64,000 bases of DNA, taken from positions 160,080,875 through 160,144,874 of the forward strand of contig CP136062.1 of the NCBI GenBank assembly GCA_032622095.1. The letters run 5' to 3'. The notes under the pieces are model-generated. The model was given only the letters and a program-made list of their open reading frames with translations, was not told the DNA's origin and did not search any database. A program made the position numbers and the translations under genes. The stretch is from Siphonodentalium dalli. Lineage: Eukaryota > Mollusca > Scaphopoda > Gadilida > Siphonodentaliidae. Positions 1 to 64,000 of this stretch are shown here, piece after piece (within the stretch, counting starts at the first letter, position 1; each line of letters begins with the position of its first letter).

Positions 1-272
1 CAATTTTGCTAACATGAAAAGACACATTTAAACTGGAACTATATTATTTCTTAAAGGTGTACTTCCTCTTTGGTTGTGATAAGGAAATCCTATATAGTTG
101 AGGGAAATGTTCAGATAATAAGTTCAACAAAAGGTCATTTGTTAAACTTATTATCTGAACATTTCCTTAGGGATAAATACTCATCAATGAGTATTTAGAA
201 TAGAAAGGGTTAAATTAATGTGATTCTTGCTAATGGTTGTGAATTAAACCAAAATTCTTATTTTTCTTTCAG

Positions 273-458
273 TTGATTCATTGTTGCGTGTTAATGTGGA
301 AACACTGGATGTTAATGATGAGCCACCATACTTCACAAACCGCCCGTATCCATACCTGGCGGTGGTGTCATCCAACGCACACGCGGGACAGCAAGTTTAT
401 TCCGTGGAAGCCGAGGATCCGGACACAGACTCCAACGTTATATACACCCTTGTATCAG
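273..458 (+). CDS. CadN: CadN-like exon A (end of one cadherin repeat, start of next)
   Basis: Acceptor TTTCTTTCAG at 272, donor GTGCGT at 459. The frame gives the end of a cadherin repeat (LLRVNVETLDVNDEPPYF, with the calcium-binding DVNDEPP linker) and the first half of the next (QQVYSVEAEDPDTDSNVIYTL, with the usual AxDPD motif). It starts with two bases of a codon and ends with one base of the next, matching exon B. The first exon of the protein is upstream of the window. A ghost copy of this exon's last 28 bases lies near 1685. Confidence 0.85.
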
Positions 459-544
459 GTGCGTGCTTTAAAGGACAAATGTTAAAATAACTGTGTCAAG
501 GGAAACTGCAAATATCCAACAGCAGTGCCGCATGTCATTAATCA

Positions 545-760
545 TTAATGTAATCTCTAAACCATGGCTTCAGATATTCAGGGCTGGGGGGGGGGGGAAC
601 CTACACATGTACAGTTTACATCACTAATGTAATCTCTAAACCATGGCTTCAATCTCTAAACCATGGCTTCAATCTCTAAACCGTGGCTTCAGACCTTCAT
701 GCAGGGCCAGGAACCAATCTTTTGTCTCTAATATACATGTAAGCTCTAAACTGTAGCTTC
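545..760. repeat. Short tandem repeat with G run
   Basis: The motif ATCTCTAAACCATGGCTTCA recurs several times with a 24-bp core and one longer spacing, next to a run of 12 G. It lies in intron A-B and is not coding. Confidence 0.6.
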
Positions 761-801
761 AGACATTTAGAAGCTGCTATTTCAGGGTCAGGAGCCTACT
801 A

Positions 802-892
802 GTACATGTATCACATTATTATAATCAATAAATTTGAAAAATGATCAAGGAAATATCGGTTGATACAAAAATCAGACTTGGCACTGAAAGGG
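802..892. mobile_element. Half copy of TTAA-flanked palindromic MITE (GTGCCAAGTC family)
   Basis: Only the right arm is present, ending in the GGCACTGAAAGGG terminus followed by TTAA. It matches the arms of the full copy at 42131-42423. The left arm is missing. CCC...GGG ends with TTAA flanks suggest a piggyBac-type source, which is inference. Confidence 0.6.
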
Positions 893-935
893 TTAATGTA
901 CATGAGTTCTAATTAAAATTCGACTCTCGAAGCTA

Positions 936-1147
936 CAGTAATGCCCTAAATAATCGACTCCTTAACCACAGCAGAATTATGGGTAATTTTTCAGGATTTA
1001 GTCGGAATATGGCTTGTTGCAATTCGTCGGAAAGCACACAGTGAAAGCTTTCCGATGAATGGCAACAAGCCAAATTTCCGACTAAATCCTGAAAAATTAC
1101 CCATAATTCTGCTGTGGTTAAGAAGTTGATTATTTAGGGCATTACTG
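936..1147. mobile_element. Palindromic TA-flanked MITE (Tc1/mariner or pogo-like)
   Basis: Two arms of about 100 bp are reverse complements (CAGTAATGCCCTAAATAATC at the left, its complement at the right), with a short spacer near 1030-1050. TA dinucleotides flank both ends (934-935, 1148-1149). A solo arm of the same family is at 40934-41040. No transposase is encoded. Confidence 0.75.
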
Positions 1148-1683
1148 TACACGTTACAGTGTCCAAAGGAAATAGTGGGGATTTCCATTACCTCCACAAA
1201 GCAGTGTCGGCCAATAACAACATTTAGCGATGAAGCCAATCTTACAATTGTAAGAATTCCTATACAGCAACAGGTTGATTCGCCACATACATGTAGCTAA
1301 AAATAGTTCAATAAATTTTCTGACACATTGATAATTTTACACAGTGTTCACAAAATTAGAGATTACAATGATTAATTAAACAATAAAATCGTCTATAAAA
1401 AGTCCAGAAGTGACCATTAATACCCAGCATAGAGAATTGAATTACATATTTCCTAGAATTTCAACCATTAACACCCACATAAACGAAAACTGAAAGAAGA
1501 TATCTGTCAACCATAAAACTGTTTTTGCGGTGTGACGTCATACTGCAGGGATTGTATGCTGAAGCTATTTATAGCAGCGGTAATGTGAAAGACAGTGAAA
1601 TCCTTTAGACTCTAACGCGTAGCCTGTTCGAGGGTTCAATTTTAATTGGAACTTAATATACATGTATCTATCTTATATCTATC

Positions 1684-1713
1684 AAAATACCAATGTTATA
1701 TACACCCTCGTAT
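1684..1713 (+). pseudogene. Ghost copy of exon A 3' end and donor
   Basis: The 28 bases ending TATACACCCTCGTATCAG then GTGAAA repeat the last bases of exon A (TATACACCCTTGTATCAG then GTGCGT) with few changes. No open acceptor or reading context precedes it, so it is a dispersed copy of an exon-intron junction rather than a usable exon. Confidence 0.75.
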
Positions 1714-1965
1714 CAGGTGAAAGATCATGGGAAAAATGCCATGCAAGTATTACATGTAATCGGTATCCCAGAGAGAGAAAACAAGTAACTGCAGTTATGC
1801 CCCTTGGATGAAATCTCTTATAATACCTCCCTCAAGGTGTTCATGGCAGAGACAGCTTAAAACTCTTATAAATTTTATGATCCAACTGAGTGTTTGTACA
1901 CAGCTCTTAGCAAGAGTTATGCCCCATTGTAAAAATCATATTGCAAATTATGTTTCATTTCGATG

Positions 1966-2030
1966 GAGATGAATCACTTTACGTTTATGAACACCCAACA
2001 ACGAAACAAGCACATAAGCGAGACGAGATT
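1966..2030 (+). pseudogene. Ghost copy of exon B 5' end
   Basis: About 65 bases starting GAGATGAATCACTTTACG parallel the first 65 bases of exon B (GAGATGAACCATTTTACA) at roughly 80% identity by eye, including the segment encoding ATGAACACCCA. It lies after the exon A ghost, in the same order as the true exons. This suggests one duplication of the junction region, followed by decay. Confidence 0.75.
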
Positions 2031-2093
2031 AGATTGTGAGCATTAGCAGTTATTCCCCTTGGTCAAAATCATCGCAATTTTTGAAGTGTTTAA

Positions 2094-2484
2094 CCCTTTA
2101 CCCAACAAACCGGCCAAAACCGGCCAAATAAAGCTTCAACAGCCTAAAATATCTTCGGTCTGTCTCAATAGAACCATACAAATATGGATATCATTGGAAC
2201 CGGCTCCTTGACCACATTGTGATAGTTACAGTTATACCCTGTGCCAATGCATTCTCTTATATATGCGAGTCGACCATAGGTCGCCTCGCATATATAAGAG
2301 AATGCATTGGCCTAAAAAAATCTTTTTTTAACACTTTTTACTATTTTTTCTTACATTCTTTAACAATTTTATAATTTTTAATGTGTTAAGCCAATGCATT
2401 CTCTTATATATGCGAGGCGACCTATGGTCGACTCGCATATATAAGAGAATGCATTGGCACAGGGCCCTTCTGTTGGGTAAAGGT
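2094..2484. mobile_element. piggyBac-like palindromic MITE (CCCTTTACCCAACA family)
   Basis: It is flanked by TTAA at 2090-2093 and 2485-2488. The left end is CCCTTTACCCAAC and the right end TGTTGGGTAAAGG. Inside are two long hairpins sharing AATGCATTCTCTTATATATG, separated by an A/T-rich spacer. Full relatives are at 29362-29817 and 44748-45129. TTAA flanks with CCC termini fit piggyBac; no transposase is present. Confidence 0.8.
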
Positions 2485-2544
2485 TTAAATTATTTTGAGA
2501 TTTTTTTTTTTTTTTTTTAGAGACTAACCATATCCAAGGCGTCA

Positions 2545-2890
2545 TTTGTAATGAGGTCCCCAGAGAATGAATTTAGTGATGTTACCCCGTACATTGGGCT
2601 AGCATCAATAAATTAAACCTCTGGGGAACCTCATTCTGCTTATGCCTAATCTTCTGGGAAGTATCTATATATAGTCTCAAATTAACATTGTTTTGGTTAC
2701 TTTTTCCTTTCTGTGAAGTTTCTATATCCACTAATTTGCAGTTCAATCAAGGTGAGTAATGGGTGAGCATCAACAACTTCAATCTGATCCTAGGTCTCCC
2801 ATAGCAGTTGAGGCCTAAGCAGAATGAGGTTCCCAGAGGGTGAAATTAGTGACGCTAGCCCAAACTCACCATTTGGGGACCTAAATCTAA
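2545..2890. mobile_element. Composite foldback MITE (GAATGAGGTCCCCAGAGG family)
   Basis: Each end is a hairpin of about 90 bp (GAGGTCCCCAGAG... with complement CTCTGGGGAACCTC). The middle is about 190 bp with TCAAATTAACATTG and CTAATTTGCAG. The right hairpin is degenerate and ends about 25 bases before the exon B acceptor, so the element supplies sequence next to the branch-point region. Better-preserved copies are at 36892-37308 and 62456-62926. Confidence 0.75.
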
Positions 2891-2915
2891 TCTGCCTCTC
2901 ATTATCTTTCCACAG

Positions 2916-3165
2916 AGATGAACCATTTTACATTGATGAACACCCAGCAAGGCAACAAACACATCGGCGAGATCAGAGTTGCCCAGGGTGCATCATTCAT
3001 TCCCGCACAAACGTACCGAGTGGTAGTCGAGGCTAAAGATCAGAATGCAAATACTATCCAGACGGCCAGAGCGGTTGTGCAAGTGTACGTGGGACGCAGA
3101 GCACCACAATTCCTCGTGGAGAACTACACCGGCGAGATGCGTGAAGGTGGCCAACCAGGTCAAAC
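2916..3165 (+). CDS. CadN: CadN-like exon B (cadherin repeat 1 end, repeat 2 start)
   Basis: Of two adjacent AGs I chose the one at 2914-2915, because it supplies the two bases needed after exon A (G+AG = Glu). The peptide continues the repeat (GEIRVAQGASF, YRVVVEAKDQN) and ends it with VVQVYVGRRAPQF. This linker lacks the DxNDN calcium motif. The donor is GTAAGT at 3166, leaving phase 2. The start of repeat 2 follows (LVENYTGEMREGGQPGQ). Degraded copies of the exon end follow in the intron. Confidence 0.88.
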
Positions 3166-3520
3166 GTAAGTATTACCAATATAGTAACCATAGTAACAAT
3201 CAATTATACTGGCGATATACATGAAAGTGGCCAGCCAGGTCGAACTGAAGTATTACTAATACAGTAACCATGGTAACAATCAATTATACTGGTTAGATAC
3301 GGCCAGCCCAGTCAGACTTAAGTATTACCAATACAGTAACTATCAATTATACCGGCTAGATACATGAAGGTGGCCAGCCAGGTCAAATTTAAGTGTTACC
3401 CGAGTAACAATGAAAATTCCCAAACATGTGGGAGAATTATAATACCAGAGTCATACATGAAAGTGGCCAGTTGGGTCAGGTGTATGTGTTACTGTAGTAG
3501 CAATCAAAATTCCCAAAAAA
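3166..3520. repeat. Tandem copies of exon B donor junction
   Basis: About four degenerate units of 65-85 bp repeat the last 45 bases of exon B plus the first 35 of the intron (ATACTGGCGATATACATGAA, GTGGCCAGCCAGGTC, AAGTATTACCAATACAG). In the clear copies the donor GT is changed (CTGAAGT, CTTAAGT, TTTAAGT), so only the true site keeps ACGTAAGT. Confidence 0.85.
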
Positions 3521-4058
3521 GTTAAAACAAATTGATGGTAAACAAATTTTGAATCTAAATATTTAAATTATAATTTTGATTATTGCCATCAAATAAGCAG
3601 TTATAATAGAGAACATACTATTACAAGCAGCCGATGGTTTGGGAATCCTGTGTAACTACATGTATTCCCACAGAAAGCTGTGTACCATGTCTGATTATTA
3701 TATAAGTCAAGATATATTGTGTCTGATATTTTATTCTTTTTGACAAGTTCACCAGCACTGGGTAGTAAGTAGACTGAATGTAAGTAACTCCAAATCTGAG
3801 CCATATTTGATAGAAATCTGAGCCAAAGTCGCTCAAAATCCAGGCCATAGTTGCTCAAAATCCGGACCGCAACATTAAAGTTTTTATTATTTTTAACAAA
3901 AAATAAACTATCATATTCTCAATCTCCGAGACCAACCTTCTATAAATTATTTTGGCAAAAGAAAGTGCAAATAGAGGTCTGCATTTGGTGCACAGTAAAT
4001 ATTAACAACACAGGTAGTGACAAATTATTCTTAAAATATTGTTTATTTGGTGAATTAA

Positions 4059-4167
4059 CCGTTTCATGCTCTTTCCATCAATGTATCACATTATTATAAT
4101 CAATAAATTTGGAAAATTATCAAGGAAATATGGGTTGATACAAAAATCGGACTTGGCACTGAAACGG
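4059..4167. mobile_element. Short TTAA-flanked MITE
   Basis: A 109-bp unit with ends CCGTTTCATG and GCACTGAAACGG sits between TTAA at 4055-4058 and 4168-4171. It shares its body (CAATGTATCACATTATTATA) with the GTGCCAAGTC palindromic family but carries one arm only. Confidence 0.7.
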
Positions 4168-4425
4168 TTAAGCTTCCTAGAATTTCCCTCTATTTTGCCC
4201 TACTCAAAACTGTGCAGGTCATTTTGTCCTAAGACATTATTAAATTATATAAATTAGGCTTTCCATGTTCCCTCCATATAGGGTTTTTGCAAAATTTCAG
4301 GAAGCTCCAGTCATGAAAGGTTAAATCCAGCGAACCACTTTTCTTTAAATGTTATTAACTACCAACAACACATTAATAAGTAATTTATATATGGTGGCCT
4401 ATTAATCAACATTTTTCTCGCACAG

Positions 4426-4663
4426 ACTTCTGCTAAAGGGAAGTAACCAGGAACTTGTTATCAGGGCGCTAAGCTTCCAGAACCAGACACTACAGTATGA
4501 ACTCACGGACAACAACAACCTGCCGACTGATGTCTTTATCTACCAATCACAGGCTGGAACTGTTGAAGTTCAGCAGACCTTAGATTACGAAACGGGACCA
4601 ACAGGATACTCACTCAAAATCCGGGCCACAGAGTTGACAACCAATCTTCATACGACTGTAGAT
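4426..4663 (+). CDS. CadN: CadN-like exon C (cadherin repeat 2, middle)
   Basis: Acceptor CTCGCACAG at 4425; one base completes the Thr codon begun in exon B, then 79 codons run to donor GTAAGT at 4664. The peptide has the strands of a cadherin repeat: LVIRALSFQNQTLQYELTDN, AGTVEVQQTLDYETG and YSLKIRATELTTN. It is not a simple ATG-started ORF and is visible only by exon joining. Its end is repeated many times in the following intron. Confidence 0.85.
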
Positions 4664-5570
4664 GTAAGTAGCTCAAAATCCAGGACATAGTCACGAATCA
4701 ATCTGCATATCACTGTAGAGATGTAAGTAGCTCAAAATCCAGGACATAGTCACTAACCAATCTGCATATCACTGCAGAGATCTAAGTATCTCAATATCTG
4801 AGCCATAGTCGCTCAAAATCCAGGCCATAGTCACTATTAAACCAATCTACATATCACTGTAGAGATGTAAGTAGCTCAAAATCCAGGACATAGTCACTAA
4901 CCAATCTGCATATCACTGCAGAGATCTAAGTATCTCAATATCTGAGCCATAGTCGCTCAAATCCAGGCCATAGTCACTAACCAATCTGCATGACACTGTA
5001 GAGATGTAAGCTCAAAATCTGGGACATAGTTGTTCAAAATCAGGCCCATAGTCACTAACCAATGTCCATACTACTGTGTATGTAAGTATCTCTAACTCCA
5101 AGCCAAAGTCACTCAAAATCCAGGCCATAGTCACTAATCTATCTGCATATCACTGTAGAGATAGATGTAGCTCAATTTCTTGGCCATAGTTGTTCAAAAT
5201 CAGGCCCGTAGTCACTAACCAATGTCCATACCACTGTAGATGTAAGTAGCTCAAACTCCAAGCCATAGTCACTCAAAATCCAGGCCATAGTCACGAATCA
5301 ATCTGCATATCACTGTAGAGATGTATGTAGCTCAATATTCGGGCCATAATTGTTCAAAATCAGGACCATAGCTGCTCCAAATTGAGCCATAGTCACTCTG
5401 AATCCGGGCCATGGTTGCTCCGAATCCAGGCAGCAGAGTTGCTATCCAATCTTCATACGGCTGGATGTAAGAAGCTCAAAATATGGGCCATAGTCACTCA
5501 AAATCTGGGCATATTTGTTTAGTTAAAATCTGGGACATAGTCACTCAAAGTCCGGGTCAAAGTTGCTCAC
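4664..5570. repeat. Tandem copies of exon C donor junction (about ten units)
   Basis: Units of 65-90 bp repeat the end of exon C and its donor: CTCAAAATCC(A/G)GG, CCAATCT(G/T)CATA, ACTGTAGAGATGTAAGTAGC. The source is CTCAAAATCCGGGCC ... GACTGTAGATGTAAGTAGC at 4611-4672. Several copies keep GATGTAAGT and are potential donors (for example near 4731, 4868 and 5240); others read GATCTAAGT or GATGTATGT. Confidence 0.88.
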
Positions 5571-5641
5571 AATCCGGACGATAATCACTTACAAAATCCT
5601 GCCACCAGATCTGGGCATAAAGTCCTCTATATATCCAGTAT

Positions 5642-6116
5642 TGTCCCTATGACTAGGTTACCAGTATTATCCCTGTGACCTGTTTCACTAGCTGATTGAC
5701 ATTGAAGTAAACTTGGACAACAATTGTAAATGCAAAAGTGCTCAGGTAACATGAAGAATGTAACATGAAGAATGTTATCTTTTAAAACTGAATTATCTCT
5801 AGGCCAAACAAAAATAAATGTCTGGTTCAGGCAGGTTCAGGTAACATATCAGAAGTTTTTTTTTTTCCGTTTAGACATATTCTTATGGGTTTCGAGAAAT
5901 CTGAACGATTTTGAAAACTTTAATTATTTATATGATTTTCTTTGTACGATGCTTTGACTTGACAGATAACAACCCATTCTGAGTTATTGAAAATTATGAT
6001 GTGTTTTTTTCTAAAAAAAAATTTAGAAACAATTCTTGAAAACCATGAAAAAAACTGTAGGGTAGAGTGTTTAATATAGAGTAGGTACAGGCCTCAAACT
6101 ATGGTTCTGGATATTT
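5642..6116. other. Intronic stretch, no feature recognised
   Basis: AT-rich intron with poly-A/T runs. I see no coding pattern, terminal repeats or tandem structure. Confidence 0.5.
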
Positions 6117-6445
6117 ACATAGGGGGAATTTGGTAATGCTACCCTGCACAATGGGCTAGCATCACTAAATTCACCCTCTGTAAAGTATATTTATCATCAA
6201 ATGTTAAATTTGTCAGTTTCTACAGAAACATCTTTAGAAAGATGCTTTATCTTTTTTAGTTTAGTTTTTCTATATCCCCAAATTGGTCGACAACACATTG
6301 CATAATCGAGGTGCCCAATGGGTGCAAGTCACCATCTTCACCATCAGGTCCCCAGAGGATGAATTTGCTGACACAAGCCCACTTTACCAGTGTTTGGGGC
6401 ATGGTCAATAAATTCACCCTCTGGGGACCTCATTCTGCAAATGAC
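6117..6445. mobile_element. Composite foldback MITE copy
   Basis: Same GAGGTCCCCAGAGG family: partial left hairpin (GGTAATGCTACCCTGC...), middle with CTATATCCCCAAATTGG, and right hairpin ending ACCTCATTCTGCAAATGACC. The arms have diverged from each other. Confidence 0.65.
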
Positions 6446-6907
6446 CGGCACCATATTTTGAGACCTTGGTAGGTAGGGAAAACCGGAGCACAAATATTTT
6501 TCACTTTGGCCCTATGAATAGAGTATGGTCGGCTCTTATGTTTACATTTTAAACTTAGCTTAAGATTTATGCAGGTTGTTGAGTCCTTCACCAACAGCCA
6601 TATACTGTTTAATCAAATATAATTTCACATCTCTGTTGACATTGTGACATGACATATCAAATATAGTGGGCTCAAATTTATTTTTCTAAAATTAATGCTA
6701 GCATTGTTAGCTTTCTTTTACGTCATTGAAATATATGTAACAAGCTGCGCAAACTTACTGAAGGAGGCTGTGGTCTTCGATAGCGGAGTACTTTACTTTC
6801 TTACTTCGACGTACCCGGATTCCAGATGGAATGGATAGTTTTCATTGCAATTATTCAATGTTCATTTCTATATAGTGTGAGTATGGATACATAACAATTA
6901 CGGTACA

Positions 6908-7422
6908 CAGGGTCCACGCTGGACCAACATTTACTTTTGCCAAATAAATTGCCAAATGAAAATATTTTTTGCCAAATTCTTTTCTAATTTGTCAAATGCT
7001 ATTCCTGATAGTATAATTTTCCGCAACATTGAGTCTTATTTTGTGGTCTATCATACAACAATAAACCAATCACATTGTAGAAGGGTTGCTTCATCAGAAG
7101 GGCACATTACAGAGGATTATGTAAACACCACCACCACACTAAATGCGGATAGTCCCTCACCATCAATATATACTAAATTACCAATGCTATCAGATTAACT
7201 GCATCTTAATAAAGGTGGTAACTTTTCCTATACCTTATAAAACACCACTATAAATATAATTATATTGTGAGAGTTTCCTGAAATGAATGACCAATATTTT
7301 TCAACTTTCATGAGGAATTAAAAAGTGACTTGCCAAAACTTTTGCCAAATGATAATATTTTTTTGCCAAATGTGAATTATTTTTGCCATTGGCAAATTTG
7401 GCAAGTGGCAGCGCGAACCCTG
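6908..7422. mobile_element. Non-autonomous hAT-like element
   Basis: Inverted ends CAGGGTCCACGCTG and CAGCGCGAACCCTG, with repeated GCCAAATG motifs inside each end. An 8-bp near duplication flanks it (ACGGTACA at 6900-6907, ATGGTACA at 7423-7430). It is 515 bp with no transposase. 8-bp duplications with CAGGG ends are typical of hAT. Confidence 0.8.
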
Positions 7423-8106
7423 ATGGTACATCTTTGTTGGATCAGTGAACATTGAGAGATATGAGTTAAACACTTGTTGACTTCTCAGGGAAATGTATGG
7501 GGATGACTTCTCAGGGTAATGTATGGTAATATTCCGACGAAAGCAGTTGTTGTCTATGGAACAGAACAGAACATAATGGTTAAACACACATAGCATAACA
7601 CGAGAAGTAGAAATTAAAGATGGGATATATAGGCCTAACATGACAATATATAGGTTCAGAAACGGCTGCCAAAGTGGTCGTACTCTAATAAAAGTGTACA
7701 ATGAAAAAACATGACAATTTTACCGATGCATGTTGTCAAATGACAAAATATTCCAATGACATATATGTACTCTTTATATGTTGACCTCTCAGAGAGTTGG
7801 AACTCTGCAAGACTTAGTCACGCCCACAGAGCACATCAATTTTCACCACTTATATTCAGACGGCTGTATCTCCTAAACGCCTCAACATGCAGAGCTGCCT
7901 GATGTGTCATTTTAACGGCGACATACTCAGCTATATCATGATGTACACATTGAATCTGCGCATGCGCGTATATAGTATTCAGTGATATAATGAACCAATA
8001 TATGTCTATATTTACATGTTCCTATATCCTTGTTAGAAAATTCTTCAAATGTTCTAGTCATGTTAAATGTTTTACAAACAACATGGTAATTATAATGAAA
8101 ATTAAT

Positions 8107-8262
8107 TCATTTTCATTATAATTACAATGATGTTTGCATTGTTGCTCATGAATGTATTTTGCACTAATCCATGGCTCAAATTCATTAATTTGTTGCATAA
8201 ATTCTGTTGAGTATAAAGGAGATGGTTCCATAAATGGCTCGATATAGTGTACAGTACCCCTT
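8107..8262. repeat. Dispersed repeat, paired with 17349-17518
   Basis: TTCATTTTCATTATAATTAC, TCCATGGCTCAAATT and ACAGTA(C/T)(A)CCCCTTTAA occur in the same order in both places. It is probably a MITE fragment; I cannot define its ends. Confidence 0.55.
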
Positions 8263-8284
8263 TAATGTGTCTTTAGCCACCACG

Positions 8285-8835
8285 AATAATACATTTTATA
8301 GTCTGCAAATTAGGGGATATAGAAACTTCCCAGAAGGGAAAAAGTAACTAAAAACAATGTTAATTTGAGTCTATATATACTTCCCAGAATATGAGGCCTG
8401 AACAGAATGAGGTCCACAGAGGGTGAATTTGGTAATGCTAGCGCACTATGCGTGATAGCATCACTAAATTCACCCTCTGGGGACCTCATTCTGCAAATGA
8501 CAGACTCACTATTTGCAGGCTTGGAGGGAGACATCTTTTCCCTAAATTATGCCACTTCTCATACTGCATGGCCTCATCTGCTATGGATGACCTAGACTTA
8601 GATTTATGTTCCCAGATGGTGAATATTGTGATGTGCACCCATTGGGCACCTTGATTATGCATTGTGTCGTCTGCTAATTTGGGGATATAGAGAATCTAAA
8701 CTAAAACAAAAATTATTTGTGAATAAGTTTCTAAAGAAATAAACAAACGTTAATTTGATAATAAAGATACTTTGCAAAGAAGATGAGGCCTAAGACGAAT
8801 GAGGTCTCCACAGGGTGAATTTAGTGATGCTAGAC
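8285..8835. mobile_element. Two abutting foldback MITE copies
   Basis: 8298-8526 is the right half of one copy (middle plus hairpin, ending CAAATGACAGACTCACTATT). About 8585-8835 is the middle plus damaged left arm of another. The second stops about 50 bases before exon D. Confidence 0.7.
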
Positions 8836-8884
8836 TGCTGTGCTGTTGGTTTTGTTCACGGAAAATTTGTTTGTCACGTTTCAG

Positions 8885-8996
8885 CTTGCAGTGGAAGTGA
8901 TTGATGTTAACGACAACGCACCACAATTTTCCCTGACAACATATGCCCAGGAAAATGTTCCAGAGAATATCGCTATCGATGACACAGTTGTCACAG
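8885..8996 (+). CDS. CadN: CadN-like exon D (repeat 2 end, repeat 3 start)
   Basis: Acceptor CGTTTCAG at 8884, donor GTTTGT at 8997. The peptide is LAVEVIDVNDNAPQF, a canonical calcium-binding inter-repeat linker, followed by SLTTYAQENVPENIAIDDTVV. It joins in phase 0 to exon C and leaves one base for exon E. The donor is weaker than its neighbours and precedes the largest intron of the window (8.7 kb). Confidence 0.88.
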
Positions 8997-10276
8997 GTTT
9001 GTAACCAGTGAAAAGCATAATTGTCTATGCTATTGTGTGTGAACACCTATTTTGGAAATTTCATATTTACACCCTACTGTGGGTATAAATTTCTACTGTG
9101 GGTGTAAATTTTCAATCGTCATTTCATGGGTTAAACGTTTAAACCAATAGTAGAACTACATCATAAAACAAAATAGTACTTATGTTACATTGATTTAAAA
9201 TTGGAAGTTGTTATAATAACACTTAGTGTTTGTGTTTTTGATGAGGATACGTTTTAAGAGTAAACAGCGGAGTTGTTGAATTCATGGTTCAAATAAAAAC
9301 TAATAAGGCCATACACACTTAATAGTTCGTTTCTCAGGGATCGCCGCGTCCCCCAAAAACCTGCGCCTCCCCCTTATTTATTGGCACCTATAAAATAATA
9401 AATATATAAATACCGCATGTCCCGAACCGCCCCAGACCGATAACTTCGTCTTGAAACTTTACGCAAACTGCAAATCTATCCGGACTGCAAATCTATCCGG
9501 ACTTTACATTCACAAACAAGGGCGGATAATTCTGACGAACTTCCTGTTTAAAATAATAACAGTACAATAACGGTCGTAACGGAAACACGGAATCTTTATA
9601 TGCTCCTGGAAAATTCAACAATAATTGACTATAACTATGCAAATTGATCATCTAACCATCAAAAAAGTTTGGCAACACGCTGGAAACACATTCTAGAATC
9701 GTTTGATTCGTTGTTTTCTTATTTCGAGGAACTTTGGACCAAGAACCGAGAAAAAACATTTTCCGTTAATTCGAAAATCCTACTCCGTCTTGCTCGTCCG
9801 GAATCCGAAATTTCGTTGTGGAAATTCTCCCGGAAGGAAGAAGACTCGTGACAACGAAGACCATTCTTGAAGGAGTACCGTGTTCCCGTTGCAATTTGAT
9901 TTAAAATCTGGCTCTTGCTGCTAAATTTGAACCTTAATTTGTTCACAAATTGGTAGTATATCTTGACATTGAATGATTGATCACATCCAGACTAGCCTAG
10001 TAGAAGTTGAACCGAACAATTTCAATTTAACTTCATATACCACACAAATTCTAAAATTTTATTCTGATATTTGTGTTTATTAACTAGTGCTAACAATGAA
10101 CTTCTTATAGCCAGTACTATTGAGTCTAGATTCCGATACTAGTCGATACTAACAGTCTAACACCTACTAACACTAGTACTCGTTGATGAACATTTGAGCT
10201 GACTCAGTAGATATCCAAGACAATAGATATTCCGATTATAGCTGTAACTTTACACCCAACGGTTTGTTAGTACTAT

Positions 10277-12421
10277 ATGTATATGCCAATACCAGGGTCC
10301 CCCAGGCTCAAATCAATATCCATGGCGTACGCACTGAGGAACAGGGTCAGGGTACCTACCACCAGCACAACTATCACTCGAGATGGACCAGCAAGAACAG
10401 TTGCCACCATCCAGACGCGACGCTCCGCGGCGGCATCAAGCAGCACAGGAGTACCTACTACATCTCATGAGGTGAGGGACTACGAACTGAACCAACATAA
10501 GGCCCTATCCAAGGTACGACAGGCATGTGAGAGGCCTTTTATAAACATAATTCCGAGGGACCATGGGAAACAACTGAAAATCGAATGCAGTGCTGGCTGT
10601 TATAACCTCCTCAAAAATGAATTACAGTCAAGTTTTTCCAGCGCCGAATTTACACAGAAGCACAACTTCATCGCGGAACAACGCACCATCCTGGATAGAA
10701 GAGGATCCACCCCTGAAACCATCATCACAGCAAAAAACATCCTGGCTAGCGGCAGTGCAGAAAAAAAGGAGAAATTTACTATCAACATGTACAACACCAC
10801 ATGCTCGATATTAATAAATGGACGAAATACCTCCTTATTCCATGACGACATCCTCCCAGAAATAATGGACAGAGTCAAAACCCATCCGGACATGAAAAAA
10901 TTAGATCGACATATTGCTACTCTGATCGACCAATGCATTGAGAAGAGTGTCGCCCAACCGAACACCAGCACCACCATGGTATGTGCACAAAATGGTGCCA
11001 TACTAGACACCACTCCCATGTCTGAGCCGAACGAAGAAGACGAATACACTACATGCCCGCACTGCGAGGAAGAAGTGGACGACGGTATCCAGTGTGGGAC
11101 CTGCACACACTGGTACCACTACACATGCGAAAACATCGACAGGACCATGGAGCAGTTCTATCAAGATGACGACACCCCGTACAGCTGCCTCTCGTGCAGA
11201 CATCTTACACTCACAGATGTCACAGATGAAGACCTTACAGAGCTGAAAAGTACAACGCAGCCCTCGAATACCGAATCAGACACCGCACTGCAGAATATAA
11301 ATCGTAAAGAAACCATTGAGCCACCACAACAAACAGAACATCCTACACTCGCAGATGAAGATAATACAGAACAGAAATGTACAACAACACGACCCCCACA
11401 TACCGAGGCAAACACCGCACTACATAATATAAACTGTGATGAGATCACTGAGCCACCACAACAAACAGATCCCAGTTCACAAGACAAATCTAATGACGAT
11501 AACTCAGCACCACCTGACATTCTAACCAAACAGAAGAAAGAGAAACCAATCAAAACAAAACCTAAACGAAATGAAAAAGAAGACGACAACCAGACACACC
11601 TACAACTACGATTAGCACAGACAGTAATCATTGGCCTGGAAACGAAGGTGAAAGACCTAGAAGATTCTAACCGAATCCTAAGGATGCAAGCCACATACAC
11701 AACAGCACCCGATAGCGGTCACAACATTCATAACGTGCAGCGGACATCATCTGACATCCAAGACATGCAACAACACATGCAACGGCTCGAGATGGACCAG
11801 CTAAGAACTCGACTAAGCATGCTGGAAATGCAAATGAGCCAAAATATCATGCCAACTGCGCCACAACAGACAATGACGCCTAAATACCAAACAACTCAAC
11901 AACCATATACTGCACCGGCAACTTCGTACACCCAACATCCTCCACCACCAATATGGAACAACCTACAAGATCCCCCACAACCAGATACAAGATGGACGCC
12001 CGGCACATTCATCACCGATCAAATGAACTTCCATCAGCCACAACACCCGGCACAACAAAACACATATCCTCCGAATATACATCCAATTCATCAAACCTTC
12101 TACCAACCGATACCACGATCGAGACAACCACCACTAACCTCGCAACTGAAGTATAAAGCGCCACCGAAACAAAATCAACGGACGAAACACACAACAAGCA
12201 ACAAACCACCAGGCCCACCACCTAGACGACGACCCAATGTACCACCCGACCACCAGAGACATCCAAATCCGGAAAAAGTTGCCTTCAACGACGAGCGACA
12301 AGACAGCCTTCCGATCTCCCAAAACATCACCAACATGACATCCGCTCAGACCACTGACCAGTCTTTTTTAGGGCAAGGCCGGGCCAAAACAACACTGGGG
12401 ATAGCAAACCACTCACTATAA
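10277..12421 (+). CDS. LINE ORF1 protein with PHD finger
   Basis: Up to 714 residues. The ATG at 10322 (residue 16) has a better context (TCCATGG) than 10277 and may be the true start. An N-terminal conserved region of the LINE ORF1 type (FTINMYNTTCSILINGRN, about 158-175) is followed by a PHD/C4HC3 zinc finger at about 259-306 (CPHC, CGTC, HWYHYTC, CLSC). Next comes a Thr/Gln-rich linker with two imperfect repeats (LQNINRKETIEPPQQ, LHNINCDEITEPPQQ), a short heptad segment (IIGLETKVKDLEDSNRILRM) and a Pro/Gln-rich basic tail. ORF1 proteins bind the element RNA; a PHD finger might contact histones, which is inference. Confidence 0.88.
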   Translation: MYMPIPGSPRLKSISMAYALRNRVRVPTTSTTITRDGPARTVATIQTRRSAAASSSTGVPTTSHEVRDYELNQHKALSKVRQACERPFINIIPRDHGKQLKIECSAGCYNLLKNELQSSFSSAEFTQKHNFIAEQRTILDRRGSTPETIITAKNILASGSAEKKEKFTINMYNTTCSILINGRNTSLFHDDILPEIMDRVKTHPDMKKLDRHIATLIDQCIEKSVAQPNTSTTMVCAQNGAILDTTPMSEPNEEDEYTTCPHCEEEVDDGIQCGTCTHWYHYTCENIDRTMEQFYQDDDTPYSCLSCRHLTLTDVTDEDLTELKSTTQPSNTESDTALQNINRKETIEPPQQTEHPTLADEDNTEQKCTTTRPPHTEANTALHNINCDEITEPPQQTDPSSQDKSNDDNSAPPDILTKQKKEKPIKTKPKRNEKEDDNQTHLQLRLAQTVIIGLETKVKDLEDSNRILRMQATYTTAPDSGHNIHNVQRTSSDIQDMQQHMQRLEMDQLRTRLSMLEMQMSQNIMPTAPQQTMTPKYQTTQQPYTAPATSYTQHPPPPIWNNLQDPPQPDTRWTPGTFITDQMNFHQPQHPAQQNTYPPNIHPIHQTFYQPIPRSRQPPLTSQLKYKAPPKQNQRTKHTTSNKPPGPPPRRRPNVPPDHQRHPNPEKVAFNDERQDSLPISQNITNMTSAQTTDQSFLGQGRAKTTLGIANHSL

Positions 12422-12426
12422 GAACC

Positions 12427-15400
12427 ATGAATATCAGGAATGCACAGAGCAATAAGACCTACCTGCAGGAACTTCTGAAATCCACCGACATCCTCTGCAT
12501 TCAAGAACACTGGCTCTTCCAATTTCAACTGAAACACTTATCCGAGCTCTCGGAAAAACATTCTTACCATGCAAAAGCTGTTGACACAAACGATCCGATT
12601 CATCCGTCACAAGTACCAAGAGGGTACGGAGGCGTTGCAATCTTATACAACAACAAACTAGATCTGAAATACAAGAAACATGAAGATGGAAGTAACAGAA
12701 CTGTCGTGCTTGAAATCCTCTCAACTCCACCGATCTGCATAATCTGCACATATTTGCCATCTAGAGGAACATCAACGAAAAACGAATTCATCTCGACACT
12801 CGACGAAATATCTGAAATCGGTAAAAAGTTCATGCCAACACACATCACCCTCCTATGTGGAGATTTCAACGCCTCGCTACGCAACAGGTCAGGAAATGAA
12901 AGGGATCCTTTACTCACCCGCCTCCAGCAAGAAATGCAACTACAGACACTCCAAACGGGAAAACCAACATTCCACCACGAAAATGGCAAGGACACGTCAG
13001 AGATTGATTACATACTGTTCAACAACATTGCAGCGAAAAACATCACCCGAATAGAAGCAGAAGACGAACACGAAACGAACACCTCCGACCATACACCAGT
13101 ATTGTCGTCACTCACAATATCCACCACAGAGAAAAAACAACGCATCGTCATCCACCCAAAACCAAAATGGAACCAATGCGACAAACAACTCTACATCGCA
13201 ACCATCAAAGACAACCTACTTCCACCTCCAGCTTCACCCACAACCAAAGCGGATACATTATTTCAAATCCATCACCTAATCGCCACGTTACAGAAAGCGA
13301 CCAGAGCAAGCATTCCCAGTTACAAACATGAGATTGTTGTGAAACCAAAGCAACCGAAGCCATGGAGCGCAGAAATTAAGCATGCTGTGGATAACAACAG
13401 AAAAGCACTATGGACCTGGAAAGAAGCTGGGAGACCAGCACATCCGAACCCGATGTACATCGAAATGAGGAAGAAGAAGAAAGGATTAAGCAAATTGTTC
13501 CGGCAAGAAGCAGCGAAACGACGACGCGAATGTCTCGAGGAAATCATGTCGGCGTCTGGAGACCCAAAATCATTCCATCGTCTAGTCAGCATGCAAAGGA
13601 AAACTTCAACCGATCCTATAACCGAACTAATAGTGGACAACAGCACCCTATCAACTTCCGAGGACATCCTGGATGGATGGAAGAAGCACTTTGCTGGGCT
13701 AGCAACTCCTTCGGACAATCCGAACTTTGATAAAGCGCACAAGACGCGTATCGAAATGGACTTGCCCTTCATCGAACAATTATGCTCAACCGAGCAGCGG
13801 TACGAAGTGATAACTCCCGATGAAGTCACTGCTGCAATTGCGAGTCTCAACAACAACAAGGCTGCTGATGTGATGGGACTGACAGCTGAACACCTGAAGA
13901 TGGCGAAAAACATCATCACCCCGTATTTGACGGACCTGCTGAATAGTTTCCTACGTGATGGATCTATCCCACAGATACTGAAAGAAGGATTCATCACACC
14001 AGTCCATAAAAAGAACGATGTTCACAACCCCTCAAATTATAGAGGTATCACAGTCACAACAACCTTACTGAAGACCCTGGAGCATGTCCTAAGCAAGCGG
14101 CATGCCCCAGTATTTGAAAGAAAACAATCAGAACTCCAAACTGGCTTCACCAAAGGCAGGTCATCACTCAACGCAGCACTCATTGTCACTGAAACCATCA
14201 ACGAAGCTAAAATAAAGAAGAAAAACCTGATTCTCACCACTCTAGATGCTCAAAAAGCATTTGATGTAGTCGACCACAACCTCCTACTAAGCAAACTCTT
14301 CCATGACGGCGTTCGAGGAAAGGAATGGACACTCATACAAAATCTTTACGATGGTGCCACGTCAAAGGTAAAATGGAACGGACAGCTGTCGGGCTGCTTC
14401 AAGATACAACAGGGTGTCCGGCAAGGAGGCGTGCTCTCCTCATTACATTATAAACACTTCAACAACCCTCTACTATTGGACCTAGAAGACAAATACACCG
14501 GAGCAACAATCGGGACCATACAAATCCCACACATTACATGTGCAGACGACATCGCTCTCCTGGCTCACAACTCCGCAGACATGCAACGAATGCTAACTAA
14601 GGTAGAAACCTACTCCAGTTCAGAACGGTATGGGATTAACCCGGAAAAGAGTGCGGTCATCAAATACCTTCAGAAGAAAGCAGAACCACAACATCCACTC
14701 TCCCTATTCAACAACACTATCAACTCACCTCCAGTCGTAAAACATCTCGGCATCGACAGGAACCGTGACAACTCCGTAGACGTCGACACGAAGATAAACT
14801 CCTGCAGAAGATGTGCCTACTCACTCATGGGAGCAGGCCTACACGGGAAAACCGGCGTCACACAACATCTGAAAGCCCAATTCTGGTCGCTCTACGTCAT
14901 CCCAAGAGTTACATACGGACTGGAAGTGCTTCATATCAATACCACACAAATGGAAAAACTTGAATCACAACAAATCAGAATGCTTCGTCAGATGCAGCAC
15001 TTCCCAACCAGAACAGCATCGGTGGCAGTGCTGTCCCTCATGGGAATCATTCCAATCACAACAGTCATCCATCGAAATACCCTCAATCTATTCCATCGCA
15101 TCATAAGCCACCAAGACAGTACCGAGAGAGATATAGCGATACGACAACTGGCGGTCCGAAACATCAACGACGATAGCTGGTACTCCAATGTACGCCACAT
15201 CTTGAACATATATGGGCTACCTTCGGCATACCATCTGCTGAACAACCCCCCACCAAAAGAACAGTGGAAGAAAGACCTCAACTCAAAGATAGCCTATACG
15301 GTAGAGGAGAGATGGAGGCAAGAGATACAAACAAAATCCAGTCTCAAATATCTGAACCCCCACTCGGTAAACATCAAGAAGACACACCACGTATACAACA

Positions 15401-15825
15401 CGGTGAGACCAAATCTACAGGACGCCAGCCGAGCTGAAATAAAAGCCAGACTGCTGACAGGGACATACACACTACAGACGAACAAGGCCATCTTCAACCA
15501 GCACAACATTAACCCAACATGCAAACTCTGCAATACTGCACCTGAAACGAGACAACACTTCATCGCTGAATGCCCCACCTACGAGCACATAAGATACCAT
15601 ACCAAAGAGATTATCTACTCTACAATCAACACAATGAAAGACTCCATATCACTCGAAGATCCACATACATTCACACAACTCATCCTAGACGTAACGCATG
15701 CAGACATCAAACAGATCTACACACCAAGCATCCAAGAACTGGAGAAGATCGAGCTCATCAGCAGACAATTCCTGGAGAAGATCCACCTCAAGAGAACGAA
15801 CGTACTAAAGACATCCTCATGCTAG
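12427..15825 (+). CDS. LINE ORF2: APE endonuclease, reverse transcriptase, zinc knuckle
   Basis: 1,132 residues beginning five bases after ORF1 stops, so translation probably uses reinitiation. Endonuclease motifs: CIQEHWL (about 20), CGDFNASL (about 143), SEIDYILF (about 195), SDHTPV (about 220). Reverse transcriptase: HNPSNYRGITV, QTGFTKGRSSLNA, LDAQKAFD (motif A, about 606), QGVRQGGVLSSLHY (motif B) and CADDIALLA (motif C, about 703; Cys replaces the usual Tyr or Phe), then VKHLGI. The C-terminus has CKLCNTAPETRQHFIAEC (about 1031), a zinc knuckle. The enzyme would nick target DNA and reverse-transcribe the element RNA in place. No stops or frameshifts are seen. Confidence 0.93.
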   Translation: MNIRNAQSNKTYLQELLKSTDILCIQEHWLFQFQLKHLSELSEKHSYHAKAVDTNDPIHPSQVPRGYGGVAILYNNKLDLKYKKHEDGSNRTVVLEILSTPPICIICTYLPSRGTSTKNEFISTLDEISEIGKKFMPTHITLLCGDFNASLRNRSGNERDPLLTRLQQEMQLQTLQTGKPTFHHENGKDTSEIDYILFNNIAAKNITRIEAEDEHETNTSDHTPVLSSLTISTTEKKQRIVIHPKPKWNQCDKQLYIATIKDNLLPPPASPTTKADTLFQIHHLIATLQKATRASIPSYKHEIVVKPKQPKPWSAEIKHAVDNNRKALWTWKEAGRPAHPNPMYIEMRKKKKGLSKLFRQEAAKRRRECLEEIMSASGDPKSFHRLVSMQRKTSTDPITELIVDNSTLSTSEDILDGWKKHFAGLATPSDNPNFDKAHKTRIEMDLPFIEQLCSTEQRYEVITPDEVTAAIASLNNNKAADVMGLTAEHLKMAKNIITPYLTDLLNSFLRDGSIPQILKEGFITPVHKKNDVHNPSNYRGITVTTTLLKTLEHVLSKRHAPVFERKQSELQTGFTKGRSSLNAALIVTETINEAKIKKKNLILTTLDAQKAFDVVDHNLLLSKLFHDGVRGKEWTLIQNLYDGATSKVKWNGQLSGCFKIQQGVRQGGVLSSLHYKHFNNPLLLDLEDKYTGATIGTIQIPHITCADDIALLAHNSADMQRMLTKVETYSSSERYGINPEKSAVIKYLQKKAEPQHPLSLFNNTINSPPVVKHLGIDRNRDNSVDVDTKINSCRRCAYSLMGAGLHGKTGVTQHLKAQFWSLYVIPRVTYGLEVLHINTTQMEKLESQQIRMLRQMQHFPTRTASVAVLSLMGIIPITTVIHRNTLNLFHRIISHQDSTERDIAIRQLAVRNINDDSWYSNVRHILNIYGLPSAYHLLNNPPPKEQWKKDLNSKIAYTVEERWRQEIQTKSSLKYLNPHSVNIKKTHHVYNTVRPNLQDASRAEIKARLLTGTYTLQTNKAIFNQHNINPTCKLCNTAPETRQHFIAECPTYEHIRYHTKEIIYSTINTMKDSISLEDPHTFTQLILDVTHADIKQIYTPSIQELEKIELISRQFLEKIHLKRTNVLKTSSC

Positions 15826-16123
15826 AGCCTGGGTCCTCCCACACACATTAAAATATATACATGTACTTTCAATAAGTAAACAGCACAAATTAAATATCTA
15901 TGACTAATACGAACAAACAATGTCTTGAAATGAACTAATGCCAAATGCATAAACTAATCATACTAACATTGACGCGTGTGAATGTGTTCCACTGATGATT
16001 CCATTGATGATTTCTTATTGATTGATGATTATTGACATTGTTTAGGACTTCACGGACTTGCATCTAAGTCTCGGTGCCTCGACAAATCAGCGAGGGAAAT
16101 TACAAGAAAGAAGAAGAAGAAGA

Positions 16124-16652
16124 ATGGCGACTTTGGTGAAAATTTGTATCGTGCAGAATGCGTCGGAAGGCAAATGGACAATTATATCAGACAACAGATC
16201 AAAAACTGTTCCTCAAATGGCTGATGATTTCATGTCCACGAAAGACATTGACGATGATTTTGACCTGGTTGTTTCAAAAACGAAAACGGGGGACTTTGAC
16301 ACAGTTGCAGGAGACATCATGATCATGATCATCATCATGTTTTCTGAAGTCACGCAATTTTTCGGACGATATTTTCAAATTCGAGTGACCAAATAAGATG
16401 TACCAGAGAATAAATCGGGAGAAGTAGTTGATGTATTCTCGGTGCTGATGACAAGTTGCAAGGAGTTGGTGTTGCCCAGTAAGACAAATGTGAAAAACAA
16501 ACGTAACAAATTGTGCTATTCATTGACTGGTTGAAAACAAAGTGGGCTTCCGAAAGGTTAGCGTTGACAGTGTGGGTCGGCAATGTGTGGCTATTGTATG
16601 TAATGCACTCTGGTTTGTGGATCAGCACTATTCCAAACTTCAAGATTTTTAT
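16124..16652 (+). pseudogene. Degenerate coding segment directly after the LINE tail
   Basis: Begins MATLVKICIVQNASEGKWTI and runs open to a TAA at 16396. It continues in frame past that stop (DVPENKSGEVVDVFSVLM) to about 16534, then after a shift reads GFRKVSVDSVGRQCVAIV and NALWFVDQHYSKLQDFYESL to a stop near 16652. AATAAA follows at 16673. The restored reading looks protein-like, so it is a broken gene, perhaps the cargo or transposase of the inverted-repeat unit. I do not recognise the family with confidence. Confidence 0.5.
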
Positions 16653-17348
16653 GAAAGTCTGTGATTAATTAGAAAATAAACCTTTTATTTCATAAATTAT
16701 TGTTGTGATTTAATATTATCAATTCATGTGTAGTCCAGTGGAACTCCTTCCAATAAAGCTTGATCTGGCTGGTGGTCACCCTGAGTTACATCAAATTTCA
16801 CCGATGTAGTTTCCACATCTTCTTCCATGAGTGAATAACTCAAACTGTTTCCTCTATACAACTTTATTACAAATCTAGATTATTAAGGGGATATATGATG
16901 GTCAGCTTCCCTGCTTCAGTATATTGCCCATATCCAGTATTATTCCTCATATCCAGTATTATTCCTTAATATGGGACTCCGATAAATATTATATATATAA
17001 ATACCTGCCTCACCACAAAATTAATTTGAAAAAAATAATAAATATAAATAACTGCCTCCCTCATCACTTTGAAAAAAAAAATCCCTGAGAAACAAACTAT
17101 TAAGTTTATATGGCCTAATTATGGTATAAATATAATACACTCACCGTAGCCATAAAAATGTTGTTCTTTCGGCTATTATGGGTGTAATCTATATATAATT
17201 TTACAGTTTTTCAACCTGTTTCTATTTTGCACTTACATATTTGAAATTATGCGACTAATTGTGTCCATTAATAATTTTGATTTAGAAAAAAAAACATTTT
17301 AAATTTAATTTTTGGAATTTTTATTTTAGATAAACTCCTTAGTCATAA

Positions 17349-17518
17349 ATTCATTTTCATTATAATTACCATGTAGTTTGCATCATTCATAGAGCACACA
17401 AGTGTATTTTACTTTAATCCATGGCTCAAATTAATTCATTTGTTGCATATATTCTTCTGAGTACAAATGGAGATGGTCCCATAAATGGCTGGATTCAGTA
17501 TACAGTCCCCCTTTAACC
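17349..17518. repeat. Dispersed repeat, second copy of 8107-8262
   Basis: Shares TTCATTTTCATTATAATTAC, ATCCATGGCTCAAATTAA and a CCCCCTTTAA end with the first copy, same orientation. The two copies flank the composite LINE unit at about 1 kb and 0.3 kb. Confidence 0.55.
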
Positions 17519-17717
17519 AAAAAATATATCATTTATAAAAAAAATTATTAATTATATTTGTTTTTAGATAAATATTTGGAATAACTAACGCTGGTATAAC
17601 ATCTGCCTCTGAAATCTGTCAATGGGGTCTGTGAAAAAATTGTGAACAGACAGATGGGTGGATGGACTGTCGGACAGACTTACATTCAAGCATATAAATA
17701 AAAAATTTTAATTCCAG

Positions 17718-17847
17718 TATCGGCCTCGGATTTGGACTCTGGCACAAACTCGCAGATCGTTTTCAGTGTCACCAATGATAATTTCTACATAGAAACAGAA
17801 AACACACAATTGTCCGGCCACTACCAAGGTCGCATCAAGGTCAAAAA
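17718..17847 (+). CDS. CadN: CadN-like exon E (cadherin repeat 3, middle)
   Basis: Acceptor AATTCCAG at 17717, donor GTAAGT at 17848. With the one base from exon D it reads VSASDLDSGTNSQIVFSV, NDNFYIETENTQLSG and GRIKVK: the AxDxDSGxN and FxI strands of a cadherin repeat. It ends in phase 2; the first base of exon F completes Asn. Confidence 0.88.
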
Positions 17848-17854
17848 GTAAGTG

Positions 17855-18330
17855 TTCGACACCTTCTTAGGAGATAAACATACTCCGTTTCATTCGACCT
17901 AGAGCTTCCAAATAGAGAGAACATGCCCGTGTATGGCCCAAATTCTCTGTATGTCAATAGGTTTTTTGAGCAAGCCTTGAAATAGGGTGTCTGTCATTTG
18001 CAGAATGAGGTCCCCAGAGGGTGAATTTAGTGATGCTACCCCGCATAGCGGGCTAGCATCACCAAATTCACCCTCTGGGGACCTCATTCTGCTTACACCT
18101 CAGCTTGTTTTTGAGGAAATTCTTCTCAAAGCACATTGGAAATTATATTTTAGGGGGATTCCATTTATTTTTGGTGGGGAAAACCCACACTAAATGTAAA
18201 AAACTACAGACTAGTGCGCACCAGTTACTGAGTCAGAAAGGAATTATGACTGGTACTCTCCCATAGAGATTTCTAGGTTACCTCGTTGACACCTTCTTAG
18301 GAGATAAACATACTCCGTTTCATTCGATAT
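17855..18330. repeat. 43-bp direct repeat flanking a foldback MITE
   Basis: GACACCTTCTTAGGAGATAA then ACATACTCCGTTTCATTCGA occurs at 17857-17899 and again at 18288-18330. The first copy begins a few bases after the exon E donor. A foldback MITE half (17940-18110) lies between the copies. Confidence 0.75.
17940..18110. mobile_element. Foldback MITE, single hairpin copy
   Basis: Left terminus AGCCTTGAAATAGGGTGTCT then GTCATTTGCAGAATGAGG, followed by a near-perfect hairpin of about 95 bp (GTCCCCAGAGGGTGAATTTA with its complement). The middle and right arm are missing. Confidence 0.75.
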
Positions 18331-18348
18331 CCAGGATTTGAGCATTAA

Positions 18349-18755
18349 CCCTTTCAGTGCCAAGTCCGATTTTTGTATCAACCCATATACCCTGTGCCAA
18401 TGCATTCTCTTATATATGCGAGTCGACCATAGGTCGCCTCGCATATATAAGAGAATGCATTGGCCTAACAATTTTTTACAATTTTAATAATTTTAATAAT
18501 TTTAATAATTTTTTACAATTTTAATAATTTTTTCTTATATTCTTTAATTAACTCTTTCAGTGCCAGACTTATTTTGTAGGTTTAGTGCCAGGGAATCTTA
18601 CGTTTTTCATGGGCATCAAAATTATTACTATGAATACTTGGTGATAGTTTTGAGTTATAACATGCCCCTAAGGTTTTATCCAGTTTGTTTTTAAATTCGC
18701 TATAACATGCTTAAGCATACCCAAAAAAAAATTCAAGCCCCTGGCACTGAAAGGG
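18349..18755. mobile_element. Nested TTAA-flanked palindromic MITEs
   Basis: TTAA at 18345-18348, then CCCTTTCAGTGCCAAGTCC. It is interrupted near 18388 by the hairpin TGCATTCTCTTATATATGCG of the CCCTTTACCC family, ending about 18475. A further unit starts CTCTTTCAGTGCC after TTAA at 18548-18551 and ends GGCACTGAAAGGG before TTAA at 18756-18759. At least two insertion events are needed. Confidence 0.7.
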
Positions 18756-19691
18756 TTAAAACAGTTTGTGAATGAGCAAAAGATCACTTTTGTATCGGCA
18801 TTACACGCTATGAAGTGAGATATCCTTTATTCCAGTGATAAAATCACTGGGTACGTTCCATGGCATTACTCAGAACAGTGCCAAAGAACTTCCTGTTAAT
18901 TTTTTCACATATATAGTAAACATCTTTAAACTCAGAATACGTGTGATTACTCAGTGAAGTATTTGGCGCATGTCGTCAACACAATCACAACATGCTCCAT
19001 TCAAATTCGTTCACATGTCAGCAGGCGATGATGGTGAATCGAAAACTTAGCAGCTCTCGAACCAATCAGAATGCATGTTTTGGGTTCAAATATTCAACTT
19101 GAATTACAATACTCGAAATTACTTGCTCGCGATGAAGCCTCTGTTAATCACCTGGATGTCAAAGTTGAGAAGTAGCATCTATAAATAATTATGTCATCTA
19201 GTCTGGGAATTCCCAAAAATAATAACAACAATGCGATGCTGAATTGCAGGGTGTGACAACTTCACTGAACTAATTAAAAAGCCATCCTGAATATATACAT
19301 CAGGGATGAGACTCTTCAGCTAATTAACTGAACTCAGCTATTTTCATATGAAGAACTAAGTGAATTTATTGCAAAGTCATGCAGAATTTCAAGAAAACCA
19401 GGTGATTTCAGCTAATTTGATTAAGGGCTGGTCACATGCCTGTATACATGTACAAAGTAGGTGACATGTATATATGGAAAATTCGTACTTAATCTCAAAA
19501 TAACTGAAATACTGATACAATTTTGACCAAAACCTGCTTGAAATGTCAACTTTTACAAATGGGTGCTACTCCAGACCTTTGACTTTTGCTGATGGGTTGG
19601 GTATAATTTAGGGAATCGGACGGGGATTCTCCAGATTTTGCTTATTATCGATAATAATTACTTATAAAAACAACTAATTGATAAATTTCAG

Positions 19692-19942
19692 TTCGTTGGA
19701 TTATGAGACAGCCTTGGACCATGCATACAGTTTTACAGTCATCGCTACAGATAAGGGCACTGACCCACGTTCTGCTGAAGCAACTGTCAACATCAGACTG
19801 TCAAATATTAATGATGAGGATCCAGTTATACGGACCAACAATGCATCGTACAGCGTGCGAGAAGATGCTGAGAGTAACACTCTTGTCACCAGAATTCAGG
19901 CCATTGATCCCGACGGTTCTCAAGTGCGATACACATTCCTAG
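19692..19942 (+). CDS. CadN: CadN-like exon F (repeat 3 end, repeat 4 start)
   Basis: Acceptor AATTTCAG at 19691, donor GTTAGT at 19943. The peptide SLDYETALDHAYSFTVIATD gives the LDYE and xVxAxDKG strands, then VNIRLSNINDEDPVI ends the repeat (calcium-type linker, NINDE). NNASYSVREDAESNTLVTRI begins repeat 4 up to QVRYTFL. It leaves one base for exon G. Confidence 0.9.
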
Positions 19943-19975
19943 GTTAGTCTCAGCTGATTTCTCTTTGAAGGGGCA

Positions 19976-20062
19976 TATGTGACCCGCCATATCAAATCCA
20001 GTCGTAAGTCGGGATTTTTTTACCCTGTGCCAATGCATTCTCTTATATATGCGAGTCGACCT
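19976..20062 (+). repeat. Left arm of an 85-bp inverted repeat (partner at 30522-30606)
   Basis: TGTGACCCGCCATATCAAAT, CCAGTCGTAAGTCGGGAT, then ACCCTGTGCCAATGCATTCT. The exact inverse lies 10.5 kb downstream. The second half is the hairpin arm of the CCCTTTACCC MITE family, so both arms are probably fragments of one MITE type in opposite orientation. Confidence 0.8.
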
Positions 20063-20145
20063 GTTGCAACTTAAATGTTGACTATGAAAATAAACAATTC
20101 AATATCAGATGTTGTTGGACATATTTTAGTTCAGTTATCACCATT

Positions 20146-22967
20146 TTTATGTTTACCCATACCATAGTATGGTAAACATAGTGTCGTTGTCCGGATTGAC
20201 CACTCGTCGTTAGTTCGTCCGTCTGTCTGTCTGTAGACACTTTACGCATGGTGCGATAACTGAAATATTTTCTATCTGATCAGAACCAAATTTTGTATAT
20301 GAATTTCTCAGCACCAAATACAGATCGAGTTCGAATGGGTTTGATCCGAGTTTTGTTTACGGAGTTATGGCCCTTTTTCGACTTAGAATTCATGCATGCT
20401 GCCATAACTCAAAAAAGATTTATCTAACCGGCACCAAATCTGGTATGCGAGTTTCTGAGCCCAAAATACATATCGAGTTCGAATATGGGTTTGATCTGAT
20501 ATTTTTTAATGGAGTTATGGCCCTTTGACATAGAATTCATGCATGCTTCTATAAATAAACCATTTCTCAACTGATAGGAACCAAATTTTGTATGTGAGTT
20601 TCTCAACTCAAAATACAGATCGAGTTCGAATATGGGTTTGATCCGATATTTTTTAATGGAGTTATGGCTCTTTTTCGACTAAGAATTGAACAGACAACCC
20701 TAGCAGTCTACAATTAATTACCAGTGATATGAAGTTTAACTCCTTAGAGAAGGAGACAAGCAGTAATCTGTATTATGGGAAATAGAGTTATTTTTAGCCA
20801 TCAGTGTGAGGGTAACCAGAGATACTTTGTACCTGTAGAGAGATAAGAGCTCTATGTAATTAATTTGCACTGTTAGCCTGGGTTTCTGAGGAGGTCTCTA
20901 TGTCAGGAAAGATGGCTGGCAATAGAAAACTCATAGGGAATAAATTGTGTTTTATCACATAATCTGTCATGTTTGTCCAAAGTTTCACAAAAATCACATA
21001 CATGCCCATGCTAGTGGAGATGGGAAAATTTATACTTACCCACAAATGACTAATTTTTATGTTTACCCATACCATGTATGGTAAACATAGTGTCGTTGTC
21101 CGGATTGACCACTCGTCGTTTGTCCGTCCGTCTGTCCGTCCGTAGACACTTCACGTATAATGCAATAACTCAAACATTTTCTATCCAATGAGAACCAAAT
21201 TTTGTATATGGGTATATCAGCCCAAAATACCGATAGATTCGAATTTGGGTTTGATCCGAGTTTTTGTTACAGAGTTATGGCCCTTTTTCGACTTAGAATT
21301 CACACATTCTGCCATAACTCAAACATTTTTATCTAGTTCGAATATGGGTTTGATCAGATTTATTTTAAAGGAGTTATGACCCTTTTTCGAAAAATAAATT
21401 GATTTTAAAAAAAAATATTTTTAACTTTTATAATAATAATAAAAAAAATGTCATTGACATTGTCATTTGTTTTCATTTAGATATTGATGATTATGATACA
21501 AGTTGATAAAAAGATTTCCAATTTGTCCCTTTAATTTTTTTAAATAATTAAAAACAAATATTATTTTTTTTAAGTTAACAAAATTTGAAAAACTAACACC
21601 ATTATAACTCTGCCAAGGGTACCCCGAATCACCACACCAAATTTCATTAAATCGGTCCAAAATCTTGTGTTATGTACTGGTAAATCTGTTTGGAGCAACA
21701 TTAAATCCAATTCACCAATTGCATTTGGACTACTTAGCTATTGATAAAGCTATATTATTTTCTGATGTCTCTTATGCCAATGTGCAAATAATCTGATAAA
21801 GAAGGCTATGGTATCTAATTTAAAATAAAGAATCAACAATAAACATCACATGATATTAACAGTAGACTTGGACATCTGTGCTGCAGAGTTATGTCTTCAG
21901 ATGGTCTGATATCATTATAATTGTTATTGGTTTAATAGAGAGGTCAGTGTTCAACATAAACAATTCCTGTGATTTTTTGACAGCTCTGCTGTATAATTGA
22001 TATTAATGGGTCAGTGGTGAGGTTGCTTATCTGTATACTAGGACACATTATTATTGTAAACTTAAATTGGACTCTCTTAACCCAAGTATTCCATGTCCAG
22101 GTCACACCTACACATTTAACCCACGGGCTTGCTGACTGGCGGTTTAGCATTACAGATCCTGTACCAGTGCATTCTCTTATATAAATGCCTGTGACCCATA
22201 AATTCCAATAACTTGTGTTATGTATATTTGTCTATAATAGTACATAACAGTATACTCTATAATTCAACACCAAAACTCTCATTTATCCGATCATATTAAA
22301 TTTTTATCGCCAAGGGATGGGTTAACATCTGCCGATCGTGATCGGCCTCTCGTTATGTTTACTCATACCATAGTATGGTATTAAAACATAGTATCAATGT
22401 CCTGATTGACCACTCGTCATTAGTCCGTCTGTCTGTCTGCCTGTAGACACTTTACGCATGGTGCGATAACTCAATTTTTTTCAATCTGATCGGAACTAAA
22501 TTTTGTATATGAATTTTTCAGCACAAAAGACAGATCGAGTTCGAATATGGGTTGATCGGACTATTTTTAAGTGAGTTATGGCCCTTTTTCGAAAAAAATA
22601 TTCACTCTTTAAAAAAAAAATAAAAAAATTTAGTTTTAATTTCTTGCTCAATTTAACATAAAATAAATAAATGAATAAATAAATAACAACAAAAAATAAT
22701 AAAATAGTTTTTTTTATAACAATTAAGTTTTTTAAAGTTACTACTAACAAAATTTGAAAAACTAACACCATTATAACTCCGCCAAGTGTACCCTGTGTCA
22801 GCACACCAAATTTGGTTAAATATGGTTATATTATTTTCTGACGTATCTTATGCCAATTAGCAGATAAAGAAAGCTATGGTATCTAATTTTTATGTTTACC
22901 CATACCATAGTATGGTAAACATAGTGTCGTTGCCCGGATTGACCACTCGTCGTTAGTCCGTCCGTCC

Positions 22968-23013
<46 letters not shown>

Positions 23014-26000
23014 AGACACTTTACGCATGGTGCGATAACTGAAATATTATCTATCTGATCGGAACCAAATTTAGTATGTAAGTTTCTTGGCCCAAAATAC
23101 AGATCGAGTTCGAATATGGATTTGATCGGAATTTTATTTACGGAGTTATGGCCCTTTTTCGACTTAGAATTCACGAATTCTATGATGACTAAAAAAAAAT
23201 GATCTGATCAGAACTGATCAGAACCAAATTTGGTATGTCAGTTTCTCCACCTAACATACAGTTCGAGTTCGAATATGGGTTTGATCAGATTATTTTTAAT
23301 GGAGTTATGGCCCTTTGACATAGAATTAATGCATGCTTCAATAAATCTACTAGTTTTCATCTGATAGGAACCATATTTGGTATGTGAGTTTGTCAACTCA
23401 AAATACAGATCGAGTTTGAATATGGGTCAGATCCTGTTTTTTATACCAGAGTTATGGCCCCGTTTTAACTTAGAATTGAACAGATTTGATATTTGCTTGC
23501 AACATATAACCAGAAGCAGCTTATAATTAACTGTGGTATCTGTGAGAAAGAGACTAGAGTTAAACTCTATTATTGATAATGAAATCTGATACTCACTGCT
23601 GCTAGACATCTGTTTATTGCATTTCCATAGTGTGTGGACCCTGTTGGCTCAGGACTCCCAGGCAGCTCTTTGTCAGATTTAGGCTGCCTATCAATGCATT
23701 GTTCAAGTGACATACAGTCCCCTAATTTTATAGAGTTAAAATTGTTAACCCTAGTCATCAATTTTATGCTTTTGTATATTTTTCATGTAGTCATTCTCCT
23801 ATTATATCCCATTCGATTGTACAGTATGGACTTTTGTAGTTAAAATGAACCCTTCTCAACATTCCTGATACTTAATAGAATTGAGATGTATGTAAATTTG
23901 GTATGTGAGTACATAATGCGATAACTCAAACATTTTCTATCCGATCGGAACCAAATTTTGTATATGGGTTTCTCAGCCCAAAATACATATCGAGTTTGAA
24001 TTTGGATTTGATCCGAGATTTTGTTACAGAGTTATGGCCCTTTTTCCACTCAGAATTAACACATTGCCATAACTCAAACATTTTTTATCTGATTGGAACC
24101 AAATTTGGTATGTGAGTTTCACACCCCAAAATACTGAGTGAGTTGAATATGGGTTTGATCCGATTTATTTTAAAGGAGTTATGACCCTTTTTTGAAAGAA
24201 TTATTATTTTTTTTTACTTTTATAATAATAATAAAAAAAATGTCATTGACTCTTTCATTTGTTTTCATTTAGATATTGATGATTATGATACAAGTTGATA
24301 AAATGGTTCCCAATGTGTCCAAAAAAATTTGAAAAACTAACATCATTATAACTCTGCCAATGGTACCCCGAATCACCACACCAAATTTGTTTAAATCGGT
24401 TCAAAATCATCGCCAAGGGATGGGTTAACATCTGCCGATCGTGATCGGCCTCTCGTTAAAAAAGGGTTTCAACAATACACATCACATGCTGTTAACAGTA
24501 GACTAGAACATCACTCTACAGAAGGTCTGAGGTCATATAAATGTTATTGGTTTCATAGAGATACCAGCCTTTAACATAATCAATGCCTGTGATTTGTTGA
24601 CAGCTCTGCTGTATAATTGATACTGATGGGTCAGTAGTGAGGTATTTATCTTGATGGATGTTGTGGGTAGAATTTGATACATTATCATTGTAAACTTAAA
24701 TTGGAATCTCTTGACCAAGTATTGCATATCTAGGTCACCTTTTCACATTTAACCCAAGGCTGTTGTGCAGCATATCAGATCCTGTTCCAGTGCATTCTCT
24801 TATATAAATGTGAGTGACCCATAAATTCCAATAATTTGTGTTAGGTACATTGTCTATAATAGTACATAACAGTATACTCTATAATTCAACATCAAAACTC
24901 TCGTTTATGATTCCGATCAGAGTAACTTACTATTGCCAAGGGATGGGTTAACATCTGCCGATCATGATCGGCCTCTCGTTTGTGTACCCATACCATGTAT
25001 GGTACACATAATGCCGACATCCGGATCAACCATCCGTCATTCGTCCGTCTGTCGTGCCGTCCGTCCGTCTGTAGACACTTGCTATCCGATTCGATTACTC
25101 GAATATTTTTTATCGGATCTTGTTCAAATTTTATGTGCATGTTTATGATGACACACCCCTCACCTGTATAGTTTTTGGTATCAATCGGTTGATCAGTTAA
25201 GAAATTATTAACACTTTCCATCCATACATGTTCTATCCGATGCTGTAACCAAAGTATTTTTTGTCCGATTGTGTTCATATTTGATATGTAGGTTTATAAT
25301 GACACACCCCTCACCTGTATAGTTTTTAGTATCAATTGGTTGATCGGTTTAGAAAATAATTAACCCTGTACACAAATGCTATCTGATGCATCGAAGTCAA
25401 ACAATTTTGTTCTGATATGCCTCATATTTCTTACCTAAGTTTTTCTTAGCACGTTCTTTGTCTGTATGGTTTTTGGTATCGTTTAGTTAACCCTTTCTGC
25501 TCTTGTTTTTAAATAGAATTCATCCAAGCTGTGTTGACTTAAATATTTTTCATCTGATCACCACCAAATTTGGTCCATATGGTCCTCACCCCGAAATACA
25601 GATCAGGTTCGAATTTGAGTTTGATCGGGTATATTTTAACAGAGTTATGGCCATTTAAAATTAAAGTTACTGATAAAGTAATTTAATTATGCCTGCACTG
25701 TGAGAAGAGAAGATCTCACATAACACAGAGTGTATTATTGGCAATGTTTAACTGGACACTACATACCATAGAGATAAATAACATTGCTCTGGCAGAGTCT
25801 GTTGATAAAACCTGTCAAAACTAATTGATTACACTCTGGCTAGTTCTGCTTTTCTGTGCAATATTGAGTTAACCCCTTTGTTGTAATAGATAGGTTCATG
25901 ACATTAGGGACTGGCTTATTGTATGGGTTTTGCTAAATCCAATGACATGCTTTTTATAGACATTTTTTGTGTTTATCAGTTCATTAGTTTGGGTAAGATT

Positions 26001-27015
26001 AACCCCATTCTATCCAATTTCATAACTCAAATATTTCCATTGATTATGTTTATAGTTCTTGGCATAGTTTATGATAACACACCCATAACCTGCATAGTGA
26101 GGGTCATTTGATTTATTTGCTTAAAAATATTAACATCCTCCACCAATCCTGTTGACACAATGTGATAACTAAATATTTTTCACATGATCACTATATATAT
26201 AATTGCATCCATGTTAATGATGATACATTCTTCACCTGTATAGATTTTGGTATCGATTGGTTTGAAGATATTAACCATAACTTTAATTATATTTCCGCTG
26301 TTTACATACATTATATCTTTCCAATGTTTAGCTTAGAAGAAAATTAACCCTACCCATCCCATGGTCATACAGTATGCTATCCAATGTAATGAATCTATTT
26401 TCAATCTGACCAATCTCATACTAGTACCTCTAGCTATCTAAAAATTCAGCATTAAAATATTTTATATCCATTCATTATCAATCATTTTATATCCAGGTCT
26501 ATACATCCCTCACTTGGTTAGTTGTTCTTGTATTGATTGTTTTTTTAATGGGAAATATTAACCTTTTCTCCCATCTAAATGATCTCATGAATTTTTAATA
26601 TGTAGCTAACACAAAAAATAACAATAATAAACAAACATAATATGTTATATGTCTCACATTCCAATGTGATAAGCAAATAAATGGAATTGCTATGATGTTT
26701 ATCTACTTAATATCTTAACTATTTTGTCTTTAACTGCTATGGTGCATCTTTCTGACTATGGATTTAGCTTAATTAGCTTTATCACTCTATAAGACATATC
26801 TGGTTGAAATCGAATGCCACATCCATGTTCCTATTGTGCTTATGTGAGCAAGGTGCCCAATAAGTCTGATTCCACTTGTGACCTCAATAGTAAGGTGTGA
26901 ATTGTTGAAACTTTTGCACTCATGAAAATGTTGGTGTAAGGATTTATTAAAATAGCTAATCGGTATCGCCAAGGTATGGGTTAAACATCTGCCGATCGTG
27001 ATCGGCCTCTCGTTA
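20146..27015. mobile_element. Cluster of tail-to-head Helitron-like non-autonomous elements
   Basis: Repeated head: TTTATGTTTACCCATACC plus a hairpin (ATACCATAGTATGGTA), then GTCCGTCCGTCTGTCTG microsatellite and GTAGACACTTTACGC. The body is 130-150 bp tandem units containing CGGAACCAAATTTTGTATAT, CAGATCGAGTTCGAATATGG and GAGTTATGGCCCTTTTTCGA. Repeated tail: GCCAAGGGATGGGTTAACAT then hairpin GCCGATCGTGATCGGC and CTCTCGTT. Heads are at about 20146, 21054, 22344, 22887 and 24980. Tails end at 22343, 24457, 24979 and 27015. At 22343/22344 and 24979/24980 a tail abuts a head. No Rep/helicase ORF is present. Confidence 0.75.
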
Positions 27016-27104
27016 CTTTTTGTTTTGGCAATTGTTTTGTAATAATTGTTGCATATACTTAACTTGAGGATCGAAAGATCCCCTTTTAATATGGATAGCT
27101 TTTT

Positions 27105-27475
27105 AGCTCAACTTACTTTGTAAGTTTGAGCTATTGCCATAGGTTGGCGTCTGTCATCTGTGTGTGTGTGTGTTCGTGTGTCCATCAACAATTTCCTTTG
27201 GCGTGGGCTACAGGTCGTACCTTTGGTTTGATCTTTATGAAATTTGTCATGAATGTTGACATTGACATTTATATGGGAACGACTCATTTTGGGGTCATTT
27301 GGCAAAAAAACATGGCCACCAGTGGCCATCTTGGATTTCAAAATTCAATCCATTGGCGCGGTCTACAGGTCATACTGCTTGTCTGACCATCATGAAATTT
27401 GTCATGGATGTTAATATTTTCATGTAGATGGGAACGAGTCATCTTGGGGTCGTTCGTCCAAAAAACATGGGACAG
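27105..27475 (+). mobile_element. Helitron-like fragment, AGCTCAACTTACTTTG family
   Basis: Hairpin head (TAGCTCAACTTACTTTGTAA ... GTTTGAGC), GTGTGTGT microsatellite, then tandem body units with GCGTGGGCTACAGGTCGTAC, GTCATGAATGTTGACATTG and AACATGGCCACCAGTGGCC. The same body is at 32201-33515 and, inverted, around 38200-39780. Confidence 0.65.
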
Positions 27476-27504
27476 TTCCACCTAGTTTATATCATGTGCA
27501 CTGT

Positions 27505-27536
<32 letters not shown>

Positions 27537-27850
27537 AGTTCCACCTAGTTTATATCCTGTGCACAGTGGGGGGGGGGGCAGTCCCACCTAGTTTATATCA
27601 TGTGCACTGGGGGTATACTCATTGGGGACAGTCACACCTCTAGTTGATATCATGTGCACAGTGGGGGGGGGGACAGTCGCACCACTAGTTTATATCATGT
27701 GCACAGTGGGGGGGGGGGGGGGTGGTGGTTACAGTCCTACCTAGTTTATATCATGTGCACTGTGAGGGGTACAATTAGTCCCTTTGGACAGTCCCACCTA
27801 TAGTTTATATCATGTACACTGCTGGGGGGGGGGGGGGTATACAATCCCAC
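27473..27850. repeat. G-run minisatellite
   Basis: About six units of 45-70 bp, each CAGT(T/C)CCACCTAGTTTATA then CATGTGCACTGTG and a run of 8-30 G. The largest G run is near 27505-27535. On this strand the runs have strong G-quadruplex potential. The array ends about 50 bases before exon G. Confidence 0.85.
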
Positions 27851-27898
27851 CTCTAGTTTTTGAAAGAAATAAAAAATCTGACATTTGTTTAGTTTCAG

Positions 27899-28173
27899 GT
27901 TCGCAGACGTTGCTGTCTCCACATTTTGTCATTGATCAGGCTTCGGGTTTTATTCGCACGAGGGAACTTCTGCCTAATGACCTAGTCAGTGAAGATGTAA
28001 CGATTCTGGCGATTGATGACGGGAACTGCTGTGCTGGAAATACCATCAACACCGGCTCTGCCCAGATCACCATTCTCATCGAAGACATCAACAATAACAT
28101 TCCGCGATTCGAGAGCTGTACTTATCTTCCTGCTATAGAAGAAGGGCTACCTGTAGGATCTCCCGTCGTCACA
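27899..28173 (+). CDS. CadN: CadN-like exon G (repeat 4 end, repeat 5 start)
   Basis: Acceptor TAGTTTCAG at 27898, donor GTGAGT at 28174. The peptide SQTLLSPHFVIDQASGFIRT and VTILAIDDGNCCAGN completes repeat 4; the Cys pair in the DxGN loop is unusual for a cadherin repeat. The linker is ILIEDINNNIPRF (DINNN in place of DxNDN). Repeat 5 begins YLPAIEEGLPVGSPVVT. It ends in phase 0. Confidence 0.88.
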
Positions 28174-28191
28174 GTGAGTTTAATTTAATTT

Positions 28192-28268
28192 TTAGTAAAA
28201 TTTAGTGACGCTATCCTGTATGGAGGTGGGAGGGCTAGCATCCCCAAATTCTCTCTCTGGGAACCTCA
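28192..28268. mobile_element. Degenerate foldback MITE hairpin
   Basis: AAATTTAGTGACGCTATCC ... GGCTAGCATCCCCAAATTCT then GGGAACCTCATG is one decayed hairpin of the GAGGTCCCCAGAGG family, 18 bases after the exon G donor. Confidence 0.55.
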
Positions 28269-28538
28269 TGTATTTGTATATTATTATTATTCACAAATCA
28301 TAAAATTAAGTTGAGGTATTTTTTCCCATAAAACTGTATAAATAATGGAACAGAAAATGAAAGCAAAAAAGAGGCTGCCATCAGACATTTTCTTTACCAC
28401 TGTCACCACATGCTTCACATTTTAATCATAAACCATGTATATATATCTTCTTTTTTTGTTTTTTTTTTCAAAATATTGAGGAAAAGTCTGTAGGAATGTC
28501 TCGAAACCAGGTTATTAAATTGCCTTACCTTCTTACAG

Positions 28539-28991
28539 GTTTCGGCAGTTGACGATGATAGAGGTCTTAATGGTGAGATTGAGTATTCAATATTCAGTGC
28601 ATCGTCTTCCCCTTTCCGTATCGATCCGACATCTGGCGCTATCACGACGGACCGAGTGTTCAACAGAGATCCGCCTGATAATGATCGAGATTACGACATC
28701 GCTGTACAAGCTCGAGATAAAGGCCAGACACCTCTCGTCGGAACATGCACCTTTTCTGTTCGTATCGAAGATATAAACGACAACCGGCCAGTATTTGCTG
28801 GTCAAACGTATGATGTCAGAATACCTCAGGCCACTGAACTTAATTATCGTATTACGAGGGTGTTTGCGACTGATGATGATATTGGGTTGAACTCTGAGTT
28901 GACATATGATCTTCAGGACCAGGCTGGCATAAAATATCTGAGCATGGCGTCTCTCTCTGGAATTATCACTCTCATTAACATATTTCCTAGG
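28539..28991 (+). CDS. CadN: CadN-like exon H (repeat 5, repeat 6 start)
   Basis: Acceptor TTCTTACAG at 28538, donor GTAAGT at 28992, 151 codons in phase 0. VSAVDDDRGLNGEIEYSI, FRIDPTSGAITTDRVFNRD and DIAVQARDKGQTPLVG form an almost complete repeat 5 ending VRIEDINDNRPVF (canonical linker). Repeat 6 follows with RVFATDDDIGLNSELTYDL and SLSGIITL. Three degenerate copies of its last 45 bases follow the donor. Confidence 0.92.
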
Positions 28992-29225
28992 GTAAGTGTT
29001 TATGGGTAACAAGACCTGCACAGCATAACTTAGCATTGAACCTCTCTCAGGAATTGTTACTCTCGATTTCGCCAGGTAAGCATTTATAGGTGACGATACC
29101 TGAGCCTTGAATCTCTCTCCGGAATTGTCACTCTCGATTTCACCAGGTAAGTTTTTATAGGTAACGAGATCAGTACAGGATACCTGAGCATCGTACCTCT
29201 CTCAGGAATTGTTACTGTCAATGAA
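28992..29225. repeat. Tandem copies of exon H donor junction
   Basis: Three units of about 70 bp repeat CCTCTCTCAGGAATTGTTAC then TCTCGATTTCGCCAGGTAAG. The true junction reads TCTCTCTGGAATTATCACTC ... TTTCCTAGGGTAAG. Two copies keep a consensus donor (GT at 29076 and 29147); the third ends ACTGTCAATG and has lost it. Copies read LSGIVTLDF in the exon frame. Confidence 0.88.
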
Positions 29226-29361
29226 TCGATGCGACCATTCTCTTTTGTTGCTAACTATCGACTGCCAACATCGTATTCTTCACCTGGAATCGATGAAATC
29301 GTGGGATCAGTAACCATCTCAAATCTGCGCTCGGCAAGGGTGACTGATAATTCCCCGTTGA

Positions 29362-29817
29362 CCCTTTACCCAACAGAACGGCCCTGTGCCAATGCATTCT
29401 CTTATATATGCGAGTCGACCATAGGTCGCCTCGCATATATAAGAGAATGCATTGGCTTAACACATTAAAAATGATAAAATTGTCAAAGAATGTAGAAAAA
29501 TATGATAATTTTTTTTCTAAAATGTAAGAACAAATTATAAAATTGTTAAAGAATGTAAGAAAAAATGGTAAAAAGTGTTAAAAAAAGATTTTTTTTTAGG
29601 CCAATGCATTCTCTTATATATGCGAGGCGACCTATGGTCGACTCGCAAATATAAGAGAATGCATTGGCACAGGGCATAACTGTAACCATCACAATGTGGT
29701 CAATGAACCGGTTCCAATGATATCCATATTTGTATGGTGTTATTGAGACAGACCGAAGATATTTTAGGCTGTTGAAGCTTTATTTGGGCGCTTTTGGTCG
29801 TTTTGTTGGGTAAAGGG
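29362..29817. mobile_element. piggyBac-like palindromic MITE, full copy
   Basis: Ends CCCTTTACCCAACAGAACGG and TTTTGTTGGGTAAAGGG, with TTGA on the left (mutated TTAA) and TTAA at 29818-29821. Two hairpins with CTCTTATATATGCGAGTCGA and complement are separated by an AAAATGATAAAATTG spacer. Same family as 2094-2484 and 44748-45129. Confidence 0.8.
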
Positions 29818-29959
29818 TTAATGATTCAAGGCTGGACACATATTTAACCTATTTCTACAACAACTGAAACTGACACTGAATGTTTATACATGTACCAAAA
29901 TAATCTAAAATTTTAAATTGTCTATCTCTTTGGTAAACATGTGCTCAGTTTGAATCTTT

Positions 29960-30525
29960 TATTCGCTCAACTGAGACGAAGTCTCCGGTGGAGCTATAGT
30001 CATCACTCCTCGTCCGTCGTCCGTCCGTCTGTCCGTCCGTCAAGAATCATCTTCTCGTCCCGAACCGTGTTCATATTTGGTGTGGATGTTCCCTAGGTGA
30101 ATCACATTCAGATTTGTTCAAATGAGGTCACTGGGTGAAATAGTTGTGAAAGCAGGCCATAACTCTATTCCTCCATAGTAATTCTTAGAACGACTTCTTT
30201 TACTGAACTATATGGCTGTATGGATTCATATTTGGTGTGGATGTTCCCTAGTTGACTCACATTCAGATTTGTTAAAATGAGGTCACCAGGTTGATTAGTT
30301 GAGAAACCAGGGCCATAAGTGTATTCCTCCATAGTAATTCTTAGAATGACTTCTTCTTTTGAACCATTTGACCGATTTAGCTTACATTTGGTATGGAGAG
30401 TCCTTGTGTGACTGGGGTTCAGATTTGTTCAAATGGGGTCACTGGGTCAAATAGGGGCAGAGCCAGGGCCCAGGGACATAACTCTTAAATTTTTTTTAAT
30501 TTAAATCCTTGTTTTAAATCCTTGT
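29960..30525. mobile_element. Helitron-like element, GCTCAACTGAGACG family
   Basis: Head TATTCGCTCAACTGAGACGA then GTCTCCGGTGGAGC (imperfect hairpin), CGTCCGTCCGTCTGTCC microsatellite, and about three units of 120-160 bp (TTCATATTTGGTGTGGATGT, AATGAGGTCACTGGGTGAA, CCATAGTAATTCTTAGAA). It ends near ...AAATCCTTGT, directly against the inverted-repeat arm at 30522. Confidence 0.6.
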
Positions 30526-30606
30526 CGACTCGCATATATAAGAGAATGCATTGGCACAGGGTAAAACAATCCCGACTTACGACTGGATTTGATATGGCGG
30601 GTCACA
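30522..30606 (-). repeat. Right arm of the 85-bp inverted repeat (partner at 19976-20062)
   Basis: GTCGACTCGCATATATAAGA, GAATGCATTGGCACAGGGTA then TCCCGACTTACGACTGGATT is the inverse of the arm at 19976, differing mainly in the T/A run. The pair brackets 10.5 kb holding exons G and H. Confidence 0.8.
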
Positions 30607-30806
30607 TATTTACAATCAATTTTGGGACATTTTACTGCTCGCGTTCTTGTTCGAAGTGCAGCATGCACGATATCTCTGTCTAAAAATAGCCCACTTGATC
30701 ATCGCATTATATAAGGAAATATTGATATAAAATCAACATAAATTGATAGAGGCTTTCCAGACGGGTCTTCGATTCACAATTTTTAAATGTGTTGTTGTGA
30801 TTTCAG

Positions 30807-31181
30807 CCAATGATCTATGTTACGACAGTAGTGGCTACCGACAAAGGAACCCCCGCTCTGAATGGAACAGCAACGCTTCGTGTCGAAGTCACTGACTCAG
30901 ATACACGACCGCCAGCATGGAATGGAATAACTAATAACGAATTTTCAACCTCAATCAGTGAAATGGCAGCGACTTACAGCGAGGTGGCGACGTTATCAGC
31001 CATTTCAAATGTGAATGGAAGCAGCTATGTTAATTATGGATTCGTCAAATCTGATGGTAATATTTCAGCCACAGACAAAGATTTTCAATTGACGAAGTTT
31101 AATAATACAGTTACGATCAGAGTAGGAGGACCATTAGACTTTAACAGAGTTTCTAGTTATACACTTCGACTCAGAGCAGTA
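30807..31181 (+). CDS. CadN: CadN-like exon I (repeat 6 end, repeat 7)
   Basis: Acceptor TGATTTCAG at 30806, donor GTAAGT at 31182, 125 codons in phase 0. PMIYVTTVVATDKGTPALNG and TATLRVEVTDSDTRPPAW end repeat 6 with a linker that keeps only part of the calcium motif (DSDTRPP). Repeat 7 is atypical: ISEMAATYSEVATLSAISN, VNYGFVKSDGN, TVTIRVGGPLDFNRVSSYTL. It lacks the usual AxDxD segment. Confidence 0.88.
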
Positions 31182-31599
31182 GTAAGTATATTCTCAATCT
31201 TAGGCCGATATAAATAAATTGCTATATTTACATTCAACTTTTTCAGAAAAATGGGGCGGGAGGGCGAATTTTATTTTTTTATATTTTATTCTTCCTAATA
31301 TAAATGATTATGGACAGTTCTAGATATTGAAGCAATATCCAATCTTATATAATTGAAGGTGAATTAGGTTGTCCAAATTGATCAAAATAGACTAACTAAT
31401 GGGTCATTGAAATATAATGTTATGGTTAAGGCATGAGAAATATAAGTTTATCCAAATAAAAACAAAACTGAGAAGGAGAATATAAATAGAGTCAGAATGG
31501 GATGTAAATAGGGTCGGGAGATGATGTAAATAGGGTCGGGAGATGATATAAATAGAGTTGGGAGGTGATATAAATCTGGCATTTTTTTTATATTCGCCT

Positions 31600-31637
31600 T
31601 TAATAGGTCAAATAAATAAAAATACTGTGTTTTCATG
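31600..31637 (+). repeat. Detached left end of the CAAATAAATA minisatellite
   Basis: GTCAAATAAATAAAAATACT then GTGTTTTCATG is the first part of a unit of the array that resumes at 33932. The two pieces are separated by the TA-flanked element at 31640-33929. Confidence 0.75.
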
Positions 31638-32006
31638 TACAGTTAAACTTCGTTAAGTCGAATCGCAAGGGAGACTACTGGATTACTTCGAGTTATCCAT
31701 GTGTTCGACTTAACCATTTCGACTATTTGTTGACCCCAAATTCCAACTAGTCGAATTATTTTCGACCCGAAAATAATTGTTTTCAACCTTGTGCACGCTA
31801 TATACTCTCGCTATATCAATAGTCAGCGACTATGCTGATCACATAAAACAGACGGGATGATATTTGTTCTGATTATTTATTGAATAATGTAATAAAAAAC
31901 AGAATATGACAGCAACACAATCAACAAATTCGCGGTAGAGATAACAAAAGTACATTTCATTTGACCCGGAAGTGGTTACAATGAATAGATTAAAAATAAT
32001 TAAGAT

Positions 32007-32200
32007 TCAGGACTGGAAATGACTGGTGATCAAGGACTGGTTTCTGCATATATTTAGCATTTTCATTAGGTCGTCGGCCGTGTTTGCTTGCATCATCATA
32101 TATCGCATTACAAGGTCACAGCCATGCATTGCATCATCTTGCGTTCCTTTGCCACCAATTGCTGCAAAAAGCCGTTCTTCGATGTTTTTAACATCCATTT
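32007..32200 (-). pseudogene. Possible C-terminal remnant of pogo-like transposase
   Basis: Minus strand reads DVKNIEERLFAAIGGKGTQ, CDLVMRYMMMQANTADDLMK and ICRNQSLITSHFQS. Transposases of the pogo/Tigger group often end with a helical segment and a QxxIxxFF-like tail, which this resembles. The rest of the gene is gone, replaced downstream by the nested element. The call rests on position and weak similarity only. Confidence 0.35.
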
Positions 32201-33515
32201 TTAGCTCAACTTTACTTTGTAAAGTTTGAGCTATTGCCATGGCTTTGTCGTCCGTTGTACGTGTGTGTACGTGATGCGTCAACAATACAGGCTACAGGTT
32301 GTACCTTTGGTCAGTCATTATGAAATTTGTCATAGCTGTTGACATCAACATTTAGACTGGAACGATTCATTTTGGGGTCATTCGGAAAAAAACATGGCCG
32401 CCAGCGGCCATCTTGGATTTCAAAATTCAATCCATTAGCACGGGCTACATGTCGTACTGTTCGTCTGATCATCATGAAATTTGTCTTGGATGTTAATATT
32501 GGCATTTAGATGGGAACGAGTAATTTTGGGGTCATTCGGCCAAAAAACATGGCCGCTGGCAGCCATCTTAGATTTTACTCTTTGCATGACTAAATCCTTT
32601 AGCACGGGCTACAGGTCGTACCTTTGGTCAGATCATCATTAAATTTGTCATGGATGTTAACAATGACATGTAGATGGGAACGAGTCATTTTGGGGCCATT
32701 CGGCCAAAAAACATGGCCGCCAGCAGCCATCTTGGATTTTACTCTTTGTATGACTAAATCCTTTAGCACGGGCTACAGGTCGTACCTTTAGTCTGATCAT
32801 CATAATATTTGTCATGGCTGTTGAAATTGGAATGTAGATGGGAACGAGTCTTTTTGGGGTCATTTGGACAAAAAACATGGGCGCCAGCGGCCATCTTGGA
32901 TTTCAAAATTCAATCCATTAGCACGGGCTACAGGTCGTACTGTTCATCTGATCATCATGAAATTTGTCATGGATGTTAATATTGATATGTAGATGGGAAC
33001 GAGTAATTTTGGGGTCATTTGGCCAAAAAACATGGCCGCCGGCAGCCATCTTAGATTTTACTCTTTGCATGATTAAATCCTTTAGCACAGGCTACAGGTC
33101 GTACCTTTGGTCAGATCATCATGAAATTTGTCATGGATGTTAACAATGACATGTAGATGGGAAAGAGTCATTTTGGGGTCATTCGGCCAAATAACATGGC
33201 CGCCAGCAGCCATGTTGGAGTTTACTCTTTGTATGACTAAATCCTTTAGCATGGGCTACAGGTCGTACCCTTAGTTTGATCATCATGAAAATTGTCATGG
33301 CTGTTAAAATTGGAATGTAGATGAGAACGAGTCATTTTGGGGTCATTTGGACAAAAAACATGGCTGCCAGTGGCCATCTTGGATTTCAAAATTCAATCCA
33401 TTAGCACGGGCTACAGGTCGTACTGTTCGTCTGATCATCATGAAATTTGTCATGGATGTTAATATTGACATGTAAATGGGAAAAAGTAATTTTGGGGTTA
33501 TTTGGAAGACATGAC
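32201..33515. mobile_element. Helitron-like element with about eight tandem units, nested in pogo-like element
   Basis: Head hairpin TAGCTCAACTTTACTTTGTA with AAGTTTGAGC, GTGTGTACGTG microsatellite, then units of about 155 bp alternating two subtypes (AATCCATTAGCACGGGCTAC and ACTAAATCCTTTAGCACGGG). Each has a short hairpin (ATGGCCGCCAGCGGCCAT). No coding capacity. Confidence 0.7.
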
Positions 33516-33931
33516 TGAATGAAATTATTCTCTATATCAAGCGGTTTAAATATGATTTACAATGTATCATTTCGTCAGTCAACACTACTAATCCTCACAC
33601 GGTGGAAATTGACCCACGCACCATCGTTAATATGTTAAATAAACAATGCATTAGGACCAACAAAGACTCTAGGAAACTTCACAGCTTTTTATGCAATTGA
33701 CTGGAAGCACACTGACTTATAATCACATGGCGATGCGTCGCTGACGGCACTTCGACTTAACCATAGTAAAAAAAAAATTGTCTTAAGCGGGAATTTCGAC
33801 TTATCCACCTTCGACTTAACCGTGATTATTCTATTGGCTTTGCACACAGGCTCAGCCAGGACCAGGCAATGGCTTCGACTTAAGTGGGGTAATCGAGTTA
33901 CCGACGTTCGACTTAACGAAGTTTGACTGTA

Positions 33932-34745
33932 CCTCCTTCATCACCCAAAAGAGAGCCTCATCAAATAAATACAAATACTGTGTTCTCAGGTACCTCCTTC
34001 ATCACCCAAAGAGAGGGCCTCATCAAATAAATACAAATACTGTGTTCTCAGGTACCTCCTTCATCACCCAAAGAGAGGGCCTCATCAAATAAATACAAAT
34101 ACTGTGTTCTCAGGCACCTCCTTCATCACCCAAAGAGAGGGCCTCATCAGATAAATAAAAATACTGTGTTCTCAGGTACCTCCTTCATCACCCAAAGAGA
34201 GGGCCTCATCAGATAAATAAAAATACTGTGTTCTCAGGCACCTCCTTCATCACCCAAAGAGAGGGCCTCTTCAAATAAATACAAATACTGTGTTCTCAGG
34301 CACCTCCCTCGTCGCCCAAAGAGAGGGCCTCATCAAATAAATACAAATACTGTGTTCTCCGGTACCTCCTTCATCACCCAAAGAGAGGGCCTCATCAGAT
34401 AAATACAAATACTGTGTTTTCAGGCACCTCCCTCGTCGCCCAAAGAGAGGGCCTCATCAAATAAATACAAATACTGTGTTCTCAGGCACCTCCTTCATCA
34501 CCCAAAGAGAGGGCCTCTTCAAATAAATACAAATACTGTGTTCTCAGGCACCTCCCTCGTCACCCAAAGAGAGGGCCTCATCAAATAAATACAAATACTG
34601 TGTTCTCAGGCACCTCCTTCATCACCCAAAGAGAGGGCCTCATCAGATAAATTAAAATACTGTGTTCTCAGACACCTCCTTCATCACCCAAAGAGATGGC
34701 CTCATCAGATAAATAAAAATACTGTGTTCTCAGTCACCTCATTCA
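33932..34745. repeat. 62-bp minisatellite (CAAATAAATACAAATACTG)
   Basis: About 13 units of CCTCCTTCATCACCCAAAGA, GAGGGCCTCATCAAATAAAT and ACAAATACTGTGTTCTCAGG. Short relatives occur at 17030-17085 and 57885-57975, so the unit also belongs to a dispersed repeat. Confidence 0.9.
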
Positions 34746-34814
34746 CCCAAAATAGATTTGTTTTCAGTTATATCCATTGATATCATATCTGAAGATCACT
34801 AGAGGAGACTTAAT

Positions 34815-35837
34815 TATACCCCCTTTTTAAAAAAAAAGGGGGGTATACTGTTTTGCACCTGTCCGTGCGTCCGTCCGTCCGTACGTCCGGCCGATGTCTG
34901 TTCATGTCATAACTTGAACAATAGTGCTCGGATCTCAATGAAATTGGGTATGGATGTTCACTACTATGAGGACATTAAATAGAGGGTTCCATCGTTTTGT
35001 TCGGATTTTCCATTCTAGAGTTATTCATCTTTGTTTATCTGGAAATGTTGGATTTTTGGTCCGTCTGGTGTCTGTTCATGTCATAACATGAACAGTAGTG
35101 CTCGGATCTCAATTAAATTTGGTATGGATATTCACTACTATGAGGGCATTCAATAGAGGGTTCCATCGTTTTGTTCGGATTTTCCATTCTAGAGTTATTC
35201 ATCTTTGTTTATCTGGAAATGTTGGCTTTTTTGTCTGTATGGTGTCTGTTCATATCATAACTTCAACAGTTGTGCTGGGATCTCAATGAAATTTGGTATG
35301 TATGTTCACTACTATGAGGACATTAAAAAGAGGGTTCCATCGTTTTGTTCGGATTTTCCATTCTAGAGTTATACATTTTTGTTTATCTGGAAATGTTGGC
35401 TTTTTGGTCCGTCTGGTGTCTGTTCATGTCGTAACTTCAACAGTTGTGCTGGGATCTCAATGAAATTTGGTATGGATGTTCACCACTGTGAGGACATTCA
35501 ATAGAGGGTTCCATTGTTCTGTTTGGCTTTTCCATTCTAGAGTTATTCAAGTTTGTTTATCTGGACATGTTGGCTGTTTGGTCCATCCGATGTCTGTTCA
35601 GGTCATAACTTGAACAGTAATGCTTGGATCTCAATGAAATTTTGTATGGATGTTCACAATGGCACATTCAACTGTTTTGTTTTGTTTTTTTTGTGCTATA
35701 GTTATTCATCTTCGTTTATATGAAAATGCTGATTTTTGGTCCATCTGTCTGAGTATTGCAGTCATAAGTTATAGATATGCCCACACTAGGCGGTATGCCA
35801 CTAGGGGGTATGTACCGGACGACAGTCCATCTCTTGT
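34815..35837. mobile_element. Helitron-like element, TATACCCCC family, long form
   Basis: Head hairpin TACCCCCTTTTTAAAAAAAA with AAGGGGGGTATAC, then GTCCGTCCGTCCGTACGTCC, and about five units of 176 bp (GGATCTCAATGAAATTTGGT, GAGGGTTCCATCGTTTTGTT, GTTTATCTGGAAATGTTGG). It ends CATCTCTTGT. The short form at 43347-43877 shares head and tail but a different body. Confidence 0.75.
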
Positions 35838-36244
35838 TATTCTTGATTTGTGAAATTTTAATTATTATTTTCATTTAGAAAGGCAACTACACACCAATAA
35901 TTTTCATATCATGCCTGTTGATCAATGAAAAATTGGTCTGAGATGAGTTCTGAGTCATGGGTTCATAACCAAGTTAAAGACGACCACCATGCATACCTCT
36001 TAACAATAATTTCATCCTCTTCAATGTGTTAAAATCCATTGATTTTGTTGTCTCTTAATAATTGCTCAGATTCTATATACAATCAAGATGATTATTTGTG
36101 AAATTCAAGATTTTTCGCCAGATTGATCCAGAGAAATTCTTTGTTGAAAATCTCTTGCCATTTTTGAAATGATTTATGCAAAATGTGCATCTCCCCCTTA
36201 ACTCGCATCCATATGCCATGGGAATCGCCATGGGATGCAGCAGG

Positions 36245-36380
36245 CAGGGACCAGCCTAGACCTGATTTTCAGGGCGAAGTGACTTCTCCCTGTCACGAAA
36301 ATAAGGCGAAGTGGGCGTTCAATAGGGCGAAGTGGCCTTTACAAAATTTAAATCGACCATTACAGTAGTCAACTATATAA
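36245..36380. repeat. Repeat sharing CAGGGACCAGC with 62974-63065
   Basis: CAGGGACCAGC then GGGCGAAGTGACTTCTCCC here, and CAGGGACCAGC then GGGAGAAGTCACTTCTCCC at 62974. Both may be left ends of a hAT-like element; no right end or duplication was found. Confidence 0.45.
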
Positions 36381-36891
36381 CGAAAATAGGAGATATGTAA
36401 TATCTAAATTAAAATGATGAAACAATGGTTCAAATAACGAAACGAAATCTAGAATATTCTCACTCATTAAAAGTGCATAAGCTGGGTAGAGATATTAATA
36501 TGTTACACAAATGAATTTGTTTTCAAAGTTGTTCTGGCCTTTACACCATCAAAATGCCGCAGGGACGCCAACAGTGGAAATGTGTGTGAAAAGAAGCATG
36601 ATAGAAAATATAGAAAAGAACTTGTATAAATTGCCGTTCAGATATCTTTGCTAACAACTTGTTTTAAGTTATCCCATAAAATACGCATTTCAAACTAAAT
36701 TTTACTTACAACGCACCATGATTTGACTTTTGACCACTTCTCAGCAATATTTTTGGCGCTTTTCATATGCATTAAAATGGAATTCAGTGTGACCCTTATG
36801 CAAATAAATGATATCTGAATTTTATGCATTTAAGCGATATGTAATTAACTGGCATCAACTTTAATAATATAATATAATATTCTCATTACAC

Positions 36892-37308
36892 AAGCCTGCA
36901 AATAGCGTGTCTGTCATTTGTAGAATGAGGTCCCCAGAGGGTGAATTCAGTGATGCTACCCCACATAGTGGGCTAGCATCACCAAATTCACCCTCTGGAG
37001 ACCTCATTCTGCTTATGCTTCATCTTCTGGGAAGTATCTATAGTCTCAAATTAACATTGTTTCTATATGCCCTAATTTGCAGCAGATAAAATGCATATTC
37101 AAGGTGCCCAATGGGTGAACATCACCAACTTCAACTGGGGAACTTCAATCTGATCCTAGGTCTACCATAGCAGTTGAGGGCATAAGCAGAATGAGGTTCC
37201 CAGAGGGTGAATTTAGTTATGCTAGCCTGCTGTGCGGGATAGCGTCACTAAATTCACCCTCTGGGGACCTCATTCTGCAAATGACAGACAAGCTATTTGC
37301 AGGCTCGT
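36892..37308. mobile_element. Foldback MITE, best complete copy
   Basis: Outer inverted ends AAGCCTGCAAATAGCGTGTC and GACAAGCTATTTGCAGGCT. Two 95-bp hairpins (each GAGGTCCCCAGAGGGTGAAT plus complement) surround a middle of about 190 bp. The flanks TCATTACA and TCATTGCA suggest an 8-bp duplication with one change. Its right end is about 25 bases before the exon J acceptor. Confidence 0.85.
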
Positions 37309-37332
37309 CATTGCAATTGATGTTTTCTTCAG

Positions 37333-37524
37333 AATGAAAGATCGCTATTCACTGAAATCACTGTGACTATCAGAGTAGTGGACAAGAACAACAAAAGACC
37401 ACAGTTTATTGGTGTCGGTGCGAATACCTTCTACGATGCATCGGTCGCTGAAAACCAGAATATTGGGACTTCAATCATGACTGTCGTAGCTAAAGATGAT
37501 GACATCACCGCTGCTTACAGTGCC
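37333..37524 (+). CDS. CadN: CadN-like exon J (repeat 7 end, repeat 8 start)
   Basis: Acceptor TTTTCTTCAG at 37332, donor GTAAGT at 37525, 64 codons in phase 0. FTEITVTIRVVDKNNKRPQF ends repeat 7 with a linker DKNNKRP in which basic residues replace the calcium ligands. FYDASVAENQNIGTSIMTVV and AKDDDITAAYS begin repeat 8. Confidence 0.88.
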
Positions 37525-38079
37525 GTAAGTATATAGAGTGTAATCAATTGGTTTCGATGATTTTGTGAATGTATGTAAATGCGAGTAATGGTACATTTAT
37601 AAAATAAGGTGGAACAGTCGCTTGGACAATACAAACCAATTACGTCATTGATAACGTCAACTGTAACATAAAATGTCTTCAAAAATTGTGAGGTATAGTC
37701 AAAATAAATCATAACTTTGTTCAATTAAATAAACTATATTGATCTACATTTCAATATACTACAAACAAATATTCACGTTATTGCACTCATTCTATATTTT
37801 ATTGAACATCCCAAACATTAGCATAATATACCAATAATACACAAACTGTAAAACATAAAAAGATGATGGGAGTACAATGGGAATCGGAGCACAAGTTATT
37901 TCAACTTGGGAAACGCTCCTCTCCCTGAAATGTGTTGTTCCTCGAGGTAAAACTTGAACATATGAAGCTTCTTGTTTTACCATCCTTCATGACAAACTTG
38001 TGTATTTCAGTCTCAGTCAATTTTTTTCTGAATCAGGGATGAGGACTTATTTTTATTATTATTAATTTTTATTTCCGAT

Positions 38080-38130
38080 GACCACAGGGGGGGGGGGGGG
38101 GGGGGGTGGAAAAAAGTTTTTCCCGGGCAC
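38080..38130. repeat. Poly-G tract
   Basis: A run of about 21 G, one T, GG, then A-rich sequence and GGGGTGGGTGGGTGG. This is simple sequence with G-quadruplex potential, inside intron J-K. Confidence 0.8.
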
Positions 38131-38380
38131 ATATGCCGGGGTGGGTGGGTGGTCGATAGGACCAACAATTTTTTTTTTTCCGCAACTCAAAAATATTTTT
38201 GCAATGAGTTTGGCTTAAAACACATCAAAATGTCAATATTAACATAAATTACAAATTTCATGATTATCAGACAAACAGTATAGCCTGAAGCCCATGCTAA
38301 TGGATTGAATTTTGAAATCCAAGATGGCTGAGCCATGTTTTTTTGACCGAATGACCCCAAAATGACTTGTTCCTATTTAC

Positions 38381-39711
38381 TAGAGCTGAAACAGTTAGAC
38401 GGTTAACCGGTTAGCATCCGGTTAGCGACGTAACCGGTTAGAAAAAAATGAACCGGACATAACCGCATCCCGTTGTCAGTTGAATGTGAACGTGAATAAT
38501 CCTCAAAATATTAGGTTAAATGATGCAAAACTAATACTAAATCCCGTGTCACCGATAGTAGAGTGCAATGCAAGCATTAATTGGTACACGCGGTAGTATC
38601 AGATACTTAGTAGCAATTCTCGAACTGTCTGGAAGTGTCGGCGACCTTCAATCAATTCCGACCCTTTGAAGTTTTCTTCCGACAAAAGCATGTGTGCAGT
38701 CACTGTGTATCAAGTCTGAATGCACACAAGGAAGCTACAATGTAAAAGTGGCGTTGTGTGGCAATGCGTGCTTTCGTAACTTAATAGTTAATACTGCACG
38801 AAGCAACATGGATTCAAATTGGAACCACACCACGACATACTATATATAAAACTGTTTTACAGTGGTGTTTATAAAAACTATGTAAGTCGACAAAGTTTGA
38901 AGATTGAGATCAGCTGCACAATGTCTTCACTCTTCCCGTTCTTCCTCCCTGTTGTGATTTAATATGATCAATTCAATTGAGTGACCAAACAGACATCGTA
39001 GTTGAAGCAACCCAAAACTTCTTCAATAATCTTCCCTTTTATCAAGGAAATTGATGCTCCATGCTACTCTGTAACTGGTTGTGCCTGTGGGATTAACACT
39101 CAATTTGGCAGTAATTGCTATATGTTAAGTGATTGCATACTAAAACCGAAACGTAAATTATATAACCTCCCAACAGTAGTGTCCCCTATCATGATATCGA
39201 CGAATAGCTCGAATACTGAATAGGACTGCTAGTCTGACCTAACTGACCTTCCTTTTTGTTCTCTAGTTATTACTTTCTTGTCTTTATATATAATGCATTG
39301 GAGGATATACCAATGATGATAATGATATATTACAGATCTTTAATATATAGTTTTGTTACTCGTTTTACCAATACCCATACTATTTTACTCGTTTTACAAA
39401 TGCCCAAACATATGCTGATCACGGCAAATAAGCGATCTCTCCTGCCATTCACAAATTTCACTTGCTCATTCCCCATCACGAGAGCCAGCAAAAGAACAGT
39501 GAATGCGTGTTTTTGAATATCGTTAAATGCCGTGAATAAGGTCTTTATTTCAGCTACTACTTCTCACCTAGGTTTGTCCCTGGAGCATGGCATAATGTCG
39601 ACATAATTAGTGTGAGAGAAGTCCACTAGAAATTTAGCGGTTAACCGGTTGAAATCCGGTTAACCCCGATGGTTAACCGGTTAGAAGAATGGGTCAACCG
39701 TTTCAGCTCTA
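38381..39711. mobile_element. Non-autonomous hAT element with exact 8-bp duplication
   Basis: Ends TAGAGCTGAAACAGTTAGAC and GGGTCAACCGTTTCAGCTCTA, with ACCGGTTA motifs repeated in both subterminal regions. Target duplication CTATTTAC at 38373-38380 and 39712-39719 is exact. It interrupts an inverted copy of the AGCTCAAC Helitron-like body. No transposase was recognised in its 1,331 bp. Confidence 0.93.
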
Positions 39712-40179
39712 CTATTTACATGTCAATGTTAACATCCATGACTAATAGTAGGCACAGAAATTCATATACAGCTGTTTACAAAACGGAAAAAAAATTTGGA
39801 CGCAGGGGTGGGTGGGTCCCAACAAGGGTCGAAAGTAAAAAATCAGCGTACGTGCCTGCAAATTTTTTCTGACTCGGTTATAACAATATTATGGAATTCA
39901 TATAAAAAAATGAGGATCAATCCAGTTTCCTACTCAAAGGAACTGTGTGATTAAAGAAAACTACATATCACCTAATTCTGTTAAATATACATCACCCATC
40001 ATCAGAAGTTATGATGCCATACTATGCGTATACTTTAATCCCCATTGGATTGTATGGTATCGATATATAAGCACATTCCATTTCCTCATTTTGAAATACA
40101 TGTAAGTCTGGAATTTTACAGTCCAACCGTATTGGATCCAAATTTTATTCAAATGTTTTTAAATTCCCGATGCTTTTAG

Positions 40180-40520
40180 GAGATGCATTCTCTTATATAT
40201 GAAAATCTCCCATTGGGAGCCTCGCATATATAGAGAAATCATTGGCCTAACAATATGTACCATGACCTTGTAAGCCAGTGAATTCTCTTATATATGCGAG
40301 GCTCCTTATGGGCATTGTGGGCTAGCATCACAGAAGGGTAAAAGTAACTAAAAACAAACTTAATTTGAGATTATGGATACTTTCCAGAAGATTAGACCTA
40401 AGCAGAATGAAATCCCCAGAAGGTGAATTTGGTGATGCTATCCCTCCAAGCGGGATAGCGTCACTAAATTCCTCTGGTGATCTCATTCTGCAAATGTTCG
40501 ACACATTAAATTCAGGCTTG
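40180..40520. mobile_element. Truncated palindromic MITE joined to a foldback MITE
   Basis: 40180-40312 has arms GATGCATTCTCTTATATATG and CTCTTATATATGCGAGGCTC of the CATGACTGGAGC family. From about 40315 the right half of a foldback MITE follows (AGTAACTAAAAACAAACTTA, hairpin GAAATCCCCAGAAGGTGAAT) and ends about 25 bases before exon K. Confidence 0.6.
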
Positions 40521-40545
40521 AAATCTACTCTTATGTTAATTTCAG

Positions 40546-40723
40546 ATAACATATTCCTTGATGGGCGATAATAGCCAATGGTTCCAAATCAATCCACAAT
40601 CAGGACTTCTCTCAACAAACAAGATGTTCGACCGGGAGCAGACCCAATCTATTATCGTAGAGGTCAAAGCTGTGGACGGAGCGCCCTCTGACTTTCCTGG
40701 TAGTAACGGTCAACATAACGAAG
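40546..40723 (+). CDS. CadN: CadN-like exon K (cadherin repeat 8, middle)
   Basis: Acceptor TTAATTTCAG at 40545, donor GTATGT at 40724. ITYSLMGDNSQWFQINPQSG, LLSTNKMFDREQTQSIIVEV and KAVDGAPSDFPGSNGQ give the YSL, FxIxPxxG, DRE and VxAxDG strands. Phase 0 in, one base out. Confidence 0.9.
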
Positions 40724-40933
40724 GTATGTTCTGCCTCCAGTAAGAAACAACGTATTTGATTTGCCAGAGAGTCACGCAATATGTCTTATGTTTATGTCTC
40801 AAGTCGTCGGCATGGATTTTTCGTCAATTTTAATTGATTTTATCCCACAAATCAATACATGATGTTATATATATTGGAAAGTGTGGCATCTTATGGTCAT
40901 ATTGATGTATTATGTTAAATTGTGCATCAAATA

Positions 40934-41040
40934 CAGTAATCGACTCCTTAACCACAACAGAATTATGGGTAACTTTTCAGGATTTAGTCGGGAAATATGG
41001 CTTGTTGCCATTCATTGGAAAGCTCTCGGGATTTGTATTC
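40934..41040. mobile_element. Solo arm of the TA-flanked palindromic MITE
   Basis: CAGTAATCGACTCCTTAACC then GAATTATGGGTAACTTTTCA matches one arm of 936-1147; TA precedes it. The second arm is absent. Confidence 0.65.
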
Positions 41041-41099
41041 AGTAAACATTGTGATAAAATTTATTTTTGAATGTAGATTACTGATTCTTGTGGAGTTAA

Positions 41100-41556
41100 A
41101 GGCCCACTTAATTTTCGAGTCGCCGATTATTTTTTTATAGTGACTTGATATACGGTTTTAATAACAATCTATGCCATAAAATATGATTAAAATGCTATAA
41201 TTCACCACTATTTGAAACATCTGTGTCTCAGAAAATGCCCACAGATAAATAGAGGACTTCCCCCCCCCCCTCTCTGTCACCCAGAATGCAACAGAATTCA
41301 AACTTTTTCAATGGAAGGGGAAGAACTCTATCTTTGATATATAGAGTTATTCCCCCTGCATTGAAAATAATACTGATTTTTACTTCATTCTTGATGACAA
41401 AACATTTTGCCAACTCAACAAAAACAACATGTCCACAGTTTATTACACCGGATAAGTTGATAATACAATGTTTTACAGCTTCCTCTTTCAAATGGTATAT
41501 AATATGGCATATATTTTATATAATGTAATCTGGGGGTTCGAAAATTAAGTGAGCCT
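41100..41556. mobile_element. TTAA-flanked element (AGGCCCACTTAATTTTCG family)
   Basis: Ends AGGCCCACTTAATTTTCGA and TCGAAAATTAAGTGAGCCT with TTAA at 41096-41099 and 41557-41560. Both inner halves carry GGAAG(A)GGAA/TTCCCC inverted stretches. A truncated, inverted relative lies at 54609-54755. Confidence 0.75.
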
Positions 41557-41793
41557 TTAAGTACAATATGACATATTCTAAACCAGTTTACTGTCACATG
41601 ACTGACATGTTATTACAGTTATTGTGAATTTTAGGTTAGCGGGTCTACAACGCTAAACCCTGATATAGAAAGATATATACACATGACTTTGTTGTAAAAC
41701 AGCATTTATATCCCAACTGATTTCATTAGCTGGTTTTGTCTAGGGTAATTGGATTAAGCTGTTAATTGATAACTATTTTATGTTTCCGTTCAG

Positions 41794-41884
41794 CTTTGGT
41801 TATTATTAATGATGACAACGACAATCCACCATACTTCAACAATCATTGTGTGAGGTCAGCTTTCGTGAAGATGTCGATTTGTAG
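41794..41884 (+). pseudogene. Decayed duplicate of exon L
   Basis: Preceded by its own CCGTTCAG acceptor. It begins GCTTTGGTTATTATTAATGA and reads ALVIINDDNDNPPYF in the exon frame, against ALASVLVIINDENDNSPYF in exon L. It then shifts frame and meets TAG where exon L reads DLQ. There is no donor. It is probably a duplicate of the 5' half of exon L, lost by mutation, and lies 40 bases upstream of the working exon. Confidence 0.88.
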
Positions 41885-41921
41885 CTGTTATCTGATAATT
41901 ATTTGTTTAATTTTCTTTCAG

Positions 41922-42065
41922 CCTTAGCATCGGTACTGGTCATCATTAACGATGAGAATGACAATTCACCATACTTCCAACAGTTACTGTATGAGGTCAG
42001 CGTTCCTGAAGATGTTGATTTGCAGACGGTCATCACAACCATTACGGCAGAAGATGCTGATTACA
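41922..42065 (+). CDS. CadN: CadN-like exon L (repeat 8 end, repeat 9 start)
   Basis: Acceptor TTCTTTCAG at 41921, donor GTAAGT at 42066. ALASVLVIINDENDNSPYF holds the calcium linker (NDENDNSP). YEVSVPEDVDLQTVITTITA then EDADY begins repeat 9. One base in from exon K, one base out to exon M. A decayed duplicate precedes it. Confidence 0.9.
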
Positions 42066-42130
42066 GTAAGTGTGCCAAGTTGAATCAAATTAGTTGAAAA
42101 TCTGAAATAATTTTAGGCAACAGCATTTAA

Positions 42131-42423
42131 CACTTTCAGTGCCAAGTCGGATTTTTGTATCAACCCATATTTCCTTGATAATTTTTCAAATTTATTGATT
42201 ATAATAATGTGATACATTGATGGAAAGAGCTCTTAGAGCTCTTTCCATCAATGTATCACATTATTATAATCAATAAATTTGATAATTTGATAAATAAAGT
42301 TTATGGATTGGCTCTTAGAGCTCTTTCCATCCATCAATGTATCACATTATTATAATCAATAAATTTGAAAAATGATCAAGGAAATATGAGTTGATACAAA
42401 AATCGGACTTGGCACTGAAAGGG
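42131..42423. mobile_element. TTAA-flanked palindromic MITE (GTGCCAAGTC family), full copy
   Basis: TTAA at 42127-42130 and 42424-42427; ends CACTTTCAGTGCCAAGTCGG and CGGACTTGGCACTGAAAGGG. The arms are long inverted repeats (TTATTGATTATAATAATGTG) meeting at GAGCTCTTAGAGCTC, with one arm segment duplicated. Confidence 0.8.
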
Positions 42424-42461
42424 TTAACAGTTTGCTTTACGAAACCCATCCTACAACTTTC

Positions 42462-42705
42462 TTACACATACTAGTAAATCCTTAGACCATATCCCTCATC
42501 CGATCATCACCAAACTTCATATGGATCTTCTGGGTGACCTCTAGATGGGAGACATCAAATGTTTCAAATGGGCGCCAGCATCCATTTTGAATATCACATT
42601 TCAATCTATCACCCTGCAGCCCCTGTTTATTGGAGAAAGGTTTGAAATGAAAGCAATTTAATCTACTCAATACATTCCCTTCACTAAAACTTGTTGACTT
42701 TCTTT
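42462..42705. repeat. Dispersed repeat, pair with 47030-47282
   Basis: Shared order of TATGGATCT, GGGAG, GCATCCATTTTGAATATCAC / CATCATGGATTTCACATT, TATTGGAGAA and CCCTTCACTAAAACTT. It resembles the body of the AGCTCAAC Helitron-like family. Confidence 0.5.
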
Positions 42706-42801
42706 GTTTTTATTCTATTGACTGTTCAGCATAAAATTAGCCCCTCCCCAAGTTGAGCTACAATGTCACTGACACTACTTTCATTTGTTGTTTTTTTCCA
42801 G

Positions 42802-42908
42802 ATGCTCAGCTTGAGTATTCATTCACTGACAGTAGTCCAGTGCTTGGTGTTTATGGATTGGGTCAAATCTTTGTGCTCACGGAACTCGATTATGAGACCC
42901 CACCAAAC
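42802..42908 (+). CDS. CadN: CadN-like exon M (cadherin repeat 9, middle)
   Basis: Acceptor TTTTTTTCCAG at 42801, donor GTAAGT at 42909. NAQLEYSFTDSSPVLGVYGL and GQIFVLTELDYETPPN give the core strands and LDYE motif of a repeat. Phase 1 in, phase 0 out. A 48-bp duplicated motif (GAACCACACAG...TGTGAATGTTATC) follows the donor. Confidence 0.88.
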
Positions 42909-43224
42909 GTAAGTAAATATACAGAACCACACAGAGTGTGAATGTTATCTTACGTTGGTGTTCAGATCGAACCACACAGCATGTGAATGTTATCGCACGT
43001 TGTGGTGCAACGTTATAAAAGCCTTGCAATTTTCATCACATGTGCAATAAAGTTCACTTCCTTCACTCAGTTGTGGGGTTCCGTATTTATTACACACCAT
43101 TATTTGTTGGTATCAAATAATCTTGTCCAGTTCCCATGTCAGTTAGTAATCTACTCAACATGATAAGTGATAGAGTAACTTGGAATCCAAGTGTGGCTCT
43201 TTGATCATCATTCGATTGAGTTAA

Positions 43225-44473
43225 TGATATAGTACCACCTCACACTCGAGATTCGAGACCAGCTGTTAATACATAATATGACTTTAATCCACATGTTTAT
43301 CACAATCATGGCACTCGAGGATCATGAGAATCTGTTATTACATAATTATACCCCCACTTTCAAAGAAAATGGGGGGTATACTGGATTGACTGCGTCCGTC
43401 CGTCCGTCACGCTTTCTCCCTCCGTGTGTCGCGCCGTCCGTCCAACCTCATAACTCCAACAACTATGAACCGATTTCAATAATTTATTTTGAAGTTACGC
43501 CTCATTTTCGACTTAATTCTGTCTGACTTAATAACTTTAACAAATATGAACCGTTTTCAAATTTTGTTGGTATACATGCTTCTCACAATACCCTCTCTAC
43601 ATGATGCGGCTAGGGATTGGCTCAAACTGTTTTTCGTAATATTACACTTCATTTTCGACTTATTTTGACTTAGAAAATTCTGTCCGACTTAATAACTTTA
43701 ACAAATATGAACCAATTTGAATAATTTTTTCTGTACAAGCTTCTTGTGACACCAAATCGATATTATTAATCCGAATTTTTCTTTAAAGTTAAAAATCTTT
43801 TTTGTTGGGTTTACGGATAATGCGGGTTGAATTTGCCACGGTGGCGGTATACTAGCACTCGAGTGCACACCTCTTGTATGTCTTTAATCCACATATTTAT
43901 CACATGGCACTCGAGGATCATGAGAATCTGTTATTACATAATATGACTTTAATCCACAGGTTCATCACATGACTATCAAGGTTCAGACCAACAATTAATA
44001 CATAATATGACTTTAATCCACAGGTTCATCACATGACTATCAAGGTTCAGACCAACAATTAATACATAATATGACTTTAATCCACAGGTTCATCACATGA
44101 CTATCAAGGTTCAGACCAACAATTAATACATAATATGACTTTAATCCACAGGTTTATCACATGACACTCGAGGTTCAGACAAACAATTAATACATAATAT
44201 GACTTTATTCCACAGGTTCATCACATGACTATCAGGTTCAGACCAACAATTAATACATATTATGACTTTAATCCACAGGTTTATCACATGACACTCGAGG
44301 TTCGAGACAAACAATTAATACATAATATGACTATAATCCACAGGTTTATCACATGACACTCGAGGTTCGAGACCAACAATTAATACATATTATGACTTTA
44401 ATCCACAGGTTTATCACATGACACTCGAGGTTCGAGACAAGCAATTAATACATAATATGACTTTAATTGACAG
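43225..44473. repeat. Tandem copies of exon N acceptor junction
   Basis: About ten units of 64-90 bp: ATATGACTTTAATCCACAG followed by GTTTATCACATGACACTCGA then GGTTCGAGAC. This is the exon N acceptor (ATTGACAG) plus the first 30-40 coding bases (GTTTATCGCATGACACTCGA). Most copies keep CCACAG, so many competing acceptors precede the true one. The array is split by the element at 43347-43877. Confidence 0.93.
43347..43877. mobile_element. Helitron-like element inserted into the exon N array without duplication
   Basis: Starts TATACCCCCACTTTCAAAGA (hairpin with AATGGGGGGTATAC), then GCGTCCGTCCGTCCGTC and units with AACAAATATGAACCG and TAACTTTAAC. The tail hairpin GCACTCGAGTGC is followed by ACACCTCTTGT. 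Removing 531 bp restores a normal array unit (TTACATAAT + ATGTCTTTAATCC) with no duplicated or lost bases, within a 1-2 base ambiguity. Confidence 0.85.
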
Positions 44474-44644
44474 GTTTATCGCATGACACTCGAGGTTCGA
44501 GACAAGCTGTTCTCCAACACAACCCAGGTTCAACTGACTGTGGAAGATGTGAATGATAACCGACCTCAGTTCACGATGCCGGTGTATACAGTAACGGATG
44601 TGGAGGAGAACGATCAGCCAGCCACCAGAAGACTTATCGTACAA
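44474..44644 (+). CDS. CadN: CadN-like exon N (repeat 9 end, repeat 10 start)
   Basis: Acceptor AATTGACAG at 44473, donor GTGAGT at 44645, 57 codons in phase 0. VYRMTLEVRDKLFSNTTQV and QLTVEDVNDNRPQF end repeat 9 with a canonical linker. YTVTDVEENDQPATRRLIVQ begins repeat 10. The acceptor is followed by the sequence that seeds the upstream array. Confidence 0.92.
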
Positions 44645-44747
44645 GTGAGTTGAAATAATTATATATTATCACTACAGTGAATTTATCTGCTTGTCGCTTT
44701 ACATCTCGTTCTTGAGAAAATAAGTCAGTTTTACAAATATTCTTTAA

Positions 44748-45129
44748 CCCTTTACCCAACAGAAGGGCCCTGTGCAAATGCATTCTCTTATATATGCGAG
44801 TCGACCATAGGTCGCCTCGCATATATAAGAGAATGCATTAGCTTAACACATTAAAAATTATAAAATTGTTAAAGAATGTAAGAAAAAATGGTAAAAAGTG
44901 TTAAAAAAAGATTATTTTTTAGGCCAATGCATTCTCTTATATATGCGAGGCGACCTATGGTCGACTCGCATATATAAGAGAATGCATTGGCACAGGGCTA
45001 ACTGTAACTATCACAATGTGGTCAAGGAGCCGGTTCCAATGATATCCAAATGTGTATGGTTTTATTGAGACAGACCGAAGATATTTTAGGCTGTTGAAGC
45101 TTTATTTGGCCGGTTTGTTGGGTAAAGGG
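44748..45129. mobile_element. piggyBac-like palindromic MITE, full copy
   Basis: TTAA at 44744-44747, CCCTTTACCCAACAGAAGGG ... GGTTTGTTGGGTAAAGGG, then TTAA at 45130-45133. Two hairpins as in 29362-29817. The right TTAA is shared with the next MITE. Confidence 0.85.
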
Positions 45130-45133
45130 TTAA

Positions 45134-45300
45134 CCCTTTCAGTGCCAAGTCCGATTTTTGTATCAACCCATATTTCCTTGATCATTTTTCAAATTTATTG
45201 ATTATAATAATGTGATACATTGCTGGAAAGAGCTCTTAGAGCTCTTTCCATCAATGTATCACATTATTATAATCAATAAATTTTAAAAATGATCAATTTT
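45134..45300. mobile_element. Truncated GTGCCAAGTC MITE sharing a TTAA with its neighbour
   Basis: CCCTTTCAGTGCCAAGTCCG begins right after the TTAA at 45130. The palindrome centre (GAGCTCTTAGAGCTC) and most of the second arm follow, ending about 25 bases before exon O without the expected terminus. Confidence 0.75.
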
Positions 45301-45324
45301 ATAGTTAATGCTTTCTCTCCCTAG

Positions 45325-45640
45325 GTGTCAGCTACAGATGCTGATGTTAATCGGCCAACGAACATGAAGTACAGTCTTTCGACAGAGGGACTCGACGACT
45401 ATTTTGAGATAGATGCACAGTCTGGTGAAATATATCTCTTGCGCGCTCTTGACCGAGACCCAGCAACTTACGGACGACCAGTTTATCGATTCAATGTGGT
45501 TGCAGAAGATGAGCCAGGAACTCCTCGTCCACTGAAGCAATTTGCACAGGTCGAAGTTCATCCCATAGACGTAAACGACAATGCACCAATATTTTCCCCC
45601 ACTACATTGGTTGGTCACGTTGATGAAAATTCTGCAGCAG
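45325..45640 (+). CDS. CadN: CadN-like exon O (repeat 10, repeat 11 start)
   Basis: Acceptor CTCTCCCTAG at 45324, donor GTAAAA at 45641 (weak +5). VSATDADVNRPTNMKYSL, YFEIDAQSGEIYLLRALDRD and YRFNVVAEDEPGTPRP form repeat 10, ending VEVHPIDVNDNAPIF (canonical linker). VGHVDENSAA begins repeat 11. Phase 0 in, one base out. Confidence 0.93.
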
Positions 45641-45661
45641 GTAAAAACATTTAGCTTGTAA

Positions 45662-46109
45662 GCAAGCCTTGAAATAGTTGGCTTCTGTCATTTGCCGAAT
45701 GAGGTCCCTAGAGGATAAAGTTAGTGATGCTACACCGCGCAGCAGGCTAGCATCACTACATTCACCCTCTGCAGACTTCATTATGCTTCAGCCTCATCTT
45801 CGGGAATATCTATAGTCTCGAATTAACATTGTTTTAGTTACTTTTTCCCTTTTGTTCAGTTTCTATATCCCCTAATTTGCAGAAGATAAAATGCATAATA
45901 GAGGTGACTAATGGGTGAACATCACCAACTTTAACTGGGGAACTTCAATCTGATCCTTTGTCTGCCATAGAAGTGGAGGCCTAAGCAGAATGAGGTACCC
46001 AGAGGGTGAATTTGGCAATGCTAGCCGCTATGTGGGATAGCGTCACTAAATTCACCCTCTGGGGACCTCATTCTGCAAATGTCAGACACACTCTATCCAG
46101 GCTTGTTGG
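45662..46109. mobile_element. Foldback MITE, full copy just after exon O
   Basis: Outer ends CAAGCCTTGAAATAGTTGGC and CACTCTATCCAGGCTTG, two hairpins of the GAGGTCCC(C/T)AGAGG type and the usual middle (CTCGAATTAACATTGTTTTA). It begins about 20 bases after the exon O donor. Flanks TTGTAAG and TTGGTGAG hint at a duplication. Confidence 0.78.
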
Positions 46110-46329
46110 TGAGGCCACAGCAATTTTATTAGTTGGTTTACAAAACATCAGGAAAAAAATCTCTAAATGGCAGAGTGAATAAAAAAAACTTAGGCAGGTC
46201 TCGACATACCAATTGAAGATTATTACACACAATCCTGGTGCTTGCAAATCTCATAATATTCATCTGAAATCACTTTTTGCTAATAAAAATAAATAAAACC
46301 AACATTAAAATCTAAATTATACCCATTTT

Positions 46330-46845
46330 TATACGCCCGTTTGAAAAAACAGTCGTATTATGTAAATGGGTTGTCCGTCCATGATAACTTTAGATTGAAT
46401 CGAGTGAACTGAACCAAATTTGGTATGTTAGTTTACCACACCAAAATACAGATCAAGTTTCGTCTGCATGATTTTGACTGAGTTACGTCCCTTTTTCAAT
46501 TAGATTTTACCTGATTTGCGGTTTCCGGATGATAACTTTAGATTGCATCAAGTGAACTGAACCAAATTTGTTACATTAGTTTACCACCCCAAAATACAGA
46601 TCAAGTTTTGTCGGCATGATTTTGACTGAGTTATGTCTCTTTTTCGACTTAGATTTTACCTGATTTGCGGTTTCCGGATGATAACTTTAGATTGAATCAA
46701 GTGAACTGAACCAAATTTGGTATACAGATCAAGTTCAAATATTATTTCGTCTTAAGTCAAAGGTTTCAAACAATTGAATTAAACCTTGCCCCACACTACT
46801 CCAGAAATGGGCGTATTATGCCACGTCCCGATGGCGTGCTCTTGT
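46330..46845. mobile_element. Helitron-like element, TATACGCCCG family
   Basis: Head TATACGCCCGTTTGAAAAAA then CAGTCGTATTATG, GTCCGTCC, and about three units of 140-150 bp (GATAACTTTAGATTGAATC, GAACTGAACCAAATTTGGTA, GATTTTGACTGAGTTA). The tail GGGCGTATTATGCCACGTCC then GATGGCGTGCTCTTGT is an imperfect hairpin plus CTCTTGT. Confidence 0.7.
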
Positions 46846-47029
46846 CCCATGGTATTATGACTGATAGAACTTTCTTTTATGTTGCAATTTTGGTATAATA
46901 GTTCTCAGCAGGTTTGTAAACCAACTAAATAAGTAAATTTGTGTCGCATAACTTTTTTTTTTAAATCTGATCCTGCCCCTAAATAAAGAAGAGCAACTTT
47001 ACAAACAGTACTGTATTTTTTATTTTGCA

Positions 47030-47282
47030 TGACTAAATCTTTTGGCATGCAACATCCAACATTTTCTATCCAATTGATTCCAAACTTTATATGGATCTCA
47101 AAATGGGAGCAATTGAATTGTTCTTAGTTTCTTTGGAAAATATGGCAGACAGCAGTCATCATGGATTTCACATTAGAATCCATTGACACATCCTGCAGTT
47201 CACATCTATTGGAGAACTATTTGAAATGAAAACAGTTTCATCTACAAAATACAACCCCTTCACTAAAACTTTTAGACTTTCC
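47030..47282. repeat. Dispersed repeat, second copy of 42462-42705
   Basis: Same order of short motifs as the first copy, direct orientation, more diverged. No coding content. Confidence 0.5.
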
Positions 47283-47316
47283 TTATTATTTATCATTCCA
47301 TTGAATGTAATTGCCC

Positions 47317-48124
47317 CAGTTCTGATTAAAACCATACTCAGACTATAAAAGTACTGAGTCTGATGAAACCCGCTATCTGTCGATTTACTGTCGCTATAAA
47401 TAACTTCCACAGACAACCCCCTGCAGTATGACGTCACTGCCCACATTTGTCTTTAAACATAGCTTTGATTGACATAATGTAGTTTCGGTTTCGTTTTCGC
47501 TTAAGAGTTTCGTTTCCACAGACTCTTTATGGCAGTTCCTGGGAGAATTGATGCTACGCATTCTCTCAGAATATTTTCTGCGCCTTGTGACATAATTTTA
47601 ACTGAGATTAATCATGTTTAACAAACTTTAAATGCGTTTATGACTCGAAACAAAATAATATTTTCTTTGTTAAATTTCGAAGTTAACATCATATGCCGGA
47701 AATTAAATAAATTTACGACATCGCGACTTCTAAATTATTCGGTACTAAATGTTGAATTTCTTAATAACATTCAATTATATTACATATTAAGTAAAATTAG
47801 TCAATTCTGCACTCTTTAAATACGCTTTTCAATGTTAAATTTGCTGTCGTAAAACTCTGAATTTGTAAACATTAGCCATGCGGCGGAAAGTTATTGTGCT
47901 ATTTATAACTATTGGGCGGGGTTTACTGGAATCGGCACCGGCTGAAGGAATTCCCCTAGTCTTGGGGATTCCCTGCGACTATCGCCTGATTGGTTACCTC
48001 GTGTTCTTGAGGATATTGTGATTGGCTGGCAATTACGTAATTCGTGCTGGGAGTAATGGAACCTCTACCCATTGTCATTAGACTCAGCACTTTTAGAGTC
48101 TGAGTATGGTTTTAATCAGAACTG
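47317..48124. mobile_element. Mutator-like element with exact 9-bp duplication
   Basis: Terminal inverted repeats of about 49 bp begin CAGTTCTGATTAAAACCATA and CTCAGACT(A)TAAAAGT; they match with about four changes. TAATTGCCC flanks both ends (47308-47316, 48125-48133). Long inverted repeats with a 9-bp duplication fit Mutator-type transposons. The 808 bp have no recognisable transposase. The element sits 44 bases upstream of exon P. Confidence 0.85.
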
Positions 48125-48168
48125 TAATTGCCCCATCCCTACTAATCCAATTTGTATGTACTTTTCAG

Positions 48169-48644
48169 ATGTGTTTGTCATGCATGTGTTAGCTACAGAC
48201 GCAGATGCCTCAGAAAATGCTAGAGTAACATATACGTTTCGTAGTTCCTTCGTTGGATCAAATGATAAAGACCTATTCACGATCACTGAAGGTGGTGCTG
48301 TGTATACCCACTCCGACGGTTCCGATCTTGACGCCGAAATGAGAAGAGAGTACACTTTACTTGTCGTAGCAACAGACCATGGCAATCCGGCTCAGTCCTC
48401 AAAAGCTAATATTACTATTTGGCTCAATGACTTAAACGACAACACGCCAAGATTCATGAGATCTGAATACGAGATCAGCATCTCAGAAAATCAAGCATTG
48501 GGAACGGAGATTCTTGAGTTACGGGCAACCGATGCGGATGAGCTTGATAATAATCTTCAATTTAGCCTCGATCCAAATCAGTTCTTCACTGTCCAGACTA
48601 TTGATTTAGATCAGCTATACAAGGGATCTCTGCAACTAAACCAG
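48169..48644 (+). CDS. CadN: CadN-like exon P (repeat 11, repeat 12 start)
   Basis: Acceptor TACTTTTCAG at 48168, donor CAG|GTGTGT at 48645. With the base from exon O: DVFVMHVLATDADASENARV, FTITEGGAVYTHSDGSDLDA and YTLLVVATDHGNPAQSS, ending ITIWLNDLNDNTPRF. EYEISISENQALGTEILELR, ATDADELDNNLQFSLDPNQF and LYKGSLQLNQ follow as repeat 12. The exon ends in phase 0 at the first unit of a long minisatellite. Confidence 0.93.
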
Positions 48645-51600
48645 GTGTGTATCCCCGACCCTCTATCATGTGTGTATCCCCCAATCATTTACCAGGTATG
48701 TATCCCCTGACCCTCTACCAGATGTATATCCCCTTATCATTTACCAGGTGTGTATCCCCCAATCATCTCCCAGGTGTGTATCCCCCGACCCTCTACCAGG
48801 TGTGTATCCCCCGATCATTTACCAGGTGTGTATCCCCCCGACCCTCTACCAGGTGTGTATCCCCCGACCCTCTACCAGGTGTGTATCACCCGACCCTTTA
48901 CCAGGTGTGTATCCCCCCGATCCTCTACCAGGTGTGTATCCCCCGATCATCTACCAGTTGTGTATCCCATGTTCATCAGGCCTGGAAATCTCAAGGCGGG
49001 CTGCCCGCCTAGAATTTTCCAAGGCAGGCTTTTTATAGCCCGCCTCGTCTACGATAGGACATTTATTATTTAGTTATTTTATTGTGTTTAATGAGTAAAA
49101 TACTGCATCGAAGTTGTAATTATATTGTACAGTGTGGGGACTAATCGCATGCGTGACCTGACGGTAATGTCAAATAGGAATTATATCGGAATCAGTAAAT
49201 TCCGGAACGAACTGTTTCGTAAATCTGATCTTTTGATCGATTCTCACACATTTTATGACCAAAATAAATTATTTCGCTTCATAAGATTGAGCTTACAATA
49301 TATTTCACTGGATAAAATGAACACATGTTTGTTGATAGTGAGAACGAAATGTCATCGTCCCAATTAAGGTCAACCTTTCGGTCCGATTTCGGTTCCTATC
49401 AGTGAAAATTGTATTTAGCTTGCAGCCGTCTTTTATCGCTTCGATTGACAATATTTTAATATAATTAGCTAAATGTATCCACGTATTCTAGTTTACACTG
49501 TTATTCAATTATTAAAGTTCAGAAACTATTTTCTATGTCCCCAATTGCAAACACCCAGTAAATCTCTAGATAGCGACTGCGATCGGCAATGGAATATGGA
49601 TTACTTTGAGAGAAAAAGCAGTCAATATTCAAGTGCAAATATACTGGTGTTAATATTGTTCTTGATTGTGTATTTTATGTAAAATTACACTTTCATGGAG
49701 AATGCTTTTAACGTGGACAAACTCACCCAATTCCGTTGCATGGGTTGGACACCGACTGACAAATTGTTGAGTACAAACACTCTTACATTTTGTTTCTGGT
49801 TCATATAAATTATCATAACATATAAAACATAGTTAAATATTCACCATACCATAATTACTGTGTGGGATTTTGACATTCACAACTCTGTGGACACTTTGTT
49901 TCCACATGAAAAAAATTAATTTAGATGGAGTTATACAACATCAAAAATAGACAAACTAACCTAAATCATAACTTTAAAAGTTGAGGAGGGCTATAGCCCT
50001 CCTAGGCATATCTAGGAGGGCTATTAATAGCCCTCCTGGATTTTCTAGATCGCCAGCCCTGGTTCATCCACCAGGTGTGTATCCCCCAACCCTCTACCAG
50101 ATGTGTATCCCCTGATCATCTACCAGGTGTGTATCCCCCGATCAACTGCCAGGTGTGTATCCCCCGATCATCCACCAGGTGTGTATCCCCCAACCCTCTA
50201 CCAGATGTGTATCCCCCGATCATCTACCAGGTGTGTATCCCCCGATCATCTGCCAGGTGTGTATCCCCCGATCATCTACCAGGTGTGTATCCCCCTATCA
50301 TCCATCAGGTGTGTATCCCATGTTCATTCACCAGGTGTGTATCCCCCGATCATCTACCAGTTGTTTATCCCCTGACCCTCTACCAGGTGTGTATTCCCCG
50401 ATCATCTACCAGGTGTGTATCCCCCGATCATCTACCAGGTGTGTATCCCCCGATCATCTACCAGGTGTGTATCCCCCGATCATCTACCAGGTGTGTATCC
50501 CCCGACCCTCTACCAGGTGTGTATCCCCCGATCATCTACCAGGTGTGTATCCCCCCATCATCTACCATGTGTGTAACCCCCGATCATCTACCAGGTGTGT
50601 ATCCCATGTTCATCTACCAGGTGTGTATCCCCCGCCTCTACCAGGTGTGTATCCCATGTTCATCTACCAGGTGTGTATCCCCCAATCATCTACCAGGTGT
50701 GTATCCCCCAACCCTCCACCAGGTGTGTATCCCTCGACCCTCTACCAGGTGTGTATTCCCCAACCCTCTACAAGGTGTTTATCCACTGACCCTCTACCAG
50801 GTGTGTATCCCCCGACCCTCTACCAGATGTGTATCCCCCGATCATCTGCCAGTTGTGTATCCCCCGATCATCTGCCATGTGTGTAACCCCCGCCTCTACC
50901 AGGTGTGTATCCCATGTTCATCTACCAGGTGTGTATCCCCCAATCATCTACCAGGTGTGTATCCCCCAACCCTCCACCAGGTGTGTATCCCTCGACCCTC
51001 TACCAGGTGTGTATTCCCCAACCCTCTACAAGGTGTTTATCCACTGACCCTCTACCAGGTGTGTATCCCCCGACCCTCTACCAGATGTGTATCCCCCGAT
51101 CATCTGCCAGTTGTGTATCCCCCGATCATCTGCCAGGTGTGTATCCCCTGATCATTCATCAGATGTGTATCCCCCGATCATCTGCCAGGTGTGTATCCCC
51201 CGACCCTCTACCAGGTGTGTATCCCCTATCATCCATCAGATGTGTATCCCACAATCATCTGCCAGGTGTGTATCCCCTGATCATCTGCCAGGTGTGTATC
51301 CCCTGATCATCTGCCAGGTGTGTATCCCCTGATCATCTGCCAGGTGTGTATCCCCCAATGATCTACCAGATGTGTATCCCTCGACACTCTGCCAGGTGTG
51401 TATCCCCCGACCCTCTACCAGGTGTGTATCCCCTGACCCTCTACCAGGTGTGTATCCCCTGATCATCCATCAGGTGTGTATCCCCCGATCATCTGCCAGG
51501 TGTGTATCCCCCAACCCTCTACCAGGTGTGTATCCCCTTATCATCTTCAAGGTGTGTATCCCTCGATCATCTGTCAGGTGTGTATCCCCCGACCCTCTAC

Positions 51601-51750
51601 CAGGTGTGTATCCCCTGATTATCTGCCAGGTGTGTATCCCCAATCATCTACCACGTGTGTATCCCCAGACCCTCTACCAGGTGTGTATCCCCCGACCCTC
51701 TACCAGGTGTGTATCCCCCGACCCTCTACCAGGTGTGTATCCCCCGACAG
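48640..51750. repeat. 26-bp minisatellite seeded by the exon P donor (about 75 units)
   Basis: Unit (C)TACCAGGTGTGTATCCCC then CGATCAT or CGACCCT. The first unit is the exon P end itself (AAACCAG|GTGTGTATCCCC). About 13 units lie before and 64 after a hAT element at 48978-50060. Nearly every unit holds CAGGTGTGT, a plausible donor. A 26-bp unit without stops gives long ORFs in several frames; these are not genes. Confidence 0.95.
48978..50060. mobile_element. hAT-like element inside the exon P minisatellite
   Basis: Ends AGGCCTGGAAATCTCAAGG and ATCGCCAGCCCT, each followed inward by short hairpins (GCGGGCTGCCCGCC; GAGGGCTATTAATAGCCCTC). Flanked by TGTTCATC (48970-48977) and GGTTCATC (50061-50068), seven of eight bases equal, both derived from array units. 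1,083 bp, no transposase seen. Confidence 0.78.
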
Positions 51751-52218
51751 ATTTTACAGGAAAGAAGCCCTCACACTGAACTGTATGGATCATATCTCCA
51801 CCCTGTGCTGACAGAAGGAAAGGGTTAAACTTATTGTCGCTAACTCATGATATACCTGCCTGGATTAGTCACGCCCCCAGTGTATAGCTGCGTATACTGA
51901 TGTGCCAGTTTTATTTTCCTCCTCGCCACTGATCTAATGTAGTATCTTTCTGAATTTTGATTTTTTCAACTCAAAATTTATTTGTCGCTACCCAACATGC
52001 AATTTATTTGTTGCTAACACAATCAATTTTATATTTATATTGGCTTTATACAGGAAAGTTCTGCTTCATACGCACTTTCCTTATTTTCATAAAGCCGATC
52101 AAAAAATGTCATCTGTTCACGTCTATTTGTAAATTTCTGACATAATTTTGACTAACAATTTAAAAATAGATTGCCATCTTGACCATGATTATATTGTATT
52201 CTCTTTGCCCATTTTCAG

Positions 52219-52463
52219 GCTGTGGACTATGAGAACGAACATCATCGATATTTCAATCTTACTGCTTACGTCAAAGATAACAGGGATCCGATTCACACGA
52301 ATCAGACAAGAATCATCGTTCATGTTACTGACTTCAATGATAATGCTCCAGTAATCGCACCACAGCTCAAGAGCCTCGAGAGACACGAAAACATTGCCCC
52401 CGGCACGGAATTACAAACCTTCACTGCAACTGATGGAGATAGCGGACAGAATGCGGAATTCAC
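52219..52463 (+). CDS. CadN: CadN-like exon Q (repeat 12 end, repeat 13 start)
   Basis: Acceptor CCCATTTTCAG at 52218, donor GTAAGT at 52464. AVDYENEHHRYFNLTAYVKD continues directly from QLNQ of exon P. IIVHVTDFNDNAPVI is a canonical linker. HENIAPGTELQTFTATDGDS and GQNAEF begin repeat 13. Phase 0 in, phase 2 out. Confidence 0.92.
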
Positions 52464-52514
52464 GTAAGTTCATTTAAATTAAATCCACTACATTATTAGC
52501 TCAACTTGACAGAT

Positions 52515-54464
52515 ATCAAGTTATGAATAGATCTATAACACTCGCATTATATTTATGTGTACCCATACAATTCGTCCATCCATCCATCTGTCTGTGTGTG
52601 TCTGTCTGTCCGTCCGTCTGTCTGTCTAGCCATCTGTAGACACTTTACACATAATGCGATAACTCAAACTTTTTCTATCCGAATTAAATTTTGTATATGA
52701 GTTTCTCAGCCCAAAATACAGATCGAGTTCGAATATGGGTTTGATCCAAGTTTTTGTTATAAATAAAAAATGTTTTTATTTTTTAAATAATTAACAAAAT
52801 GTAATGTAACTTAGATTGAACTCCTTGCTCAATTAAAATTTTTTTATTTTTTTTTAAGTTAAAAAACACCATTTATAACTACATCAGGGTACCCCGAGTC
52901 ACCACACCAAATTTGGTTTAAATCGATCCAAACTCATGTTTTATGTACTTGTAAATATGTTTGGAGTGATATCAAACCCAATTCACCAATTTCATCCCAT
53001 GCCTTTGGACTACTTAGCTATTAATATGGCTATATCATTTTCTGATGTCTCTTATGCCAATGTGCAGATAAAGAAAGCTATTGTATCTAAACTTAAACAA
53101 ATGTTTCAACATACGCATGACTACAAAATCTGAGTATATCACTCTACAGATGGTCTGAGGTCATTATAAATTTGATAGGTTTAATACAGATGCCAAGATT
53201 CAGCATAAACAAAACCAGTGATTAGTTGACAGCTCTGCTATATAATTAATATTAATGGGTCAGCAGTGAGGTGACTTATCTTGATGTCTGTGTTATTGGT
53301 AGAATTTGATCCATTATCATTGTAAACTTAAATTGGACTCTATTAACCCAAGTATTCCATGTCCGGGTCACCTTTTCACATTTAATCCAAGGCTGCGCTG
53401 GTGCAGCATTACAAATCCTGTGCCAATGCATTCTCTTATACATGCGAGTCTCCCTATTTGACCAATAAATTCAATAAGTTGTGATATTATATACATTTGT
53501 CTATAATAGTACATAACAGTATACTCCATAATTCAACATCAAAACTCTAATTTATGATTCTGATCATAGTAATTTACTATCGCCAAGGGATGGGTTAAAC
53601 ATCTGCCGATTGTGATCGGCCCCTCGTCACTTACTGTTGGGGTATCTTTAGTTCAAGTGATAACTATGAATACATATTTAACACTCATATTATTTTTACT
53701 TATATTTGGGGCATCTTAAGCTCCAGTTATAATCATGATTAGATCTATAACACTCACTTTATTTTTACTTACTGTCGGTATATCTTAAGCTCCAGTGATA
53801 ACCATGAATAGATCTATAACATTCATATTATTTTTACTTACTGTCGGGTCATCTTAAGCTCCAGTGATAACCATGAATACATCTATAACATTCATATTAT
53901 TTTTACTTACTGTCGGGTCATCTTAGGCTCCAGTGATAACCATGAATACATCTATAACACTCACTTTATTTTTACTTACTGTCGGGTCATCTTAAGCTCC
54001 AGTGATAACCATGAATAGATCTATAACATTCATATTATTTTTACTTACTGTCGGGTCATCTTAGGCTCCAGTGATAACCATGAATACATCTATAACACTC
54101 ACATTATTTTTACTTACTGTCGGGTCATCTTAAGCTCCAGTGATAACCATGAATACATCTATAACATTCATTTTATTTTTACTTACTGTTGGGATATCTT
54201 AAGCTCCAGTGATAACCATGAATACATCTATAACATTCATATTATTTTTACTTACTGTCAGGTCATCTTTGGCTCCAGTAATAACCATGAATACATCTAT
54301 AACATTCATATTATTTTTACTTACAGTTGGGGCATCTTAAGCTCCAGTGATAACCATGAATAGATCTATAACATTCATATTATTTTTACTTACAGTTGGG
54401 GCATCTTAAGCTCCAGTGATAACCATGAATACATCTATAACACTCATATTATTTTTACTTACAG
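52515..54464. repeat. Tandem copies of exon R acceptor junction
   Basis: About ten units of 85-88 bp: CATTATTTTTACTTACTGTC, GGGTCATCTTAAGCTCCAGT then GATAACCATGAATAGATC. The seed is the exon R acceptor TTTTTACTTACAG plus TTGGGGCATCTTAAGTTCCA. Distal copies read TTACTG (AG lost). The last one or two upstream copies (near 54325 and 54400) still read TTACAGTTGGGG. Confidence 0.93.
52551..53628. mobile_element. Helitron-like element, ATGTTTACCC family, within the exon R array
   Basis: Head TTTATGTGTACCCATAC, GTCTGTCTGTCCGTCCG, body with CTCAGCCCAAAATACAGATC and CACCACACCAAATTTGGTTT, tail GCCAAGGGATGGGTTAAACA then GCCGATTGTGATCGGC and CCCTCGT. The left flank (TGAATAGATCTATAACACTC) and right flank (ACTTACTGTTGGGG) belong to one array unit, so the insertion split the array. 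A T run hides the exact joint. Confidence 0.75.
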
Positions 54465-54598
54465 TTGGGGCATCTTAAGTTCCAGCGATAAAGCTCGACA
54501 GTTCAGCATTAGTACTGGAGGTGTGCTGACTGTTTCAAAGTCACTAGATAGAGAAACTATAGCGATACATAACATCACAGTCACAGCTACTGACAAAG
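54465..54598 (+). CDS. CadN: CadN-like exon R (cadherin repeat 13, middle)
   Basis: Acceptor TTTTTACTTACAG at 54464, donor GTATGT at 54599. The first base completes Thr; then WGILSSSDKARQFSIST, GGVLTVSKSLDRETIAIHN and ITVTATDK. These are the F, G and ExxxY-type strands of a repeat. One base out. The identical acceptor context in the units upstream is strong evidence that the array came from this exon. Confidence 0.9.
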
Positions 54599-54608
54599 GT
54601 ATGTATTA

Positions 54609-54843
54609 AAGGCCCACATAATTTTCGAACCCCAGATCACTATATATAAAATATATGCCATGTTATACACTATTCGAAAGAGGAAGCTCCAAACCTTTGT
54701 ATTATTAACTTATTTGCTCAATAAACTGTGAACATGTTGTTTTTGTTGAGGTACCAATGTCTTTTCTGTGTGGGATAGCATCACTAAATTCACCCTCTGG
54801 GCACCTCATTCTGCAAACGACAGGCACTCTAAACTCAGGCTTG
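54609..54843. mobile_element. Two truncated MITE fragments
   Basis: 54609-54755 is an inverted partial copy of 41100-41556 (AAGGCCCACATAATTTTCGA ... AAACTGTGAACATGTTG). 54770-54843 is the right arm of a foldback MITE (CACTAAATTCACCCTCTGGG ... GCACTCTAAACTCAGGCTTG), ending about 45 bases before exon S. Confidence 0.7.
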
Positions 54844-54888
54844 GCTCCAACATTCATTTCCTTGCTTCTATAAACACTTATTTTTCAG

Positions 54889-55146
54889 GTTCTCCGCGAA
54901 AAATTGGTACGGCTAAAGTGACCTTGACATTGCTGGATATCAATGATAACTTCCCAATATTTGCTGAGGATTATCGGCCAATCATTATGGAGGGCCTGCC
55001 TCCACAACAGGAATTCTTAACATTCAGCGCAGTAGATAAAGATAAGCCAGAGAATGGACCTCCATTTACTTTCCAGCTTCCATGTAGCGGACAATGTTGC
55101 CAGGGATTTGATACATGTGATGATTTCAGCATGCGGTTTAACAGAG
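54889..55146 (+). CDS. CadN: CadN-like exon S (repeat 13 end, repeat 14)
   Basis: Acceptor TTATTTTTCAG at 54888, donor GTAAAA at 55147. TAKVTLTLLDINDNFPIF is the linker. YRPIIMEGLPPQQEFLTFSA then VDKDKPENGPPFTFQLP start repeat 14. The insert CSGQCCQGFDTCDD carries four cysteines, as expected for the membrane-proximal region of non-chordate cadherins. One base in, one base out. Confidence 0.9.
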
Positions 55147-55168
55147 GTAAAATTTATATCTATATATA

Positions 55169-56055
55169 CAGTAAAACCTCTCCAAACCGAACCCTCTATA
55201 AACCTAATCACTCTCAATAACGAACAAAGTCATCATCTTTACGATGTGCATTAACCCTTCCATGACTGGAAGGGTTCTTCAAATTTTGCGAAAACTCTGC
55301 GACAATGCATTTTCTTATTTGTGCGAGTCTCCCATAGGGAGACTCGCATATATAAGAAAATACATTGGCTAACAACATTTACCTTGACCGTGCGACCCAG
55401 TGCATTCACTTATATATGTGAGGCTCCCTATGGGAGACTTACACATATAAGAGAATGCACTGGCACAGGATCTTTAATGCTGCACCAGTGCAGCTCCCAT
55501 AATGAAAGGGTTAATATCGTGATGGTCTTTAAATTTATCTTCAGGAATGATTACTGTATACAGTGCAAACTCTCCAGTCCGGACCCTCTATAAACCTAAT
55601 CCCTACCCATAATGAAAAAATTGTCCGGTCCCGAATTCACGTGCATTCTCAATAAAAAATTACCTCTGTGAACAGGAACCCCTCTATTCCGAACATCGGA
55701 TGGCTTTCTAGTCCATAAGTGAGCAAATACATTAATTTTTACTTCCGTAATCCGAACATGATTTGACTTAGTTGACTTATTGGCTTTGGTGTAGACTGGG
55801 GAAGTTGAAAGCGTTCGTCGAACATAAGACCGCTAATTAAATCTGTACCCATATACAAGAGTACGAAATATTTTATTTGGTACCTTATTGAATAAAGTTA
55901 AATTAATCAAAATAATGAGTTGATTGTGCTTCAACAACTCTTAGTAACGACATCAGTACATTCCAATCATAGTACAATTTTCTATAAAACGAACTCCTCT
56001 CTAAACCGAAAAGACAGGCTGGTCGGAAGGGTGCTTGGTTTGGAGAGTTTTACTG
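55169..56055. mobile_element. pogo-like MITE with a nested TTAA MITE
   Basis: Ends CAGTAAAACCTCTCCAAACC and GGTTTGGAGAGTTTTACTG, TA on both sides (55167-55168, 56056-56057). Subterminal CCCTCTATAAACCTAATC occurs twice. It begins 22 bases after the exon S donor. A piggyBac-like MITE is nested at 55255-55510. Confidence 0.85.
55255..55510. mobile_element. TTAA-flanked palindromic MITE (CATGACTGGA family)
   Basis: TTAA at 55251-55254 and 55511-55514; ends CCCTTCCATGACTGGAAGGG and CAGCTCCCATAATGAAAGGG. Two hairpins with TTGTGCGAGTCTCCCATAGG and TATATATGTGAGGCTCCC. Relatives at 58794-58999, 60559-60800 and 63874 onward. Confidence 0.85.
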
Positions 56056-56463
56056 TATGTAAAAGCGTATGATCTGTCTGTCGTCCGTTTGCAATTTTTC
56101 TCCCAAACCTTTGGACCGATTTCAACGAAATTTTATGTGGTGACTCGAAGGTTCCCTGTGATAACGGCTTCAAGTTTTAAGAAAAACTTTTTTTAAATTA
56201 AAAAAAAAATCTAAATGTTAAAGGTCTGTCTGACTTTTTTGCGGAGTCATCCCCCTTTTTTATTTAAATTTTTTTGCAACACGCAGAATTTTGTCTTGAG
56301 TTTTGCGATGCTACATTTTCTGGTAAATGTTTTGAAATCTTGGCACAGAGGCCAATTGGGAAATTTTTTTTGCAGTGTTTCTCAATACTACAATGTATAA
56401 AACATTTCCATCACTAGCTGCCATTGGGGAACAGCCCACCTCTAATTACCTTTATTTTGACAG

Positions 56464-56673
56464 ATGGAGACAATGGTAACGGAGTGGGTATTGTCACCAG
56501 CCAACAGACATTCGACAGAGAGGAGCAGAAGTATCTCTACTACCCGATTGTGATGTCCGACTCAGGATCGCCCATTATGAGTGGAACAAACACACTCACG
56601 ATAGAGATTGGTGATATTAATGATAAGGAACATTTCCCGGGCCACAGAAATATCTTCGTTTATCAATACAAAG
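56464..56673 (+). CDS. CadN: CadN-like exon T (repeat 14 end, into non-chordate region)
   Basis: Acceptor TTATTTTGACAG at 56463, donor GTCAGT at 56674. DGDNGNGVGIVTSQQTFDRE, YYPIVMSDSGSPIMSGTNTL and TIEIGDINDKEHFPGHRNIF. The linker DINDKEHF replaces the usual NxP and leads into the region conserved in CadN proteins. One base in and out. Confidence 0.9.
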
Positions 56674-56822
56674 GTCAGTTTTGACAACAGATGTGAATTG
56701 ACAATATATATGATTCATTTCCTGATACACACAGATACACAGGCTGATTTATACAAAACATGTGGGTTACACATCTGCCAACCATGATCGACCTCTCATT
56801 ATGAAATCTATCTGCTTATTAT

Positions 56823-56920
56823 TACCCCCTCCCCCCCCCCCCCCCCTCTCTTGAAGAGAATGGGGGAGTATACTGGATTGACCTCGTCGTTCCATCCGTC
56901 CACACATCTATCCCTCCATT
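56823..56920. mobile_element. Head fragment of a TATACCCCC-family Helitron-like element
   Basis: TTACCCCCTCCCCC then TCTTGAAGAGAATGGGGGAG and TATACTGGATTGACC is the head hairpin, followed by CATCCGTCC. The rest is missing; the exon U array begins directly. Confidence 0.65.
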
Positions 56921-57046
56921 TTTCAGACCTGTATTGGAATGTTGAAATTGGTTCTCTATTTATTACACATATATTTGTATTTTCGGACCTGTTTGGGAAT
57001 GTTGAGATTGGTTCTGTATTTATAACACATTGTTTTGTATTTTCAG
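56921..57046 (+). repeat. Two 60-bp copies of the exon U acceptor junction, in frame
   Basis: Acceptors TTTTCAGACCTG (AG 56925-56926), TTTTCGGACCTG (AG changed to GG, 56985-56986) and the true TTTTCAGGACTA (57045-57046) are exactly 60 bp apart. Each is followed by a version of GGGAATGT(T/C)GA(G)AT(A)GGTTCT. The units have no stops and share the exon frame: DLYWNVEIGSLFITHIFVFS, DLFGNVEIGSVFITHCFVFS, then GLYGNVDIGSVYCED. Confidence 0.92.
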
Positions 57047-57161
57047 GACTATATGGGAATGTCGACATAGGTTCTGTATATTGTGAGGATGAGGATGACT
57101 GGGACTTACCTGATAAATCATTCTACTACACTGGACCAGAGCATCTGCTTAGGATGTTCGA
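57047..57161 (+). CDS. CadN: CadN-like exon U (non-chordate cadherin region)
   Basis: Acceptor GTATTTTCAG at 57046, donor GTAAGT at 57162. GLYGNVDIGSVYCEDEDDWD then LPDKSFYYTGPEHLLRMF. The EDxDDWDLPDKxF motif is a hallmark of neural-cadherin type proteins just C-terminal of the cadherin repeats. One base in, phase 2 out. Confidence 0.93.
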
Positions 57162-57884
57162 GTAAGTTCTTTAATTTATTATGCCCTGTTATTCCATCCA
57201 TCCCTCATGTCCATTCGTCCATCAGAATAACCTGTTAAAGCGACAGCATTTATAATAGCTACTTATTTTATTTATCCATCGTGCAAAACTTGATTTTTGT
57301 GGGGGAATTCTATCATTTTCTATAGTTTTTCATTTGTTTCTTAAATGATGCACTTTCATTTATGAGGTCAAGCAAACTAATTATAATTCATGATGTGGGC
57401 AAACCAAAGTGCAGCTTAGAGAGAAATAGGGTATTTGATTTTTATAGTTATTCTAAGCTGACCTTGTTCTGATGATTTATAGATGTTTTAGAGCAAAAAC
57501 GTATAACCTTTTACAAATATTTTATCAATAAAAGTGAATTATGGATGATTAAAACATTCTAGTCACAATGATGTCATTTAGGTCGGTAGACATCCCAAGT
57601 TACCTGCAAAATTCACATATATAATTACATCATGAAATAACATTTATTTGATACATATGCCTGAAAAATATATATCTCTATGAAGAGCGTTTCATGTTTT
57701 GCATTCCAGCTATTCTGCCATGTGTAACATTACTTTGTACTTAGCAGACAGTTAAAAAATGTAAATCCGATTACCTTATACTACGAAGCAGAGAATATAG
57801 AAACCAAAAACATTTGAGTACAGTACCCCATTAAAATGTGCAATTATATTAGAAAACCAAGACTATTACTTAGGCCCAATAAAT

Positions 57885-57975
57885 AAAAATACTGTATTAT
57901 CAGGCACCTCCATCACGTAGGAACTCCCTCATCACCCAGGCACCTCCCTCATCACCCAGGCACCTCCCTCATCAC
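57885..57975. repeat. Short minisatellite related to 33932-34745
   Basis: AATAAATAAAAATACTGTAT then repeated AGGCACCTCCCTCATCACCC, three copies. The rest of this intron (57162-58213) is AT-rich with no feature recognised. Confidence 0.7.
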
Positions 57976-58213
57976 ACTTTTATTTATCCGTTATCTGCTT
58001 TTATCATCTTAAGATCCGTCCAAATTAATAATAGACCATTCCGATGTACACTTTTTAACTGACTGTAAGAATCCAATACAGTATTAATGGCCTTATAAAC
58101 ACATCTCTGTGAAAAATATCAACCTGAAAATATGTTTTGAGTTGTAAATTTGCCATTTGAAAATGAGATTTATGCCTATTAGCACTAACAATTTCTCGAT
58201 TTTGATTTTGTAG

Positions 58214-58395
58214 GTTAGATGGGGACACTGGAATGATTACTATGAAGAAAGGCGTTCCTCCTGGACAGTATGAATTCACTGCTAATGTTTACGATCGAAT
58301 TTTCGATAAGAAGAATGTCTCTTGTTCCGTCAAAATCGACATAGAGGAGATAACAGATGAAGCTGTCTTTAATTCTGGCTCTATAAGAATCACAG
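58214..58395 (+). CDS. CadN: CadN-like exon V (non-chordate cadherin region)
   Basis: Acceptor GATTTTGTAG at 58213, donor GTGAGG at 58396. ELDGDTGMITMKKGVPPGQY then EFTANVYDRIFDKKNVSCSV and IEEITDEAVFNSGSIRIT. The NTGMITM, VYDR and EEAVxxSGSIR patterns match CadN-type proteins. One base out to exon W. Confidence 0.92.
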
Positions 58396-58439
58396 GTGAG
58401 GTCAAAGGGCATCGTAACTAGTAAGGTCAAAGATTGGAA

Positions 58440-58681
58440 AGTATTATGATGTTGCTCTGTCTGTCTGTGCATCAGTCCATCCGACCATTTGCTTTTGGTT
58501 TCCGGATGATAACTTTAGATAGGCTCAACTGAATGAAATGATCTTTGATATGTGGGTTTACTAGCACTAAATTAATGTCAAGTTCGAATTTGGGTTCCAC
58601 CGCCAATTTTCACCAGAGCTATGGCACTTTGATGGAATTACCATGGGCATATTTTGCCACACCCTAGCAATGCTCTTGTTT
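58440..58681. mobile_element. Helitron-like fragment, TATACGCCCG family, tail part
   Basis: CTGTCTGTCTGTGCATC, TTTCCGGATGATAACTTTAG and a tail ATGGGCATATTTTGCCACAC ... ATGCTCTTGT as in 46330-46845. The head is missing. Confidence 0.6.
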
Positions 58682-58793
58682 TCAATATTATCTGTTAGAA
58701 ATAATGGATTTGACAACAAATATGATTTTTTGTTTGTTTCTGATATATATTTTCCAGATCTAGTTGCCTGAGAGCGCAGCTATTTTATTTTAA

Positions 58794-58999
58794 CACTTCC
58801 ATGACTGTAGCTTTCTGAATTTTGCGAAAAACCCTGTGCCTTTCTCTTATAAATGCAAGTCTCTCATATATTATAGAATGCATTAGCCTAACAATATTTT
58901 CCTTAACCTTGAAGTGTATTCTCTTATGCATGCGAGGCTCCCTGTAGGATCTTCAATTCTGCACCAAAGCAGCTCCTGTCATGAACCTCATGAAAGGTT
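58794..58999. mobile_element. Degenerate CATGACTGGA-family MITE
   Basis: TTAA at 58790-58793, CACTTCCATGACTGTAGCTT, damaged hairpins with TTCTCTTATAAATGCAAGTC, ending CAGCTCCTGTCATGAA and CATGAAAGGTTTAA. Confidence 0.65.
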
Positions 59000-59134
59000 T
59001 AATGGCCTAAGTGTAATACCGTATGTACAAATCTTAACAGGAAATGGGATGGGAGGATTTCTCTGCATTCTCTTGATCTAAATTGTTGATTATATGTATT
59101 AGCTGGATATAGTTTCAGAGATCTGCATATTGGC

Positions 59135-60017
59135 CAGACCTGTTTACTTTCCCGATTTCGGCGGGAGTCTCCCGATTTTGTGTCATTTCTCATGTGCTCC
59201 TGATCGGGAAACCAAATCTCCCGATTTCAAAAGATGAACCCCAAATTAGCCGACGGCTGTACCAAGCGTTAAGCCATGCACGCTATAGTGTTACAAATCA
59301 ATTAGGAATATATCGCCTGTGAGTCAAACAGTGACAAAATGTTGACACAACGTTGACTCTTTTGTTTAACAGCGTTGAGTAAGTAAATGCGGTCTTCAAT
59401 GTCCAGACAAGGATTATACCTAATATATCAAACAAGAGGCTTCCTTTTTTAGCCACACTTAATAAAGTGTTGGTTTCTGCTAGTCCCGACCGACTGCTTT
59501 AAAACCGCCGACTCAAATTATTATATTGCCGATTTAAACTTTTTGTTTGTTTTAGTTCCGTTTCCGTCTTTGTGGTATTCCGTGTTTTATATACGCAATA
59601 ACAGAACGCGAATCGAACAGACCTCAAAACAATTATGTCAATACCCTCTCTCTTTAAATTCACCGATGTTACTGAATATATTTGGCGACAAAATTATCCG
59701 AGAGTACCATTTTATAGTGCGCAAATATAGTTTTAATCGTTGAATTGCCTTATTCGAAATAAAACGTGATCCATAATCGGAAAATCGTAATTTTATTCCC
59801 AATGATTTTAGAAATTAGAGGTAATCGGTGTCAAGGCCGTTAATTGTGGCAGATGCAAACCAAATGCAACGAACAGTCTATATGACATTTAAATGAAAAA
59901 TATGAAGAAAAAAATTCGTGATACTTTTATCGAAAAAAATCTCCAGATTTTTCACTAAATCTCCCTCTTTCTGAGGACAAATCTCCAGATTTCCAATTTT
60001 AAAAGTAAACAGGTCTG
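59135..60017. mobile_element. Non-autonomous hAT element with exact 8-bp duplication
   Basis: Ends CAGACCTGTTTACTTT and AAAGTAAACAGGTCTG are perfect inverses. ATATTGGC flanks both (59127-59134, 60018-60025). Subterminal regions repeat TCTCCCGATTT at the left and AATCTCCAGATTT at the right. 883 bp, no transposase recognised. Confidence 0.93.
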
Positions 60018-60254
60018 ATATTGGCCCAATTTCATCGTTTATGTAGGTTGCGTTCAAACTAGGAATTATTCTGCTTATTTTCTTATTCTGAAGTTCCATC
60101 ACAAATATATCATCAGTAAAGGCTGTGTGTTAATGGTCTGTATTCTTTCAAGATGATAACTCACTTAATGACTTAAACGTTGAAGCTCCACACTTTTCAT
60201 CCATTTAAACAGAATTAGCATGATTCGTATGGAGCTATTTATCTTTCTTCTTAG

Positions 60255-60505
60255 GAATGTCCGCCGAGGAGTTTGTTCTAAGGGAAAAATCGCATCCGAA
60301 TGCAGGACCAACAGACTTTGGAGATAGTGCTTATGATAAATTCCGTGAGCTTCTGTCAACGAAACTTGACGTGCCACTGGCATACGTACAGGTGTTCAGT
60401 GTGATGCAGAATGGAGATTTGACAGAAGTGAGATATGCGGCCCATGGTTCACCTTATTACCCAGCTGGGAGGTTAGACGGAATCGTTCTTCGAGACAAGG
60501 CGGAG
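60255..60505 (+). CDS. CadN: CadN-like exon W (non-chordate cadherin region)
   Basis: Acceptor TTTCTTCTTAG at 60254, donor GTTAGT at 60506. GMSAEEFVLREKSHPNAGPT, YDKFRELLSTKLDVPLAYVQ, VFSVMQNGDLTEVRYAAHGS and PYYPAGRLDGIVLRDKAE. The G(M/I)SAEDF start and AHGSPYY motif are shared with CadN proteins. This segment takes part in proteolytic processing in non-chordate cadherins (family knowledge). Phase 1 in, phase 0 out. Confidence 0.93.
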
Positions 60506-60558
60506 GTTAGTGTCTTCCCTATTATCACTTCCATGATTGGAGTTACCTCCCTTATTAA

Positions 60559-60800
60559 CCCTTACATGACTGGAGCTTCTTGAAATTTTGCGATAACACT
60601 ATGCCAATGCATTCTTTTATATATGCGAGTCTCCCTATATATAAGAAAATACATTGTCCTAACAATATTTACCTTGACCTTGTAGGACAGTATATTCTCT
60701 TATATAGTTGAGGCTTCCTATGGGAGACTCGCATATATTAGAGAATGCAATGGCACAGGATCTTTAATGTTACACCAGCTCAGCTCCAATCATGAAAGGG
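60559..60800. mobile_element. TTAA-flanked palindromic MITE (CATGACTGGA family)
   Basis: TTAA at 60555-60558 and 60801-60804; ends CCCTTACATGACTGGAGCTT and CTCCAATCATGAAAGGG. Two hairpins with ATATATGCGAGTCTCCC. It starts about 50 bases after the exon W donor. Confidence 0.85.
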
Positions 60801-60804
60801 TTAA

Positions 60805-62107
60805 AGGTGCTTTAGTTAACTCTTTAACCCTTTTCAACTAAATTGGATAACAGTATCTTGCAAAATGACACCCAGGATGTCCCAAATGTTCAAAAAGTCA
60901 CTCAGCATCTCAATTTCTTAAAGTCGTGTTGGTCTGTGACGGTCAAACTCAACGCGGGTAGAATAGTCTTTCAAATTCATTCGCAAATCACAAACAAATA
61001 ATTATTGTAATATAATTAACATGCGCAGTCCCTCCCACGAGGAAAACACAGCGAGAGCATTTATTTGCTCCCGTAACGCAGAAGACGGGTGTAATATGGC
61101 ACCCATACTATAATTGTAAGTTGGGTTTTTGCACAACCAAAAAGTCATTGTGGAAGAGACCTATGTCTAGTTACACTTTAAAATGCCAAAGTTGAACTGA
61201 GATGGTAAAGGATCTACATAAACCTTAAAATAGATCAATATTGAACCCACAATTACACTCCATTAGTATTTTGCGAAGAGGGATGGGTGCGAATTTCAGC
61301 ACCAGTGAATTGAAAATTACGAGTGCGTACGGGTGCGAGAGCAATCGCTCCTGTCTCCTGGGAAGGACTGCATGCGAATAATTTAAAATTGATTTTATTT
61401 TATGAGACTTTGATATGCTTGGTGTCTTTTTGCACATTTAGGAGATACTGAGTGTTTTTTTGCACTTTTAGGAGTTCCTGGGTGTCTTTTTGCAAAAAAA
61501 CCATGCGCCAATGTTTCTGAAAAACACTATCAGCCTGTATTATCTTTTTCAAGTCATCCTACATTAATTGTACAAATCATCCAGTACCCCATGGAAAGTG
61601 ACAATTTTGTTCTTTGAAAAAAGTTCTCGCTTGAAATTGCTAAAATATCTGACATCACACATAAATTTGTTGGTGATGCACAACTAGATGTAGCCAGCCA
61701 GGGTCAGGATCAAGTTGCTTAAAGACATATTATGGACTTGTTCGGTGCGAGAAACTGATAAGTTAGTACTCGGGTGCTATGCCAAGTGTGGGAATGTAGC
61801 ATTCTACAACATTACTGAACTTTCATCAAAGAAATAAACCATAATGCTCCGTAGATATCATTGTCTGAACTACGCTTAATTGTAAATATTTACATCTCGA
61901 TTCGCAACACTGCGATCGGCGATAAACTAGCGCAAATTATTTCGCCAATGAGAGTCATTGCATTTAATTAATATATAAGAATGATGTGTGGGTACTGTAA
62001 ATTTGGATTAATATGCGTAAAAACAATATTTTTCTCCGGTTCTGTTTGATCACCCTACCAGATTGTTACATATCACTTTAAACATCTGCCTCCATTTTCA
62101 TTTTCAG
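60805..62107. other. Intron W-X, largely featureless
   Basis: AT-rich. The only structure seen is a threefold repeat of about 38 bp near 61405-61500 (TTTTTGCACTTTTAGGAG / GGTGTCTTTTTGCA). No terminal repeats or coding pattern. Confidence 0.5.
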
Positions 62108-62376
62108 TTTGAGCGAACTGTAGGAATCACGATCGTCATGGTGAACATTAACGAGTGTTTACAGGAGATATGTGAGAGTGGATGTACTAATGATTTGATT
62201 GTCGGTGACCAACCAACTCTAGTTAATGCCAATGGGACATCATTTGTTGGTGTGACAACGCGGATACAGGCTCGCTGTGTGTGTGGCGCTCGTGTGCCTC
62301 AAGATGTTGTACAATGCATTCCCGCCTTCTGTTATAATGGTGGAACATGTGACAAGAATGAATTTGGAGTAGTCAG
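62108..62376 (+). CDS. CadN: CadN-like exon X (cysteine-rich domain, start of EGF)
   Basis: Acceptor TTCATTTTCAG at 62107, donor GTAATA at 62377. FERTVGITIVMVNINECLQE then CESGCTNDLIVGDQPTLVNA, TSFVGVTTRIQARCVCGARV and CIPAFCYNGGTCDKNEFG. Cysteine spacing is that of the CE1-like segment of CadN proteins followed by the first half of an EGF repeat. Phase 0 in, phase 2 out. Confidence 0.93.
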
Positions 62377-62455
62377 GTAATACGTTATTATAATATAGCC
62401 TTGCGAATTATATAGGAAATGCCTAGGTAAAAGCAGAGGCAAAATCAGTTTGTCT

Positions 62456-62926
62456 GGCAAGCCTGAGTTTAGTGTGCCTGTCATTTGCAGAATGAGGTCC
62501 CCAGAGGGTGAATTTAGTGACGCTATCCTGCATCTATCCCGCATAGCGTGCTAGCTTCACTAAATTCACCCTCTGGGGACCTCATTCTGCTTAGGCCTCA
62601 GCTGCTATGGGAGACATAGACTCAGATTGAAGTTCCCAAATGGTGAATATTGTGATGTACACCCATTGGGAACCTTGATTATGCAATGTGTCATCTGCCA
62701 ATTTGGGGATATAGAGAAACTAAACTAAAAATGAAATAGAATATATGTGAAGAAATTTCTTTGGAAATTTGATAATAAACTTTCCAGAGAAGATGAGGCC
62801 TAAGCAGAATGAGGTCCCCAGAGGGTGAATTTAGTGATGCTAGCCCGCTATGTGGGATAGCGTCACTAAATTCCCCTCTGGGAACCTCATTCTTCAAATG
62901 ACAGGCACACTAAACTCAGGCTTGTT
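62456..62926. mobile_element. Foldback MITE, full copy
   Basis: Outer ends CAAGCCTGAGTTTAGTGTGC and GCACACTAAACTCAGGCTTG are near-perfect inverses, two GAGGTCCCCAGAGGGTGAAT hairpins, and a middle with CCAATTTGGGGATATAGAGA. Flanks TTGTCTGG and TTGTCTAGG suggest an 8-9 bp duplication. The left hairpin carries an extra CATCTATCCCG. Confidence 0.85.
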
Positions 62927-62973
62927 GTCTAGGCAATCCAAATTTCCTAGGTAACATCAGTTCATTGACAGGG

Positions 62974-63065
62974 ACCAGCATAGGGGTTTCAATTTGGGAG
63001 AAGTCACTTCTCCCGGTTTCATTATTAGGGAGAAGTGGACTGTTATCAGGGAGAAGTCATAACGG
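62974..63065. repeat. Repeat sharing CAGGGACCAGC with 36245
   Basis: CAGGGACCAGC, then GGGAGAAGTCACTTCTCCC (perfect 19-base palindrome) and repeated AGGGAGAAGT. It looks like the left end of a hAT-like element; no right end was found before exon Y. Confidence 0.45.
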
Positions 63066-63418
63066 CTAAAGTTCATTTTGCACCCCAATATCACCCTTCT
63101 ATGATCCAACAAGTATTATGCAGCTCAAGAGATCATTTATAAAAACCATTATATTGAGTAAGAATACCATTATAATCAGTAAATATACTTTAAATATGCT
63201 GTTGAGATATATGCATACTTGTATAAATAGGGAGAAATTACACATTTTAGGGAGAAGATTTCTAATCATTGGGTTGCTAAAATTTAATTGTGTCATTCAG
63301 AAATACAACCTGTTTAGCCAAAATTAGCCTTTCACTCTTCTCTATTCCGTAGGGGAATGTGGTCATGTTGTTGCTAAAATAAATCCCTGTTTTATCATGT
63401 ATACTTTTCTTGTTTCAG

Positions 63419-63800
63419 TTGTATCTGCATAGCTGGTTTTACTGGTCCTCGATGTCAACAAACAAAAATTAGTTTCAGTGGTAATGGCTATGCATTGTTG
63501 GCACCACTCCAGCAGTGTGAAGAAAGTAGAACAAGTATCGAGTTCATTACAAAGCATGCTAACGGATTAATATTCTACAATGGTCCGACTGACGAGCTAC
63601 AGGACGACATTGATACTGTCTACGATTTCATTTCTCTTGAGTTGAAAGATGGCTATCCACTTCTGAAGGTCAATCATGGGTCAGCAAGAGATAGCACCCT
63701 GTCTTTAGTCGTTGATGGAAAAGATGAGAATGGCGGTACAATTATCAATGCCCTAAATGATGAAAGCTGGCACCGAATCGACATCATCAGAAATGGCAAG
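63419..63800 (+). CDS. CadN: CadN-like exon Y (EGF end, laminin-G start)
   Basis: Acceptor TCTTGTTTCAG at 63418, donor GTTAGA at 63801. With exon X: SCICIAGFTGPRCQQ closes the EGF repeat. KISFSGNGYALLAPLQQCEE, TSIEFITKHANGLIFYNGPT, FISLELKDGYPLLKVNHGSA and DESWHRIDIIRNGK are the strands of a LamG domain (LIFY, LxDGxP, WHxI). The domain is completed downstream, outside the window. Confidence 0.93.
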
Positions 63801-63873
63801 GTTAGATTTAGCTCAGTATTAATGCTGGCAAGTCATAAATAGGCTGGTCCTGTTTAATTTTATAATTTATTAA

Positions 63874-64000
63874 CCCTTTCATGACCGAACTCTGCTGGTA
63901 GAGCATTAAAGATCCTGTGCCAGTGCATTCTCTTATATATGCGAGTCTCCCATAGGGAGCCTCACATATATAAGAGATTATATGGCTTACAAGGTCAAGG
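63874..64000. mobile_element. CATGACTGGA-family MITE, cut by window end
   Basis: TTAA at 63870-63873, CCCTTTCATGACCGAACTCT, then the hairpin TATATATGCGAGTCTCCCAT / AGGGAGCCTCACATATATAA. The right part lies beyond the window. Confidence 0.8.

Follow-up and report, generated by a model that had tools for sequence, protein, structure and literature searches.

A cadherin gene of the scaphopod Siphonodentalium dalli, contained in a 64,000-nucleotide stretch of genomic DNA (the window), carries minisatellites that lie across its exon-intron junctions, and such arrays recur at the splice donors of other genes in the same genome. With a probability of about 70%, we interpret these arrays as mirages, minisatellites founded by a duplication that includes an exon end and its splice site, with a bias towards donors. 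Tandem units with both coding bases and the splice site span 7 of the 48 junctions in the window, affecting four donors (exons B, C, F and O) and three acceptors (exons M, Q and T). The initial annotation had proposed looking for enrichment at exon borders elsewhere in the genome, and it is found: arrays span 17 of 296 sampled junctions against 2.5 expected from intron density, with the excess at donors. Inspected at single-base level, the units extend across donors or acceptors both in the window and among the sampled genes.

The window holds a DE-cadherin-like gene on the forward strand (273..63800), with 25 exons that have GT-AG edges and agreeing phases and join into 1966 codons without a stop, so that the 24-intron model proposed earlier was right. 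Pfam identifies 13 Cadherin stretches, a DE-cadherin Ig-like domain (Ig_Shg) and Laminin_G in the product. Both gene ends are taken to lie beyond the window, and no start or stop codon was placed. The exons, all on the forward strand, are A 273-458, B 2916-3165, C 4426-4663, C1 8885-8996, C2 17718-17847, D 19692-19942, E 27899-28173, F 28539-28991, H 30807-31181, I 37333-37524, J 40546-40723, K 41922-42065, L 42802-42908, M 44474-44644, N 45325-45640, O 48169-48644, P 52219-52463, Q 54465-54598, R 54889-55146, S 56464-56673, T 57047-57161, U 58214-58395, V 60255-60505, W 62108-62376 and X 63419-63800. The letter G is unused; the initial annotation had lettered the same exons A to Y, and our F, O, M, Q and T are its H, P, N, R and U.

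All seven arrays previously claimed at junctions are present on the forward strand, and every unit crosses a junction of the exon model. Among the donor arrays, that of exon B (3121..3517) has four units by tag of about 80 bp, with 44 coding and 36 intron bases each, the last tagged unit having 8 mismatches in 24. The exon C array (4610..5500) has 11 units by tag of about 60 bp, with 53 coding and 7 intron bases, and also shows compound periods of 144-160 bp. Exon F has about four units of 71 bp (28951..29230), and exon O has 26-bp units with 5 coding bases, ACCAG followed by GTGTGT (48640..48968); a second block of the exon O unit, with about 65 copies, lies in intron O-P (50064..51747). The acceptor arrays, counted with the exon copy included, comprise nine 64-bp units by tag at exon M (43877..44507), 13 69-bp units by tag at exon Q (53629..54491), where 2 of the 11 upstream copies scored retain AG, and three 60-bp units at exon T (56920..57080). 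Unit lengths once given as 26, 60, 65, 70 and 85 bp are corrected to 26, 60, 60, 64, 69, 71 and 80 bp, the 85-bp period appearing merely as one of several overlapping rows in the C array. The coding contribution, put at 5-45 bases per unit, keeps its lower end (exon O) and rises to about 53 at its upper end (exon C). No similarity among the units was found, in agreement with the earlier description of them as unrelated.

The window also holds isolated forward-strand copies of the exon A donor (432-461, copied at 1690..1719; 93% over 30 bases) and the exon B acceptor region (2907-2972, copied at 1958..2023; 80% over 66 bases), the latter separated from exon B by dispersed-repeat sequence at 2082-2489 and 2541-2860. 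These are single, non-tandem and older copies. The main local counter-example is a forward-strand 62-bp array of about 13 copies in intron H-I (33931..34745), which is wholly intronic. Array counting by code finds 5 of the 48 window junctions spanned against 0.60 expected, missing F and O; the array footprint predicts 5.9 covered junctions against 5 observed.

A coverage measure, comparing 60-base windows at junctions and in interiors, gave another picture. In the cadherin gene, a score of at least 38 is reached by 9 of 48 junction windows (18.8%), by 26.9% of the 1822 windows within introns and by 4.4% of the 135 within exons. The scoring junctions are donors A, B, C, C2 and O and acceptors B, M, Q and T; the C2 match is intron-only, and the F array falls under the cut. 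The measure likewise shows no junction excess in sample 1 (9/129, 7.0%, against 14.4% of 4070 intron windows). The footprint expectation, which counts each array repeatedly, mirages themselves included, is 7.6 covered junctions against 8 seen in sample 2 and 4.2 against 9 in sample 1. We judge the coverage measure poorly matched to the question because a long array or dispersed repeat is scored many times in introns; array counting was adopted only once the coverage result was known.

The sample comprises 180 exons of other genes from the same 2.2 Gb genome in nine large contigs. Searches of this genome for arthropod and molluscan haemocyanins gave no match, a result that does not establish absence. 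Edges with a splice score under 5 were dropped, 296 of 360 junctions being retained; obvious gene duplicates (picked by eye, so some related copies stay), long open hits likely to be intronless and low-complexity pairs were also dropped. The arrays counted have units of 20-100 bp, and units over 100 bp were left out. The array rule was shaped on sample 1, where a stricter version gave 8 of 129 junctions spanned against 1.22; the rule then fixed, that the array interval must cover the junction, adds locus L030 and gives 9 of 129 against 1.18 expected. Applied afterwards to sample 2, and thus set beforehand, the fixed rule gives 8 of 167 against 1.22 expected. A 31-bp duplication near an uncalled donor (L050) was classed as exonic by position and not as spanning. 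Arrays were found in 12 of 88 sampled gene clusters and on seven of the nine contigs, some sampled genes carrying several; those of L163 and L165 hold about 14 copies each.

The spanning arrays fall at 14 of 142 donors and 3 of 154 acceptors (Fisher P 0.005), and the donor count compares with 1.20 expected from intron density, a ratio of 11.7. When donors were shifted into introns as a control, 7 of 1197 points carried arrays, although sample 2 flanks are just 450 bases and far shifts may miss arrays cut at the locus end; among the first five shifts, 710 points yielded 5 arrays. Separating donors from acceptors and adding the shifted control were steps taken once both samples had been counted, and two donors (L018 and L021) were moved by hand for the control after their units had been read. 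Stricter scores leave 7/1197 shifted donors against 13 real ones, or 3/1197 against 12, and arrays of at least 2.8 copies occur at 8/142 real donors (10 with rounded copies, 8 at the exact cut) against 1/1197 shifted. The excess falls to roughly fourfold at the loosest setting, which admits units of up to 150 bp (14/142 against 30/1197). On the acceptor side, the shifted control reveals no excess (2/154 against 16/1306), the real count having dropped from 3 to 2 with the loss of L129 under the first-unit rule. Eight multi-copy arrays were counted as intronic, a number that may be too high, since four (L015, L050, L053 and L163) run up to the end of a locus, stopping no more than about 5 bases short of it (TRF or our own code), and that of L072 has the same unit as the donor array of L069, in the same intron.

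The position of the arrays is also informative. Fourteen start within -108 to -7 of the donor (L018 being counted before correction of its donor), and starts per successive 60 bases into the intron number 1, 4, 1, 1, 2, 1, 0 and 0. The intron contributes a mean share of 0.30 to the 14 donor units, as read by eye from the printed units (KS P 0.0096). The earlier proposal that the common factor is position at a splice junction is borne out for donors across unrelated genes, and for junctions taken together in sample 2 under the preset rule; it finds no support at acceptors. Since the sample lacks an acceptor excess, a genome-wide effect at acceptors does not account for the three acceptor arrays of the cadherin gene.

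Array length is unstable between gene duplicates, as distinct from alleles. Duplicates of a kinesin gene have 14, 11 and 14 array units, the cadherin exon C array has 11, 5 and 5, and the exon B array has 4 units by tag against 1, which is accompanied by a second, broken copy. When the whole genome was searched, with the best candidates alone being scored, units outside the gene matched for B and C only, at two places on contig C9 where at least exons B and C are duplicated; the copy of the exon B acceptor region is present in both of these as well. By a strict count, 50 of the 67 extra donor copies have an intact GT; all 30 scored at exon O keep it, and both scored copies in the exon B array lack it. 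Per base, GT is kept at about 0.86 (0.90 allowing a 2-base shift in C), against 0.94 for neighbouring exon-derived bases.

Several explanations might account for these arrays. Duplications may arise evenly and be purged from exons while those in introns and at junctions persist, the cadherin gene then reflecting chance and repeat-rich introns. The gradient of local copies from exon through junction to intron is consistent with this (3.0%, 7.0% and 14.4% in sample 1; 3.7%, 14.6% and 25.5% in the window under identical settings), as are the acceptors, yet donors carry about 12 times the arrays that intron density predicts and far exceed their shifted counterparts. Tolerance because splicing is unchanged, as the initial annotation suggested, may account for survival; it does not explain why junction arrays outnumber duplications in intron interiors, which should be equally tolerated, and on its own we consider it improbable. 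A less improbable alternative, though still a doubtful one, is that births are even and junction arrays last longer, the exon copy being constrained and undeletable and nearby insertions being purged. Junction arrays of about two copies are indeed mostly diverged (0.83, 0.87, 0.88, 0.90, 0.92 and 0.96), and among two-copy arrays within introns a number stand at 0.97-1.0 and others, many with offsets of 74-100, at 0.77-0.92; a mirage at L188 that repeat sequence has cut off from its exon also fits. Constraint on the exon copy may prolong the detectability of junction arrays, perhaps twofold, but such an effect should fall well short of twelvefold. Moreover, the excess persists among arrays of at least 2.8 copies, whose copies are about 95% or more alike, and array starts do not rise just past the donor (one in the first 60 intron bases).

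It is also conceivable, if quite unlikely, that the donor copies are themselves selected, serving splicing or keeping U1 bound along the intron. The frequent survival of GT, above all at exon O, might suggest this, but GT is retained no better than the neighbouring exon-derived bases, both scored B copies have lost it, and copy number varies between gene duplicates. Finally, the arrays could be remains of intron gain, in which a new intron arises when part of an exon with AGGT in it is duplicated in tandem; intron gain by duplication has been proposed for amphioxus globins, human boundary-repeat genes (PMC2812944) and a potato gene (PMC4974935). However, in none of the 24 cadherin introns do the last 60 bases clearly resemble the end of the exon upstream, or the first 60 the start of the exon downstream, the largest score being 16 against a shuffled 95% level of 14-18 (computed for the first comparison only). 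With the expected matches at about the shuffled level throughout, we rejected this origin as barely credible.

The donor excess thus needs either biased birth or biased retention, tolerance being insufficient, and we lean towards a bias in mutation that is associated with exonic or transcribed DNA. Under the mirage interpretation, an array would originate when roughly 25-90 bp are locally duplicated in tandem, one of the two breaks being exonic and the other intronic. It would survive with its copies intronic and the exon-proximal site presumably still in use; the transcript predicted by the exon model, which omits the extra copies, reads 1966 codons without a stop and would give a putatively undisturbed mRNA. 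The array would then gain and lose copies as other minisatellites do, as seen between paralogs. Founding or retention would be strongly donor-biased, as the sample indicates, the intronic break frequently lying a few bases beyond the 5' splice site, and exon-tail sequence therefore seems to be favoured material for duplication. Duplications spanning acceptors may be rarer because a decoy acceptor upstream of the true one would meet the splicing machinery first. More tentatively, a mutational process at 5' splice sites may repeatedly copy the exon tail and donor into the intron, affecting about one donor in ten and supplying from exon ends a large share of the multi-copy minisatellites within genes. 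Candidate triggers for such a process include breaks, R-loops and template switching, which might be imposed by transcription or by the chromatin edge between exon and intron. Slippage, template switching and nick repair, which the initial annotation suggested, are all candidate mechanisms. If this is true, introns are fed bit by bit from their upstream exons.

Mirages, earlier described gene by gene in amphioxus, have here been counted with controls, and the bias is on donors. Counting them opens a testable question about where genes duplicate DNA and how introns grow, and poses another for splicing, which must cope with a dozen near-identical donors beside the right one. The arrays can cause errors in predicting exons and might be used as length markers. 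Human IFI6 (6-16) has a minisatellite giving multiple splice donors (Nucleic Acids Res 1995;23:1854, cited in PMC2572611). It resembles the present arrays in lying at an exon end with donors in its units. Its extra donors are reportedly used in the transcript, whereas those of the present arrays are putative donors with GT in 50 of 67 extra copies.

A literature search for such junction arrays, in which most listed papers were judged by their listing, found the amphioxus papers and a human survey (PMC2812944). Within segmental duplications, the survey describes variable internal tandem repeats that sit at exon-intron boundaries and have an average unit of 30 bp. Like ours, they are boundary minisatellites differing in copy number among recent paralogs; unlike ours, they are exonic or intron-altering and linked to new introns and changed transcripts, and the survey passages neither compare them with the interior of introns nor mention a bias towards donors. 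In potato RdRp (PMC4974935), the reported intron gain involves a tandem duplication that includes splice signals, as here, whereas the cadherin introns show no sign of a duplication origin. Passages on earthworm intronic minisatellites (PMC12783039) do not place the units across junctions. The closest parallel is found in amphioxus, where the passages describe mirages in Adh3, the globins BflGb6 and BflGb9, troponin C and PGBD5 as tandem repeats, from tens of bp to about 160 bp, across exon-intron boundaries at either intron end, unstable in length and keeping AG or GT in many copies (PMC3087553, PMC3902484). Splicing of Adh3 and the globins is described as regular, and the origin of mirages is called unclear (PMC3087553). 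The cadherin arrays share with amphioxus mirages their boundary-spanning units, their presence at both intron ends and their variable copy number; they differ in that they belong to a genome of 2.2 Gb, as against about 0.5 Gb in amphioxus, that seven occur in one gene and that a count over 180 exons, made from DNA alone, shows a donor excess.

The cadherin gene on the forward strand of the window (C2:160080875-160144874, in a genome of 2,226,750,531 bases and nine contigs) is read, from GT-AG edges and agreeing phases, as 25 exons separated by 24 introns that total 57,628 bases, and its exons correspond one-to-one in number and lettering with those of the initial annotation. The joined exon model runs for 1966 codons with zero stops, and Pfam identifies 13 Cadherin stretches, a DE-cadherin Ig-like domain and Laminin G in its product. 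Using Tandem Repeats Finder and reading the units base by base, we located junction arrays on the donor side of exons B, C, F and O and on the acceptor side of exons M, Q and T. All seven arrays previously claimed were thus recovered, every founding unit containing coding bases and the splice site. The coding share per unit ranges from 5 bases in the exon O array (ACCAG, then GTGTGT across the junction) to about 53 in the exon C array, which includes only about 7 intron bases. No sequence similarity was found among the units of the seven arrays, in agreement with the view that they are unrelated. Among the best candidates of a whole-genome search, matches to the M, Q, T, F and O units were confined to the cadherin gene, and those to the B and C units also fell at two places on contig C9.

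The introns hold other repeats as well. A 62-bp array of 13 copies lies deep in intron H-I (window 33931-34745), its unit carrying an acceptor-like TTCTCAG with no model exon adjoining. Introns of this gene (window 20246, 23917, 30070, 32290, 34895 and 46381) and of other sampled genes (loci L005, L008, L016, L052, L056 and L079) also carry satellite-like arrays whose period is about 147-174 bp. Intron C1-C2 contains two adjoining long open frames of 716 and 1155 codons (window 10271-15825), which by their motifs resemble a LINE whose first protein is PHD-like and which also encodes a reverse transcriptase. Elsewhere, a protocadherin expansion is suggested by contig C5, where numerous matches to cadherin domains fall in open frames about 900-1000 codons long (for example at 30-34 Mb, 75 Mb, 164 Mb and 195 Mb).

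The positional bias suspected in the initial annotation could be measured in exons of other genes, by comparing the junctions spanned by arrays with 20-100 bp units to the number expected if founding units were evenly spread in introns. In sample 1 (80 exons, half from chaperonin and half from kinesin genes), 9/129 junctions were spanned (expected 1.18), and 143,740 bases held 26 intronic arrays. Sample 2, for which the counting rule was fixed beforehand, consisted of 100 further exons (27 DEAD-box, 32 ABC, 20 myosin and 21 kinesin) and gave 8/167 (expected 1.22), alongside 18 intronic arrays over 89,733 bases; each sample had one exonic array. Judged by array footprint, the expected numbers were 4.2 (9 observed) and 7.6 (8 observed). 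Of the 17 junction-spanning arrays, 14 were at donors (142 examined) and three at acceptors (154 examined). Relative to intron density the ratio was 11.7 at donors (P 3e-10) and 2.3 at acceptors (P 0.15), and donors differed from acceptors (P 0.005); these P values are too small to the extent that junctions are not fully independent, since some genes hold several arrays (two chaperonin genes have three apiece, and one ABC cluster has two). Junction arrays were found in 12/88 gene clusters, spread over seven contigs. They are clustered by gene, with three each in the chaperonin genes at C2:20.44-20.48 Mb and C4:24.38-24.40 Mb and seven in the cadherin gene; germ-line expression could, as a conjecture, account for this.

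When each junction was displaced 80-400 bases into the intron and the count repeated, donors stood out (14/142 real vs 7/1197 displaced) and acceptors showed no excess (2/154 vs 16/1306). Junction position as the common factor is therefore supported at donors and not supported at acceptors. The donor excess persisted at stricter scores (13/142 vs 7/1197, and 12/142 vs 3/1197) and was about fourfold when units up to 150 bp were admitted and the score threshold was lowered (14/142 vs 30/1197). A coverage measure, based on 60-base windows centred on junctions and a copy within 1.5 kb scoring at least 38, revealed no junction excess in the cadherin window (9/48 junctions vs 26.9% of 1822 intron and 4.4% of 135 exon windows). 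Nor did it in sample 1 (40 chaperonin and 40 kinesin exons) for copies within 900 bases (9/129 vs 14.4% of 4070 and 3.0% of 297). Junctions rank between exon and intron by this measure, which gives little information on array founding sites because it tallies each array copy and each dispersed repeat.

Units of the 14 sampled donor arrays contain 4 to 42 intron bases, on average 30% of the unit, which is below the share that evenly spread breaks would produce (KS P 0.0096); including the four window donors, the mean share is 0.34 (P 0.031). The intron-side break frequently falls a few bases beyond GTAAGT. Across 16 donor arrays scanned, GT was kept in 50/67 extra copies, exon F and sampled locus L030 giving none by tag and locus L099 being left out; four of the eight misses in the exon C array are a 2-base shift ahead of GT, correcting the total to about 54/67. 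The exon O array kept GT in 30/30 scored copies. Because GT is kept in most extra donor copies, decoy donors are not undergoing removal. Acceptor AG was kept in 7/8 copies for M, 2/11 for Q and 1/2 for T. Eight of the nine Q misses are TG, which may mean that a single variant spread within the array or that decoys were selected against.

Junction arrays are still gaining and losing copies. In three duplicates of a kinesin gene the corresponding donor carries 14, 11 and 14 units, and a myosin pair has one 67-bp donor duplication common to both. Contig C9, near 28,368,000 and 28,690,000 (loci L188 and L189), holds two duplicates that include at least exons B and C of the cadherin gene; in these candidate genes exon C is 95% and 93% identical, and each has its B and C arrays in a distinct state. 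Exon C units number 11 in the window and 5 and 5 in the C9 copies, not counting a weak tag match within the exon, one in the window and one in L188. Exon B units by tag number four in the window and one in each C9 copy, where a second copy comes after the tagged unit and is truncated at repeat sequence. In L188, repeat sequence directly behind the exon C donor cuts the array off from its exon. A palindromic MITE-like repeat (CCAATGCATTCTCTTATATATGCGAG) lies at that position; it has many copies (window 2232-2490, 18343-18533, 29360-29680, 44743-45141, 55294-55470 and elsewhere) and is found close to several mirages, as minisatellites whose unit includes an exon end and splice site are called. 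Older copies are also visible: the end of exon A has a copy at window 1690-1719, and the exon B acceptor together with the first bases of the exon has one at 1958-2023, separated from exon B by dispersed-repeat sequence. The latter copy probably predates the C9 duplication, as it is present in both C9 duplicates.

Unit anatomy, the donor excess, exon-heavy units and copy-number change between duplicates are established here. The founding event would be a local tandem duplication, and arrays would survive since the exon-proximal donor would be the one used; the lower number of acceptor arrays would follow from splicing encountering an upstream decoy before the true acceptor. Junction arrays may stay detectable twice as long through constraint on their exon copy, but the excess is also seen among arrays of at least 2.8 copies (8/142 donors vs 1/1197 displaced). 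We lean to a reading in which exonic or transcribed DNA is duplication-prone and selection passes only duplications with their far end beyond the donor.

A comparison of such arrays among donors, acceptors and intron interiors was not found in the literature searched, mostly at listing level. The name mirages was introduced for tandem repeats across exon-intron boundaries of amphioxus Adh3; they were also found in globin genes, with regular splicing, unstable length and a mechanism called unclear (PMC3087553), and were reported likewise in PGBD5 and troponin C (PMC3902484). Variable minisatellites at exon-intron boundaries were surveyed in human segmental duplications and tied to new introns (PMC2812944). 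Given the amphioxus mirages and human boundary minisatellites, the junction-spanning arrays of S. dalli, a true observation in the initial annotation, belong to an already known, little-studied kind.
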